64,000 bases of DNA from Plumapathes pennacea (taxonomy: Eukaryota > Cnidaria > Anthozoa > Antipatharia > Myriopathidae), in NCBI GenBank assembly GCA_964036295.1, contig OZ038466.1, forward strand, positions 17,541,097-17,605,096, given 5' to 3'. A program made the translations under genes and the position numbers. Below the pieces are notes generated by a model. The model saw nothing but the letters and a program-made list of their open reading frames with translations. It searched no databases and was not told where the DNA came from. Below are positions 1 through 64,000 of the stretch, piece after piece (the stretch's first letter is position 1; each line of letters begins with the position of its first letter).

Positions 1-217
1 GTGGACTGGGATCGACTGTACTGGACACAACACTACTATTGGGAAAGACGCTCAGGCTTCGACCACCCGCCATATCGAACTTGTTAAATGACAATATTTC
101 ATGTAGGGTCAGATAAATAAAACTGCCAGCACGGTTGGAGCCATTCGACTGAAAGACTTCTGGTGGTAAAATTATTTTGTTTCTTTCGTGGGCGAAGAGC
201 AGTCCATCTGTTTTGAT
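1..217 (-). CDS. GAIN domain exon (third), cut by window edge
   Basis: The acceptor is TTTATTTTAG with the exon starting at 217 in phase 0. The translation starts IKTDGLLFAHE, runs through ILPPEVFQ and then SFIYLTLHEI, and stays open to position 1, ending SSVVSSTVDPSP. The pattern of a 'DGL.F' start, then LPP, then a 'SVVS' strand is typical of the GAIN fold of adhesion GPCRs. This exon continues out of the window towards the expected GPS motif. The domain call rests on the combination with the two preceding exons and the HRM domain. Confidence 0.68.
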   Translation of the reverse strand, partial: MKTDGLLFAHERNKIILPPEVFQSNGSNRAGSFIYLTLHEILSFNKFDMAGGRSLSVFPNSSVVSSTVDPSP

Positions 218-622
218 CTAAAATAAAATAAAAGTCTTCTCAGATTGCTGTTTCCAATTATCAGTCGAGCAAGATATGAAGCAAAGCACATGGGAGTTAT
301 ATACTTCCATTGACATCCCCTTCTATAAATGCACTTTAGTGTGACGACTGCATGTGCCCAAGATTTCTCTCTCAAGAATAGAGGGGGCAATTTGTAGTGA
401 ATTTGAACGTGCAGGTATTATCAGTGTTCAGTGCAGTCTTGGTCTTGACCTTTCTGGTATGTTGTGAGCTGAGGCGTGTCTGTGCGTATTAGCTCTACTG
501 TGTGCATGTCGTGTGTGTGTGTGGCGTTAGTTGAGGCGCGTGAGTCTCATTTGTGTGTATCTACTGTTAAGAGGAGGGAGGGAGGGGTTATGAAATAGAG
601 TGGCCAACCTTGTAAGATTCAC

Positions 623-778
623 CTTATTATTATGTCCAACGTTATCCATTCTCATTACTATATTTGGTGTTTCTACCAAAGCAAATGAATTATTTCCTTC
701 ACCGTCAAGGCTGCTAGCTACGCTCAAACCATAGTTGTCCAATGTATTCACCAGGGTGGCGGAGAAACTATTGTCTTC
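623..778 (-). CDS. GAIN domain exon (second)
   Basis: This is a 156-nt phase 0-0 exon with acceptor TTTTTGCAG and donor AAG|GTGAAT. It encodes EDNSFSATLVNTLDNYGL, then SSLDGEGNNSFALVETPNI and VMRMDNVGHNNK. The 'LVNTLDNYGLSVA...L' helix and the following 'ETPNIVMRMDNV' strand match the helical-to-sheet transition of GAIN domains. The join to the next exon (HNNK|IKTDGLLF) is in frame and makes sense for the fold. An alternative donor 14 bases further (ACAAG|GTTGGC) gives phase 2 and does not fit the next exon. Confidence 0.68.
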
Positions 779-860
779 CTGCAAAAAGAAAAAATATTAG
801 AGTCTAGAAAGTAACTAAAAACCCTCCATGTGTTACTGAATGTGTAACGTACACGCATAA

Positions 861-1125
861 CAGGAGGCAGTGTGGCCGAGTGGCTAGGGCGCTGGACTCG
901 AAATCCGGAGGTCCCAGGTCCAAGTCCCGTTCTGACCACTAGCTGGATTTGTAACACGGCAGCCCCGAGTTCAAATCCTCAGCCACGTTATGTAAATAAC
1001 CAATTGGTTAGCCTCCGACTAGTTGGGATTCTTAACAAATTTACGTTTAGTTTAAGACGGCCGCACCAGCTCTGCTGAATTATTTACCGTGTATAAATAA
1101 AGATACATTACTTTTACTTTCTTTT
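861..1125 (+). repeat. tRNA-derived SINE in the GAIN intron
   Basis: The head is tRNA-like: an A-box match (TGGCCGAGTGG, 873-883) and a B-box match (GGTCCAAGTCC, 917-927) 33 bases apart. A body with AGTTGGGATTCTTAAC follows and the tail ends in TATAAATAAAGATAC then T-rich DNA. The anticodon-like loop reads CGA, suggesting a Ser-type ancestor. The acceptor stem does not close, so it is not a functional tRNA gene. It lies inside the intron between the first and second GAIN exons. Exact ends are uncertain because no target duplication is clear. Confidence 0.72.
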
Positions 1126-1154
1126 TTTGTTCAGCATTGTAAACGGTTACTCAC

Positions 1155-1439
1155 TTCATCCATTTGACGCCAGGTGTTCACATTGGTTTCCTCTAACAAG
1201 TTGCTTGCAGCAAGAAGAAACTTTTTTTGGTTTCCTGGGTTGCTCAAACTTCCATTTCCTTTTCCTGAGTTAAAGTCTGCCAGATGTGCCAGAATTTGAA
1301 CTGAAATCATTATATCGCCGCCATAGACCTGATCCGGCTTTCCCTCGTTATTTTGTGATGGTTTTGTTATGTATGTTAAGACTTCAAGGATTTCTGGAGC
1401 ACTTCTATTTGTTTGAGAACCTTCAACCAGAGCTCTTAC
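1155..1439 (-). CDS. GAIN domain exon (first)
   Basis: A 285-nt phase 0-0 exon has acceptor TTTATTCAG and donor GAA|GTGAGT. The product begins VRALVEGSQTNRSAPEIL and continues EVLTYITK. It holds GGDIMISVQILAHLADF and then FLLAASNLLEETNVNTWRQM. The 'D...SV.IL..L' helix and 'F...ASNLLEE.N...W' are hallmark helices of GAIN subdomain A, which normally follows HRM in adhesion GPCRs. The 3' end of the preceding HRM exon (GNE) joins in phase 0. GAIN acts outside the cell, where it usually performs or frames the autoproteolysis of these receptors. The cleavage motif itself is not in the window. Confidence 0.72.
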
Positions 1440-1559
1440 CTGAATAAAGACAGGCAATGTTAATGTGCGCAAAGTGGTACACCAAGTTGTCAAATTAATG
1501 TGAAGAAGTTTCACGCATAATCAGTTCAATACTAGATGCCGCTATTATCAGAAGCAACT

Positions 1560-1614
1560 TCTTAATTTAGAAGACATTCAAATAGATGTATTTTTGTTTT
1601 GTTTTTGTTTTTGT

Positions 1615-1646
<32 letters not shown>

Positions 1647-1920
1647 TGTTTTGTTTTGTTTTGTTTTTCATTATTAGTGGCTAATTACGTATGGTCGATA
1701 CTTTGTCAAAAAAGCTAAAAGTGAGTCGGGATCTTTTCCGCGAAATTCACGATTAGATTTGATGTTTGCTCACACTTGTGTGGGCAGTGAACCACCCTGA
1801 GTGGTCAACACTCAGCTAGCCGACTCCAAACCTCGCTCCCATGGACTTTTTCTTTTGGTTTTGAAGGACATTAAGGCCCCAGGAACGAGGTTGACCGACT
1901 CCTCATGAATCTGATAGTGC
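1560..1920. repeat. Intronic low-complexity (TTTTG/TTTTTG)n tract
   Basis: Positions about 1590-1665 are a run of GTTTTT and GTTTT units. The rest of the intron between the HRM second exon and the first GAIN exon shows no coding potential or recognisable element. Confidence 0.8.
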
Positions 1921-1926
1921 ACTTAC

Positions 1927-2030
1927 CTCGTTGCCCAAATCCACGTATTGTTTAGAAGTGCAATTTACGAAATTAGTGGCACCCCAATCTGCTGATCCGT
2001 TCCTCTTCAGGCACGCCCTCACAACTTTCC
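1927..2030 (-). CDS. HRM domain exon (second half)
   Basis: A 104-nt exon enters in phase 1 (acceptor TTTAATTCCAG) and leaves in phase 0 (donor GAG|GTAAGT). It encodes GKVVRACLKRNGSADW, then GATNFVNCTSKQYVDLGNE. The spacing of RAC, a Trp after a Gly/Asp stretch and NC matches the second half of the hormone-receptor domain. The phase change from 1 to 0 ends the run of symmetric cassettes, so exon shuffling or skipping upstream cannot pass this point without staying phase 1. Confidence 0.72.
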
Positions 2031-2258
2031 CTGGAATTAAAGCGAAACACATACGGAGGTCATTTCCAAGATGCCTATTGCCTCTATTTCAAAACAAGGC
2101 CACTAGCTTTCTTATAAAAAATACTTTTGATTTGCGGGAAAATTAAGATGCGTAGATAATTTTCGTAGAACGAGGGACTAATTGGAGTCTTGGAACTCTT
2201 TTTTTTTTCTTTAGTATTTTTCATGGATTAAAACGCAAATGCATGAGAACTTATCTAC

Positions 2259-2366
2259 CAGTAGCAGGTGCAGGGCATGGCTTCACGTCACGTGAGCCTT
2301 GATTTGTCGAGGACCAGTCAACTCCATCTTTACTTTCTTTGGGACACACGTCAAGCTTTGGCTTAT
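2259..2366 (-). CDS. HRM domain exon (first half)
   Basis: A 108-nt phase 1-1 exon has acceptor CTCTGCAG and donor CTG|GTAGAT. It encodes DKPKLDVCPKE, then DGVDWSSTN, QGSRDVKPCPAPATG. Cys-Pro, then Trp about nine residues on, then PCP is the signature of the HRM domain found before GAIN in adhesion GPCRs. It can accept any upstream phase-1 exon: splicing from exon B1 skips the damaged C1 and stays in frame. Confidence 0.72.
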
Positions 2367-2445
2367 CTGCAGAGATAATACCCAGTGACGTTAACACTTG
2401 TTGACATAACATTTTTACAAGGGTATACACCTAGCAGTAGTCAAT

Positions 2446-2702
2446 TCAGTGGACACTGGAGGAAGCGTTCCCTATTCTGTTTGTTGCCACACAACTGTAT
2501 CTGCCGTCATCGTCGAATACTGCACTATCGATAATAAGTGTAGAGTTCTTGTTTTTATGGGTGGCCCGTTGTGGTAGCCACGAATTGTCTTTTGTCCACG
2601 AAATTTTTGTCTCAGGTTCAGCACTGGTATTGCAGATCAGTTGCAATCTCTCTCCAACTTGAATATAAACGAATTGAAGCGGAGACAGTATCTTAGGTAA
2701 AG
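2446..2702 (-). pseudogene. Ig exon C1, frameshifted copy
   Basis: The exon begins like the other C exons (acceptor TTTTCAG, ALPKILSPLQF) and keeps the Ig cysteines (LICNTSAEP, GRYSCVATNR). Compared with C2, one extra base near 2456 (GGACACTGG against GGAACTGG on the plus strand) shifts the frame and gives an early TGA at 2446. The usual GTGAGT donor is also replaced by diverged sequence. It is the copy next to HRM. Either it is skipped in the mRNA, or the extra base is a sequencing error and a weaker donor at 2430 (GTGTAT) is used. Confidence 0.7.
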
Positions 2703-2814
2703 CTGAAAATAATCATCACATATGATAAGACACGACACTTTGGAGCTAACGTTGCCTTTGGGCGTTGACAAAACTCATGAGGTTCACTGAACAGTGGACT
2801 GAAACAAAACTCAC

Positions 2815-3078
2815 CATCCACAACCAAACTGGCGACTGCAGAACTGAACCCAGCTCGGCTTGAAGCAGCACACGTGTAACTTCCCTCAAACTTCTCTGTA
2901 TTGTTCACTGCGAACAGCGTCAGGTCCCATTTTTTAATGCTGTGTCTTGGAAGAGATCCACCGCTGAAGTTCCATTTGACCGACGGCTCAGGCACTCCAC
3001 TGACTTTGCATGGAAACGTAACGTTCTGCCCCTCAATTACTAAGCGGTCTTTGGGTCGCTCGGTGAACTGGGGTACGA
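2815..3078 (-). CDS. Ig exon B1
   Basis: A 264-nt phase 1-1 exon has acceptor CTATTTTCAG and donor GATG|GTGAGT. It encodes one Ig-like domain: VPQFTERPKDR leads in, the first Cys lies before KVSGVPEPSVKWNFSGG (tryptophan core), and FEGSYTCAASSRAG holds the second Cys. It carries LFAVNNTEKF in the E-F region. It reads straight into C1 or, with C1 skipped, into HRM. Good splice sites on both sides argue that it is a real exon. Confidence 0.82.
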
Positions 3079-3246
3079 CTGAAAATAGATTTACACACCA
3101 TTAAGTAAAGCACATATCATAAAATACTGTTATTTCTTTCTTGTACTGACTGCAAAAAAAATAAAAATATATATAAAGAATTAAAAGAAAACTTGAGTGT
3201 TAAAAACAATTGGCAAACTACAAATTGCAACTCGTGGTACACATAC

Positions 3247-3585
3247 ACAACACTTCAACGCTTAGTTCCGTGGTATGGTTGGTCCTCACTCCGTTAAACA
3301 CCTGGCATGTGTAATTGCCGCTTTCTTCATACGTGATGCCGGCTGTTCGCAGATACAGACGACTGGTGACGTTCCACTGGGACGGCTTCGCATATTCCAA
3401 AACCTGAACCACTTGGTTATTATGCGCTTCTGAGAACTCGGACAGGTTCTTGATTTCCTTCCCATCTTTCTTCCACACGACACTAGGCAGGGGTTTCCCG
3501 TATCCATAGCAGTCGACCGTGATGTTTCTCGTACCATTCATGAGTTTCAGGCTATGAGACTTCGGGATATAGATGCGATGAGGCG
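3247..3585 (-). CDS. Ig exon A1
   Basis: A 339-nt phase 1-1 exon encodes one Ig-like domain. The start is APHRIYIPKSHS, the B-strand cysteine lies in VDCYGYGKPLP, the core is VVWKKDG, and ESGNYTCQVFNGV holds the partner Cys. Several Asn-X-Ser/Thr sites occur (NGT, NLS, NVT, NYT, NHT), as expected for an extracellular domain. The acceptor follows a long poly-T tract (TTTTTTGTAG), and the donor is TTGT|GTATGT. The poly-T and the AAAT-rich block upstream vary in length between units. Confidence 0.82.
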
Positions 3586-3589
3586 CTAC

Positions 3590-3745
3590 AAAAAAAAAAC
3601 AAAAACAAAAACAAAAACAAAAAACAAAACAGAAAAGAAAAGAAAAAAGATGAAAGATAAAAAGTAATAATAAAAAAAAAAGTAAAAAAATAAATAAATA
3701 AATAAAAGTAAAAAAGTAAAAAAGTAGACTCCTGTTAACACACTT
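3590..3745. repeat. A-rich and (AAAT)n low-complexity block before exon A1
   Basis: It is the polypyrimidine tract of the A acceptor (on the minus strand) followed by AAAT/AAAAGT repeats. The same block sits before A2 to A5 with a different length in each, a useful marker of unit age. Confidence 0.8.
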
Positions 3746-4286
3746 CCAGACAAAATACGTCATGTGGTAGGTGTTAGGTTAAAAACAAACAAAAAATATC
3801 TATTTAACAATATCTATTTAACATAGTCACGATACAAGCCGCGCGCTGATTGGTCGAAAACCGTGGTTTGCCAGAGTATAAACCACACTTACCCGTGGTT
3901 TATAAGTTATAAACCACGCTTACGTCATCCTCTGGCAAAAAAAAGAGAAAATAATGCGAGAATGGAGTCACCAATGCCCAACTTCGAGATAAAATTTGGC
4001 TTTAAGTGAAGACACCGGCTAGTACGGTTCACCGTGAATCGGTAAAGAACGTGACCTCATCAAAAAGCACTTCAACAGTTTGGAGAGGGAAAATCTATGT
4101 CGAAGAACGGCAAGTTTCTTGTCAGCGTTGTGGAAAGCGACTCGGTTTAAGCACTGTCCCTAAGTACAGCATATTTGGGAGTCACAATTACATCAGTGGG
4201 TTGTTTGAATGAAGTTGAATGCTTCAACAAGGAAGGAGAGAGCAAATCATTCAGTTGAAGAATATCAGCCGTGAGCAATCACTTAA

Positions 4287-5077
4287 AGGATAACTCCGAC
4301 CAAAAATTAATGCATTTTTAAATAAACCTTAAAGGTACGGATAATCCATATTCGAACTGCTTTTGCACATATTGCTCTTCAGGAATTTTTTAAAAATCCT
4401 TGAATGTCACTATTTTGCGAGTTTTGGCCTCAAACACCGCGGCGCAGAATTCGCGTGTCAGCGGTAATTTTTATCAATGTGTGACGTAGTGTATGGGGAG
4501 CTTGAAGATGGCGGCGGGTCACAGAGTGAATTGTTTATCGTCTCAGACGATAAAGCGAGGTTTGTTGGAGGTGGACGGTTCGAAAAGATCGTAGACACAG
4601 TGTCCGCCTTCAGATTCATAATTGAATTTCCATCAAGAAGCTATGCTCTCATACAATTTACGCTCGAGGCAGTCTGAAGTGAACCGGCGGCTCGGAGCAC
4701 ACGACAGAATTCTTTGAAAGGATAGGATCTTCTCCAGAAATTTAGGCCAGCCGTATCTTGCGTCTGTTGGAATTCCTGTAAAGTCGATTGTAGTTGATAC
4801 CCCTGGCTTTGCTCGAGTCAATTCGGCGATTGAACGCATCCGACACATCACCTTGCCTTTGTAAAACTCTCAAGCTCCCCATACTATACGTCACAAATTC
4901 ACAAAATTGCCGCTGACATGCGAATTCTGCGCCGCGGTGTTTGAGGCCAAAGTTCGCTATTCATTGATTTTTTACGAAATCGAGAAGCGCAATACGTGCA
5001 AGAGATGTTCGAATATTGATTCCCCGTACCTTTAGGGTTTTTTTAAAAATGCATCAATTTCAGGTCGGAGTTATCCT
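4287..5077. mobile_element. TTAA-bordered non-autonomous element, 791 bp
   Basis: The ends are AGGATAACTCCGACC and its inverse, flanked on both sides by TTAA (4283-4286 and 5078-5081). The inverted similarity extends well inwards: the GGCGCAGAATTCGC region near 4441 reappears inverted near 4921. TTAA targets are characteristic of piggyBac-type transposition, but the tips do not start with CCC, so the family is open. Confidence 0.68.
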
Positions 5078-5446
5078 TTAACATGAACGGCGAAGACAGA
5101 CGAACAGACGTGTTTGTAGTGATGCAAGAGAAAGAATTTCCGACGATGTGACTGAAAAAAATGATTGAAGAATTTTCGGACGGACTTCAAATGATTGTAC
5201 TACGAGATAGAGTCAAGAAATCGGTAAGTTTTCATTCACACAATTTTCGAGTCGGCCGTTGGAGCATTTGTTGATTCCCTTCAAATTTGCATTTTATGCA
5301 CTAGCCGACTGTATGATTTCATGTACTTGTAGTCCAAATTTCTACGGGAAAATATATAGATCTTATTAACCGAGCGCGCGGTCCGTACAGTAAGTTATGG
5401 ACCGAGTTTTTTTCGTCGCCTTATGGCCCGAGCGCGCTTCGCGCGC

Positions 5447-7910
5447 GTTCTGATTGGTCAATTTTACCGGTCCATAACTTACTGTACGGACCGCAAAATC
5501 AGTTTGCACATGTGGATCGCAAATTATTACTCAAAAAGTTGCTAAACGTTTGTCATAAAAGGCCCAGAAGTGCAATGGGAAGTTTAAACGTTCCGGATAC
5601 TCACTGTTAAGTTACGATGATCGGGGAAAGCTTACAATCTTGGAAAATGACCGTTACGAAGAAGGAAAACATCCGAGGAAAAAATTGCTTGCGACCTCAG
5701 CCGTCATTGACAACAAGCGCTGCAGAGTATGGAGGGTTGTTTCACCTCTGTGTTCAAATTTGCACACTTGCCAGGAAGAAAGTGGAAAGCGAACAATCAC
5801 CGTGAACAGTTATGACTAAAACCGTGCAAGAATCAAGTTTTGCAGACATGTTTGCTCGTCATGGCGCGCTGTGGAGACTGTAAATAAATTTTTCACAATG
5901 CACGAGAACTCTGTATTTCGAAATCACTGACTGGGACAAAAACGCCGTGGTGATTTGAGGACGTTTATTTTGCTGGAAGATACCTAAACGCTCCACGAGG
6001 AGGCAGGAAAATTAAGCGGTGAGTTTTGAATAATATAACTTTCAACGATGTGTTGGTCGCAGTTTGTGATGAAATGATTTTCTTTTAGTGCCATTTTGCC
6101 TTCTACATTATTGTACGTGTAAGAAACTTATTCAAAAGAATAAAAAATACTCTGAGTTACAAAGCAGTTTCTTCTGGAAAGAGATAAGACTGCAGTTTTT
6201 TTAAATCTTTAGTGAGCGAGCAAGGGCGAGTTCGAGTCGTTCACCGAATAAAGTTCACTGCAGTGTCGTTGTTTGACACACGCTATGGGCCATTTCATTC
6301 AGTTTAGAACAAATTAGTATTTATCTAGGCAGTTGGTTCGACAGACGCTTATTTTCTTTCAAGATTTTCAAATCGGTAGAATTGTAAGCTGTTAACTGAA
6401 TTTGTTGTGAAAACAAACGTGCGTAATTCATGCCTGATCGCGATTGATGTTGTTGAATGAACGAGACGAGTACTCGTGTTTTGTGTTTGCCTAAAGATCT
6501 AAAGCCATATAATAAATATCTTATTAACCTCGTTTGCTTGGTCCGTACCGTAAGTTATGGATCCTCGTTTTTTTCGTCGCCTTATGGCCCTCGCGCGAAG
6601 CGCGCTCGGGCCATAAGGCGACGAAAAAAACTCGGTCCATAACTTACTGTACGGACCGCGCGCTCGGTTAATAAGATCTATTTATTATATGGCACTGATA
6701 CTACGCACGCTACGATTGGTTAATTTACCGGTCCATACTTTCCTGTACGGAGGGCCATAAGGCGACGAAGAAAACGAGGATCCATAACTTACGGTACGGA
6801 CCAAGCAAACGAGGTTAATAAGATATTTATTATATGGCTTTAGATCTTTCGGCAAACATAAAACAAGGCCCCAACAAGTACTCGTCTTGTTCATTCAACA
6901 ACATCAGTCGCGATCAGGCATGAATTACGCACGTTTGTTTATTCACAACAAATTCAGTTAACAGCTTACAATTCTACCAATTTGAAAATCTTGAAAGAAA
7001 ATAAGCGTCTGTGGAACCAACTGCCTAGATAAATACTAATTTGTTCTGAGCTGAATGAAATGGCCCATAGCGTATGTCAAACAACGACACTGCAGTGAAC
7101 TTTATTCGGTGAACGACTCGAACTCGCCCTTGCTCGCTCACTAAAGATTAAAAAAAACTGCAGTCTTATCTCTTTCCAGAAGAAACTGCTTTGTAACTCA
7201 GAGTATTTTTTATTCTTTTGAATAAGTTTCTTACACGTACAATAATGTAGAAGGCAAAATGGCACTAAAAGAAAATCATTTCATCACAAACTGCGACCGA
7301 CACATCGTTGAAAGTTATATTATTCAAAACTCACCGCTTAATTTTCCTGCCTCCTCGTGGAGCGTTTAGGTTTCTTCCAGCAAAATAAACGTCCTCAAAT
7401 CACCACGGCGTTTTTGTCCCAGTCAGTGATTTCGAAATACAGAGTTCTCGTGCATTGTGAAAAATTTATTTACAGTCTTCACAGTGCGCCATGACGAGCA
7501 AACATGTTTGCAAAACTTGATTCTTGCACGGTTTTAGTCATAACTGTTCACGGTGATTGTTCGCTTTCCACTTTCTTCCTGGCAAGTGTGCAAATTTTAA
7601 CACAGGGGTGAAACAACCCTCCATACTCTGCAGCACTTGTTGTCAATGACGGCTGAGGTCGCAAGCAATTTTTTCCTCGGACGTTTTCCTTCTTCGTAAC
7701 GGTCATTTTCCAAGATTGTAAACTTTCCCCGATCATCATAACTTAACAGTGAGTATCCGGAACGTTTAAACTTCCCATTGCACTTCTGGGCCTTTTATGA
7801 CAAACGTTTAGCAACTTTTCGAGTAATCATTTGCGATCCACATGTGCAAACTGATTTTGCGGTCCGTACAGTAAGTTATGGACCGGTAAAATTGACCAAT
7901 CAGAACGTGC
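5447..7910. repeat. 2.46 kb near-perfect inverted repeat (palindrome)
   Basis: The left arm (5447-6591) and right arm (6751-7910) are reverse complements with few mismatches over about 1.15 kb, separated by about 160 bp. Each arm carries the same 60-codon stretch (MIGESLQSWKMTVTKKEN...) in opposite orientation. The spacer is made of inverted pieces of the outer flanks (5370-5440 and 7920-8000), so the structure looks like two copies of one element joined head to head. The recurring terminal motif is GGTCCGTACAGTAAGTTATG. Confidence 0.8.
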
Positions 7911-8197
7911 GTAAAATCAATTTGCGGTCCGTACAGGAAAGTATGGACCGGTAAATTAACCAATCGTAGCGTGCGTAGTATCAGTGCCATATAATAAAGT
8001 TCTTTACTGTGAGATGTTGTCTAATTTTATAGAACAGACGGCCTGGTTGAAAAGTTGAAGCGAAACTGTACTGACTTGGCAATTCGGACCGCCGAACCGT
8101 TTAGGAGAATCTATTTTTTCATCGCTGTTAGCATTCCAACATTTTTGATGAATAAAGACAGTTTTATTGTGAAAGTTTTGAAATTCTATGTTATAAA

Positions 8198-8384
8198 ACA
8201 AATAAACCAGCTTCAAGCGTGCTCCGTTCAGAAATAAAGCACTTAGCAAGTGCCGAGAGCACTCAAGAAGTGGGGAAAAACGCTCGCCTTCGGCTCGCGT
8301 TTCTCCCTACACTTCTTTCGTGCTCACGTCACTTGCTGCGTGCTTTATTTCTGAACGGAGCACGCTTGAAGCTGGTTTATTTGT
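8198..8384. mobile_element. Foldback MITE, 187 bp
   Basis: Both halves fold on each other: ACAAATAAACCAGCTTCAAG at the left is matched by CTTGAAGCTGGTTTATTTGT at the right. The arms continue through GCGTGCTCCGTTCAGAAATA, and CTCGCCTTCGGCTCG forms the tip. No coding potential. Confidence 0.75.
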
Positions 8385-8619
8385 TAAACAAAAAATATCT
8401 ATTTAACAATGAGGAATATTTTCGATGGTTAAAATTTTCTTTGAGAAGACCTGTTACTTATCAATTCACTGAAAATCAAAAATATAATTAAATATCACAA
8501 GGTTCTATTGACATTTTATAACTATGTACGATTATGGTGGAGGTGTACAATAAATGCATTCAGCTTTGCAGTGGAATGAGTCCTCTTGAAAAAATACGTA
8601 TTTCAGAAAGAACACTCAC

Positions 8620-8886
8620 CTTGAACCTCAACAGTGGAACTGGAGGAAACGTTCCCTTGTCTGTTTGTTGCCACACAAGTGTATCTGCTGTCATCGTCGA
8701 TAACTGCACTATCGATAATAAGTGTAGAGTTCTTGTTTTCATAGGTGGCCCGTTGTGGTAGCCACGAATTGTCTTTTGTCCACGAAATTGTTGCATCAGG
8801 ATCAGCACTGGTATTGCAGATCAGTTGTAATCTTTCCCCAACTTGAATATATACGTCTTGAAGCGGAGACAGTATCTTAGGTAAAG
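8620..8886 (-). CDS. Ig exon C2
   Basis: This 267-nt phase 1-1 exon has acceptor TTTTCAG and donor CAAG|GTGAGT. It encodes an Ig-like domain with ERLQLICNTSADPDATISW, then TKDNSWLPQRATYENKN and RYTCVATNRQGN. The usual DDGRY of this exon family is DDSRY here, a change in the tight turn before the second cysteine that none of the other C copies shows. The frame is fully open. Confidence 0.82.
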
Positions 8887-8998
8887 CTGAAAATAATCAT
8901 CACATATGATAAGACACGACACTTTGGAGCTAACGTTGCCTTTGGGCGTTGACAAAACTCATGAGGTTCACTGAACAGTGGACTGAAACAAAACTCAC

Positions 8999-9262
8999 CA
9001 TCTACAACCAAACTGGCGACTGCAGAACTGAACCCAGCTCGGCTTGAAGCAGCACACGTGTAACTTCCCTCAAACTTCTCTGTATTGTTCACTGTGAACA
9101 GCGTCAGATCCCATTTTTTAATGCTGTGTCTTGGAAGAGATCCACCGCTGAAGTTCCATTTGACCGACGGCTCAGGCACTCCACTGACTTTGCATGGAAA
9201 GGTAACGTTCTGCCCCTCAATCACTAAGCGGTCTTTGGGTCGCTCGGTTAACTGGGGTACGA
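8999..9262 (-). CDS. Ig exon B2
   Basis: A 264-nt phase 1-1 exon encodes an Ig-like domain with FPCKVSGVPEPSVKW, WNFSGGSLPRHS and GSYTCAASSRAG. Compared with B1 it has LFTVNN in place of LFAVNN. The intron after it towards C2 (about 110 bp) is conserved with unit 1. The intron before it carries a 1.35 kb insertion. Confidence 0.82.
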
Positions 9263-9350
9263 CTGAAAATAGATTTACACACCATTAAGTAAAGCACATA
9301 TCATAAAATACCGTTATTTCTTTCTTGTAGTGACTGCAAAAAAAAAAAAA

Positions 9351-10701
9351 CATAGGTCCGCAAAGCGTACGTGAAGCTATTTGCTAGTTGATGATAGTCT
9401 ATGATAGGTAGTTCGTGTTACAACGGGGCACGAACTATCATCGAATATTATAACCGTTTGATCGGGGTTTTACACTATGTTCTACTATGCCAGCTACGTA
9501 CTATGCATGACCAAACACAAATGCACAAACATGACAGTTTATTATATGATTATTTTGAGCTGATCGACATAAAAGGAGGAAAGTATAGTTTGCCAAAATA
9601 TTTCAAGTCGTTCTGTAAATTTCTGCGAGGTAAGCCAGACTTTGACTCGTTCTGGTAGTTTCGTATTAACGTAACACACTCCAGCCAAACAAACCTGTTT
9701 CTCGTGCTCTTCGAACGGTGGTGAAATAGATTCACAGTAAAATTTCCTGTCGATTTTTCATTAGCGACAAAACCCGCTAGAGACAATTTTTGTAAACAAA
9801 CAACTCAGACAAACCACAGTCGATCTGGTCATGAAATCATGTGTCAACAAACATATCATGCGAGGTAAACCAGATTTTGACTCGTTATAATAGTTTCGTA
9901 ACGTAACACACTCCAGCCGAACAAACCTGTTTCTCGTGCTATTCGAACGGTGGTGAAAAGGATTCACAGTAAAATTTCCTGTCGATTTTTCATTAGTGAC
10001 AGAATCCGCTCGAGACAATTTTATAAACAAACAACTCAGACATACCACAGTCGATCTGCATTTGCAATTATGGCATGAAATCATGTGTCAACAAACATAT
10101 CAGCGAACGCAAAAAAACTCGGAATAAGCTTTTACCTTTGCCAAAACATATGTCATGGTCACACCATACAGCTGTGTTCCTTCTTTTGTGAGCGGAGCGT
10201 ATATTCGCAAATGTGTCCAGAAATGTCGCTCTAAATGTGAATCTGTGTCGCCTGTTTGCCAGATACTACGGATATGTCAGCCGGGGCCTGAAGGGGGAGC
10301 AGATTTCCACATGCAACCAAAGAATCGGCAACGCTCACAGCCGCCATTAAATAATGACTTCCACGTGCGAGAGAGCCAATTATATTTAGAAAACCCCTCC
10401 CCGGAGAGGTAATTTAGCTTCTGACATTCTGTCGCAAAGTTATAACATTAGCACGGAAACCCTTCACTGGAAATCTCTCTGTGCATTCTTTGTGTTAAGT
10501 AGATAATAAAAGACAAACTTTCTCACAGGACCTGTACCACGGCGGCTTTTATATGGATAACACTTCATACTCCTCCCCACTCAGTAGTTTTTGCCCCCTA
10601 GAGGGGGAGCATTTTAATGACCTAATGAGATGGGCCGAACGGCGATTCAACTATCGCCCAAACGCCGACATAGAAGCTATTTGCATATTGCAAATAGCTT
10701 C
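9351..10701. mobile_element. 1.35 kb insertion in the A2-B2 intron
   Basis: Units 1, 3, 4 and 5 have only poly-A and (TA)n at this place. The insert has GAAGCTATTTGC near its left end (9373-9384) and GCAAATAGCTTC at its right end (10690-10701). Inside are two tandem copies of a segment of about 200 bp with a 232-bp period (from 9627 and from 9859, beginning GCGAGGTAA). No transposase is recognisable. The element family is unknown to me. Confidence 0.6.
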
Positions 10702-10790
10702 AAAAAATATATATATATAAAGCATTAAAAGAAAACTTGAGTGTTAAAAACAATTGGCAAACTACAAATTGCAACTCGTGGTACACATAC

Positions 10791-11129
10791 ACAACACTTC
10801 AACGCTTAGTTCCGTGGTATGGTTGGTCCTCACTCCGTTAAACACCTGGCATGTGTAATTGCCGCTTTCTTCATACGTGATGCCGGCTGTTCGCAGATAC
10901 AGACGACTGGTGACGTTCCACTGGGACGGCTTCGCATATTCCAAAACCTGAACCACTTGGTTATTATACGCTTCTGAGAACTCGGACAGGTTCTTGATTT
11001 CCTTCCCATCTTTCTTCCACACGACACTAGGAAGGGGTTTCCCGTATCCATGGCAGTCGACCGTCATGTTTCTCGTACCATTCATGAGTTTCAGGCTATG
11101 AGACTTCGGGATATAGATGCGATGAGGCG
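10791..11129 (-). CDS. Ig exon A2
   Basis: A 339-nt phase 1-1 exon encodes an Ig-like domain. The first Cys lies in MTVDCHGYGKPLP, the core is VVWKKDG, the second Cys is in GNYTCQVFNGV. It has SEAYNNQ where most copies have SEAHNNQ. Acceptor TTTTGTAG and donor TTGT|GTATGT match A1 exactly. Confidence 0.82.
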
Positions 11130-11130
11130 C

Positions 11131-11310
11131 TACAAAAAAAAAAACAAAACAAAACAAAAAAAAAAAAAAAAAAAAAAGAAAGAAAAAACAAAACAAAACA
11201 AAAAAAGATAAAAGTTAAAAAGTAATAAAAAAAATGAGTAAAAAAATAAATAAATAAATAAATAAATAAATGAATAAAAGTAAAAAAGTAAAAAAGTAAA
11301 AAAGTAGACT
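11131..11310. repeat. Poly-A and (AAAT)n block before exon A2
   Basis: The block reads as a poly-T splice tract on the minus strand. It is longer than in unit 1 and interrupted by CAAAACAAAAC units, then AAATAAAT repeats and AAAAGT repeats. Confidence 0.75.
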
Positions 11311-11600
11311 CCTGTTAACACACTTCCAGACAAAATACGTCATGTGTTAGGTGTTGGGTTAAAAACAAACAAAAAATATCTATTTAACGATGAGGAATAT
11401 TTTCGATGGTTAAAATTTTCTTTGAGAAGACCTGTTACTTATCAATTCACTGAAAATCAAAAATATAATTAAATATCACAAGGTTCTATTGACATTTTAT
11501 AACTATGTACGATTATGGTGGAGGTGTACAATAAATGCATTCAGCTTTGCAGTGGACTGAGTTCTCTTGAAAAAATAAGTATTTCAGAAAGAACACTCAC

Positions 11601-11867
11601 CTTGAACCTGAACAGTGGCACTGGAGGAAACGTTCCCTTGTCTGTTTGTTGCCACACAAGTGTATCTGCCGTCATCGTCGAACACTGCACTATCGATAAT
11701 AAGTGTAGAGTTCTTGTTTTCATAGGTGGCCCGTTGTGGTAGCCACAAATTGGCTTTTGTCCACGAAATTGTTGCCTCAGGATCAGCACTGGTATTGCAA
11801 ATCAGTTGTAATCTTTCCCCAACTTGAATATATACGTCTTGAAGCGGAGACAGTATCTTAGGTAAAG
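11601..11867 (-). CDS. Ig exon C3
   Basis: This 267-nt phase 1-1 exon encodes an Ig-like domain (LICNTSADP, ISWTKANLWLP, DDGRYTCVATNRQG). It carries TKANLWLP where C2 and C5 have TKDNSWLP, a change shared with C4, so units 3 and 4 are sister copies at this exon. Donor CAAG|GTGAGT is intact. Confidence 0.82.
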
Positions 11868-11992
11868 CTGAAAATAATCATCACATATTAGTAGACACAA
11901 CATTTTGGAGATAATGTTGCCTTTGGGCGCGGACAAAACGCAAGAGGTTCACTGAACCGTGGACAGAAACAGTGTTCAGCAACAAAACTCAC

Positions 11993-12256
11993 CATCTACA
12001 ACCAAACTGGCGACTGCAGAACTGAACCCAGCTCGACTTGAAGCAGCACACGTGTAACTTCCCTCAAACCTCTCTGTGTTGTTCACAGTGAACAGCGTCA
12101 GGTCCCATTTTTTAATGCTGTGTCTTGGAAGAGATCCACCGCTGAAGTTCCATTTGACCGACGGCTCAGGCACTCCACTGACTTTGCATGGAAAGGTAAC
12201 GTTCTGCCCCTCAATCACTAAGCGGTCTTTGGGTCGCTCGGTGAACTGGGGTACGA
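11993..12256 (-). CDS. Ig exon B3
   Basis: A 264-nt phase 1-1 exon encodes an Ig-like domain (FPCKVSGVPEP, VKWNFSGG, GSYTCAASSRAG) with TERFEG in place of the TEKFEG of B1, B2 and B5. The intron just downstream holds CAGTGTTCAGCAAC before the donor, shared with B4 only. Confidence 0.82.
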
Positions 12257-12335
12257 CTGAAAATAGATTTACACACCATTAAGTAAAGCACATATCATAA
12301 AATACTGTTATTTCTTTCTTGTACTGACTGCAAAA

Positions 12336-12337
<2 letters not shown>

Positions 12338-12372
<35 letters not shown>
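12338..12372. repeat. (TA)n microsatellite in the A3-B3 intron
   Basis: It is a poly-A run followed by TATATA repeats. The same site in units 2 to 5 has different repeat numbers. Confidence 0.85.
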
Positions 12373-12374
<2 letters not shown>

Positions 12375-12439
12375 TAAAAGAAAACTTGAGTGTTAAAAAC
12401 AATTGGCAAACTACAAATTGCAACTCGTGGTTCACATAC

Positions 12440-12778
12440 ACAACACTTCAACGCTTAGTTCCGTGGTATGGTTGGTCCTCACTCCGTTAAACACCTGGCA
12501 TGTGTAATTGCCGCTTTCTTCATACGTGATGCCGGCTGTTCGCAGATACAGACGACTGGTGACGTTCCACTGGGACGGCTTCGCATATTCCAAAACCTGA
12601 ACCACTTGGTTATTATGCGCTTCTGAGAACTCGGACACGTTCTTGATTTCCTTCCCATCTTTCTTCCACACGACACTAGGCAGGGGTTTCCCGTATCCAT
12701 GGCAGTCGACCGTGATGTTTCTCGTACCATTCATGAGTTTCAGGCTATGAGGCTTCGGGATATAGATGCGATGAGGCG
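12440..12778 (-). CDS. Ig exon A3
   Basis: A 339-nt phase 1-1 exon encodes an Ig-like domain (ITVDCHGYGKPLP, VVWKKDG, GNYTCQVFNGV). It has PKPHSLKL and KNVSEF where A1 has PKSHSLKL and KNLSEF. The intron position just after the donor has GAAC in place of TACC, shared with unit 5. The acceptor follows a 60-base A-rich tract on the plus strand. Confidence 0.82.
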
Positions 12779-12779
12779 C

Positions 12780-12916
12780 TACAAAAAAAAAACAAAACAA
12801 AAAAAACAAAAACAAAAAAAAACAAAAAAAAAACAAAAAAACAAAAAAACAAAAAAGAAAAGAAAAGAAAAAAGAAAGATAAAAGATAAAAAGTAATAAA
12901 AAAAATGAGTAAAAAA

Positions 12917-12959
<43 letters not shown>

Positions 12960-12975
12960 AAGTAAAAAAGTAGAC
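12780..12975. repeat. Poly-A, AAAAAC and (AAAT)n block before exon A3
   Basis: This is the longest of these blocks: AAAAAC units, AAAAG units, then about ten AAAT repeats. Read on the minus strand it is the pyrimidine tract and upstream intron of A3. Confidence 0.8.
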
Positions 12976-13266
12976 TCCTGTTAACACACTTCCAGACAAA
13001 ATACGTCATGTGGAAGGTGTTAGGTTAAAAACAAACAAAAAATATCTATTTAACGACGAGGAATATTTTCGATGGTTAAAATTTTCTTTGAGAAGACCTG
13101 TTACTTATCAATTCACTGAAAATCAAAAATATAATTAAATATCACAAGGTTCTATTGACATTTTATAACTATGTACGATTATGGTGGAGGTGTACAATAA
13201 ATGCATTCAGCTTTGCAGTGGACTGAGTTCTCTTGAAAAAATAAGTATTTCAGAAAGAACACTCAC

Positions 13267-13533
13267 CTTGAACCTGAACAGTGGCACTGGAGGAAACGCT
13301 CCCTTGTCTGTTTGTTGCCACACAAGTGTATCTGCCGTCATCGTCGAACACTGCACTATCGATAATAAGTGTAGAGTTCTTGTTTTCATAGGTGGCCCGT
13401 TGTGGTAGTCACAAATTGGCTTTTGTCCACGAAATTGTTGCCTCAGGATCAGCACTGGTATTGCAAATCAGTTGTAATCTTTCCCCAACTTGAATATATA
13501 CGTCTTGAAGCGGAGACAGTATCTTAGGTAAAG
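13267..13533 (-). CDS. Ig exon C4
   Basis: A 267-nt phase 1-1 exon encodes an Ig-like domain close to C3, with TKANLWLP changed to TKANLWLPQ following a TAC-rich variant, and GNVSSS changed to GSVSSS by one base (GAACGCT against GAACGTT on the plus strand). Both cysteines and the tryptophan are kept; splice sites are intact. Confidence 0.8.
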
Positions 13534-13658
13534 CTGAAAATAACCATCACATATAATTAGACACAACATTTTGGAGATAATGTTGCCTTTGGGCGCGGAC
13601 AAAACGCAAGAGGTTCACTGAACCGTGGACAGAAACAGTGTTCAGCAACAAAACTCAC

Positions 13659-13922
13659 CATCTACAACCAAACTGGCGACTGCAGAACTGAACTCAGCTC
13701 GACTTGAAGCAGCACACGTGTAACTTCCCTCAAACCTCTCTGTGTTGTTCACAGCGAACAGCGTCAGGTCCCATTTTTTAATGCTGTGTCTTGGAAGAGA
13801 TCCACCGCTGAAGTTCCATTTGACCGACGGCTCAGGCACTCCACTGACTTTGCATGGAAAGGTAACGTTCTGCCCCTCAATCACTAAGCGGTCTTTGGGT
13901 CGCTCGGTGAACTGGGGTACGA
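13659..13922 (-). CDS. Ig exon B4
   Basis: This 264-nt phase 1-1 exon encodes an Ig-like domain (FPCKVSGVPEP, VKWNFSGG, GSYTCAASSRAE). It is the only B exon with SRAEFSS; the others read SRAGFSS. TERFEG is shared with B3. Splice sites are intact. Confidence 0.82.
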
Positions 13923-14096
13923 CTGAAAATAGATTTACACACCATTAAGTAAAGCACATATCATAAAATACTGTTATTTCTTTCTTGTACTGACTGCAAA
14001 AAAAAAATAAATAAAAATATATATAAAGCATTAAAAGAAAACTTGAGTGTTAAAAACAATTGGCAAACTACAAATTGCAACTCGTGGTACACATAC

Positions 14097-14435
14097 ACAA
14101 CACTTCAACGCTTAGTTCCGTGGTATGGTTGGTCCTCACTCCGTTAAACACCTGGCATGTGTAATTGCCGCTTTCTTCATACGTGATGCCGGCTGTTCGC
14201 AGATACAGACGACTGGTGACGTTCCACTGGGACGGCTTCGCATATTCCAAAACCTGAACCACTTGGTTATTATGCGCTTCTGAGAACTCGGACAGGTTCT
14301 TGATTTCCTTCCCATCTTTCTTCCACACGACACTAGGCAGGGGTTTCCCGTATCCATGGCAGTCGACCGTCATGTTTCTCGTACCATTCATGAGTTTCAG
14401 GCTATGAGGCTTCGGGATATAGATGCGATGAGGCG
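14097..14435 (-). CDS. Ig exon A4
   Basis: A 339-nt phase 1-1 exon encodes an Ig-like domain (MTVDCHGYGKPLP, VVWKKDG, GNYTCQVFNGV) with PKPHSLKL and KNLSEF. Acceptor and donor match A1. It differs from A2 and A3 at only a few positions, so duplication is recent. Confidence 0.82.
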
Positions 14436-14869
14436 CTACAAAAAAAAAAAAACAAACAAACAAAAAAACAAAAAAACAAAAGAGAAAAGAAAAGAAAAAA
14501 AGATGAAAGATAAAAAGTAATAAAAAAAAAGTAAAAAAATAAATAAATAAATAAAAGTAAAAAAGTAAAAAAGTAGACTCCTGTTAACACACTTCCAGAC
14601 AAAATACGTCATGTGGAAGGTGTTAGGTTAAAAACAAACAAAAAATATCTATTTAACGATGAGGAATATTTTCGATGGTTAAAATTTTCTTTGAGAAGAC
14701 CTGTTACTTATCAATTCACTGAAAATCAAAAATATAATTAAATATCACAAGGTTCTATTGACATTTTATAACTATGTACGATTATGGTGGAGGTGTACAA
14801 TAAATGCATTCAGCTTTGCAGTGGACTGAGTTCTCTTGAAAAAATAAGTATTTCAGAAAGAACACTCAC

Positions 14870-15136
14870 CTTGAACCTGAACAGTGGCATTGGAGGAAAC
14901 GTTCCCTTGTCTGTTTGTTGCCACACAAGTGTATCTGCCGTCATCGTCGAACACTGCACTATCGATAATAAGTGTAGAGTTCTTGTTTTCATAGGTGGCC
15001 CGTTGTGGTAGCCACGAATTGTCTTTTGTCCACGAAGTTGTTGCCTCAGGATCAGCACTGGTATTGCAAATCAGTTGTAATCTTTCCCCAACTTGAATAT
15101 ATACGTCTTGAAGCGGAGACAGTATCTTAGGTAAAG
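14870..15136 (-). CDS. Ig exon C5
   Basis: This 267-nt phase 1-1 exon encodes an Ig-like domain (LICNTSADP, SWTKDNSWLP, DDGRYTCVATNRQG). An ATTTCG to ACTTCG change makes TISW read TTSW just before the core tryptophan, and GGCATTGG near 14886 makes another single substitution. The frame is open and both splice sites are intact. Confidence 0.82.
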
Positions 15137-15248
15137 CTGAAAATAATCATCACATATGATAAGACACAACACCTCGGAGCTAACGTTGCCTTTGGGCGTT
15201 GACAAAACTCATGAGGTTCACTGAACAGTGGACTGAAACAAAACTCAC

Positions 15249-15512
15249 CATCCACAACCAAACTGGCGACTGCAGAACTGAACCCAGCTCGGCTTGAAGC
15301 AGCACACGTGTAACTTCCCTCAAACTTCTCTGTATTGTTCACTGCGAACAGCGTCAGATCCCATTTTTTAATGCTGTGTCTTGGAAGAGATCCACCGCTG
15401 AAGTTCCATTTGACCGACGGCTCAGGCACTCCACTGACTTTGCATGGAAAGGTAACGTTCTGCCCCTCAATCACTAAGCGGTCTTTGGGTCGCTCGGTGA
15501 ACTGGGGTACGA
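15249..15512 (-). CDS. Ig exon B5
   Basis: A 264-nt phase 1-1 exon encodes an Ig-like domain (FPCKVSGVPEP, VKWNFSGG, GSYTCAASSRAG), almost the same as B1 (LFAVNNTEKF). The intron between B5 and C5 is of the unit-1/2 type (CTCATGAGGTTCAC), not of the unit-3/4 type, which suggests gene conversion or a two-unit duplication step. Confidence 0.82.
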
Positions 15513-15685
15513 CTGAAAATAGATTTACACACCATTAAGTAAAGCACATATCATAAAATACTGTTATTTCTTTCTTGTACTGACTGCAAAAAAAAAAATA
15601 TATATATATATATAAAGCATTAAAAGAAAACTTGAGTGTTAAAAACAATTGGCAAACTACAAATTGCAACTCGTGGTTCACATAC

Positions 15686-16024
15686 ACAACACTTCAACGC
15701 TTTGTTCCGTGGTATGGTTGGTCCTCACTCCGTTAAACACCAGGCATGTGTAATTGCCGCTTTCTTCATACGTGATGCCGGCTGTTCGCAGATACAGACG
15801 ACTGGTGACGTTCCACTGGGACGGCTTCGCATATTCCAAAACCTGAACCACTTGGTTATTATGCGCTTCTGAGAACTCGGACAGGTTCTTGATTTCCTTC
15901 CCATCTTTCTTCCACACGACACTAGGCAGGGGTTTCCCGTATCCATGGCAGTCGACCGTCATGTTTCTCGTACCATTCATGAGTTTCAGGCTATGAGGCT
16001 TCGGGATATAGATGCAATGAGGCG
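15686..16024 (-). CDS. Ig exon A5
   Basis: A 339-nt phase 1-1 exon encodes an Ig-like domain (MTVDCHGYGKPLP, VVWKKDG). It differs from the other A copies by an extra cysteine near the start (APHCIYIP against APHRIYIP), by NYTCLVFNG in place of NYTCQVFNG, and by TTEQSVEV, which is the form found in A6. The unpaired extra Cys could form a new disulfide or be neutral. Confidence 0.82.
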
Positions 16025-16036
16025 CTACAAAAAAAA

Positions 16037-16068
<32 letters not shown>

Positions 16069-16472
16069 AAAAAGAAAAGAAAGAAAGATAAAAGATAAAA
16101 AGTAATAAAAAAAAATGAGTAAAAAAAAAATAAATAAATAAATAAATAAATAAATAAAAGTAAAAAAGTAAAAAAGTAGACTCCTGTTAACACACTTCCA
16201 GACAAAATACGTCATGTGGTAGGTGTTGGGTTAAAAACAAACAAAAAATATCTATTTAACGGTGAGGAATATTTTCGATGGTTAAAATTTTCTTTGAGAA
16301 GACCTGTTACTTATCAATTCACTGAAAATCAAAAATATAATTAAATATCACAAGGTTCTATTGACATTTTATAACTATGTACGATTATGGTGGAGGTGTA
16401 CAATAAATGCATTCAGCTTTGCAGTGGACTGAGTTCTCTTGAAAAAATAAGTATTTCAGAAAGAACACTCAC

Positions 16473-16739
16473 CTTGAACCTGAACAGTGGCACTGGAGGA
16501 AACGTTCCCTTGTCTGTTTGTTGCCACACAAGTGTATCTGCCGTCATCGTCGAACACTGCACTATCGATAATAAGTGTAGAGTTCTTGTTTTCATAGGTG
16601 GCCCGTTGTGGTAGCCACGAATTGTCTTTTGTCCACGAAATTGTTGCCTCAGGATCAGCACTGGTATTGCAAATCAGTTGTAATCTTTCCCCAACTTGAA
16701 CATATACGTTATGAAGTGGAGACAGTATCTTAGGTAAAG
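16473..16739 (-). CDS. Ig exon C6
   Basis: This 267-nt phase 1-1 exon encodes an Ig-like domain (LICNTSADP, ISWTKDNSWLP, DDGRYTCVATNRQG). The lead-in reads SPLHNVYVQVGE where C2 has SPLQDVYIQVGE, so it is a slightly older copy than C2 to C5. Splice sites are intact. Confidence 0.82.
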
Positions 16740-16845
16740 CTGAAAATAACCATCACATATGATAAGACACAACATTTTGGAGATAATGTTGCCTTTGGGC
16801 GCGGACAAAACGCTTCACTGAACCGTGGATATAAACAAAACTCAC

Positions 16846-17109
16846 CATCTGCAACCAAACTGGCGACTGCAGAACTAAACCCAGCTCGACTTGAAGCAGC
16901 ACATGTGTAACTTCCCTCAAACCTCTCTGTGTTCTTCACTCCCAACAGCGTCAGGTCCCATTTTTTGATGCTGTGTCTTGGCAGAGATCCTCCGCTGAAA
17001 TTCCATACGACCGACGGCTTAGGCACTCCACTGACTTTGCATGGAAACGTAACGTTCTGTCCCTCGATCACTACGCGGTCCTTGGGTCGCTCAGTGAACT
17101 GGGGTACAA
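16846..17109 (-). CDS. Ig exon B6
   Basis: A 264-nt phase 1-1 exon encodes an Ig-like domain. It is more diverged than B1 to B5: PKPSVVWNFSGG in place of PEPSVKWNFSGG, LLGVKNTERF in place of LFAVNNTEKF, and DRVVIEGQN. The acceptor (CTATTTTCAG) is followed within 20 bases upstream by the 3' end of a Helitron-like element. Confidence 0.82.
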
Positions 17110-17129
17110 CTGAAAATAGATAGCACATA

Positions 17130-18490
17130 CTAGAAATACGATAATCGCAGATACCCCCTCGCTCTGCCATTGATTGGACTTTTACTTTGGTACTGCTCAC
17201 AAGAGCAGCCTTTGTTTTACCGAAATTCTGGCTCTATCTTTTCTTCGAAGGAGAAAAAGAATGGTGTTTTGCGGTACTTTTGCGTTGATAAAAGAGTCGA
17301 TTGCGTGACACCGTACGTATTTCCCACGGTCGGCACGTCAAATTAATTCATACAGTCTACCAAGCACGTTCTCAAAATTTAGATTTTATAGATACTTAGA
17401 TTTTGAAGTTGGTCGGCCGCCGTAGTACGGGAAAAAAAGGAATACTGATTTTCCAATTTTGAATTCATAGGCAGCACAATTAAATAGGCTTCCTGTGCGG
17501 TTCTTTTTTTACTCCGGATTGCATGCACCAGACTCAGGCATGCATATTTAATGACTCGAATTGTTTTGTATGTGAACCCGCTCAAAACAGCATAATTTCT
17601 CCCAAAATCAAAGCAAAATATGAACGGTTTACTTCAAATTATACACGGGCTTCAGACCTAGTCATACTTCAAAGGGCTTGTGAACGATTCTCGCTGCAAT
17701 CATCAGGTCTGTGATTACAGCATTTGTTACAGTTTTAGTCTTGAAAGAAAAAAATAGGACATTTGAATAAATCATTCAAGACTCCAAGTTCCGATTGCTC
17801 TGAGCGAATACGGTATAGCGTATTAAAACAATACTTCGAGGGAAAATGACCAGCATACAGATTTTAATACATTCTTGAAGTGATCGAGTTACACAAGATA
17901 CGAGATAGATTATATTTGTCACGGTGATTGTTCGACTTCCACTGACTGACCTTTCTTGCTTGTCCTTTCTGAATAAATATCTGAGTTTAACACAAAACAG
18001 CGTCTGAAGCTCCCTATTCGCTTTCAAGCGCTGTTCCCTTTGCGGAGCCGTTTCTTCGGCACGTTTCCCTTCATGATGCTGTCGGTTATAACGTGTTTGT
18101 CGTCTTTTCTCTAGACGTATTTGGCGCTGTTCGATCGTTTCACGACTTCGCATTACCCGTGCCTCTTCCTTTCTCTTTTGAAGACGAGCTTCGCGAGACC
18201 GTTCCGTTTCAAGTTTTCCAGTTTTCAAATTCATTTTCGTGAACACAGTTACGTACAATTGATGCTTCGTTCAAGTCTTTTTTTCTTCCAAATGTCAGTA
18301 AAAACACTGGCGGAGACGCTAATCGATAGTTATTACGTTATTGTTGCTTAGGCACCTGGCCTAAAAGGTCGCCCTATGACAGACTGACGAACATTAAATT
18401 TCGAGATTGGCGACCCTTTTGGAGTATTCAAATAAGGCGATTTTGCTGCATTAGCGTCGTGAATACTACCCTCGCTTCGCTCGGGGATAA
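17130..18490 (-). mobile_element. Helitron/Helentron-like non-autonomous element, copy X1
   Basis: On the minus strand it starts TATCCCCGAGCGAAGCGAGG, a hairpin (18489 downwards), and ends GCGATTATCGTATTTCTAG at 17130. GAGCGAGGGG just before that end is an inverted match to the start. A CTAG end, a subterminal hairpin and short asymmetric inverted repeats are features of Helitron and Helentron elements. It carries one ORF in the same direction (18258-17776) rich in R/K/E/Q repeats (SREARLQKRKEEARVMRSRE), a style known from Helitron N-terminal regions. No Rep or helicase domain is present. It lies in the A6-B6 intron. Confidence 0.5.
17776..18258 (-). CDS. Helitron-type basic repeat ORF in X1 (element gene)
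   Basis: This is a 160-residue ORF. It begins MYVTVFTKMNLKTGKLETE, then has repeats of the pattern RE-x-R-x-x-R-x-E (RSRETIEQRQIRLEKRRQ, TAPQREQRLKANRELQ). After about residue 85 the sequence changes character (LFCVKLRYLFRKDKQE) and the tail looks like chance reading through former noncoding DNA. Arg/Glu-rich coiled repeats of this sort sit at the N-terminus of Helitron-like proteins. Probably a truncated, non-functional remainder. Confidence 0.4.
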   Translation of the reverse strand: MYVTVFTKMNLKTGKLETERSREARLQKRKEEARVMRSRETIEQRQIRLEKRRQTRYNRQHHEGKRAEETAPQREQRLKANRELQTLFCVKLRYLFRKDKQERSVSGSRTITVTNIIYLVSCVTRSLQECIKICMLVIFPRSIVLIRYTVFAQSNRNLES

Positions 18491-18600
18491 TACCATTATT
18501 TCTTTCTTTTACAGATTGCAAAAGATATAAAGCATTAGATAAAAACTTGAATGCTTAGAATAATTGGCAAACTACAAATTAAAACTTGCAGTACACCTAC

Positions 18601-18939
18601 ATAACACTTCAACGCTCTGTTCCGTGGTCCTGTTGGTCCCCACTCCGTTAAACGCCTTGCACGTGTAATTGTTGCTTTCTTTATAGGTGATGCCGGCTGC
18701 TCGCAGATACAGACGACTGGTGACGTTCCACTGGGACAGCTTCGCAAATTCAAAAACCTGGACCACTTGGTTATTATACGCCTCTGAGAACTCGGACACG
18801 TTCTTTATTTCTATCCCATCTTTCTTCCACACGACAGCAGGCAGGGACTTCCCGTATCCATAGCAGTCGATCGTGATGTTTCTCGTATAATTCTTCAGTG
18901 TCAAGGTGTGAGGTCTCGGAATATGGATGAGCTGACGTG
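18601..18939 (-). CDS. Ig exon A6 (diverged A type)
   Basis: A 339-nt phase 1-1 exon has acceptor AATAAATAG and donor TTAT|GTAGGT. It encodes an Ig-like domain: RQLIHIPRPHTLTLKNY, ITIDCYGYGKSLPAVVW, KKDGIEIKNVSEF and NNYTCKAFNGVGTN. It lacks the poly-T tract of A1 to A5 and differs at many residues, so it belongs to the older block that was copied with the retroelement. The same exon type recurs at 31464-32161. Confidence 0.82.
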
Positions 18940-19208
18940 CTATTTATTAAAAGAACACACTAATCAGTGGCGGATGTTTGAACGCGGTTAAATATTTAAT
19001 CGAAAAATTCAAGCTGGAGAGTACACTCGCTTGGTTGTGTGTCTGACTTCATTACGGCTGTGAGGCAGACGTAGTTGCTTTCTGAATATGTATTTGTCAG
19101 AGGCCTCGTGTGACACATCGACAGTTTATCATCACTTTGCCATGTGTAGCAATGATGTGGCTAATAGCAGATATTTTTTTTTATGAAGCCTACAAGAAGC
19201 TCACTAAC

Positions 19209-19475
19209 CTTGCACCTTAACACTGCTACTGGAGGAAGTGTTCCCTTGTCTGTTTGTTGCAACACAAGTGTATCTGCCATCATCGCCCAATACAACGCTG
19301 TTAATAATGAGGGTAGAGTTGTTGTTGTCAAGTACGACACGTGCTGGCAACTGCAAGTTGTCTTTTGTCCACGCAATGTGTGCTGCAGGATCCCCGCTGG
19401 TGTTGCAGCTCAGTTCCAATCTCTCCCCTATCTCGATAAACATGTCTTGTAGTGGAAAAAGGATCTTCGGCAGAA
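19209..19475 (-). CDS. Ig exon C7 (C' type)
   Basis: This 267-nt phase 1-1 exon has acceptor TTACTTACAG and donor CAAG|GTTAGT. It encodes an Ig-like domain: LELSCNTSGDPAAHIAW, TKDNLQLPARVVLDNNN, DDGRYTCVATNRQGN. The C' type differs from C1 to C6 across the whole domain but keeps length and phase. It ends in SSSSVKVQG where C8 and C9 have SSSSTVEVQG. Confidence 0.82.
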
Positions 19476-19654
19476 CTGTAAGTAAACATCAGATAGATTA
19501 GTTTCAGATAAAACTTTTTTTTTCAAGCACAAGGTAAAGGACACGTAATGGTTTTGAATTATAAATTCAAGGTGGAAACGGCAGTAACATTTTTTGTTTC
19601 TTAACCATGTACTTAGAAATATATAAATAAGACTAAATTAGCAACAAATCGTAC

Positions 19655-19921
19655 CATCCACAACCAACATAGCACCAGTAGAATTGATGAACCCTGCTTG
19701 ATTTGAAGCAGCACACGTGTAACGTCCCTCGAACTTATCAGTGTTGTTTACTGAAAGTAACGTCAAGTTCCATTTTCCTGTGATGTGTCTTGGCAGAGAT
19801 CCACCGCTGAAACTCCAATTGACCACGGGCTCTGACATTCCGCTGACCTTGCAGGTAAATGTAACGTTTTGTCCCTCAATCGCGATGCGATTTCTGGGTT
19901 GTTCAATGAACTGTGGTGCAA
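19655..19921 (-). CDS. Ig exon B7 (B' type)
   Basis: A 267-nt phase 1-1 exon (three bases longer than the B exons) has acceptor TCTATTTCAG and donor GATG|GTACGA. It encodes an Ig-like domain: SEPVVNWSFSGG, LPRHITGKWNLTLLSVNN, GRYTCAASNQAGF. Upstream on the minus strand there is no A exon before the retroelement; the A exon of this unit was lost with the deletion at 24820. Confidence 0.82.
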
Positions 19922-20040
19922 CTGAAATAGAAACAATGACAAGAAAGAGAAAAAAAAGCCATCGACCTATCTCATTGCATCATTAAAATGTTTCCTCTCT
20001 GAGCCTCAAAACATTTTTTAAGTTGCAAAAACTACTGAAG

Positions 20041-20053
20041 GGGGGGGGGGGGG
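20041..20053. repeat. Poly-G tract in the B7 upstream intron
   Basis: A run of about 13 G, present at the equivalent place in the other two blocks with different length (25912-25929; 33265-33298). It is a slippage-prone site. Confidence 0.8.
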
Positions 20054-20472
20054 ATCATGAATGTTATCCATATTGGAGCCGCCATGGTACAGGACCTATG
20101 ACAGAGTTTGTGCTTTATTATCTAATTGACTCAAAGAATGCACAGAAAGATTTCCGGTACAGAGATTACGTGCTACTATTATAACTTGGCGACAGAATGT
20201 CATTCCTTACTCAGTATTAGCTCAAACAACTCGCTCAAAGAATGCAAAGAAATATTAGCCACCGGCCGTTGTAGCATGCAAGTTTGTAAAACATTTTCGT
20301 GTTTTTAGTTTTTTTTTCTAATTATTTTTATCACTTATAAAGTCCTAAAATTGGGTGCTCAAGTCTGATATGATGCTATATAAATTTGTATATAAAAATG
20401 TTGAGGGTTATTACATAGTTAAACAATCAACCTATTTGAATTTGAGTTTATAAGAACAAAGAAAGACATCAG

Positions 20473-20640
20473 TGTATCGTTACTCGAGTCGTGATTAAAG
20501 ACTGATGATAACGATTTTAATAACAAAACAACAGCCAAAGTTTACATCGTGGTCGAGCTTACTGAACTCTAGGTCGAGGCTCGTTCAAAGTCCAAACTCG
20601 AGATCGAGGCTGGTTCAAAGTCCAAACTGAACTCGTCACA
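20473..20640 (-). repeat. 3' LTR of copy 1
   Basis: 168 bp, reading TGTGACGAG... to ...CGATACA on the minus strand (TG/CA ends). It is preceded on that strand by a purine tract AAGGAAAGGAGA (20641-20652), the expected polypurine primer site. Confidence 0.88.
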
Positions 20641-20737
20641 TCTCCTTTCCTTAATTATTGACAGTACATCAACTTGAACAAAACTTTTAGACTGAAACTA
20701 TAGTCTCATTACAACGGTGTCCATTAAGAAGAGACTA

Positions 20738-21480
20738 TCACTGTCCATAATATTCCATGTCTGTAAAATGTGAAGGGGGTCGACGCTGACGTGTCGAGCG
20801 GCGCAGCGGCAATGGTTCTGGAGTTGCCTCTCTAACTACTGTTTGGACGGGCTGGGCTGCTGGCTCCATCTCAAACTCCAGGTCTGCATTTGGTGGTGCA
20901 TGCTCACTGGTAGAGTGGAGATGTCGGCGGTTGCGCCGGTAGGTCCTTCCACTGACATTGACTAGATAGGATCGCTGGCCTGCGTACCCAACGACACGAC
21001 ACAAGGTCCATTCGTTATCTCGTGGTAACCGCATCCTGATTGCATCACCTCTGCGTAATCCAGGCAGCTCCCTCGCATGTCTGTCATGGTTGCGTTTCTG
21101 CTTTTGCTTTCTTCTCTGGATGTTGTTTTGTGTATTAGCAACTTGGCATGGCTCCAATAGCTTCTTGGCTATAGGCAGACGTGTGCGTGTACGTCTGCTA
21201 TAAAAGAGCCGTGCTGGTGAGGCATCCATGCCCTCAGTCGGTGTATTACGCCATTCCAGTAAGGCCAACAATGGATCTTTCTTGTCGTCGCGTGCTTTCT
21301 TTAGCAGCGACTGGCATGTTTTGACAGCGTTTTCCACGCGCCCGTTGCTCTGTGGGAAGCGCGGACTAGAAGTGACATGTTGAAAGTCCCAGTCTGTACT
21401 GAAGGTCTTGAATGCGAAACTTCCAAATGGTAGGCCATTGTCACTCACTACTACTTTAGTATACAATGTCTTGAGAACCA
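20738..21480 (-). pseudogene. Integrase C-terminal part of retroelement copy 1
   Basis: The ORF holds VVVSDNG, then FPQSNGRVENAVK (the second Asp and the Glu of the integrase DDE triad), a basic linker and a C-terminal tail with LRRGDAIRMRLP and LRRSTRQRRPPSHF. The N-terminal zinc-binding part and the first Asp are in another frame upstream (21859-21450), with a frame break at the VVVSDNG entry that copy 3 shares. Confidence 0.8.
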
Positions 21481-22204
21481 TGACTTCAAGGTGGTTATCA
21501 ATCGGGTGGCAGTAGTGGACTTCAAATCTTGCACTTCAAACATTCCAGAGTAGTAGTCCACTGCGATCAGGAACTCTTGCTTCTGCAGCTCAAACAGGTC
21601 TACTCCCAAGGAACTTATCCCAAGGAACCTGAGGCACACCATGAGGAATTAATGGTTCCTTGCATTGCTCTGGACGAAATCTGTTGCAAATGGGACACTT
21701 CGACAGATAACCCTTGAGTGCAGTTGTGATGCATGGCCAGTAGACAATGTCTCGAGCTCTTCGTAGAGTGCCTTCAATTCCAATGTGTGACTCATGTAGA
21801 CTCTTGATAGTGCTTGGACGCTCTGCAGCTGGTATCACGATGCGGTGGCCTTTGTACACTAAGCCATCTTCAGTAGTCAGCTCATCACGGCTGTTCCAGT
21901 ACAGTTCAATGGCTCCTTTTGTGCACTGGTCAAGTTTCTTTACTTGTGCTTGACTTCCGGGCTATCCGGTTTGGATGGTTTCAATCAGAATTTGGAGTCC
22001 CTCGTCCTGGCCAGTTGCGTCACGTAGGTTTATCAACTTCCTTGGCATTACACTCACATTGCCATGGTGCTTCAGCTGCTCTAGCTCAGCAGCAAACACA
22101 CGTTCACGTACAGTGTGGACATCGCTGTACTCTCTCTCCCATGGTGTGATGTCCAAGTATGCACGGCTTAGCGTATCTGCCAGGTACATAGAGGTGCTTT
22201 TCTT

Positions 22205-23503
22205 TTATTCAACAATGAGATCATAGCTCTGTAGGCGGAGGCGCATGCGCTGCAGCCTCTTTGGTGAACTATTGATTGGCTTCTTGAAAATTGTTTCTAA
22301 TGGCTTGTGGTCGGATTCCACTGCCACATTCTTCCTTGCGTAAATGTAGTGATTGAACTTCTCACAAGCGAAGACAATTGCCAAGAGCTCTTTTTCAATT
22401 TGAGCGTAATTCTGTTCAGTTTGTGTCATGGCCTGTGAGCAGTATGCTATTGGGCAACCATCCTGCAGTAGCGCAGCACCAAGTCCTGTTTGCGAAGCAT
22501 CACACTGGATGGTTACAGGCTTCTTGACATCATAGTAGGCCAACACGGGTGCAGTGATCATCATGGCCTTGATTCGTTCCACGGCTTTAGCGTGTGTAGG
22601 GAGCCAACACCACTCCACATCTTTGTCCAGAAGTCTTCTGAGAACTTCCGTTTCGTGCGACAAGCGTGGCAAAAACTTTGCCAGATAGTTTACCATGCCC
22701 AAATATCGTCGTAGCGATGCGACATCTGTTGGGTCAGCCATTTTGACCATGGCTTCCACTTTGCGAGGATCAGGTTTAAGTCCTGCTGGTGTTAAGATGT
22801 GGCCAATAAATGGGACTTCAGGCTATCGCAGTCGGGCTTTCTCCTTGTTTAACTTCAGGTTGCGCTCACGGCAGCGGTCCAGAAATGCTCGAGCATTTCT
22901 GTCATGGTCTGTACACCACTCTTCAGGCGTGTCACCATAGCCAACAACCACAAAGTCATTTGCGATGACCTCAACACCTTTCAGGCCCTCTATGTGCTCG
23001 TACATTCTTCGTTGCCATACCTCAGGAGCGCTATTTATACCAAAGGGCATTCGCTTCCATCGATAACGACCGAAAGGGGTGTTGAAGATCGTTAATAGGC
23101 TGGATTCCTCGTCCAGTTCGATCTGCCAGAAACCGTTGCTAGCATCGAACACACTGAAGATCTTGGCTCCATCCAGCCTAGTGGCGATTTCCTCAATGGT
23201 TGACATGGGGAAATGTTCACGCTTAATAGCCTTGTTTAGGTCTCTTGGATCTAAACACACACGTATCTTGGTTTCCTCAGTTCCTCCGGTTGCTGGTTTG
23301 TGCACTACCATTATGCTCGACACCCAGTCAGTAGGTTGATTCACTTTCTCAACGACACCCTCAGTTGCCATGTCGTCAAGTTTCTCTTGAACTTGGTCAA
23401 TCAGTGCTACAGGAATACGACGAGGTGGGTGCACGACAGGGGGGACAGAGCTATCTGTTACTATGCTGTATGTTCCTTCAAGCCTTCCAAGGACCTCAAA
23501 CAC
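22205..23503 (-). pseudogene. RT and RNase H of retroelement copy 1 (interrupted)
   Basis: RT begins at FEVLGRLEG (23503) with the PFGINSAPEVWQRRM block; the catalytic loop reads VIANDFVV. A TAG at about 22821 splits the frame before the connection region. RNase H (TIQCDASQTGLGAALLQDG) follows in 22759-22205. Copies 2 and 3 read CAG at that place. Confidence 0.82.
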
Positions 23504-23504
23504 A

Positions 23505-24782
23505 TCACTGTACTCCTATAGCAGTGGGGCTTGGTCCGTTCTCAGCACATTCACACGAGGATTTCTGTCGCAATCCAGGATTTGGATCATCTTTATATCC
23601 AGCAATGTCTGCTTGCACAATATAGGCTCGTACCCCTGACCTTACAACGTTGACCTCAATCTTGTGATTCTGGCCTGCACGTCTAGTGTGCATTGTAGCC
23701 TTGCCCTCTATGGGTTGTACCCATTAGCCAGTATTAGGATAGAGTCACTACACCTGTCAAGTTGTTGTAAGCTTTGGTCTCCTGTTACTTTCCTGTACAT
23801 AGATGCAGGTAAAACATTACATTCTGCACCGGTGTCCATTAGAAATGTTATTTCTTGACCCGAAACATCATTGACACCATTCAAAAGGGTCAAAGTCACC
23901 ATGTCACGTCCTGCATGTCCGGCACGACGTGCAGCTCCCAAATGGAATTTCTCTTGAACTGTGGGAATCCTTTTCTTGGTCGGGCACTTGGCAGCAAAGT
24001 GATTTGTAGCATTGCAATTTTGGCAATTTTGTCCATAAGCTGGGCAGTTCCTCTTCTCGTGGTCTCGTCCACAATACTTACAATCTTTCACCACCTCCAT
24101 GCGGTGTCTACTACCATTGGTGCTGTCTCCGGTCGCTTTCTTTCCACGGTTCAAGGCGGTGTTGTCATTTGAGCGTCCTTTCTTGTGTTGCTGTGTCTTG
24201 GCGTGCTGGGGTTTGAACTTGATGGCCTATACACTGGACTCGAGAGTCATTGCTTTCATCTGAGCCTCAGTACTTTCAACTGCACGCACGTGATTCAATG
24301 CTTTGTCAAGAGTGAGCTTGTCCTCGCGAAGCAACCTTGTTCGCACATTCGTATCTCGTATGCCAGTAACAACACGGTCCCTCAGAAGCTGGTCCGGCGT
24401 TAGGGAGTCCCAATCAAAGTTCCCTGCTATCTGTCACGTACTGATCCACTGTCTCAGTCGCGCTTTGCTCACGAATGAAATATTTGAAACGCTCGTATAT
24501 CACATTCTGACGGGGAATACAGTAATCTTCAAAATGTTTCAACACTGGTGCTATTTTCTTTACTTCGTCGAGGTTTGCCCAAGTAAATGTTCGAAATACC
24601 TTGTTGGCTTTATTGCCGATTACGGTAATAGTGTGGAAAACTGGCGCTCTTCCTCTTCTTTGTCGAGTTTCGTTGCGTGACTGTAGTTGAACCACGCGGC
24701 TTTCCAGTTACGCCAGTTAGAAGCGGCTGTTCCATTGGTTAACTCCAATGAATTCGGCGGAGGTATTTGAAAATTAGCCATG
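23505..24782 (-). pseudogene. Gag and protease region of retroelement copy 1 (frame-broken)
   Basis: Gag starts at ATG 24782-24780 (MANFQIPPP). Fragments in several frames follow: VFRTFTWANLDEVKK, FIREQSATETVDQYVTD, two zinc knuckles (CKYCGRDHEKRNC, CQNCNATNHFAAKC) and the protease motif FLMDTGAECNVLP. A small deletion near 24429 removes part of the DQYVTDLRQ segment. Not translatable as a whole. Confidence 0.8.
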
Positions 24783-25078
24783 CTGACACCATGTATCGTT
24801 ACTCGAATCGTGATTAAAGATAACACACTAATCAGTGACGGATGTTTGAACGCGGTTAAATATTTAATCGAAAAATTCAAGCTGGAGAGTACACTCGCGT
24901 GGTTGTGTGTCTGACTTCATTACGGCTGTGAGGCAGACGTACTTGCTTTCTGAATGTGTATTTGTCAGAGGCCTCGTGTGACACATCGACAGTTTATCAT
25001 CACTTTGCCATGTGTAGCAATGATGTGGCTAATAGCAGATATATTTTTTTATATGAAGCCTACAAGAAGCTCACTAAC

Positions 25079-25345
25079 CTTGCACCTCAACAGTGCTACT
25101 GGAGGAAGTCTTCCCTTGTCTGTTTGTTGCAACACAAGTGTATCTGCCATCATCGCCCAATACAACGCTGTTAATAATGAGGGTAGAGTTGTTGTTGTCA
25201 AGTACGACACGTGCTGGCAGCTCCAAGTTGTCTTTTGTCCACGCAATGTGTGCTGCAGGATCCCCGCTGGTGTTGCAGCTCAGTTCCAATCTCTCCCCTA
25301 TCTCGATAAACATGTCTTGTAGTGGAAAAAGGATCTTCGGCAGAA
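25079..25345 (-). CDS. Ig exon C8 (C' type)
   Basis: A 267-nt phase 1-1 exon encodes an Ig-like domain nearly the same as C7 and C9 (LSCNTSGDPAAHIAW, DDGRYTCVATNRQGK). It has TKDNLELP where C7 and C9 have TKDNLQLP. Splice sites are intact. Downstream on the minus strand the next expected exon A is missing; the sequence enters the truncated LTR of retroelement copy 1 at 24820. Confidence 0.82.
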
Positions 25346-25525
25346 CTGTAAGTAAACATCAGATAGATTAGTTTCAGATAAAACTTTTTTTTTTCAAGCA
25401 CAAGGTAAAGGACACGTAATGGTTTTGAATTATAAATTCAAGGTGGAAACGGCAGTAACATTTTTTGTTTCTTAACCATGTAATTAGAAATATATAAATA
25501 AGACTAAATTAGCAACAAATCGTAC

Positions 25526-25792
25526 CATCCACAACCAACATAGCACCAGTAGAATTGATGAACCCTGCTTGATTTGAAGCAGCACACGTGTAACGTCCCT
25601 CGAACTTATCAGTGTTGTTTACTGAAAGTAACGTCAAGTTCCATTTTCCTGTGATGTGTCTTGGCAGAGATCCACCGCTGAAACTCCAATTGACCACGGG
25701 CTCTGACATTCCGCTGACCTTGCAGGTAAATGTAACGTTTTGTCCCTCAATCGCGATGCGATTTCTGGGTTGTTCAATGAACTGTGGTGCAA
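25526..25792 (-). CDS. Ig exon B8 (B' type)
   Basis: This 267-nt phase 1-1 exon encodes an Ig-like domain and matches B7 almost base for base (SEPVVNWSFSGG, GRYTCAASNQAGF). Splice sites are intact. Its upstream intron holds the poly-G tract and retroelement copy 2. Confidence 0.82.
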
Positions 25793-26347
25793 CTGAAATA
25801 GAAACAATGACAAGAAAGAGAAAAAAAAAGCCATCGAGCTATCTCATTGCATCATTAAAATGTTTCCTCTCTGAGCCTCAAAACATTTTTTAAGTTGCAA
25901 AAACTACTGAAGGGGGGGGGGGGGGGGGGTCATGAATGTTATCCATATTGGAGCCGCCGTGGTACAGGACCTATGACAGAGTTTGTGCTTTATTATCTAA
26001 TTGACTCACAGAATGCACAGAAAGACTTCCGGTACAGAGATTACGTGCTACTATTATAACTTGGCGACAGAATGTCATTCCTCACTCAGTATTAGCTCAA
26101 ACAACTCGCTCAAAGAATGCAAAGAAATATTAGCCACCGGCCGTTGTAGCATGCAAGTTTGTAAAACATTTTCGTGTTTTTAGTTTTTTTTTCTAATTAT
26201 TTTTATCACTTATAAAGTCCTAAAATTGGGTGCTCAAGTCTGATATGATGCTATATAAATTTGTATATAAAAATGTTGAGGGTTATTACATAGTTAAACA
26301 ATCAACCTATTTGAATTTGAGTTTATAAGAACAAAGAAAGACATCAG

Positions 26348-26515
26348 TGTATCGTTGCTCGAGTCGTGATTAAAGACTGATGATAACGATTTTAATAACA
26401 AAACAACAGCCAAAGTTTACATCGTGGTCGAGCTTACTGAACTCTAGGTCGAGGCTCGTTCAAAGTCCAAACTCGAGATCGAGGCTGGTTCAAAGTCCAA
26501 ACTGAACTCGTCACA
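26348..26515 (-). repeat. 3' LTR of copy 2
   Basis: 168 bp with TG/CA ends; a polypurine tract AAGGAAAGGAGA precedes it on the minus strand. Confidence 0.9.
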
Positions 26516-27069
26516 TCTCCTTTCCTTAATTATTGACAGTACATCAACTTGAACAAAACTTTTAGACTGAAACTATAGTCTCATTACAACGGTGTCCATT
26601 AAGAAGAGACTATCACTGTCCATAATATTCCATGTCTGCAAAATGTGAAGGGGGTCGACGCTGACGTGTCGAGCGGCGCAGAGGCAATGGTTCTGGAGTT
26701 GCCTCTCTAACTACTGTTTGGACGGGCTGGGCTGCTGGCTCCATCTCAAACTCCAGGTCTGCATTTGGTGGTGCATGCTCACTGGTAGAGTGGAGATGTC
26801 GGCGGTTGCGCCGGTAGGTCCTTCCACTGACATTGACTAGATAGGATCGCTGGCCTGCGTACCCAACGACACGACACAAGGTCCATTCGTTATCTCGTGG
26901 TAACTGCATCCTTCATAGTGCTTGGACGCTCTGCAGCTGGTATCACGATGCGGTGGCCTTTGTACACTAAGCCATCTTCAGTAGTCAGCTCATCACGGCT
27001 GTTCCAGTACAGTTCAATGGCTCCTTTTGTGCACTGGTCAAGTTTCTTTACTTCTGCTCGACTTCCGGG

Positions 27070-28611
27070 CTATCCGGTTTGGATGGTTTCAATCAGAATT
27101 TGGAGTCCCTCGTCCTGGCCAGTTGCGTCACGTAGGTTTATCAACTTCCTTGGCATTACACTCACATTGCCATGGTGCTTCAGCTGCTCTAGCTCAGCAG
27201 CAAACACACGTTCACGTACAGTGTGGACATCGCTGTACTCTCTCTCCCGTGGTGTGATGTCCAAGTATGCACGGCTTAGCGTATCTGCTAGGTACATAGA
27301 GGTGCTTTTCTTGTATTCAACAATGAGATCATAGCTCTGTAGGCGGAGGCGCATGGGCTGCAGCCTCTTTGGTGAACTATTGATTGGCTTCTTGAAAATT
27401 GTTTCTAATGGCTTGTGGTCGGATTCCACTGCCACATTCTTCCTTGCGTAAATGTAGTGATTAAACTTCTCACAAGCGAAGACAATTGCCAAGAGCTCTT
27501 TTTCAATTTGAGCGTAATTCTGTTCAGTTTGTGTCATGGCCTGTGAGCATTATGCTATTGGGCAACCATCCTGCAGTAGCGCAGCACCAAGTCCTGTTTG
27601 CGAAGCATCACACTGGATGGTTACAGGCTTCTTGACATCATAGTAGGCCAACACGGGTGCAGTGATCATCATGGCCTTGATTCGTTCCACAGCTTTAGCG
27701 TGTGTAGGGAGCCAACACCACTCCACATCTTTGTCCAGAAGTCTTCTGAGAACTTCCGTTTCGTCCGACAAGCGTGGCAAAAACTTTGCCAGATAATTTA
27801 CCATGCCCAAATATCTTCGTAGCGATGCGACATCTGTTGGGTCAGCCATTTTGACCATGGCTTCCACTTTGCGAGGATCAGGTTTAAGTCCTGCTGGTGT
27901 TAAGATGTGGCCAATAAATGGGACTTCAGGCTGTCGCAGTCGGGCTTTCTCCTTGTTTAACTTCAGGTTGCGCTCACGGCAGCGGTCCAGAAATGCTCGA
28001 GCATTTCTGTCATGGTCTGTACACCACTGTTCAGGCGTGTCACCATAGCCAACAACCACAAAGTCATCTGCGATGACCTCAACACCTTTCAGGCCCTCTA
28101 TGTGCTCGTACATTCTTCGTTGCCATACCTCAGGAGCGCTATTTATACCAAAGGGCATTCGCTTCCATCGATAACGACCGAAAGGGGTGTTGAAGATCGT
28201 TAATAGGCTGGATTCCTCGTCCAGTTCGATCTGCCAGAAACCGTTGCTAGCATCGAACACACTGAAGATCTTGGCTCCATCCAGCCTAGTGGCGATTTCC
28301 TCAATGGTTGACATGGGGAAATGTTCACGCTTAATAGCCTTGTTTAGGTCTCTTGGATCTAAACACACAGGTATCTTGGTTTCCTCAGTTCCTCCGGTTG
28401 CTGGTTTGTGCACTACCAGCATGCTCGACACCCAGTCAGTAGGTTGATTCACTTTCTCAACGACACCCTCAGTTGCCATATCGTCAAGTTTCTCTTGAAC
28501 TTGGTCGATCAGTGCTACAGGAATACGACGAGGTGGGTGCACGACAGGGGGGACAGAGCTATCTGTTACTATGCTGTATGTTCCTTCAAGCCTTCCAAGG
28601 ACCTCAAACAC
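27070..28611 (-). pseudogene. RT and RNase H of retroelement copy 2
   Basis: RT is open from FEVLGRLEG (28611) through PFGINSAPEVWQRRM and the catalytic VIADDFVVVG to the RNase H motif TIQCDASQTGLGAALLQDG. One substitution near 27549 gives a TAA after DGCPIA; the frame is open again to 27070 (MTQTEQNYAQIEKELLAIVF). Confidence 0.85.
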
Positions 28612-28612
28612 A

Positions 28613-29909
28613 TCACTGTACTCCTATAGCAGTGGGGCTTGGTCCGTTCTCAGCACATTCACACGAGGATTTCTGTCGCAATCCAGGATTTGGATCATCT
28701 TTATATCCAGCAATGTCTGCTTGCACAATATAGGCTCGTACTCCTGACCTTACAACGTTGACCTCAATCTTGTGGTTCTGGCCTGCACGTCTAGTGTGCA
28801 TTGCAGCCTTGCCCTCTATGGGTTGTTCGTACCCATTAGCCAGTATTAGGATAGAGTCACTACACCTGTCAAGTTGTTGTAAGTTTTGGTCTCCTGTTAC
28901 TTTCCTGTACATAGATGCAGGTAAAACAATACATTCTGCACCGGTGTCCATTAGAAATGTTATTTCTTGACCCGAAACATCATTGACACCATTCAAAAGG
29001 GTCAAAGTCACCATGTCACGTCCTGCATGTCCGGCACGACGTGCAGCTCCCAAATGGAATTTCTCTTGAACTGTGGGAATCCTTTTCTTGGTCGGGCACT
29101 TGGCAGCAAAGTGATTTGTAGCATTACAATTTTGGCAAGTTTGTCCATAAGCTGGGCAGTTCCTCTTCTCGTGGTCTCGTCCACAATACTTACAATCTTT
29201 CACCATCTCCATGCGGCGTCTACTACCATTGGTGCTGTCTCCGGTCGCTTTCTTTCCACGGTTCAAGGTGGTGTTGTCATTTGAGCGTCCTTTTTTGTGT
29301 TGCTGTGTCTTGGCGTGCTGGGGTTTGAACTTGATGGCCTATACACTGGACTCGAAAGTCATTGCTTTCATCTGAGCCTCAGTACTTTCAACTGCACGCA
29401 CGTGATTCAATGCTTTGTCAAGAGTGAGCTTGTCCTCGCGAAGCAACCTTGTTCGCACATTCGTATCTCGTATGCCAGTAACAACACGGTCCCTCAGAAG
29501 CTGGTCCGGCGTTAGGGAGTCCCAATCACAGTTCCCTGCTATCTGTCGCAAGTCTGTCACGTACTGATCCACTGTCTCAGTCGCGCTTTGCTCACGAATG
29601 AAAAACTTGAAACGCTCGTATATCACATTCTGACGGGGAATATAGTAATCTTCAAACTGTTTCAACACTGGTGCTATTTTCTTTACGTCGTCGGGGTTTG
29701 CCCAGGTAAATGTTCGAAATACCTTGTTGGCTTTATTGCCGATTACGGCTAATAGTGTGGGAAACTGGCGCTCTTCCTCTTCTTTGTCGAGTTTCGTTGC
29801 CTGAGTTGCCTGAGTTGAACCACGCGGCTTTCCAGTTACGCCGGTTAGAAGCGGTTGTTCCATTGGTTAACTCCAATGAATTCGGCGGAGGTATTTGAAA
29901 ATTAGCCAT
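28613..29909 (-). pseudogene. Gag and protease of retroelement copy 2
   Basis: Gag start is the ATG at 29909-29907. The ORF 29863-29339 covers Gag core and ends at a TAG where copy 3 has CAG. Zinc knuckles (CKYCGRDHEKRNC, CQNCNATNHFAAKC) and the protease (FLMDTGAEC) lie in 29266-28613, ending TAIGVQ before a stop. RT then starts in the +1 frame. Confidence 0.83.
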
Positions 29910-29919
29910 GCTAACACCA

Positions 29920-30087
29920 TGTATCGTTACTCGAGTCGTGATTAAAGACTGATGATAACGATTTTAATAACAAAACAACAGCCAAAGTTTACATCGTGGT
30001 CGAGCTTACTGAACTCTAGGTCGAGGCTCATTTAAAGTCCAAACTCGAGATCGAGGCTGGTTCAAAGTTCAAACTGAACTCGTCACA
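29920..30087 (-). repeat. 5' LTR of copy 2
   Basis: 168 bp; it differs from the 3' LTR at a few sites, for example GGCTCATTTAAAG against GGCTCGTTCAAAG. ATCAG follows at 30088-30092. Confidence 0.9.
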
Positions 30088-30189
30088 ATCAGCGGAAAAA
30101 AATCCCAGAAATCAAGTATTGCATCGCAACTTCAAGGAAACGGCAACTAGGGAGGGTGACAGGGGTTTTTGATCAAATTAAAAATAAAA

Positions 30190-31362
30190 AAGCGTGACAC
30201 TGTACGTATTTCAAACGGTCGGCACGTCAAATTAATTCATACAGTCTACCAAGCACGTTCTCAAAATTTAATACTTAGATTTTGAAGTTGGTCGGCCGCC
30301 GTAGTACGGGAAAAAAAGGAACACTGATTTTCCAATTTTGAATTCATAGGCAGCGCAATTAAATAGGCTTCCTGTGCGGTTTTTTTTTACTCCGGATTGC
30401 ATGCACCAGACTCAGGCATGCATATTTAATAGATCGAATTGTTTTGTATGTGAACCCGCTCAAAACAGCATAATTTCTCCCAAAATCAAAGCAAAATTTG
30501 AACGGTTTACTTCAAATTATACACGGGCTTCAGACCTAGTCATACTTCTAAGGGCTTGTGAACGATTCTCGCTGCAATCATCACGTCTCTGATTACAGCA
30601 TTTGTTACAGTTTTAGTCTTGAAAGAAAAAAATAAGACATTTGACTAAATCATTCAAGACTCCAAGTTCCGATTGCTCTGAGCGAATACGGTATAGCGTA
30701 TTAAAACAATACTTCGAGGGAAAATGATCAGCATACAGATTTTAATACATTCTTGAAGTGATCGAGTTACACAAGATACGGGATAGATTATATTTGTCAC
30801 GGTGATTGTTCGATTTCCACTGACTGACCTTTCTTGCTTGTCCTTTCTGAATAAATATCTGAGCTTAACACAAAACAGCGTCTGAAGCTCTCTATTTGCT
30901 TTCAAGCGCTGTTCCCTTTGCGGAGCCACTTCCGTTCATGATGCTGTCGGTTATAACATATTTGTCGTCTTTTCTCTAGACGTATTTGGCGCTGTTCGAT
31001 CGTTTCACGATTTCGCATTGCCCGTGACTGTTCCTTATTCTTTTGAAGACGAGCTTCGCGAGACCATTCCGTTTCAAGTTTTCCAGTTTTCAAATTCATT
31101 TTCGTGAACACAGTTACGTACAATTGATGCTTCGTTCAAGTCTTTTTTTCTTCCAAATGTCAGTAAAAACACTGGCGGAGACGCTAATCCATAATTATTA
31201 CGTTATTGTTGCTTAGGCACCTGGCCTAAGAGGTCGCCCTATGACAGACTGACGAACATTAAATTTCGAGATGGCGACCCGCTTGGAGTCTTCATTAAGG
31301 CGATTTTGCTGCATTAGCGTCGTGAATACTACCCTCGCTTCGCTCGGGGATAATACCATTAT
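30190..31362 (-). mobile_element. Helitron-like element copy X2, 3' end missing
   Basis: It matches X1 from GCGTGACACTGTACG (30191) to the hairpin end TATCCCCGAGCGAAGCGAGG (near 31362) but lacks the last 150 or so bases including the CTAG end. It sits in the same A-B intron position as X1, and the flank towards exon A (ATACCATTATTTCTT) is the same, so X1 and X2 are copies of one insertion. The basic ORF is split by a frameshift (31123-30902 and 30929-30654). Confidence 0.5.
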
Positions 31363-31463
31363 TTCTTACTTTTACAGATTGCAAAAGATATATAGCATTA
31401 GATAAAAACTTGAAAGCTTAAAATAATTGGCAAACTACAAATTAAAACTTGCGGTACACCTAC

Positions 31464-32161
31464 ATAACACTTCAACGCTCTGTTCCGTGGTCCTGTTGGT
31501 CCCCACTCCGTTAAACACCTCACAGGTGTAAATGCCGCTTTCTTTATACGTGATGCCGGCTGCTCGCAGATACAGACGACTGGTGACGTTCCACTGGGAC
31601 AGCTTCGCAAATTCAAAAACCTGGACCACTCGGTTATTATACGTTTCTGAGAACTCGGAGACGTTCTTTATTTCTATCCCATCTTTCTTCCACACGATAG
31701 TAGGAAGCGGCTTCCCGTATCCATAGCAGTCGATCGTGATGTTTCTCATATAATTCTTCAGTGTCAAGGTGTGAGGTGCGCGCCAGCTGTCACAATTTTA
31801 ATTTCAAGTTTCTGCACTCTTAATTTCAAATTTCTGCACTGCTAATTTCACATTTTTGCACTGTTTGGGATAAATTGACGTGCACTCAGCCAATCAGAAT
31901 GTATGCATGTTATTACACGCATTATTACTTTCTTTCCATGCTTGTTGTCAACTGAAACAGCACTGATGCATAAATGCCTGCACGATTAGAGATCAGACCC
32001 AGGTTCCCCGGGATACCGGTAAAACGTTCTACCAACTGAAGTATTAATTGTAGCGGGAGAATATGAACGGAGTGAGTTCTTACGTTTTAATTTTCATATG
32101 TTTCTCATATAATTCTTCAGTGTCAAGGTGTGAGGTCTCGGAATATGGATGAGCTGACGTG
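31464..32161 (-). pseudogene. Ig exon A9 split by a 320-bp insertion
   Basis: The exon starts at 32161 (acceptor AATAAATAG, QLIHIPRPHTLTLKNY) and its main part is 31777-31464 (ITIDCYGYGKPLPTIVW, KKDGIEIKN, GIYTCEVFNGV, donor TTAT|GTAGGT). Between them is foreign DNA, 31778-32097. A 39-bp segment of the exon (31739-31777) is repeated at 32098-32136. Reading from the acceptor gives a TGA just inside the insert, so this exon cannot be included in a functional mRNA unless the insert is spliced out. Confidence 0.82.
31778..32097 (-). mobile_element. SINE-like element W, copy 1 (inside exon A9)
   Basis: A second copy lies at 41761-42075. On the minus strand the element has CTTCAGTTGGTAGAACG, close to a tRNA A box, followed about 40 bases on by GGGTCTGATCTCTAATC, a poor B-box candidate. 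It contains three tandem AATTTCAxxTTTCTGCACT units at the other end. SINE identity is likely but unproven. The flanking 39-bp duplication is longer than usual for a SINE. Confidence 0.5.
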
Positions 32162-32431
32162 CTATTTATTAAAAGAACACACTTATCAGTGACGGATGTT
32201 TGAACGCGGTTAAATATTTAATCGAAAAATTCAAGCTGGAGAGTACACTCGCGTGGTTGTGTGTCTGACTTCATTACGGCTGTGAGGCAGACGTACTTGC
32301 TTTCTGAATGTGTATTTGTCAGAGGCCTCGTGTGACACATCGACAGTTTATCATCACTTTGCCATGTGTAGCAATGATGTGGCTAATAGCAGATATTTTT
32401 TTTATATGAAGCCTACAAGAAGCTCACTAAC

Positions 32432-32698
32432 CTTGCACCTCAACAGTGCTACTGGAGGAAGTCTTCCCTTGTCTGTTTGTTGCAACACAAGTGTATCTGC
32501 CATCATCGCCCAATACAACGCTGTTAATAATGAGGGTAGAGTTGTTGTTGTCAAGTACGACACGTGCTGGCAACTGCAAGTTGTCTTTTGTCCACGCAAT
32601 GTGTGCTGCAGGATCCCCGCTGGTGTTGCAGCTCAGTTCCAATCTCTCCCCTATCTCGATAAACATGTCTTGTAGTGGAAAAAGGATCTTCGGCAGAA
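32432..32698 (-). CDS. Ig exon C9 (C' type)
   Basis: A 267-nt phase 1-1 exon encodes an Ig-like domain (LELSCNTSGDPAAHIAW, TKDNLQLPARVV, DDGRYTCVATNRQGK). Acceptor TTACTTACAG and donor CAAG|GTTAGT as in C7 and C8. It would splice to B8 if the broken A9 is skipped, keeping phase 1. Confidence 0.82.
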
Positions 32699-32877
32699 CT
32701 GTAAGTAAACATCAGATAGATTAGTTTCAGATAAAACTTTTTTTTTCAAGCACAAGGTAAAGGACACGTAATGGTTTTGAATTATAAATTCAAGGTGGAA
32801 ACGGCAGTAACATTTTTTGTTTCTTAACCATGTAATTAGAAATATATAAATAAGACTAAATTAGCAACAAATCGTAC

Positions 32878-33144
32878 CATCCACAACCAACATAGCACCA
32901 GTAGAATTGATGAACCCTGCTTGATTTGAAGCAGCACACGTGTAACGTCCCTCGAACTTATCAGTGTTGTTTACTGAAAGTAACGTCAAGTTCCATTTTC
33001 CTGTGATGTGTCTTGGCAGAGATCCACCGCTGAAACTCCAATTGACCACGGGCTCTGGCATTCCGCTGACCTTGCAGGTAAATGTAACGTTTTGTCCCTC
33101 AATCGCGATGCGATTTCTGGGTTGTTCAATGAACTGTGGTGCAA
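32878..33144 (-). CDS. Ig exon B9 (B' type)
   Basis: This 267-nt phase 1-1 exon encodes an Ig-like domain; PEPVVNWSFSGG replaces SEPVVNWSFSGG of B7 and B8. It is the first Ig exon after the CUB exons, with retroelement copy 3 and a Helitron-like element in the 7.8 kb intron between. No A exon was found in that intron. Confidence 0.82.
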
Positions 33145-33264
33145 CTGAAATAGAAACAATGACAAGAAAGAAAAAAAAAAAAGCTATCGACCTATCTCAT
33201 TGCATCATTAAAATGTTTCCTCTCTGAGCCTCAAAACATTTTTTAAGTTGCAAAAACTACTGAA

Positions 33265-33298
33265 GGGGGGAGAGGAGGGGGGGGGGGGGGGGGGGGGT
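33265..33298. repeat. Expanded poly-G tract
   Basis: A run of more than 20 G interrupted by AGAGGA, longer than its counterparts at 20041 and 25912. Probably a region of unreliable sequence length. Confidence 0.8.
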
Positions 33299-33716
33299 CA
33301 TGAATGTTATCCATATTGGAGCCGCCGTGGTACAGGACCTATGACAGAGTTTGTGCTTTATTATCTAATTGACTCAAAGAATGCACAGAAAGACTTCCGG
33401 TACAGAGATTACGTGCTACTATTATAACTTGGCGACAGAATGTCATTCCTTACTCAGTATTAGCTCAAACAACTCGCTCAAAGAATGCAAAGAAATATTA
33501 GCCACCGGCCGTTGTAGCATGCAAGTTTGTAAAACATTTTCGTGTTTTTAGTTTTTTTTTCTAATTATTTTTATCACTTATAAAGTCCTAAAATTGGGTG
33601 CTCAAGTCTGATATGATGCTATATAAATTTGTATATAAAAAATGTTGAGGGTTATTACATAGTTAAACAATCAACCTATTTGAATTTGAGTTTATAAGAA
33701 CAAAGAAAGACATCAG

Positions 33717-33884
33717 TGTATCGTTGCTCGAGTCGTGATTAAAGACTGATGATAACGATTTTAATAACAAAACAACAGCCAAAGTTTACATCGTGGTCGA
33801 GCTTACTGAACTCTAGGTCGAGGCTCGTTCAAAGTCCAAACTCGAGATCGAGGCTGGTTCAAAGTCCAAACTGAACTCGTCACA
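33717..33884 (-). repeat. 3' LTR of copy 3
   Basis: 168 bp, TG/CA ends, next to the target duplication ATCAG at 33712-33716. Confidence 0.92.
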
Positions 33885-33981
33885 TCTCCTTTCCTTAATT
33901 ATTGACAGTACATCAACTTGAACAAAACTTTTAGACTGAAACTATAGTCTCATTACAACGGTGTCCATTAAGAAGAGACTA

Positions 33982-35085
33982 TCACTGTCCATAATATTCC
34001 ATGTCTGCAAAATGTGAAGGGGGTCGACGCTGACGTGTCGAGCGGCGCAGCGGCAATGGTTCTGGAGTTGCCTCTCTAACTACTGTTTGGACGGGCTGGG
34101 CTGCTGGCTCCATCTCAAACTCCAGGTCTGCATTTGGTGGTGCATGCTCACTGGTAGAGTGGAGATGTCGGCGGTTGCGCCGGTAGGTCCTTCCACTGAC
34201 ATTGACTAGATAGGATCGCTGGCCTGCGTACCCAACGACACGACACAAGGTCCATTCGTTATCTCGTGGTAACCGCATCCTGATTGCATCACCTCTGCGT
34301 AATCCAGGCAGCTCCCTCGCATGTCTGTCATGGTTGCTTTCTTCTCTGGATGTTGTTTTGTGCATTAGCAACTTGGCATGGCTCCAATAGCTTCTTGGCT
34401 ATAGGCAGACGTGTGCGTGTACGTCTGCTATAAAAGAGCCGTGCTGGTGAGGCATCCATGCCCTCAGTCGGTGTATTACGCCATTCCAGTAAGGCCAACA
34501 ATGGATCTTTCTTGTCATCGCGTGCTTTCTTTAGCAGCGACTGGCATGTTTTGACAGCGTTTTCCACGCGCCCGTTGCTCTGTGGGAAGCGCGGACTAGA
34601 AGTGACATGTTGAAAGTCCCAGTCTGTACTGAAGGTCTTGAATGCGAAACTTCCAAATGGTGGGCCATTGTCATTCACTACTATTTTGGTATACAATGTC
34701 TGGAGAACCATGACTTCAAGATGGTTATCACTCGAGTGGCAGTAGTGGACTTCAAATCTTGCACTTCAAACATTCCAGAGTAGTAGTCCACTGCGATCAG
34801 GAACTCTTGCTTCTGCAGCTCAAACAGGTCTACTCCAACCTTCTCCCAGGGGACCTGAGGTACACCATGAGGAATTAATGGTTCCTTGCATTGCTCTGGA
34901 CGATATCTGTTGCAAATGGGACACTTCGACAGATAACCCTTGAGTGCAGTTGTGATGCATGGCCAGTAGACAATGTCTCGAGCTCTTCGTAGAGTGCCTT
35001 CAATTCCAATGTGTGACTCATGTAGACTCTTGATAGTGCTTGGACGCTCTGCAGCTGGTATCACGATGCGGTGGCCTTTGTACAC
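33982..35085 (-). pseudogene. Integrase of retroelement copy 3 (frameshifted)
   Basis: The N-terminal part (35085-34681) has a His/Cys zinc-binding unit (SLHESHIG ... LSKCPICN) and the start of the catalytic core (GVDLFELQ, VDYYSGMFEV). A one-base loss in an A run before the second Asp shifts the frame; the core continues in 34711-34328 (VVNDNGPPFGS, PQSNGRVENAVK). The tail (34371-33982) has GDAIRMRLP and LRRSTRQRRPPSHF. Copy 1 shares the same frame break. Confidence 0.85.
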
Positions 35086-35187
35086 TAAGCCATCTTCAGT
35101 AGTCAGCTCATCACGGCTGTTCCAGTACAGTTCAATGGCTCCTTTTGTGCACTGGTCAAGTTTCTTTACTTCTGCTCGACTTCCGAG

Positions 35188-36729
35188 CTATCCGGTTTGG
35201 ATGGTTTCAATCAGAATTTGGAGTCCCTCGTCCTGGCCAGTTGCGTCACGTAGGTTTATCAACTTCCTTGGCATTACACTCACATTGCCATGGTGCTTCA
35301 GCTGCTCTAGCTCAGCAGCAAACACACGTTCACGTACAGTGTGGACATCGCTGTACTCTCTCTCCCGTGGTGTGATGTCCAAGTATGCACGGCTTAGCGT
35401 ATCTGCTAGGTACATAGAGGTGCTTTTCTTGTATTCAACAATGAGATCATAGCTCTGTAGGCGGAGGCGCATGCGCTGCAGCCTCTTTGGTGAACTATTG
35501 ATTGGCTTCTTGAAAATTGTTTCTAATGGCTTGTGGTCGGATTTCACTGCCACATTCTTCCTTGCGTAAATGTAGTGATTGAACTTCTCACAAGCGAAGA
35601 CAATTGCCAAGAGCTCTTTTTCAATTTGAGCGTAATTCTGTTCAGTTTGTGTCATGGCCTGTGAGCAGTATGCTATTGGGCAACCATCCTGCAGTAGCGC
35701 AGCACCAAGTCCTGTTTGCGAAGCATCACACTGGATGGTTACAGGCTTCTTGACATCATAGTAGGCCAACACGGGTGCAGTGATCATCATGGCCTTGATT
35801 CGTTCCACAGCTTTAGCGTGTGTAGGGAGCCAACACCACTCCACATCTTTGTCCAGAAGTCTTCTGAGAACTTCCGTTTCGTCCGACAAGCGTGGCAAAA
35901 ACTTTGCCAGATAATTTACCATGCCCAAATATCTTCGTAGCGATGCGACATCTGTTGGGTCAGCCATTTTGACCATGGCTTCCACTTTGCGAGGATCAGG
36001 TTTAAGTCCTGCTGGTGTTAAGATGTGGCCAATAAATGGGACTTCAGGCTGTCGCAGTCGGGCTTTCTCCTTGTTTAACTTCAGGTTGCGCTCACGGCAG
36101 CGGTCCAGAAATGCTCGAGCATTTCTGTCATGGTCTGTACACCACTGTTCAGGCGTGTCACCATAGCCAACAACCACAAAGTCATCTGCGATGACCTCAA
36201 CACCTTTCAGGCCCTCTATGTGCTCGTACATTCTTCGTTGCCATACCTCAGGAGCGCTATTTATACCAAAGGGCATTCGCTTCCATCGATAACGACCGAA
36301 AGGGGTGTTGAAGATCGTTAATAGGCTGGATTCCTCGTCCAGTTCGATCTGCCAGAAACCGTTGCTAGCATCGAACACACTGAAGATCTTGGCTCCATCC
36401 AGCCTAGTGGCGATTTCCTCAATGGTTGACATGGGGAAATGTTCACGCTTAATAGCCTTGTTTAGGTCTCTTGGATCTAAACACACAGGTATCTTGGTTT
36501 CCTCAGTTCCTCCGGTTGCTGGTTTGTGCACTACCAGCATGCTTGACACCCAGTCAGTAGGTTGATTCACTTTCTCAACGACACCCTCAGTTGCCATATC
36601 GTCAAGTTTCTCTTGAACTTGGTCGATCAGTGCTACAGGAATACGACGAGGTGGGTGCACGACAGGGGGGACAGAGCTATCTGTTACTATGCTGTATGTT
36701 CCTTCAAGCCTTCCAAGGACCTCAAACAC
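35188..36729 (-). CDS. RT and RNase H of retroelement copy 3 (513 residues open)
   Basis: One open frame runs from FEVLGRLEG to LIETIQTG. RT blocks are visible in order: CLDPRDLNKAI, FSVFDASNGFWQIELD, PFGINSAPEVWQRRM and the catalytic VIADDFVVVG. RNase H follows with TIQCDASQTGLGAALLQDG and EKELLAIVFACEKF. RT copies the element RNA, RNase H removes it. The frame ends at TAG (35185-35187) although the downstream codons (AEVKKLDQCTKGAIELYW) are still in frame, and the same TAG occurs in all three copies. Confidence 0.88.
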   Translation of the reverse strand: MFEVLGRLEGTYSIVTDSSVPPVVHPPRRIPVALIDQVQEKLDDMATEGVVEKVNQPTDWVSSMLVVHKPATGGTEETKIPVCLDPRDLNKAIKREHFPMSTIEEIATRLDGAKIFSVFDASNGFWQIELDEESSLLTIFNTPFGRYRWKRMPFGINSAPEVWQRRMYEHIEGLKGVEVIADDFVVVGYGDTPEQWCTDHDRNARAFLDRCRERNLKLNKEKARLRQPEVPFIGHILTPAGLKPDPRKVEAMVKMADPTDVASLRRYLGMVNYLAKFLPRLSDETEVLRRLLDKDVEWCWLPTHAKAVERIKAMMITAPVLAYYDVKKPVTIQCDASQTGLGAALLQDGCPIAYCSQAMTQTEQNYAQIEKELLAIVFACEKFNHYIYARKNVAVKSDHKPLETIFKKPINSSPKRLQRMRLRLQSYDLIVEYKKSTSMYLADTLSRAYLDITPREREYSDVHTVRERVFAAELEQLKHHGNVSVMPRKLINLRDATGQDEGLQILIETIQTG

Positions 36730-36730
36730 A

Positions 36731-38014
36731 TCACTGTACTCCTATAGCAGTGGGGCTTGGTCCGTTCTCAGCACATTCACACGAGGATTTCTGTCGCAAT
36801 CCAGGATTTGGATCATCTTTATATCCAGCAATGTCTGCTTGCACAATATAGGCTCGTACCCCTGACCTTACAACGTTGACCTCAATCTTGTGGTTCTGGC
36901 CTGCACGTCTAGTGTGCATTGTAGCCTTGCCCTCTATGGGTTGTTCGTACCCATTAGCCAGTATTAGGATAGAGTCACTACACCTGTCAAGTTGTTGTAA
37001 GCTTTGGTCTCATGTTACTTTCCTGTACATAGATGCAGGTAAAACATTACATTCTGCACCGGTGTCCATTAGAAATGTTATTTCTTGACCCGAAACATCA
37101 TTGACACCATTCAAAAGGGTCAAAGTCACCATGTCACGTCCTGCATGTCCGGCACGACGTGCAGCCCCCAAGTGGAATTTCTCTTGAACTGTTGAAATCC
37201 TTTACTTGGTCGGGCACTTGGCAGCAAAGTGATTTGTAGCATTGCAATTTCGGCAAGTTTGTCCATAAGCTGGGCAGTTCCTCTTCTCGTGGTCTCGTCC
37301 ACAATACTTACAATCTTTCACCACCTCCATGCGGCGTCTACTACCATTGGTGCTGTTTCCGGTCGCTTTCTTTCCACGGTTCAAGGCGGTGTTGTCATTT
37401 GAGTGTCCTTTCTTGTGTTGCTGTGTCTTTGCGTGCTGGGGTTTGAACTTGATGGCCTGTACACTGGAGTCGAGAGTCATTGCTTTCATCTGAGCCTCAG
37501 TACTTTCAACTGCACGCACGTGATTCAATGCTTTGTCAAGAGTGAGCTTGTCCTCGCGAAGCAACCTTGTTCGCACATTCGTATCTCGGATGCCAGTAAC
37601 AACAAGGTCCCTCAGAAGCTGGTCCGGCGTTAGGAAGTCCCAATCACAGTTCCCTGCTATCTGTCACGTACTGATCCACTGTCTCAGTCGCGCTTTGCTC
37701 ACGAGTGAAAAACTTGAAACGCTCGTATATCACATTCTGACGGGGAATACAGTAATCTTTAAACTGTTTCAACACTGGTGCTATTTTCTTTACGTCGTCG
37801 GGGTTTGCCCAGGTAAATGTTCGAAATACCTTGTTGGCTTTATTGCCGATTACGGCTAATAGTGTGGCAACCTGGCGCTCTTCGTCTTCTTTGTCGAGTT
37901 TCGTTGCCTGAGTGCAGTTAAACCACGCGCGGCTTTCCAGTTACGCCAGTTAGAAGCGGCTGTTCCATCGGTTAACTCCAATGAATCCGGCGGAGGTATT
38001 TGAAAATTAGCCAT
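36731..38014 (-). pseudogene. Gag and protease of retroelement copy 3
   Basis: Gag starts at ATG 38014-38012. The frame is broken around 37670 and 37870 by small deletions. The open part 37576-37202 carries two zinc knuckles (CKYCGRDHEKRNC, CRNCNATNHFAAKC) and ends at a TAA where the other copies read AAA. The protease and its tail end in TAIGVQ at 36731, one frame away from RT. Confidence 0.83.
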
Positions 38015-38024
38015 GCTGACACCA

Positions 38025-38192
38025 TGTATCGTTACTCGAGTCGTGATTAAAGACTGATGATAACGATTTTAATAGCAAAACAAAAGCCAAAGTTTACATC
38101 GTGGTCGAGCTTACTGAACTCTAGGTCGAGGCTCGTTCAAAGTCCAAACTCGAGATCGAGGCTGGTTCAAAGTCCAAACTGAACTCGTCACA
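38025..38192 (-). repeat. 5' LTR of copy 3
   Basis: 168 bp; followed by ATCAG (38193-38197), which matches the target duplication on the other side. Confidence 0.92.
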
Positions 38193-38279
38193 ATCAGGGG
38201 AAAAAAGTCCGCATCACAACTTCAAGGAAACGGCAACTAGGGAGGATGACAGGGGTTTTGATCAAATTCACAGAAAAAT

Positions 38280-40845
38280 GCGTGACACTGTACGTATTTC
38301 CCACGGTCGGCACGTCAAATTAATTCATACAGTCTACCAAGCACGTTCTCAAAATTTAATACTTAGATTTTGAAGTTGGTCGGCCATCGTAGTACGGGAA
38401 AAAAAGGAACACTGATTTTCCAATTTTGAATTCATAGGCAGCACAATTAAATAGGCTTCCTGTGCGGTTTTTTTTACTCCGGATTGCATGCATCAGACTC
38501 AGGCATGCATATTTAATGGCTCGAATTGTTTTGTATGTGAACCCGCTCAAAACAGCAAATTTCTCCCAAAATCAAAGCAAAATATGAACGGTTTACTTCA
38601 AATTATACACGGGCTTCAGACCTAGTCATACTTCAAACAGCTTGTGAACGATTTGCGCTGCAATCACCACGTCTCTGATTACAGCATTTGTTACAGTTTT
38701 AGTCTTGAAAGAAAAAAATAAGACATTTGACTAAATCATTCAAGACTCCAAGCTCCGATTGCTCTGAGCGAATACGGTATAGCGTATTAAGACAATACTT
38801 CGAGGGAAAATGATCAGCATACAGATTTTAATACATTCTTGAAGTGATCGAGTTACACAAGATACGGGATAGATTTTATTTGTCACGGTGATTGTTCAAA
38901 TTCCACTGACTGACCTTTCCTGCTTGTCCTTTCTTAATAAATATACTAGGAATAGCTCTCGCTAAGTGCCAACGAGCGCAACTCTCTGGAACAGTAACAA
39001 AATTAAAAGCAAAATGAAAAATGACTCGCTGGTCGATTCGTTTGTATTTTTCGCTTTTGGCTCGCGTTCACCGCACAAGCTTTGAGAATAGCCGTAAACA
39101 AATGTTTGATGATACCGCTGGGGTATTGCAAATATATCTGTCGCCGATAAGTATTTAGTCCCGACGAAACTTTCTGTGGCGACACGAAATACTTTTGGGA
39201 AGATAACAGGGCGAAAACAGAAACCAAAGCTTCGGTGAGCTTTAGCCGTAAAACAATGACCTTTATGCTTTACTCTGTACATGACATCTGTTGCCTCATA
39301 AAATTCTTCTGCGTATCGTACATTGCCTGTTGAAGTGTTTCTTTCATTCGATCATGTAGCCTTTGTTTCGCAATGTTCATTAAATACCAGAAATGAAAAA
39401 TACACCGAAATAATTCTGAGGATTGAGTTTGCAGTCACATGGACTGAACACTGTGAACAAAACCGCAATAATATTGTAAACATCTCTCGTGACATTCCTC
39501 GCTTTCAATTTTATATTTGTTACACAGCACGAATACTCGAAAGCCTGATAGAAGAAACGTATTGAGTTAATAAAAGAAAACACATAAGTAGTGAAGCGAA
39601 GGCTGGATTAATCGTGGCCTCTGTTTAGAAATATGAGTCAAGGTCAAACTGCCATAATCGATTGTGCATAAAAAGATATGTCACGCATTCTCAAGATGCA
39701 GGGTCGCTCAACCTTTAAGGAGCAAGTGTATGAGTGTTGTAATAATAAATTTTAGTTTAATCAAGATGTCAAAAGAGCAAGGTGTCAAAAGCCAAGTTCT
39801 CTATACTGTGTGATATTTTTATGGTGAGAAATTGGAAGTCTCTCTTGGGAGTTCCGCTCTTGTCCCCTACTTTCCATTTTATATTCTGGTCTCGACCCAA
39901 CTCACGCCGCGAGCTCACTGGCAAGGCCAGTCTAGTTTGTTTTGTATTGCTTATGTATTGAATGGCACGCTGGCCTGATGTTGGCACGTTGAACTTTCAA
40001 CACGGCTCGCTGGCCGACTTTGAGCACGCTCGCTCGATTTAGAACACGCTGGTTCTTGACAAACAATTCGCTGAAGTGCACTAACATAAAGCGTTAGAAG
40101 AGGAACACAACAAGTCCAAGAACACAAGATTGTTTTACTGTCCTTTTGCTCACCCGAAGTAGAACAACGTCGCTACTCTGACAGGACTCCACAAAACTCG
40201 CCACGAGGAGACTTTCGCTGGCCAAAAATGCTCCAGCATAACACCAAAGAAGAAGCGCTACAATTGGTTAAAATCTCCGCATCTCGCGCTCCCATTGGTT
40301 CAGAAAACAAGCAGAACAAAACAACACGTATTTTAATTGGCTAACTTGAAACAATTGCAGAAAAACATTACGTCATTCTAAGTGGTTACGCTCCATTCGA
40401 GATTTTTTCCCCCTTCTCTCTCGTGCACGGCTCTATGATGCTGCCGCCTCGCAGCCTCGCGTCTTCGCTCGGCTGCTCGTTGGCAATGAGTTTAACACAA
40501 AACAGCGTCTGAAGCTCCCTATTTGCTTTCAAGCGCTGTTCCCTTTGCGGAGCCGTTTCTTTGGCACGTTTCCGTTCATGATGCTGTCGGTTAAACATGT
40601 TTGTCGCCTTTTCTCTAGACGTATTTGGCGCAGTTCGATCGTTTCTCGATTTCGCATTGCCCGTGCCTGTTCCTTTCTCTTTTGAAGACGAGCTACGCGA
40701 GACCGTTCCGTTTCAAGTTTTCCAGTTTTCAAATTCATTTTCGTGAACACAGTTACGTACAACTGATGCTTCGTTCAAGTCTTTTTTTTTTCTTCCAAAT
40801 GTCAGTAAAAACACTGGCGGAGATGCTAATAACCCGTTGCTCACA
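38280..40845 (-). mobile_element. Helitron-like element copy X3, interrupted
   Basis: The parts 38280-38949 and about 40489-40845 together match X1 in order. They are separated by a 1.5 kb insertion, and both tips (CTAG end and hairpin end) are missing. The basic ORF fragment at 40762-40529 reads MYVTVFTKMNLKTGKLETE as in X1. Confidence 0.5.
38950..40489. mobile_element. 1.5 kb DNA element inserted into X3
   Basis: TGCCAACGAGC near the left end (38968) is inverted as GCTCGTTGGCA at the right end (40474-40484), so terminal inverted repeats are likely. X1 and X2 are continuous across this point. A segment of about 100 bp (39815-39900) resembles 50790-50880, so the family has another copy in the window. 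A 106-codon ORF (39282-38962, minus) has no recognised domain. Confidence 0.55.
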
Positions 40846-40911
40846 CTGGCACTAACACTGTTGAATTGCAATTCAGTAAATCACCAAAAGTTGAAATTAC
40901 ATCTTACTCAC

Positions 40912-41256
40912 CATTCACAATAGCCACGAAACTTGCAGAGAAGCCCGAATAAATACGAGAATGGTCCGAGTGGAAATACACGCGCATGTTGTTGCCACTG
41001 GAAGTAATTCTAGGTGGCATCGTGGCACAATACTTCCCAAGAAGTTGATCAGCCGCTGTGGAACCGTCACGAATTTCTACGAAGTCCCAGATGCATGAGG
41101 AATGACTTTCAAGCGAAAATGAACTGAAGTTGAGAGCCACGTAGTAACCATAAGGAACAGAAATGGACCATACGCAGTTGTCGTAGTTGTTATAGTTGTT
41201 AGGAAAGTTTGGACTGCTGAAAGATCCGGAATACCCAGACAGAGAACGGGAACACG
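40912..41256 (-). CDS. CUB domain exon 1
   Basis: A 345-nt phase 1-1 exon has acceptor CTCCTCAG and donor AATG|GTGAGT. It encodes a full CUB domain: ACSRSLSGYSGSFSSPNFPN at the start, DNCVWSISVPYGYYVALNF, CIWDFVEIRDGSTA, LLGKYCATMPPRI and SSGNNMRVYFHSD. The four cysteines and the 'PNFPNNY', 'DFVEIRDG' and 'YCA..PP' motifs are those of the family. CUB domains are extracellular binding modules, often calcium dependent. The next exon on this strand is the Ig exon B9, in matching phase. Confidence 0.9.
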
Positions 41257-41456
41257 CTGAGGAGGTAAGCAGATGAGAAAAATAATTGTACAAACTAAAA
41301 ATAATAGAACGAAACTAATTGGAGTTAATTAATCAGAAACTAGTTGTCAGTAAATGTTTTGTTTTTGTTTCTGATTTTGTTACTGTTGTTGGTATAGGTA
41401 ATCGCATGATTACAATCTGTATTACAAGTAATCAAATGGATACTGTATTACAAGTA

Positions 41457-41593
41457 ATCACATGATTTCTCGTGCAGTTTGGAATAAATGAGCAAGAGTA
41501 AATTTTTCAAAGACCACGCGCGAGTGCAATTTGTGGTCTTTGAAAACTAACGAGTGCTCATTTATTCCAAAATTGCACGAGAAATCATGTGAT
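41457..41593. mobile_element. Short palindromic MITE
   Basis: ATCACATGATTTCTCGTGCA at the left is inverted as TGCACGAGAAATCATGTGAT at the right, and both arms continue with GGAATAAATGAGCA and its inverse. The centre carries GTGGTCTTTGAAAA in both orientations. Confidence 0.75.
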
Positions 41594-41760
41594 CACTTGT
41601 TAATAACATGCATACAATAATTTACGTCGCGCAATCTTTTTCAATTTCGTTACATTTCACCAGTGTCTCTCAAGAACTATATTTTCTCGAAAACAGAATC
41701 GGAATTGTCCTGAAGAATGAAAACACGCTTTCTGTTTTGCTTGGCTTTGTAACTTAACAC

Positions 41761-42075
41761 GCGCGCCAGCTGTCACAATTTTAATTTCAAGTTTCTGCAC
41801 TCTTAATTTCAAATTTCTGCACTGCTAATTTCACATTTTTGCACTGTTTGGGACGTGCACTCAGCCAATCAGAATGTATGCATGTTATTACACGCATTAT
41901 TACTTTCTTTGCATGCTTGTTGTCAACTGAAACAGCACTGATGCATAAATGCCTGCACGATTAGAGATCAGACCCAGGTTCCCCGGGATACCGGTGAAAC
42001 GTTCTACCAACTGAAGTATTAATTGTAGCGGGAGAATATGAACGGAGTGAGTTCTTACGTTTTAACTTTCATATA
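41761..42075 (-). mobile_element. SINE-like element W, copy 2
   Basis: It matches 31778-32097 from GCGCGCCAGCTGTCACAATT to TTACGTTTTAACTTTCAT with about 10 bases missing near 41850. It lies in the intron between the two CUB exons. Confidence 0.6.
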
Positions 42076-42249
42076 CTCAAAAGTATACTTTATCCGTTGC
42101 TCGCACTGGCACTGACAATGCTGAATTACCACCCGCTTGGAGTATGAGAAGATTTCATTAGCAATCTCCTAAGGGATCTCTATATAACACTGATTCTTTT
42201 CAGCACTTTTCACTAAACCACCAAAAGTTAAAATTGCATCCTTACTCAC

Positions 42250-42603
42250 CACTTTTAGAAGTCACGTAATTTGCGGAGAAGCCAGACAAAGTTACACTTC
42301 CGTCCGAGTGGAAATACACGCGCATGTATTTGCCACTGGATACAATTCTAGGGGGCATGTTGGAGGCACAATACTTCCCAAGAAGTTGATCAGCCGCTGT
42401 GGCGCCGTTACGAATTTCTACGAAGTCGTAAGGACATTGGCTTCCTCCCCCCTCGAGCCTAAATGAATTGAACTCGAGAGCCACGTGGTCATAAGGAGAA
42501 GAAGCAGTAATGTTCCATACGCAGTGCTGGTTGTCAGGATAGTTGTTAGGGAAGTTTGGGCTGCTGAAAGAGTCGGAATACCCAGACAGAGAACGGGAAC
42601 ACG
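42250..42603 (-). CDS. CUB domain exon 2
   Basis: A 354-nt phase 1-1 exon has acceptor GTCCTCAG and donor AGTG|GTGAGT. It encodes a CUB domain closely related to the neighbouring one: ACSRSLSGYSDSFSSPNFPN, then a QHCVWN-type segment, CPYDFVEIRNGATA, LLGKYCASNMPPRI, SSGKYMRVYFHSDGS and LSGFSANYV. The two CUB exons and part of the intron next to the donor (GTTGCTC.CACTGGCACT) are duplicated. This is the most upstream exon I can assign to the array gene. Confidence 0.88.
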
Positions 42604-42623
42604 CTGAGGACGTAAGCAGATAA

Positions 42624-42624
<1 letters not shown>

Positions 42625-42692
<68 letters not shown>
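42625..42692. repeat. (TA)n microsatellite
   Basis: About 33 TA units immediately upstream of the CUB exon 2 acceptor on the minus strand. Confidence 0.9.
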
Positions 42693-42699
42693 AACTAAA

Positions 42700-43565
42700 A
42701 TTAATAAAACAACTCGTGGCCCGACGAGCTTAAAATCACAGCGGTGTCTTCTTCATCATTTTATTTTCTTCTGGGTTACGAATCAGCACATGGTGATTGG
42801 TTCACATTGCCACGTGATATGCGATGACGTAAGGTGACTTCGCGAACAACTTGAGATATGGGCGCCGCGATTAAATTGCAATTGCGTGTAAAGTTAGCTA
42901 TATCCCATCCAAACTCAACACCGTTTGGCTCTGTGGAACATGCACGAATAAACTGGATTTCAGGGAACGGTTTTTGGCTGGCGTTCATAAGTTTATCGTC
43001 ATAATGTAAAGTCATAACCGGAAAAGTTTTTGCTGGCGCGGCGCAAAAGACACCGTACCCTCCCGGGGTGGGTCTTGGAGGGGCGGTCACGAAGCCGTGT
43101 TGGTGTCATGCATGCGAGGCCCAAGCCTGTTGACATCGTTTAAATCGCCGATTTGGCTAAAAAAATCGGGCCTTAAGAGCCACTCTGACGACCGTTTCCA
43201 CTTCGGAAGACATTATTTGAGAAGTAAATTTACATTTCTTTAGGGTGCTGGCAATTTCGCGGAGATTTGGACCTCCGACTGGAATTTATCGAGCTGCGAG
43301 TGGAGACGGTTTGAAATCACAGTCTCCAGCCTTCTCATTTTTATTACTGGAGGGGAAGAAAACGACGAAATTCCGTCTAGAGACGCTCTAGCGCCAAAAT
43401 AACACCACAAGAAGCAATAAATTACACATATGAACAAGGTCAGTGTAATAAAGCTTTATTATTCCTGTTAAAATCGCAGTTTAGCGATCGAGTGATATTC
43501 TCCATACTAATCCCTTATAACGACCCACACGATTGGGCCGCCTGTGGTAATACCAAAGGTGTCGC
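42700..43565. other. No gene recognised
   Basis: A 104-codon minus-strand ORF (43090-42776) has no domain I know and reads like chance sequence. No clear repeat ends are visible. Confidence 0.5.
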
Positions 43566-43574
43566 ATATCACTG

Positions 43575-43890
43575 CGTGACAGGCAGACAGACACTCGAGC
43601 CTGGGCTGCCTGTTTCATATCTAAAGGCTTTCAACAGCTGGAAGTCAACATTGATCCCAATATAATCAAATCAACGGAAGAACTGGAGCTTATGAGAAGA
43701 GTAATTGACAGAGATTTGTCTTTCACTGAACACATATCAGCATCCAGTAAGCAAGCAAGCAAATGAGTCGGGGTACTGATAAGAATGCGGAAATTGATTC
43801 CAGTTGAGGCTTAGTTGAGGATATAAGGCTGCCATATTACCATATTGGTCATACTGTCGACTGGCATGGCACTTTTGCAGGATCAGTTAT
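43575..43890 (+). pseudogene. Non-LTR (LINE) reverse transcriptase remnant
   Basis: In one frame the sequence reads VIDRDLSFTEHISASSKQAS, then a stop, then VGVLIRMRKLIPVEA, with further stops. 'LSFTEHI....KAS.R.GVL.R.R..IP' is the conserved C-terminal RT region of LINE elements. At least three stops are present in 300 bases. The rest of the LINE is absent. Confidence 0.6.
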
Positions 43891-43901
43891 TTATTGATTA
43901 A

Positions 43902-44103
43902 CCCTTTCACTCCCAGGAGTGATCAACTTCGATTATCTCCTTCAGTTTTTCACCAGAAATATATCATATGGTAAGGAGAGCTTAGCTTTTGATACCTTGC
44001 TCAGATGATAGCGGATTAAACTACTAATTCTCATTACACCACTTATACATTTTCCTCTAAAATGGTTTTCAGAATCTGCATTTTGAACTTGGGAGTGAAA
44101 GGC
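43902..44103. mobile_element. piggyBac-type MITE, 202 bp
   Basis: The ends are CCCTTTCACTCCCA and (inverted) GCCTTTCACTCCCA, 13 of 14 matching, flanked by TTAA at 43898-43901 and 44104-44107. CCC tips plus TTAA target are the piggyBac signature. No coding capacity. Confidence 0.78.
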
Positions 44104-44107
44104 TTAA

Positions 44108-44770
44108 CTGATTCTTGCCCGCCAGCACGGCCTTCTGTTTTGAAGGCTGCGCTCCAGCAAGCAAAGCCACTGAATAATGCAACTGAGCCCACATTCTATA
44201 ACAAATGGTCAGAGTTCTGTAACTGATGTGTCTATACTACGAAGTAACAAAGCTTCGGCCAACTCATCAGTCGAAACAATTAGAAACATAACTCCAGCAG
44301 GATAACTCCAGAAATATGCAATCACAAACCACAGCTGACAGTGGGCCAGGGTACGTATACCGTATAAAGACTGACGTTGTTTGGTAAGCAATTCAGTTGA
44401 TAAAGAAAGAGATATCATCTCTCACCTTTAGCAAATTTAAATCGACTAGAAGTACTACAGCTATGCAATTAAATAAAAGTTTACCTCTAATTTATTTTAC
44501 TTGATAGATTAAAACAAGCTTTCAGTAGAGACTTTCCTTCTGGAAGTACACTCAATAAAGTCTAAGTTATGACTGTAAAAACATTGTCCGAAGATTTTGG
44601 ATAACCTCCGTTACCTTAAATTAGTCTGATGGGATGAATGTTTATAAATGGTTGTTTGCACTTCTTGTGCATCGAATTTGTTCCTTGATTATCGCCTAAT
44701 CAAAGGAAAATAAAGAATATTGCGGTCTTGAATACAACCTGAGAAATTTCACAGCTTAGAAGAATACTTC
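44108..44770. other. No gene recognised
   Basis: AT-rich sequence without exon-like ORFs, splice-site pairs or clear repeat ends. Confidence 0.5.
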
Positions 44771-44779
44771 AAGGTTATG

Positions 44780-45255
44780 GTTAAGGGAACTTTAGATAAG
44801 GCTCTGACTATAATAGGAAAAATTTTGAACCCAAGGGTTTTCTGAACAAACTTGATAAAAAATGCCAGCAATTAAATTTAATTCATGGCTGAGGGTTTCC
44901 GGTTGCCGTCAACAAGGAGTTTTAATTTTAAAATTGTTCAAAATGGTCTCGATACAGAATTGCAGGTATATTCTACCCAAGCAATATGCTGACAAACACG
45001 TACACAGAGCTTACCCCCAAGAGGAACTGGAGCCATAATCACAGGTATATTCTACCCAAGCAATTAGGCTGATCCTCAGGTAAATAGAGCTTACACAAGA
45101 GGATCTGGCGCCATAATTACAGGTATAATCTACCCAAGCAATTAGGCTGACCCTTAGGTAAATAGAGTGGCTTACCCAAGAGGATCTGGAGCCATAATCA
45201 CAGGTATATTCTACCCAAGCAATTAGGCTGATCCTCAGGTAAATAGAGCTTAACA
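44780..45255. repeat. Repeat family with 78-bp minisatellite, copy 1
   Basis: A unique lead-in (GGAACTTTAGATAAGGCTCT...) is followed from about 44960 by just over three copies of a 78-bp unit containing ACAGGTATATTCTACCCAAG, CAATTAGGCTGATCCTCAGG and GAGGATCTGGAGCCATAAT. The same lead-in and satellite occur at 52750-53225. Confidence 0.85.
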
Positions 45256-45385
45256 AATTAATAGTGTGAAACATTAAAATTGAAACTACGGACTCAACTC
45301 ATTGACATTTTCCTACGCTACAACTTAACAATAGCAATTGCAAGGGCAGCACGGTTTCGTCTCTATTTTCCGACCAACTATTATA

Positions 45386-45661
45386 TTATTTGATGGTGAA
45401 CGGCTTCGGCGAATTGCTTCGACTCGCATCTGGACTGGATGGCGGCGTGAAAATATCCCGAAAATATATCGAAGGTAAAGGAATCGACAAAGCTGAATCT
45501 GCCGAAGCAGCGAAGTACACATACTGAACGTCGACCATGCAAGCGTAAACGGGTTCGTGATATAGATGCCAGCCATTCTGGCGACTCGTCGGAGAAACAA
45601 CCAAAACGTTTGCCTCGGCAACTTTTATGAGCTCCGCACCAAAGACTCGGTCAGATGAGGG
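45386..45661 (-). CDS. Possible terminal exon, unknown product
   Basis: After a possible acceptor (CGAGGTCTAG) the frame is open for 91 codons and ends in TAA at 45386. The product contains DRVFGAELIKVAEANVLVV, GWHLYHEPVYACMVDVQYVY and a Ser/Pro-rich end (FTPPSSPDASRSNSPK). A TAG sits right before the proposed acceptor. I do not recognise a domain. It could be a 3' exon of a gene lying upstream, or part of an unknown element. Confidence 0.3.
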   Translation of the reverse strand, partial: PSSDRVFGAELIKVAEANVLVVSPTSRQNGWHLYHEPVYACMVDVQYVYFAASADSALSIPLPSIYFRDIFTPPSSPDASRSNSPKPFTIK

Positions 45662-45898
45662 CTAGACCTCGCTGTGTGAAGGGAATGACCAAAAATCCAG
45701 TGGATAGTCGAGGAAATTGGTCGTAGGCTCATAGGCTCAACTTGAGTTTCGATGATTGCGCGGTAAAAACAATCGTCTTAACTCGAAAATCGCGCTAAAT
45801 AAAGTACTAAATTTTAATAATTTTAATCTTTTAATATTAAGACTCCATAACCTGTTAAAACAGAGAATTTGATCGTACCAATCTGTGACATAAATCTA

Positions 45899-45985
45899 CT
45901 AGAAATACGATAATCGCAGATATCCCCTCGCTCAGTAGTGGGTTTTCGGAAAGCTGGATTCTTGTTTATTTTCGGTTCGGAGATT
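45899..45985 (-). mobile_element. Isolated 3' end of a Helitron-like element
   Basis: CTAGAAATACGATAATCGCA and then GATATCCCCTCGCTC match the X1 and Y ends, followed by GTGGGTTTTCGGAAAG as in Y2. The rest of the element is lost. Confidence 0.5.
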
Positions 45986-46135
45986 ATTTAAAAATTCTTT
46001 TGCAAACCACGGCTGTTGTAGCAACGTCACCAGTCGGCCGCTAAAAAATATCTTTGTCGCACGGCAGTACATTTACACGCAACTACAGAATACTCCCGAG
46101 GCTTGAAAGCCAAGCAAAGTCGATCTTGGACACTG

Positions 46136-46137
<2 letters not shown>

Positions 46138-46165
<28 letters not shown>
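46138..46165. repeat. Poly-T run
   Basis: About 28 T next to the 5' end of X4. Confidence 0.85.
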
Positions 46166-46169
<4 letters not shown>

Positions 46170-46170
<1 letters not shown>

Positions 46171-47668
46171 ATCCCCGAACGAAGTGAGGGAAATACTCAC
46201 GACACTAATGCAGCAATATTATACCGCCTACTTGGGGACTCCAAGCCTGTCGCCATCTCGAAATTTAACTTTGTCTGTCAGTCAGTCAGTCAGTCTGTCT
46301 GTCGTACGACTTTAGGCGCGGTTACCCCGCTAACCAATAACAAAGGCCGGATCGATCACGTGTGCCCTGTTGTTTTACTCGGAATAACTTAGAGATGAGA
46401 TTTGAACGAAGCATTTAGATTTGAACGAAGCAACAATATATTGTAGCTGCGTTCACGAAAATGGAAAACTTAACTGAAAAACTTGAAACACAACCGTCTC
46501 GCGAAGCTCGTCTTCAAATGAGAAGGGAACAGGCACGAGCAAGGCGAAATCGTGAAACGAGCGAACAACAGCGCATGAATGCCGATCGAAAGCGACATGA
46601 ACAGAAACGGGTAATGCAGACAACTCCGCAAAGAGAACAGCGCTTGAACGCAAATCGGAAACTTCAGGAGAAAAAGCGGGCCGAAGAGAAGACCCCGCAA
46701 ATTAAGACAACAGCGCATGAATGCCGACCAAAAGCGACATGAACAGAAGCGGGAAACACAGACAACTCCGCAAAGGGAACAGTGCTTAAAAGCAAATCGG
46801 GAGCTTCAGACGCCGTTTTGTGTTAAACTCAGATACTTATTTAGAAAGGACAAGCAACAAAGGTTAGTCAGTGGAAATCGAACAATCACCGTGACAAATA
46901 TATATTTTGTAACTCGATCACTTCAAGAATGTATTAAAATCTGTATGCTGATCATTTTCCCTCGAAGTATTGTTTTACTACGCTTCTGTCGCCAGTTTCG
47001 GCTACCGTATTTGCTCAGAGCAATCGGAACTTGGAGTCTTGAATAATTTAGTCAGATGTCTTATTTTTCTGTAATCTGACACGCGGTGATTGCAGCGAAA
47101 ATCGTTCACAAGCCCTTAGAAGTACTACTGGGTCTGAAGCCCGTGTATAATTTGAAGTAAACTGTCCAAGTTTTGCTTTGATTCTGGGAGAAATTTTGCT
47201 GTTTTGAGTGGGTTCAAATACAAAACAATTCGAGCCTATTAAATATGCATGCCTGAGTCTGGTGCATGCAGTAGTAAAAACAAATCGCACAGGAAGCCTA
47301 TTTAATTGTACTGCCTATGAATTCGAAATTAGAAAATCAGTGTTCCTTTTTTCCCGTACTACGACGGCCGACCAACTTCAAACTTTGAGTATTAAATTTC
47401 GAGAACGTGCTTGGCAGACTGTATGAATTAATTTGACGTGCCGACCGTGGGAAATACGTACTTCGTCACGCAATCGATTCTTTTTTCAACGCAAAAGTAT
47501 AACACACACCATTCTTTTTCTCCTTCCTTTGCGTGTAGCACTTGAGTTCGAAGAAAAGATTGAGTCAACATTTCGGTAAAACAAAGGCTACTCTTATTGG
47601 GAGTTACCAAAAGTAAAAGTCCCATCAATGGCAGAGTGAGGGGGTATATGCGATTATCGTATTTCTAG
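46170..47668 (+). mobile_element. Helitron-like element copy X4, both ends present
   Basis: It starts TATCCCCGAACGAAGTGAGG (46170) and ends GCGATTATCGTATTTCTAG (47668), with the inverted GAGTGAGGGGGTATA just before that end. It is the only X copy on the plus strand, and it carries the basic ORF in the same direction (46461-46742, continuing in another frame at 46717-47046). GTCAGTCAGTCAGTCAGTCT near 46280 is a short tandem tract inside the 5' region. No Rep or helicase is encoded. Confidence 0.52.
46461..47046 (+). pseudogene. Basic Arg/Glu repeat ORF of X4 (frame-broken)
   Basis: The first part (MENLTEKLETQPSREARLQ) has four RE-rich repeats (ARARRNRETSEQQRM, TPQREQRLNANRKLQ). One base change in frame leads into the second ORF (MNADQKRHEQKRE, TPQREQCLKANRELQ). 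It has about one more repeat than X1. Helitron N-terminal style; probably dead. Confidence 0.4.
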
Positions 47669-47689
47669 TAAGTTTAATACGCTTCTTCG

Positions 47690-49066
47690 AGTGTGACAAA
47701 ATTTAGAGCCGTCAAAGCGAGTCGCTTGTTTACACGCTTTCGAAGTCTCGGGACCGTGTGAATTTTGGCAGGGATTCAATTTTGAACACGACAACTTTTC
47801 AAACTGCGTTTGACGATTTTAAAATCTTTGACAGAAAAGAGAAATCAAGTCACTAAATAATACAAGGTCCGATTGTATTGAGCAAGCATTAACCCGGTCA
47901 CTAAATAATACAAGGTCCGATTGTGTTGAGCGAGTATCTTACGGGGTCCCGCTAGTAGACAATAATATACAATAGACTGTAATTGTTTAATTTGGAATGC
48001 AGTGGCCGGATATTTTCTAATACTTTAATAGCCTTCAAAAAGCAAAAGCATCTTAACCCGGTTACATTTTATCCTTGAATACAGTGTGCCAACAAACGCG
48101 GCGACAAAACTTCACAGCATGTGTCAGACTGTCAGTAAAATTATGCAAATATGTCAGGAATCGGATGACACAATCTTGCACGAAGGCACTCTGAAATAGC
48201 TTTGAAAACTAGCGAAAAGATCACAGTATAATCCTACTCGGCCTTCATCACAGTTCCCGGGGCATCAAACGACAAAATATACGGCAATTGTTGAAATACC
48301 ATAATGATAACACGACCGTCATTTAACAAAAGCGTTGTACGTTAATTGATGTAAATTTTCAAAACTCACCGGTTCCTGAAAGCTATAGCTTTAGCTCTTT
48401 TCCAGCAAAGGAAACAAAACCCAAAACACTACTGTTTACGTCTTCAGTGATTTCAAAGTACACTGTATAGAGCAGTCCTCATACAGTACGAAAATTCCAC
48501 TTTCCATTGTATTGTGTGTCGTCATCTTGTCAAACTTGGATTCCGAAAACTACATTCCTGTTATTGTAAAAGGTGAAATTTGCCACGATGTTTGTTCGAT
48601 TTCCACCAACTGTATTTTGCTATTTCTTTCTGAAGAAGTGTCTGCGTTTTAACACAATACTGGCGTCTGGGATTGTGTTCAGGTCGACCAGTTGTGCCTT
48701 TAAGAATCCGTTTCACGGCTAGTAAGCTTGCCTCCCATACACCGGCAAAATATCCGGGCAAATTACAGCCGTCCGTCGAACTGCTTGGCCTTGTATCTAC
48801 ATCTTATTGTACAAAATCACTTCCGTTCGTACTCTTACAACTACCGCATGTCACTAAGAAAATGGCGGTTTACAGTTAAGCTGCCGATGTAACCTCGCAG
48901 TGGTCGCTCGACGTGGATGGCCCTGGGGACGAGTCGTACCCCACACACACACACACACACACACGAACATTAAATTTCGAGATGGTGACACGCTTGGAGT
49001 CTTCAAATGATGCGATTTTGCTGCATTAGCGTCGTGATTATTTCCCTCACTTCGTTCGGGGAATCA
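47690..49066 (-). mobile_element. Helitron-like element copy Y1 (degraded)
   Basis: It matches 57400-58772 over most of its length, including two 46-bp tandem units (GTCACTAAATAATACAAGG at 47851 and 47898) and the end sequence AATTTCGAGATGG...GCATTAGCGTCGTGATTA. The hairpin end here reads CCCTCACTTCGTTCGGGGAA. An (AC)n tract (48942-48964) is inside. No intact protein gene. Confidence 0.5.
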
Positions 49067-49069
49067 GCA

Positions 49070-49410
49070 CCCTTCAGCACGCACGCCTCGCTTATTAGAT
49101 TAGCGCTCGCTTTAAATTAGATCATGCAATTTGATCCCGAAGCGGTCTAGCTGCCTAAGTTCGTCATGGCGCTTGTGCTGTAGTTTCCAGACCGCTAAGC
49201 TGCGCATCACTTTCAGTTCAGTTCTAGTTAAATATTAACTGTGAGACTGGTTTGAGTTTGTGGGAGTATTGCTGATTAGAGCACAGAACATGCAAATTTC
49301 TGGCGGTGGAGCCCTGGGGCACTCTTCTTGCTGCAGAAACGAAATTTTTGAAATAGAATTTTCACTAAAATTACATTTTCTTTTTTTTTTTTTTTTTTTG
49401 CCTTTTCAGG
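49070..49410. other. No gene recognised
   Basis: AT-rich sequence with a poly-T run (49380-49399). Nothing supportable. Confidence 0.5.
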
Positions 49411-49414
49411 GTAC

Positions 49415-49665
49415 TGGAGTACCTAAATGCTTGATTAAAATTAACCAATAAGTATAAGTTATTTTGGAATGCAGCTGGGTGATTAATGCCCAAGGGGAAA
49501 GACAGTTTTCTAGTTCTGCCGGGCTCAAAGGTAAAATCTGCAAATTTCCTGTTATAATGTCATCGATTCTAGATAAATCTCAGAATTCCTGAGTTTCAAG
49601 TTTACAATTCTCCCAAAGAGGAGGGAGAGGGAGAGAGAGAATTTTTATAGGCCATAATATGTGTG
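49415..49665. repeat. Dispersed repeat, copy 1
   Basis: From GTACCTAAATGCTTGATTAAA to ATTTTTATAGGCCATAATATG it matches 53224-53486, including a GGGAGAGGGAGAGAG purine tract. The second copy lies directly after the 78-bp minisatellite. Confidence 0.8.
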
Positions 49666-49669
49666 TTGT

Positions 49670-51985
49670 CTCTGCTACAAACCGAGGCCAACTGCGCAAC
49701 CTTTCTTTTCTTAAAAATGACTGACTTTCGTGTAAATTGTGAACTTTTATAACACTATATCTCGGAAGTGCTACCCACATACTTTCGAGCGCAAATTTAT
49801 AAACTTTCGACTTCATATCCATTCTCAGATGTTGTCTCTGATATGCTACGACTCAGTTAGCGTTTACTGTCCTTTTGACAGACGTAACGTTTTAAAATAA
49901 AAGTAAACTGATATTTAATTTTGAGAGATACGTATAAATTCGATTTAGTTAACAGGGGTAACTTTAGAAGAACTCGTAAGTTTGCTAATCTTCTCCTTAT
50001 TATGCAAAATTATTTGTATAAATATATCAGCCTTCTCTAAAAACCGTGATGTATAATGAGGAAGGTTGATTACACTTTCACTTCCTGTGGCGCAGCTGGG
50101 TGGCCTGGAAACTATTGTTGAACTGCATGCCTGAGTGCTGCGGATCAAATATCATCACGTGCATCGGAAAGCAAGTTCAAAAACGATCACTCAAGGCAAA
50201 AGCAAATCACTCATTAAAATTTTATTCCGTATGAAACATCATACCCAGTATGAGTACACTCTAGTCTTGTTTACAATTACAGTCGGCGCCTTGTCGCGGA
50301 TCGAAATAGTGTTTGCGCTGCGCTGGGCACGCTGTGCCAGCATTTATCTTGTGTCAGCTTCAAAGATTCTCTTTGCATTATTGCATAAGAAAAACCTCTG
50401 CATTTTAATTATGCAAGTTCAGTTTCTTCGAGAAAGATTTTAAGTGAATATAAAACGGCAATAATAAAAATTTGAAATTTGAGACTCGCGTGTTTACGCT
50501 GTGTTTAGCGCTTCGAAGCAAATCCATTACGTGGGCCACACTTCTAATTACTAATCCTCGGCCACTGTTTTTGAAACTATCGTCGTTAATATCTTGTGGC
50601 ACAACTATTAGCGCCATTAAAAAGAAAGTAACAATCGTGGTGTGGGGGAGTCAAACGAAAAAATACTGTGCGGAATGGCGCCTAAATTAGAGTAAATATG
50701 GTAATACGTATCAGTTTTCAGACCGTCATACGCAGTTACTGCAGGTCCGCGTTTTTCAACGCATTTTTCAAAAGCCTAGCGCGAAGGCCGCTGTATGATA
50801 TTTTTTCTGGTAAGAAACTGAACGTCTCTTTTGGGAGTCTCGCTCTTGTCCCTACTTTCCATTTTAGTTTCTTCTGGTCTCAACCTAACCAGTCTTGTTT
50901 ACATATGAATTTGTTGAACACTAGCAGGGAATGTATATTTTACGCTTCTTTTAATCGAGGTGCCTTATTTATTAAGCTTAATGTCCCCCAAGCCGTATTT
51001 TAGATCACCACAGAAAACTTTGGTTGCAACTAATTCAACGGTTTCCGAGCTATTTGCGATAAAGCTTCGGAGCGGTTAACTGGAATGTGCAAACATGACA
51101 TACTGTTTCACGGCTGTCCATTCCTTTCGTGGCCAACACGCTCCCGTTTTCCCGCTCCCTATTCGCTCCAGTATCTTCCAAAAGCCTTATTTTGTGTCGC
51201 CATACAAAATCTAGTCGACACCAATTTAGCGGCGAGAGAGTTTATATTTGCGACACTATTCCGCAGCGGTATCTATCAAAATATGTTCAAAACTGATCAA
51301 AGCGCAATGTGAATTTGTCTTGCGGGCCGGAAATGGATTTTTTCGTTTCTTTCGAGACAGAATTCGATATTATCTTGGCACAAAACTTTACCAAACACCT
51401 TCGGTAATGAGACAACACGGATGCTTTCTTTTTTACGGCTATTTTCAAAGCTTTCGACGCTGAAATCAACAACGCAAAACCAGCTAGGAGTAATTCTCGT
51501 CTAAATTTCGTCTAAAACCAGCTACACCCCCGTCAACAGAAAAGTTTGCATTGCTGGAACCGGCACCCATCCAGGAGTCACAAACACCTCGCTTCTCACT
51601 TACATAGGTCGGATATTAGCATGTCCTCCCAAAAACAAGACACATGTACATACAATTACTGCTTCTTGGAAGCGAACATGAGAAAGGATCTTTAACTTAT
51701 GATCGGGTTTTGCTTCGAAGCAAAACTTCGGCAGAAGCTGGGACTTCCGGGTACCAAACCGAACAGCGCCATAATCAAGTCGAACAATACAACCTCATGC
51801 CCATGTCTAAATACTTATCTCTTACCTTTAGAATGGGTGAAGAGCATGAGAACAACTGACCAGAAAATCAGCGAGTAACAACAAACAGAACGCTTCATCA
51901 CAGACGTCCACTGCCCCATGACGAACTTAGGTCGGCCAGAAAAAGGTGTGATAAGCCGCTACAGTGGAATTGAACTCCGGCCACA
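49670..51985. other. No host gene recognised
   Basis: Several short ORFs, none with a domain. The stretch 50690-50900 resembles 39815-39900 in the DNA element inserted into X3, so at least part is a transposon relic. No splice-bounded exon stands out. Confidence 0.45.
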
Positions 51986-51991
51986 TCAATT

Positions 51992-52493
51992 AATGCATCG
52001 ATCAATTCCAGCTGTTACCATCCCCCCCCCCCCCCCCCGGGCGGACCCCCGGGGATTTGTAAAAAAAATTCGTGGGACTACAAATTCCCCGCCCACGGGC
52101 CACCAAAACTTACAAATTCCCCGCCCTTTCCGGGCAAAAGAAACGGGAATCTGGCCACGTTTACAATCGGTTGTCGAAGTGATGACTTGCCTTGGAGTTC
52201 GAACACTATGCCATGTCGGTTTTATGTCCATTTTGAGTTACACCTCTTCACTTTGAAATATATTTTTCGTTTCTGTAAATGCTCTAGTCGGTGGAAGTGC
52301 GGACTGATTTACTCGAGCTCTCTTTTGGCGGCCATCTTGGATTTTTACGATCAACCATTCCCCGCCCCCACCCCCGGGGCAACACGTTGCTGTACAAATG
52401 CCCCGCCCCCCTGGACACAGGGCTTGACAAATCCCCGGGGTATGCCCGGGGGGGGGGGGGGGGATGGTAACAGCTGGAATTGATTGATGCATA
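51992..52493. mobile_element. MITE with G/C-rich inverted ends, 0.5 kb
   Basis: The left end (AATGCATCGATCAATTCCAG, CTGTTACCATCC, then a run of C) is inverted at the right (run of G, GGATGGTAACAG, CTGGAATTGATTGATGCAT). Inside are several copies of the motif ACAAATTCCCCGCC or its inverse. No ORF of note. Confidence 0.78.
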
Positions 52494-52749
52494 AGTTCAT
52501 GATGTCCAACACAAGGGCAAATGTGTATCTATGAAACCTCGCTAAGTTTCTTAATTAAGAATCTTAATAATATAAACTTCAACAACTTGTATCGCAATAA
52601 ACTTTGAGCGTGGTATAAACTAGCCAGGAAAAAAAATAGCTGAACGGCCAGTGTCCTCAACCGTCTATATCATCGTTTGACTGGCTCTCTCCTTCTTCTA
52701 GCTTCTGAAGGCCGATATTATTTCGTTCAGAAAGGGTCGACTCTCCGGA

Positions 52750-53225
52750 ACTTTAGATAAGGCTCTGACTATAATGAGAAAAATTTTGAACCTGAGGGTT
52801 TTCTGAACAAACTTGATAAAAAATGCCAGCAACTAAATTTAATTCATGGCTGAGGGTTTCCGGTTGCTGTCAACAAGGAGTTTTAATTTAAAAATTGTTC
52901 AAAAAGGTCTCGAATTGCAGGTATATTCTACCCACGCAATATGCTGACAAACACGTAAATAGAGCTTACCCAAGAGAAACTGGAGCCATAATCACAGGTA
53001 TATTCTACCCAAGCAATTAGGCTGATCCTCAGGTAAATAGAGTTTACACAAGACAATCTGGCGCCATAATTACAGGTGTATTCTACCCAAGCAATTAGGC
53101 TGACCCTCAGGTAAATAGAGTGGCTTACCCAAGAGGATCTGGAGCCATAATCACAAGTATATTCTACCCAAGCAATTAGGCTGATCCTCAGGTAAATAGA
53201 GTGGCTTACCCAAGAGGATCTGGAT
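52750..53225. repeat. Repeat family with 78-bp minisatellite, copy 2
   Basis: Same lead-in as copy 1 (GGAACTTTAGATAAGGCTCT) and about four minisatellite units (from 52918), some with small deletions. Confidence 0.85.
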
Positions 53226-53486
53226 GTACCTAAATGCTTGATTAAATTTAACCAATAAGTATAAGTTATTTTGGAATGCAGCTGGGTGATTAATGCCCAA
53301 GGGGAGAAAGACAGTTTTCTAGTTCTGCGGGCTCAAAGGTAAAGTCTGTCGCCCCCTCGCAAATTTCCTGTTATAATGTCATCGATTCTAGATAAATCTC
53401 AGAATTCCTGAGTTTCAAGTTTATAATTCTCCCAAAGAGGAGGGAGAGGGAGAGGGAGAGAATTTTTATAGCCCATAATATGTGTG
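53224..53486. repeat. Dispersed repeat, copy 2
   Basis: Matches 49415-49665; here it has an extra GTCGCCCCCTCG near 53348. Confidence 0.78.
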
Positions 53487-53499
53487 ATACGTATAATAC

Positions 53500-55180
53500 T
53501 ACGAATAGAGAAACTTAAACTTATCACTCACTCCTGGGCAAAAAATGTGTGAAGAAATACCCTGTATGGAATGACCGCGCCCCCCGTCGCGTCGCCATTT
53601 CCGCTACCGCCAATATAAGAAAAATGACTGGGAGCCGGTACGTCTTCATCTATTTCTCTAAAGTTCTGCCGTTATGTCAAAATACTCGCACGGTTCCTGA
53701 AACTTGAAGGCTTATCTTCATTTTGATGTGCTTTTGGAGGTTGTAATCCGAAAGAAACCCATGTCACTTTCAGAGTTAAAATTGTCACTCCGTTCCTTAA
53801 CTAATCCTGTTATTCGGCCGCTTCTGAGCCCACTGTCCCTGCTTGACGGCGGAATATCTTTTGCGCCATGCGTGTTAGATTAAATCCCCGCGCGGATTCG
53901 AATAGTTCAGGCATTCATGCGTATTTTGGTGGGTTTTTCGTCGTCAAACTCAAAATTTTCAGTCTGTCACTTTTAAGAAACAGCTGAAGATGGTGGTCTC
54001 GAATCATGCTTTGAACCATATTGCGCTTGTAGTGGTTTTGCATTTGTTTTTCGCTTCGTTTGTTCATGGATATTCCGACCAAACATGTTCGGAGAAGGCG
54101 GGAAATCAAGAAACTGGAAACTAAAGAAACTGGATTTCGTGACTAGCAATCCTTCTACAGCAGCGAAAAAACGTCCATTAGATGAAGAACTCCGCGGGTT
54201 ATAGTTTTTAATCAACATCAAGCTGCGCAATATAATCATTTCTTAGCAGTTTATTATCGGATTTTTGAAATATAGTGGACGAAATATCGACAGAGAATTT
54301 ATCGGCGGATGTGTATGGTAGAATCTTATGGAGTTCTGACCATTCTGGACGTGTTTATTGGGCTTTGAGCTAAGACAGTCGGAAATCGAAGACCCCACTC
54401 GGCGTGCGATTTTTAGTTACGGTTTCTCCAAATCCCACCACAGACGTCAGAGACACAGGTGATTCAAGTAAGCATTAATACAGGCTCTATTTTATTCACT
54501 GCAATTCTGGACTTGCGATCGAGTGAATTTCTGTCGGCTGGGATCGTTCGCTTTCTCTGCGAATTTACAACCTCCCTGGCACATGCTTCCGGCATTTCAA
54601 CATCTGACATATTTATCTTTACGACGACCTGTCCTGACCTCTACAAAATAGTGCAGTTTCAATTGGGCATTTAGTGGAGTGAAAGACGGCTCGAATTACA
54701 AATCGCGGATTTATTACGGATATGAAATTTTGCATCACGACCGCTTGGAAGCCGTTGAAATGTATATCCACAAAGCTCAGTAAATTCTCCAGAGATTATC
54801 AACGTTTATACTGGACAAAAGATATGTAATCCAAACCAAAAGACGCCATATGGTTTTAATAACCAACATTTTACGCATGCATAAACTGACCCGTTGTACT
54901 GTGGGCGCATAAAACAGCAAATCTTCACATGACGGCCAAATATTTTGCCATACCGGGAAATGCACGACTCAGTCGATAAGCCCCACAATAGTTAGTCTAA
55001 ACGTGAAGCAAAGTGTTTTGTTCTGTTTGAAAGCTACTTTTATATGTTTGCTGTTTGAAATGTTTGAATGTAGACGAAAAATACAAGAATATATGACTAC
55101 ACTACTGCTTTCCGCAAGATTCGTCAGAAGAATAATTAAAGTAACAGAGCTTACAACTCACAGTATTTTTCCATTAATAT
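53500..55180. other. No gene recognised
   Basis: Short ORFs on both strands without domains or good splice borders. Confidence 0.45.
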
Positions 55181-55189
55181 CAGAGAACT

Positions 55190-55243
55190 CTGGGATGATA
55201 ATCAGCACTGTTGTCGCATATGGAACACCTGGTGCTGGTGGAT
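55190..55243 (-). CDS. Possible FN3 start exon
   Basis: After the acceptor CTTTAATAG the sequence reads PPAPGVPYATTVLIII, then PEFSDINGKI, and meets a donor ACT|GTGAGT. A Pro-rich linker followed by a TTV-x-I strand and 'DINGKI' resembles the first strands of an FN3 domain in receptor proteins. The rest of that domain was not found further down. Short, so uncertain. Confidence 0.4.
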
Positions 55244-55311
55244 CTATTAAAGAAACAAGGAAAAGAAAAATATTTAAAAGTATAGTCCTGCCCGAGTAGC
55301 ATAAGTAATAT

Positions 55312-55312
55312 G

Positions 55313-55354
<42 letters not shown>
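55312..55354. repeat. (TTA)n microsatellite
   Basis: About 14 TTA units. Confidence 0.9.
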
Positions 55355-55929
55355 TGAATGTATTCCCAACAGATTCAGTAGATTAATAAGCCATTATAAC
55401 TGACTTCATAAGCATATCTGTCGAGGGCACCTGTAAACCCAGACACATTCCATGAATCCAGTCATTGCAAATTGACTCAAGCAGAGGCTTTTGCTCAGTT
55501 TCATTGTCGTCGGTGTCTGAACAGAACCCAGGACTCGAACAGAATAGCTCCTGGAGGGAGAGCAGTTTATACAGTAGCAAAGAAAACAATGGTCATGAAA
55601 AACTATATATCTACAGAATTATAATCTACGTTATTGCTGTCTTATCGTTTGTTTTACCGACAGAAGAGTGGCAAATCAGATATCGCTCCCATAAAATAAA
55701 ATGCTGACGCCCAGATAAAACCGCAGTGACTGAAGAATATTGTACCCACAACTATATGCTACAGAACATTGGAGTTCCAGTATCAAGGGTTACATATTAA
55801 TTTAATATAAAAAGGGTTACATATTAATTTAATTTTGATTAGAACAATAAAAGTGGTGGTTATCTCCCATTAAAACTCCGGGTTGAAATCTAGATAAATT
55901 TCACGGCGAAGTAAAAGACCTTTACTAAC

Positions 55930-56203
55930 CTGCCTCACGGTGGTTGCAAGTTTCGATGCCGGATCACTGGTGCCCAGTTCATTCGTGGCGGTCACTTGAA
56001 ATCTGTAAACTGTTGCAGGATTCAGATTCTTCACCACGAACTCAAAAATGTTGGAGCTAATATTTTCAGCAGATTGGCCACTAAAGGTATTGTAAGTCAC
56101 GGTAAAGTACAATGTCTTTGCGTTGCCATCGAATGGAGCCACTCCAACCAAACGGTTGTGTCCGTCGTCTGCGTAACATCCACTATCAGCTTGTCCGGTT
56201 TTT
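55930..56203 (-). pseudogene. FN3 domain exon with a frame break
   Basis: Acceptor TATTTTCAG and donor CAG|GTTAGT bound the exon. The first third reads KPDKLIVDVTQTTDTTVWLEW in one frame, which is the A-B-C strand pattern of FN3. The rest is in the next frame: APFDGNAKTLYFTVTYNT, then NLNPATVYRFQVTATNELG, the classic FN3 E-F-G pattern. One base is missing between the two at about 56145. Both halves fit one FN3 domain. Confidence 0.65.
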
Positions 56204-56348
56204 CTGAAAATACAAATCGCAGATATGAAATGGAACAATGATATTGAAGAAATCTGATTATGCACCTCAAATGTCGTAATCGACCCTTAAAGGGCCAGAA
56301 CTCCCAAAAGAATCATTTCTTATCAGGCTATGTAGCTACTAACATTAA

Positions 56349-56586
56349 AGAGACCCTCTCACCGTAGATGCTTTGCGCGCTCATGCTTATATTTACATCC
56401 GGAGCTCGATTATCCTGAGGCGCCCACGGACTGATTGATCTGACTGTAGCTGCTTGCTGTACTCAATACACTTTCTGAGTTTGTGATTATTTATTTCGCA
56501 ATAAAACGTAGAAAAACATGAAAATCCACCATTTTCTATGATACGAAAAAGGTCGCGCAAAAAGTATCTACTGTCAGAGGGTCTCT
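56349..56586. mobile_element. TTAA-bordered MITE, 238 bp
   Basis: AGAGACCCTCTCACCGTAGAT at the left is inverted at the right (ATCTACTGTCAGAGGGTCTCT), and TTAA flanks both sides (56345-56348, 56587-56590). Confidence 0.75.
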
Positions 56587-56599
56587 TTAAACAAAAATA

Positions 56600-56757
56600 C
56601 GGCAATACAGTAGAAAAACTCCGCCTTACGGCCACTTCTTTTTTCGTCCCGCGCAACAAATGCCCAGTCATTCTCTTATCTGAAAACCGTGTTAATACGG
56701 CCAGAATGTTATGCCCCGATGGTGGCCGTATTAACGGGGTTCCACTGTACAACAAAT
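56600..56757. mobile_element. Tigger/pogo-like MITE fragment
   Basis: It ends GGGGTTCCACTGTA at 56748, the inverse of CAGTGGAACCCC, a tip typical of pogo/Tigger elements inserted at TA. Only one end is clear. A related tip CAGTGGAACC occurs at 59734. Confidence 0.45.
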
Positions 56758-56891
56758 AATCAAGAGGAAGGAGGATAAGTGGAGGCGGATGGAGGGTGGG
56801 GTGAGGCTTCTCATGTACTCAGTTATTAAGCGCTTGTCAGTCAAATGACGTAATGGGCCTAGTTTGCAAAGGATCCGTAAGAGTCACCCAC

Positions 56892-57187
56892 CTAGATCGT
56901 TAAATTAGCCGTCTCTTCAGCTGCTCCTACCAAGTTCTTTACTTTACACGTGTAAGCACCGGAGTCTTGTCTTGTGACATCAGTAAACCTCAGTGAACTT
57001 GTGATCATGAGCTTCTCTTCAGAAAGTTTCTCTTTTATGTCTATTCGCTCTGTTTTCACCACGGGTTCCCTGTGATAAAACCAGGCCACAGCGGGCACGG
57101 GGAAACCATCAGCAACGCACGACAGCGTCGTCTCTTGACCGAGGGGAACCCGAGCCGAAGATGGTGGTGATGTGATGTTCACAGGAA
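56892..57187 (-). pseudogene. Ig domain exon with stop at the donor
   Basis: Acceptor CGGCTAG opens a phase-1 frame: PVNITSPPSSARVPLG, then LSCVADGFPVPAVAWF, RFTDVTRQDSGAYTCKVKN, ETANLTI. It is a complete Ig domain with both cysteines, Trp and D-S-G-A-Y-T-C. The next codon is TAG, immediately before the donor GTGGGT. Compared with the other exons ending in ...IHG|GT, one base is missing, so the exon leaves in the wrong phase. Confidence 0.7.
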
Positions 57188-57337
57188 CTAGCCGAGGATA
57201 ATGACAAGAACCTTTTTACTAAGAATTTAGTAATACCAAACATATACCAAATAATATATGTGTGGAAAGTTAGGGCAGCGTAATCTCTAACATTTGAGCA
57301 TACTTCTCAACTTTTAAGTGTTTATTACACTACTACA

Positions 57338-58772
57338 CTAAGAATACGATAATCGCAAATATCCCCTCGCTCTATAATGGGTTTTCGGAAAGTGGGCGAA
57401 TTTAAAACTTTTGACAGAAAAAAGAAATCAAGTCACTAAATAATACAAGGTTCGATTGTATTGAGCAAGCAAACCCGGTCACTAAATAATACAAGGTTCG
57501 ATTGTATTGAGCAAGCAAACCCAGTCACTAAATAATACAAGGTTCGATTGTATTGAGCAAGCAAACCCAGTCACTAAATAATACAAGGTTCGATTGTATT
57601 GAGCAAGCAAACCCAGTCACTAAATAATACAAAGTTCGATTGTGTTGAGCAAGCAAACCCAGTCACTAAATAATACAAGGTTCGATTGTGTTGAGCGAGC
57701 AAATTCGGCAACTCATTAGACAACAATAGACTGTAATTGTTTAATTTGGAAAGCAGTGGCCCCTGGCCGGGTATTTCCTACTTTAATAGCCCTCAGAAAG
57801 CAAGAGCACTTCAACCCGGTTACATTTCATCCTTGAATACAGTGTGTCAACAAACACGGCGAGAAAACTTCACAGCATTTCAGCATTTCAGCATTTCATG
57901 TGTCAGACTGTCAGCGAAATTATGCAAATATGGCAGGAATCGAATGACACAATCTTGGCACTCTGAAATAGCTTTGAAAAATAGCGAAAAGATCACAATA
58001 TAATCCTGCTTGGCCTTCATCACAGTTCCCGGGGCATCAAACGACAAAATATACGGCGATTGTTAAAATACCATAATATGATAACACGCCTATAAAATAG
58101 CATACGCGTACTGTACGTTAATTGATGTAATTTTTCAAAACTCACCGGTTCCTGAAAGCCATAGCTTTAGCTCTTTTCCAGCAAAGGAAACTAATTGTTT
58201 ACGTCTTCAATGATGTCCAAGTACAGTAAGAAAATTCCACTTGCTATTGTATTGTGCGTCGTCATCTTATCAAAACTTGGATTCTGAAAACTACAATCCT
58301 GTTATTGTAAAAGGTGAAATTTGCCACGGTAATTGCTCGCTTTCCACCGACTGTATTTTGCTATTCCTTTCTGAAGAAGTGTCTGCGTTTTAACACAATA
58401 CTGACATCTGGGATTGTGTTCAGGTCGGCCAGTTGATGCCTTAAAGAATCCGTTTCACGGCTAGCAAGCTTGCCTCCTATACACTGGCAAAATATCCAGG
58501 CAGTTTATAGCCGTCCATCAAACTCTTGTTATACAAAATCATTTCCGTTTGTACTTTATTGCATGTCACAAAGAAGTTAAGCTGCCGATGTAACCTCGCC
58601 TGCAGTGGTCACTCGACGCGGATGGCCCTGAGGACGAGGTCGTACGCCAGACTGACAGACTGACAGACAAACGAACAAACTAATTTCGAGATGGCGAGCC
58701 GCTCTGAGTCTCAACTAAGGCGATACTATTGCATTAGCTTCGTGATTATTACCCTCGCTTACGCTCGGGGAT
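57338..58772 (-). mobile_element. Helitron-like element copy Y2
   Basis: Ends resemble X1: CTAAGAATACGATAATCGCA at 57338 and ACCCTCGCTTACGCTCGGGG then ATA at 58772. The interior differs from X but matches Y1 (47690-49066). It contains a 46-bp tandem repeat near its 3' end. No protein gene, so non-autonomous. Confidence 0.5.
57432..57702. repeat. 46-bp tandem repeat, six units
   Basis: Units start at 57432, 57478, 57524, 57570, 57616 and 57662 (GTCACTAAATAATACAAGG...GAGCAAGCAAACCCA). The sibling element Y1 has only two units. Confidence 0.9.
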
Positions 58773-59041
58773 AAAAAGTAAAAATAAGCGAAACTCATTT
58801 TTGAAATGGTGGTTGCGCCACGCAATCCATTAAACGCTAGTCAAGGTTAGGTTATCTGTAACCACCCTAAGACAATACCTCTGTGATTGCAAAGCGCGCA
58901 CACCTTTTGAAATAATAGGATAAATATCATTGCATTGCGCGTGCTATATTTTTCCTTATTTTCTGAATTTCTAAAAATACTTACTTTGTTCAGATTTAAT
59001 TATTTTGTTGTGCATTTAGTTATTCAGATTTGGTGTTACGT

Positions 59042-59042
59042 G

Positions 59043-59087
<45 letters not shown>

Positions 59088-59089
59088 AC
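59042..59089. repeat. (TA)n(TG)n compound microsatellite
   Basis: About 10 TA then 14 TG units. Confidence 0.9.
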
Positions 59090-59171
59090 TTAAACGAGAG
59101 TATAAGCTAGTGCATATCACACGCAAATAATAAACATAGAACGCACAGTGTTCCCAAAGCATCAGACCTAC

Positions 59172-59456
59172 CATAAACGTTGAGGTGCAAGGCTGTACTT
59201 GAAGCGTTTCCTCTGTAGTTACGGAACACACACGTGTAATTCCCGCGGTCTTTGTATCCTATATCTTTAATGACAAGTTGCAACGTTGTATTTAACCTTC
59301 CAGATGTTCTTATGTTCGCGTGGTTTAGAGTCTCGCTGTCATTCTTCCAGTCCACGTCAGGTTCTGTTATTGACTCCCCAGTGCAGGTGAAGTTGACTTG
59401 ATCACCACGAACTGCCGTGGCATTCTCTGGCAGACCTTGTACAATGGCTGGAGTAG
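59172..59456 (-). CDS. Ig domain exon D (upstream cluster)
   Basis: A 285-nt phase 1-1 exon has acceptor CTCCTTATAG and donor TATG|GTAGGT. It encodes an Ig-like domain: TPAIVQGLPENATAVRGD, VNFTCTGESITEPDVDWKN, LQLVIKDIGYKDRGNYTCVF and RNYRGNASST. Unlike its neighbours the frame is intact. Order and phase place it after C* in the same transcript. Confidence 0.75.
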
Positions 59457-59907
59457 CTATAAGGAGAGCACAAAAAAACACATGTCAGTTAATATCAATA
59501 AATGTGTCAGTTCATTAGACCAGGGTTTACATACAAACATGGCAGAACCCATCATTCGACTTTCAGATGTCTTCTTCTCGAGGAAAACCGTTTTCTACAA
59601 AAGTTCCTCGTAAATTCGCCCACAACCCTTATTACAGAAGCTATTCCTCCTCAAGTTGAGATGCGCGAGAAACTGGACTGAAAAACGATCTATATTACTT
59701 TAGTTACCCGTAAACTAAGTGTAAATAGCAGATACAGTGGAACCACTGCTTGGGGACACCTCCATTAAGGGAACACCTCTTTTAAATGAACAATTCTACT
59801 TGTCCCGAAAAAGACACTCGTACAATCCTTCAATTGATTACCTCTATCAAGAAATTCCATTGTACTATTGTAGGTTTCTGATGTCTTCCACAACACATCG
59901 CACTTAC

Positions 59908-60177
59908 CGTGTATCGTCAGGTTGGTTGTGGTGGAGACATTTCCAGCCTCGTTTACAGCCAAACAGGCGTACAGACCGTCGTCAGCTGACGTCACATTCC
60001 CCAACACCAGACTTCTGTTGTCGTTTTCAAGCTGCGGGGATCCATCGATTGTCAATCCGTTCTTGGTCCACGTGTAAAATGGCAGTGGATCTCCGTTGGC
60101 CAAGCATGTCAGGTTCATTCCGTGACCTCTTTCTTCTACAATAGACTTTTTCATATTGACAATCAAACTCGGCGGAA
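59908..60177 (-). CDS. Ig domain exon C* (upstream cluster)
   Basis: A 270-nt phase 1-1 exon has acceptor CTCTTTTAG and donor CACG|GTAAGT. It encodes an Ig-like domain: PPSLIVNMKKSIVEE, MNLTCLANGDPLPFYTW, TKNGLTIDG, SADDGLYACLAVNEAGN. The WTK-N core and ADDG-Y-C-A-x-NE-G-N pattern makes it the counterpart of the C exons in the array. The frame is intact. Confidence 0.75.
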
Positions 60178-60179
60178 CT

Positions 60180-60634
60180 AAAAGAGAACAAGTGTAGCCG
60201 TTGATAAAAGATATTCATTTGAACATACTGCAATTCCTTGTCTTGATCTGGGATTTTGGGGTGCTCCACTGAAGTGTAGATCTTAATTTGGGATGAGATC
60301 TAAGCATAATTTGTAGGTGCTAATGTTTTGAGATTTTGTGTTTCAAACACTACAACCGATATCATTCAGCGGTTTGGATTCATCTATTTGTGCATTTTAT
60401 TGTAAAACTGCCAAGAAAGTTGTACAAATGTTTCCTTTCTCTTGGGCAAGAATATCACAAGCGGGGTTTAAACTTGGCTTATTTCTCGATTGGCCAAGAA
60501 TGTTGCAAATTTTGGACCAGTCCAAAATTGCAGCAAATTAAAACCAAAGGAATCGATTGCTTTCGACAGTCATCCGCAAGTAGCTCCAACGTTCACTGAC
60601 AAAATGCTGTAGAGATGAACAGTACCACACTTAC
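60180..60634. other. Intron, nothing recognised
   Basis: The intron between B* and C* shows no element with clear ends. Confidence 0.5.
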
Positions 60635-60899
60635 CATGAACAGTTAATGAGACCGTGTAGCTGGTTTTTCCTGCTCTGCTCTGAGCTTTACAGGTATATT
60701 TTCCCTCGTAGCTCGCATCGTTCACCACAGAGTTGATTGACAAGTTTCCGTTCTCGACACTGTGAGGCGGAAGCGCACCGCCACTGAAGGACCACGTGAT
60801 GCGAGGGCGTGGCACACCGGAAGCGCGGCAAGCAAACAGAACATTGTTATTCTCCGTCGCGGTTTGGTTTTTGGGTTTTTGTGTCGAATTCAGGTTCAA
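60635..60899 (-). pseudogene. Ig domain exon B* with one extra base
   Basis: It encodes an Ig-like domain equivalent to the B exons: TQKPKNQTATENNNVLFAC, GVPRPRITWSFSGGALP, and SYEGKYTCKAQSRAG. The donor CATG|GTAAGT is phase 1. The exon is 265 nt against 264 in the array and, from the acceptor CTTCTTAG, the Ig frame begins in phase 0, which does not fit the phase-1 donor of A*. Confidence 0.68.
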
Positions 60900-61074
60900 C
60901 TAAGAAGCAAATTCAATAGGAGAACAAACAAAAACATTAAATTGGAGAAAAAATCAGTTTGAAAGTATAAACAGCTAAAGGCAACAAGAAAAACTGAAAC
61001 TCTTAGAGAAGGAATAGAACAACTGACAATCAATATGGACTTATGCGCAAACTCCCCGTATATAAATAACTTAC

Positions 61075-61412
61075 ATAGTACTTCAACTCCTGTTTTCGCT
61101 CGTCTGTCGACCCCATTCCTCGCAGCGCAAGAGTAGTTTCCAGCCTCTGCGTAAGTTACTCCAGCCGCGCGCAGGTACAGTCGACTGGTAACGTTATCAA
61201 GAGATGACGCCACCTCACCCGAAACCACCTGCACAACGCCAAGTGTATAATTGGAAGAAAAATCAGAAAATGTTAGAATTGTTTCTCCGCTTTCTTTCCT
61301 CCACAGCACGGTTGGAGCCGGATAGCCTTTACCATAGCAAGTAACAGTGACGTTTTTATCACTCTTCTTGAATATCCGAGTCTTTGATCCGGCATGACGA
61401 CTTTGGGAGTAA
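61075..61412 (-). pseudogene. Ig domain exon A* with one missing base
   Basis: Equivalent to the A exons: VTVTCYGKGYPAPTVLW, RKESGETIL, SRLYLRAAGVTYAEAGNYSC, AARNGV. The start reads TPKVVMPD in the phase-1 frame, then the frame changes before the first cysteine. Exon length is 338 nt against 339. Acceptor CCCTTTTCAG and donor CTAT|GTAAGT are good. Confidence 0.68.
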
Positions 61413-61449
61413 CTGAAAAGGGAAGGATGCGAAAAATTGTAAAGTCACT

Positions 61450-61621
61450 TGTAAAGTCCTTCGTCGAATATTTCCACATTGGCAATCGTAAGGGTAGTGT
61501 TACCTACACTGGTCTGTGCCCTGGGAATGTAAGGTGAGTTGTTTTTTCTCCAGTGAGCAAGGGCATCGCTGTATGAACCAGTGACGTCACATTCTTGGTG
61601 CTGATAAAGGCTTTCGGGGAA
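61450..61621 (-). pseudogene. Degenerate Ig exon E with TGA at the cysteine position
   Basis: After an acceptor ATTTCTAG the frame reads SLYQHQECDVTGSYSDA, LAHWRKNNSPYIP, TTLTIANVEIFDEGLYK and then TGA. The position of TGA is that of the second Ig cysteine in D-x-G-x-Y-x-C; TGC or TGT would give it. The first strand is short, so the true start may be lost. Confidence 0.5.
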
Positions 61622-61802
61622 CTAGAAATACAACGTACATCGATATTATGTGACAAGTTTTTAAACGGATAGAACGCAATTCCCACCAACAAAAATAATC
61701 AAAGAACCGTCAAGAAACTTGAAGAAACGTGTAACGATCACAACAAGATCATCACATGACCACATGACCCTTAATATGGCCACCACTGAGGTAGTTGAAA
61801 CA

Positions 61803-62304
61803 TCACTTACCAACCACAGATAAATCTTGTAAAAAACTCTGTAGTCGCCTTTTTTGTTTGTTTCTCTGCACCGGGCGATTCAGTGATGCCCGGTTCCAAT
61901 ACGGTTCTATCAGTTTACCTTCATGAAATTGATGACTGGGATTGCCGATATCCGGCGCCATTGTACGCTGGGCTGGACGACCGTGCTGTCGGATGATCAA
62001 GTTGTTCGCATAAAGTCTTTCCGCAAGTCTCCACGAAGACGATGACGGGCACACAGAACAATCACCATTTCAAAGAGCCCCACTTCTTGGACTGGGCACG
62101 TAGAACAGTCAGCCATTCCGAAGAGCCATACTCCTTGGACTGGGGCGGGCGGCCACGATGATTAGTGCACATGTGGCTGAAAAGCGATTCGTCGACACGA
62201 ACTATACGGCTGGGAACGCCAAGCTTCACGCAAGAGGGATGTGTTGCAGATTTTCCTGAGAAAGTTGTAAGAATGTCCACGCCCTCTTTGCCACTTATAC
62301 CCAC
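61803..62304 (-). pseudogene. Merlin/ISXO2-like transposase remnant
   Basis: The ORF 62304-62062 holds CVKLGVPSRIVRVDESLF, then NHRGRPPQSKEYG; 'KLGGPG..VEIDES.F....Y.RGR' is the catalytic-domain opening of Merlin (IS1016/ISXO2-type) transposases, with the first acidic residues in DES. A second frame (62054-61803) continues with an Arg-rich segment (NRPVQRNKQKRRLQ). Stops and frame changes show it is dead. Confidence 0.55.
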
Positions 62305-62448
62305 CTGGGGTACAAGCAGAAATAACGGCCGTTGATGATATTAGACTAAATGATGTGAAGTCCCTTATTGAGTGGAAGCTGGACAGCGAGAAGGAGAGCT
62401 AAACTCTCCAGGAAATAACCAACGTCATAATTTTTTATTCTAAACCAG

Positions 62449-62573
62449 GGCTCGGTTGCATAAAACTCCAACGCTCACAACTGTAGGCTGCGTTAAAACA
62501 ACAGAAATAATTTAATTTCCATTTGTTATTAACGCCTAGTCCCGGGCGTCAGCGTTTTTATGCAACTGAGCCC
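62449..62573. mobile_element. MITE, 125 bp
   Basis: GGGCTCGGTTGCATAAAA at the left is inverted at the right (TTTTATGCAACTGAGCCC). No coding capacity. Confidence 0.78.
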
Positions 62574-62574
62574 A

Positions 62575-63000
62575 AATGTCAAAGACAGGCGCAGAGTCAA
62601 AAGGAGACTCTTACTCTCCTGAAACAATCAGTATTATCAGATATGATCTAATAAAATACACCTGCTGGCTATAACCTGATGCAAATCAATAATCAGATCA
62701 CGACATACATGCAGACTTGTACACCCATTCGTTGTCATCATACAGCCCACTGTATACTGTAGGTACTTTAGAAAGACTGGGCTTCTTTGGAGCAGGTCTT
62801 TTCACCCAATTTCTCCTCAGGGTCTGCCTGAGTCAAACAAAATAAAACAAAAATAATAGGTATCACAATAAGATAGATAGATATATATTTAAATACTTTA
62901 TTTAGACACATAAATCAGAAACTTTACACGTCTTACATAATTCCACTGAAGCTGTGCATCTAAACCAAAAGTAAATTATACTAATTTAAATAGTAAAATC
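62575..63000. other. No gene recognised
   Basis: AT-rich sequence with a short GATA repeat (62870-62885). Nothing supportable. Confidence 0.5.
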
Positions 63001-63014
63001 AGCGATGTATAATA

Positions 63015-63745
63015 AACTAGCGGGACCTCTTTTTTTTTTCATTTCGAGCATCTCAAATGCAGTTTACAATGTGCGTATACCACTCGACCGTGCGACGAAT
63101 TGCCGATCGACCGACCTGAAAATCTCCCCGTTTTTCGAACATGCGGAAGCATCAGCCCAACATCCAGTCACCTTGACAGCACAAATTCTCTTTTTAAACT
63201 CATTTCCGATTTCTAAAAAAACTGTGGTCGGCACATGAGGCCAATATTTATACTTAGTTTCACTCCATATGGCGTCCATCTTGGATTTTTTTATGAAAAG
63301 GCCTGGGAAAGAGTTAACGGACGGTCGGACGGAAGTGGCTTAGAGTACTATTATATAGACTAGCGGGGCCTCCTTAAAATACGGTAATTGGATATTTTTC
63401 TTTTTTCCTTTGTGAAGTCCATTTCGAGCATCTCGAATGCAGTTTACAGTGTCAAAGTACAAACTTCTCTGTAGTGCGTGTACCACTCGACCGTACCACT
63501 TGACGATTTGCCGATCAATCGACATGAAAATCTCGGCGTTTTTCAAACATAAGGCAGCATCAGCCCGACATTTAGTCACCTGACAGCACAAATTCTCTTT
63601 TTAAACTCATTTCCGATTTCTAAAAGAACTGTGGTCGGCACACGAGGCCATTTACTCCATGTGGCGGCCATCTTAGATTTTTTATGAGGAGGCCTGGGAA
63701 AGAGCGTTACAGACAGAAAGACAGACGGAAGTGGCTCAGCGTATT
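63015..63745. repeat. Tandem duplication of an unknown repeat, about 355-bp period
   Basis: Two copies begin with ACTAGCGGGRCCTCYTT (63015 and 63359). They share ATTTCGAGCATCTC, GCCGATC, CAGCACAAATTCTC and GGAAGTGGCT, ending near 63337 and 63737. Each keeps a short minus-strand ORF, but with different internal changes. Confidence 0.75.
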
Positions 63746-64000
63746 ATTATATAGATACTCTACTTGATAAACTTTAAATCAAAGTACCCAGACTGGCAAA
63801 TCTAAAATGGGCTTAACTAAATTACTATATCTAAAGGATCTCTAACCCATCTTGGAAGATATTTTAACCATGTGCATATAATCATTGCCCATTGTTACAA
63901 GTCAATGCCGTAAATCTTGGACTAGAACTATGGGCCAAGGCAAATCCAATGGCTGCCGTATTGAATGCCAAAAAGATCTCCTTTTGAGATTGACAGGGAT

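Follow-up and report, generated by a model that had tools for sequence, protein, structure and literature searches.

Whether two CUB exons and a long array of immunoglobulin (Ig) exons form the ectodomain of one adhesion GPCR (aGPCR), and whether such an array is peculiar to that receptor, are the questions raised by this 64,000-nucleotide stretch of Plumapathes pennacea DNA (the window). On its minus strand lie, in order, the two CUB exons, 25 Ig exons, and HRM and GAIN exons. The sequence-only reading had taken them for a single adhesion GPCR gene with a recently expanded Ig ectodomain and had proposed a profile check of the exon translations, in which CUB, I-set, HRM and GAIN were all matched in Pfam. 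The Ig exons, located between 33145 and 2455, are of three kinds (nine A, nine B and seven C) arranged as A-B-C triplets. The features of the gene, here called P5, and of a relic upstream of it are the following:

55900..61363, minus strand: decaying relic of an RPTP-like gene, five Ig and one FN3 exon, between two tandem aGPCR genes.
51826..51898, minus strand: signal-peptide exon MKRSVCCYSLIFWSVVLMLFTHSK, phase-1 donor G/GTAAGA, proposed first coding exon (identity to a P3 exon).
42250..42603, minus strand: CUB1 exon, phase 1-1 (PF00431, splice sites).
40912..41256, minus strand: CUB2 exon, phase 1-1 (PF00431, splice sites).
32430..33145, minus strand: Ig A1 and B1 (upper type), intact (frame, splice check, Pfam).
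31462..32162, minus strand: Ig C1, in two pieces ~320 bp apart, the main piece without a compatible acceptor; damaged.
25077..25793, minus strand: Ig A2 and B2 (upper type), intact, with no C after them (splice check).
18599..19922, minus strand: Ig A3, B3 and C3 (upper type), intact (splice check; Pfam for C3).
15684..17110, minus strand: Ig A4, B4 and C4, intact (splice check; Pfam for A4 and B4).
14095..15513, minus strand: Ig A5, B5 and C5, intact (splice check; Pfam for C5).
12438..13923, minus strand: Ig A6, B6 (in-frame TGA, damaged) and C6 (splice check).
10789..12257, minus strand: Ig A7, B7 and C7, intact (splice check).
8618..9263, minus strand: Ig A8 and B8, intact (splice check).
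3812..8385, no strand assigned: insertion within the B8-C9 intron, with a direct repeat of ~25 bp at its ends (joined flanks against unit 5).
2813..3589, minus strand: Ig C9 and A9, intact (splice check).
2449..2703, minus strand: Ig B9, truncated, running into a stop, with a weak donor only; P4 has the same truncated end.
2260..2366, minus strand: HRM exon 1, phase 1-1 (PF02793).
1927..2030, minus strand: HRM exon 2, phase 1-0 (profile search).
1155..1439, minus strand: GAIN exon 1, phase 0-0 (PF16489 over joined exons).
623..778, minus strand: GAIN exon 2, phase 0-0 (profile search).
1..217, minus strand: GAIN exon 3, continuing past the window edge (profile search).

Both CUB exons (at 42.6 and 41.25 kb) matched PF00431 (2.5e-29 and 2.4e-32), the seven of the 25 Ig exons submitted to Pfam all matched I-set, the HRM exons matched PF02793 at 1.1e-5, a value exactly at the cut-off of the profile, and five joined window exons matched the GAIN profile PF16489 (1.2e-20). 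An NCBIfam search with HRM-GAIN gave no match. Both CUB exons and 22 of the 25 Ig exons have an open frame and, on either side, a phase-1 splice site, and the HRM and GAIN exons are open with compatible phases, as read by eye. Pfam matches, frames and splice sites agree that the HRM and GAIN exons lie in phase downstream of the array and the CUB exons. Three Ig exons are damaged: B6 (at 13534) by its in-frame stop, C1 (31779) by the missing acceptor, and B9 (2703) by truncation; the "up to 23" intact Ig domains counted earlier are therefore 22 by frame and splice sites, and 23 only if B9 is used. At the level of exons, the window gene has the long multidomain N-terminus of adhesion GPCRs (two CUB, 25 Ig exons and HRM) as well as their GAIN domain, and its exons are probably transcribed jointly. 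The signal-peptide exon, which shares 86% identity with one located upstream of the paralogue P3, places the gene start at 51898, upstream of the interval considered before.

P5 is one of five tandem adhesion GPCR genes (P1-P5). P1-P4, on the same strand, share the order [C-]A-B-HRM1-HRM2-GAIN1-3-GPS-TM12-TM3-TM67, with TM exons and a GPS in each, and each GPS carries an HLT triad, which we take to be the cleavage motif. Pfam, run on P4 only, found GPS (9.3e-13) and 7tm_2 (5e-12), and the joined GPS and TM segments of P4 were closest, among solved chains, to ADGRL3 (2.6e-52) and ADGRD1 (3.1e-52). Beyond position 1, a block of N falls where the GPS and 7TM of P5 would be; its two flanks show matches of 90% and 94% with P4, in which the equivalent 5450 bp contain the GPS and 7TM exons, suggesting that those of P5 lie within the block. 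HRM-GAIN is open in all five paralogues (mean pN/pS 0.59). In HRM-GAIN the window gene is less similar to P4 (92.1% identity) than to P3, P2 and P1 (93.1, 92.4 and 93.0%), so that its kinship with P4 is based on the truncation common to both and on the last A-B pair. Of the nearest aGPCR relatives, located at 21.9 Mb of C5, one 5-kb piece was read; it has HRM exons and satellite-like repeats, and no Ig was seen by eye in ~4 kb of it. Further aGPCRs lie on C8, C6 and C2.

Because all exons are of phase 1, phase agreement alone is weak evidence for one gene. A secreted or anchored CUB/Ig-array gene could instead be followed by a separate short aGPCR starting with the last C-A-B Ig exons, which would fit the mere two to four seed-found Ig exons before HRM in the sister aGPCRs, the 5 kb between B8 and C9, and the stop codon into which B9 runs. 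However, the joined flanks of the 3812..8385 insertion agree with unit 5 in 97.3% of 598 aligned bases, so the 5-kb gap near the 3′ end of the array is an insertion in an intron; the B9 stop sits ~80 bp before HRM; and neither a strict nor a relaxed scan (heuristics that may overlook an exon) detected a signal-peptide exon within the array, the sole relaxed match being CUB2's own exon. In 5/5 genes, HRM1 is preceded at 88-135 bp by the last Ig exon, which is damaged in both P4 and the window; in the window, the last intact Ig exon is 446 bp from HRM1 and B9 needs skipping or use of its weak donor. We consider two genes very unlikely. Paralogue order, signal-peptide scans, the intron insertion and the flank match favor the single adhesion GPCR gene proposed earlier, and the window probably holds the ectodomain of P5, a CUB/Ig mosaic exchanged with neighboring receptors, then enlarged by triplet amplification and serving as a tether.

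The growing array is not peculiar to the GPCR: nearby genes for a receptor tyrosine kinase (RTK), for a receptor tyrosine phosphatase (RPTP) and for two apparently phosphatase-less receptors carry these Ig (and CUB) exons as well. Locus S has TM and tyrosine-kinase exons, and in locus T an Ig array is accompanied by FN3 exons and, on the same strand, PTP exons; the joining of array and PTP in T rests on strand, order and nearness, and that of Ig and kinase in S on these plus phase. A genome-wide kinase search, in which 140 of 1164 candidates were scored, did not list locus S. R has a TM-proximal RPTP domain (PF18861, Pfam), seen by eye also in Q; again by eye, each locus has a TM exon followed by a short tail that terminates at a stop codon, with ~7 kb read after the TM exon of Q and 2 kb after that of R. 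Neither is in the list of 128 PTP matches (150 of 165 candidates scored), which likewise contains no PF00102 match at the window locus; that Q and R have no phosphatase is a reading, not proof.

Trees that included Q's second C exon in part and left out most C exons of Q and R placed W_A9B9 with P4 (99/96), W_C4-C9 with Q's second C (99/98), W_C1/C3 with the RTK locus S (93/89) and, with moderate support (87/97), the amplified A-B units with Q, whose first C exon groups elsewhere. Since most of the array groups with neighboring receptor genes and the last Ig pair with an aGPCR paralogue, the Ig/CUB part is a mosaic that arose by ectodomain exchange. An ectodomain common to aGPCR, RTK, RPTP and other neighboring receptors is new here, and its presence on aGPCR and enzyme-type neighbors suggests swapped recognition cassettes.

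The Ig-FN3 exons at 61.4-55.9 kb were considered as a 5′ part of P5 and rejected, as they recur between tandem aGPCR genes, with copies at 101-97 kb and, partly, at 145 kb. In the 97-101 kb copy I4 and I5 are both broken; in that of the window, I5 reads through to a stop codon and the FN3 exon is split between two frames, as opposed to one in Q. Less damaged counterparts belong to the RPTP-like loci Q, R and T.

The array is young and was recently amplified, as had been supposed: blocks of one kind, 0.6-6 kb long, are 90-98% identical, introns included, and C exons of the upper and lower kinds are 82-85% identical. Likeness of this degree between units could reflect a copy number created by the assembly, but individual copies differ in intron length and in insertions and have changes private to them, and separate C exons are listed for the sister loci Q (8) and R (7), so that an artefact is highly improbable. 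Unequal recombination between phase-1 exons may have amplified the triplets. Retroelement-like blocks were also seen in the introns, Gypsy-like by eye only.

Between paralogous genes, pN/pS of the Ig exons is 0.29 (A), 0.34 (B) and 0.37 (C), indicating constraint, and the excess of amino-acid change expected of a diversifying recognition receptor was not found there. Within the young lower array the values are 0.19 for A, 0.85 for B with two damaged copies included, and 2.5 for C on very few changes; in the upper blocks they are 1.17 for B and 0.53 for C, and A shows no silent change. An amplified copy that is no longer expressed and is decaying could account for the damage in 3/25 Ig exons, the Gypsy-like blocks and 4.6-kb insertion in introns, and pN/pS of 0.56-0.86 for the window HRM-GAIN against its sisters. 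Nevertheless, HRM and GAIN are open with intact splice sites, 22 Ig exons and the signal-peptide exon are intact, and pairs among P1, P2 and P3 also give 0.68-0.80, only P4 with these being lower (0.32-0.46), which makes decay improbable to us.

Intact Ig exons of phase 1-1 would stay in frame in any subset, and cells could choose different triplets from the array as from a splicing reservoir, with few Ig domains per protein, as in the sister genes with two to four Ig exons found. Dscam exon clusters, in which mutually exclusive splicing operates on variants of one domain, are unlike the repeat unit here, which consists of three different domains and offers no variant exons for one domain position; moreover, same-kind copies are nearly identical in protein, so choice adds little diversity. 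We regard such a reservoir as unlikely.

Under the preferred single-gene reading, P5 would consist of a signal peptide, two CUB, 22-23 Ig domains, HRM and GAIN, then GPS and 7TM, its Ig/CUB ectodomain having been exchanged with neighbors that bear A-B-C Ig on a tyrosine kinase, a tyrosine phosphatase or a short tail. By analogy with the aGPCR family, P5 is most likely a long adhesive tether whose Ig/CUB rod would bind a ligand presented by another cell, the matrix or a microbe; binding or mechanical pull would release the tethered agonist held by GAIN, and the 7TM would signal through a G protein. The self/non-self or microbe recognition role suggested earlier for P5 is hypothetical. More tentatively, the region could be a chromosomal complex in which a fast-growing CUB/Ig ectodomain is swapped by exon recombination among aGPCR, RTK and RPTP chassis, one ligand eliciting activating, opposing and G-protein signals, as an invertebrate paired-receptor system possibly devoted to self or microbe recognition.

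Among known systems, ADGRL/ADGRD-type adhesion GPCRs have the same HRM-GAIN-GPS-7TM order, but their ectodomains are lectin/olfactomedin or pentraxin-like, whereas that of the window is CUB-CUB-(Ig)n. Vertebrate aGPCRs have 1-2 Ig domains, far fewer than the 22 intact Ig exons here. Solved chains resembling the Ig triplet are those of Robo, titin, contactin, DSCAM and RPTP sigma/delta, and Ig-FN3 RPTPs are matched by locus T (array, FN3 and PTP), while the window gene carries HRM and GAIN instead of FN3 and PTP. Linkage of Ig and CUB to an aGPCR is less unusual than first thought: the accounts of sponge and amphioxus aGPCRs, in the parts consulted, report Ig, I-set, CUB, fn3 or HRM domains, with Ig before the aGPCR core in both and CUB in amphioxus (PMC4302439, PMC2246102). 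The same parts describe no array this large, recent triplet amplification or ectodomain common to kinase or phosphatase receptors (PMC4302439, PMC2246102). What aGPCRs bind and how their ectodomains became so varied are open questions, and this locus shows a young stage of the process, at which Ig/CUB exons of phase 1 have multiplied and passed between receptor classes in one chromosome region, supplying a gene set open to direct testing. Hydractinia Alr and Botryllus fuhc, invertebrate allorecognition complexes, likewise have, at a single chromosomal locus, genes for cell-surface receptors that are duplicated or polymorphic; here, in the one genome analyzed, the signaling part is a GPCR. Vertebrate paired receptors of the Trem and KIR type combine one ectodomain type with opposite outputs, and if the shared ectodomains described here bind the same partner, the locus would be their invertebrate counterpart, with kinase, phosphatase and G-protein outputs from putatively paired RTK, RPTP and GPCR genes.

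Read 5' to 3', the minus strand of the window holds one signal-peptide exon, a pair of CUB exons, an array of 25 Ig exons and then five exons for HRM and GAIN. Three types of Ig exon, A, B and C, recur in turn along the array, with 9, 9 and 7 copies (numbered from the 5' end). The exons that frame this inventory or are damaged are the following:

51898-51826, minus strand: signal-peptide exon, proposed to be the most 5' coding exon of the window gene
Ig exon B6: damaged by a stop
Ig exon C1: damaged, no compatible acceptor, exon split in two pieces
2449-2703: Ig exon B9, truncated, weak donor

The 25-exon Ig array and two CUB exons that the sequence-only reading had placed upstream of HRM and GAIN were borne out by the exon scan and by Pfam, with profile searches on exon translations matching I-set in all seven Ig exons submitted (A, B and C each represented by two or more), CUB (2.5e-29 and 2.4e-32), GAIN (1.2e-20) and HRM (1.1e-5, exactly at the curated cut-off). 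Its figure of up to 23 intact Ig domains comes down to 22 (23 if B9 is used), as the splice check found phase-1 acceptor, phase-1 donor and open frame in both CUB exons and in all Ig exons except B6, C1 and B9. The equivalent of B9 in P4, one of four tandem adhesion GPCR (aGPCR) paralogues (P1-P4), is the same truncated last Ig exon, plus a stop, suggesting that this damage probably predates the split of the two genes.

Whether the array and the HRM-GAIN core belong to one gene was approached through the wider contig, C5 (26.6 Mb, in a genome of 290 Mb), where P1-P4 lie upstream of the window gene on the same strand. Beyond position 1 there are 5000 bases of N, covering where the GPS and 7TM of the window copy would be read; the DNA flanking this block on both sides matches P4 (90% over 1.0 kb and 94% over 0.4 kb), and the 5450 bp between the two matches in P4 contain the GPS of that gene along with three TM exons that were recognised. 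In P1-P4, the exon order is A-B (C-A-B in three of the four), then HRM1, HRM2, GAIN1-3, GPS and TM exons, and the GPS and 7TM of P4 are supported by Pfam, with ADGRL3 and ADGRD1 as the nearest solved structures. A short TM6-like fragment, a relic or an alternative exon, lies 3' of the 7TM exons in each paralogue (window coordinates 68896, 109267, 156154 and 182682, all beyond the window itself). Between the last Ig exon and HRM1 there are 88-135 bp in each of the five genes. That exon is damaged in both P4 and the window gene; the last intact one of the window gene, A9, sits 446 bp from HRM1, a distance that even so leaves hardly any space for one gene to end and a promoter to follow. A scan found signal-peptide-like exons with phase-1 donors upstream of each gene:

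Window gene: 51898
P4: 87368
P3: 141629 (86% identical to that of the window gene)
P2: 178259
P1: 194209 and 200553

Of four further matches, none looks like a gene start (two fall within a TM exon), and the scans found no signal-peptide-like exon inside the array, apart from a false match in CUB2 itself. An insertion into an intron accounts for the 5-kb gap that separates B8 from C9. The insertion is bounded by a direct repeat of ~25 bp, and its flanks, when joined, are identical to unit 5 (an A-B-C triplet) at 582 of 598 aligned bases. By these comparisons, the array and the HRM-GAIN core probably form one gene. A tRNA-Ser(CGA)-like match, possibly a SINE head, lies inside a GAIN intron (866-937, plus strand).

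In self-comparison, blocks of the same kind, 0.6-6 kb long, are 90-98% identical, and the identity extends through introns and DNA resembling retroelements (Gypsy-like by eye):

Upper block: A-B-C, three copies, one without C
Lower block, 17.1-2.4 kb: A-B-C

Such identity across introns points to recent segmental duplication of the two block kinds as the way in which the array grew, in keeping with the recent expansion proposed earlier. Gypsy-like LTR elements (by eye) at ~38-33.9, 29.9-26.6 and 24.9-20.7 kb were carried along by the duplications.

By NG86 proportions, pN/pS within the young lower array is 0.19 for A, 0.85 for B (damaged B6 and B9 included) and 2.5 for C, the last on a pS of just 0.005; among the upper copies it is 1.17 for B and 0.53 for C, and A has no silent change. 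Between paralogous genes the values are 0.29 (A), 0.34 (B, P4 exons left out) and 0.37 (C), and HRM-GAIN averages 0.59 across the five genes (range 0.32-0.86). Amino-acid change is therefore not in general excess, and the young array copies, judged on few changes, look close to neutral.

The same ectodomain exons recur in neighbouring loci. With 150 of 208 candidates scored, C-type exons gave at least 50 matches at a threshold of 1e-6, and 46 of the 50 lie on the same contig at 17.54-18.61 Mb, some of them more distant C' exons. B-type exons (150 of 967 candidates scored) gave at least 43 matches at a threshold of 1e-12, 42 of them in that interval, and CUB exons (150 of 270 candidates) at least 30 by the same threshold, nine of them at 17.58-18.88 Mb of the contig. 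Five 10-kb pieces of the interval were inspected directly. Locus Q reads CUB-CUB-(A-B-C)n, then six Ig exons and FN3, a 3' order that loci R and T follow; among the matches listed, Q has eight C exons and R seven, plus one C' in each. Q and R go on to an RPTP-like TM-proximal domain (R by Pfam, Q by eye), a TM exon and a short tail, with no PTP match among those listed. Downstream of T, past ~7 kb of unread sequence, the same strand has six PTP exon matches (C5:17970378-17976303) that look like two domains, so that T reads as a putative receptor tyrosine phosphatase with Ig array and FN3. Further PTP matches are dense at 18.1-19.6 Mb. Locus S (L032:1-9932, within C5:17946097-17956096) has A-B-C-A-B Ig exons with three CUB matches upstream. 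The Ig exons are followed by a phase-matched TM-like exon and by five tyrosine-kinase pieces that keep the order of the profile (two of the five above the Pfam cut-off), so that S reads as a putative receptor tyrosine kinase (RTK) gene; for one of its kinase exons, 44 relatives lie in other parts of the genome, including 17 at 0.8-1.75 Mb of the contig. Between the tandem aGPCR genes, 55900-61363 holds a decaying Ig-FN3 relic of an RPTP-like gene, in which Ig exon I5 runs into a stop and FN3 is split over two frames.

The aGPCR core is distributed differently from these Ig/CUB exons. With all 14 candidates scored, the GAIN1 exon yields 14 matches: five lie in the cluster and nine elsewhere (21.9 Mb of the contig, and contigs C8, C6 and C2), and no C- or B-type exons are among the matches listed at these outside sites. 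Within C5:21926480-21931479, a satellite-like repeat of ~100 bp (by eye) precedes the HRM exons of another, related aGPCR. Genome-wide, 101 GPS exon matches are listed, 50 of them in several dense clusters on contig C10 that appear to be a large aGPCR expansion.

In exon trees, the window pair A9-B9 falls with P4 (99/96). Q is the partner of the A4-A8/B4-B8 pairs (87/97), and the lower C exons that were amplified join the second C of Q (99/98) and not P1 or P2; Q's first C is placed elsewhere. The upper C exons group with the RTK locus S (93/89), P4's C adjoining (97/93). Identity to a window C reaches 95-96% in two Q exons and is 75-87% in the other loci and the remaining Q exons (matches to E 1e-50); the closest CUB1 relative among the matches listed is that of S (89%). 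Together, these groupings and identities indicate that pieces of the ectodomain passed between receptor classes, in whichever direction. The window HRM-GAIN is about equally distant from P1-P4 (92.1-93.1%, P4 lowest), which argues against a simple history.

In the aGPCR family, GAIN cuts at the GPS and conceals a tethered agonist. P1-P4 have HLT at the cleavage site, then TMFSSLMD or TMFASLMD (T counted in), which fits the usual tethered-agonist pattern. A rod of two CUB and ~22 Ig domains ahead of GAIN could serve as both ligand binder and lever, and the same kind of rod on RTK, RPTP and aGPCR neighbours suggests one ligand type that may be read with different outputs. The ligand, the signal direction and any immune use of the window gene are what we infer.

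In the part of the literature covered, mostly titles and abstract openings, neither an aGPCR with such an Ig array nor an aGPCR ectodomain common to RTK and RPTP is among the matches listed, and the part seen of a coral receptome paper has nothing on such receptors (PMC9897584). The same coverage includes an aGPCR review (PMC13197933) and a report of domain shuffling in choanoflagellate aGPCRs (PMC12716839). Amphioxus aGPCRs carry I-set and CUB (PMC2246102), sponge aGPCRs carry Ig, I-set, V-set, fn3 and HRM (PMC4302439), and a sponge GPS-domain adhesion GPCR gene is up-regulated after microbial challenge (PMC6208332).
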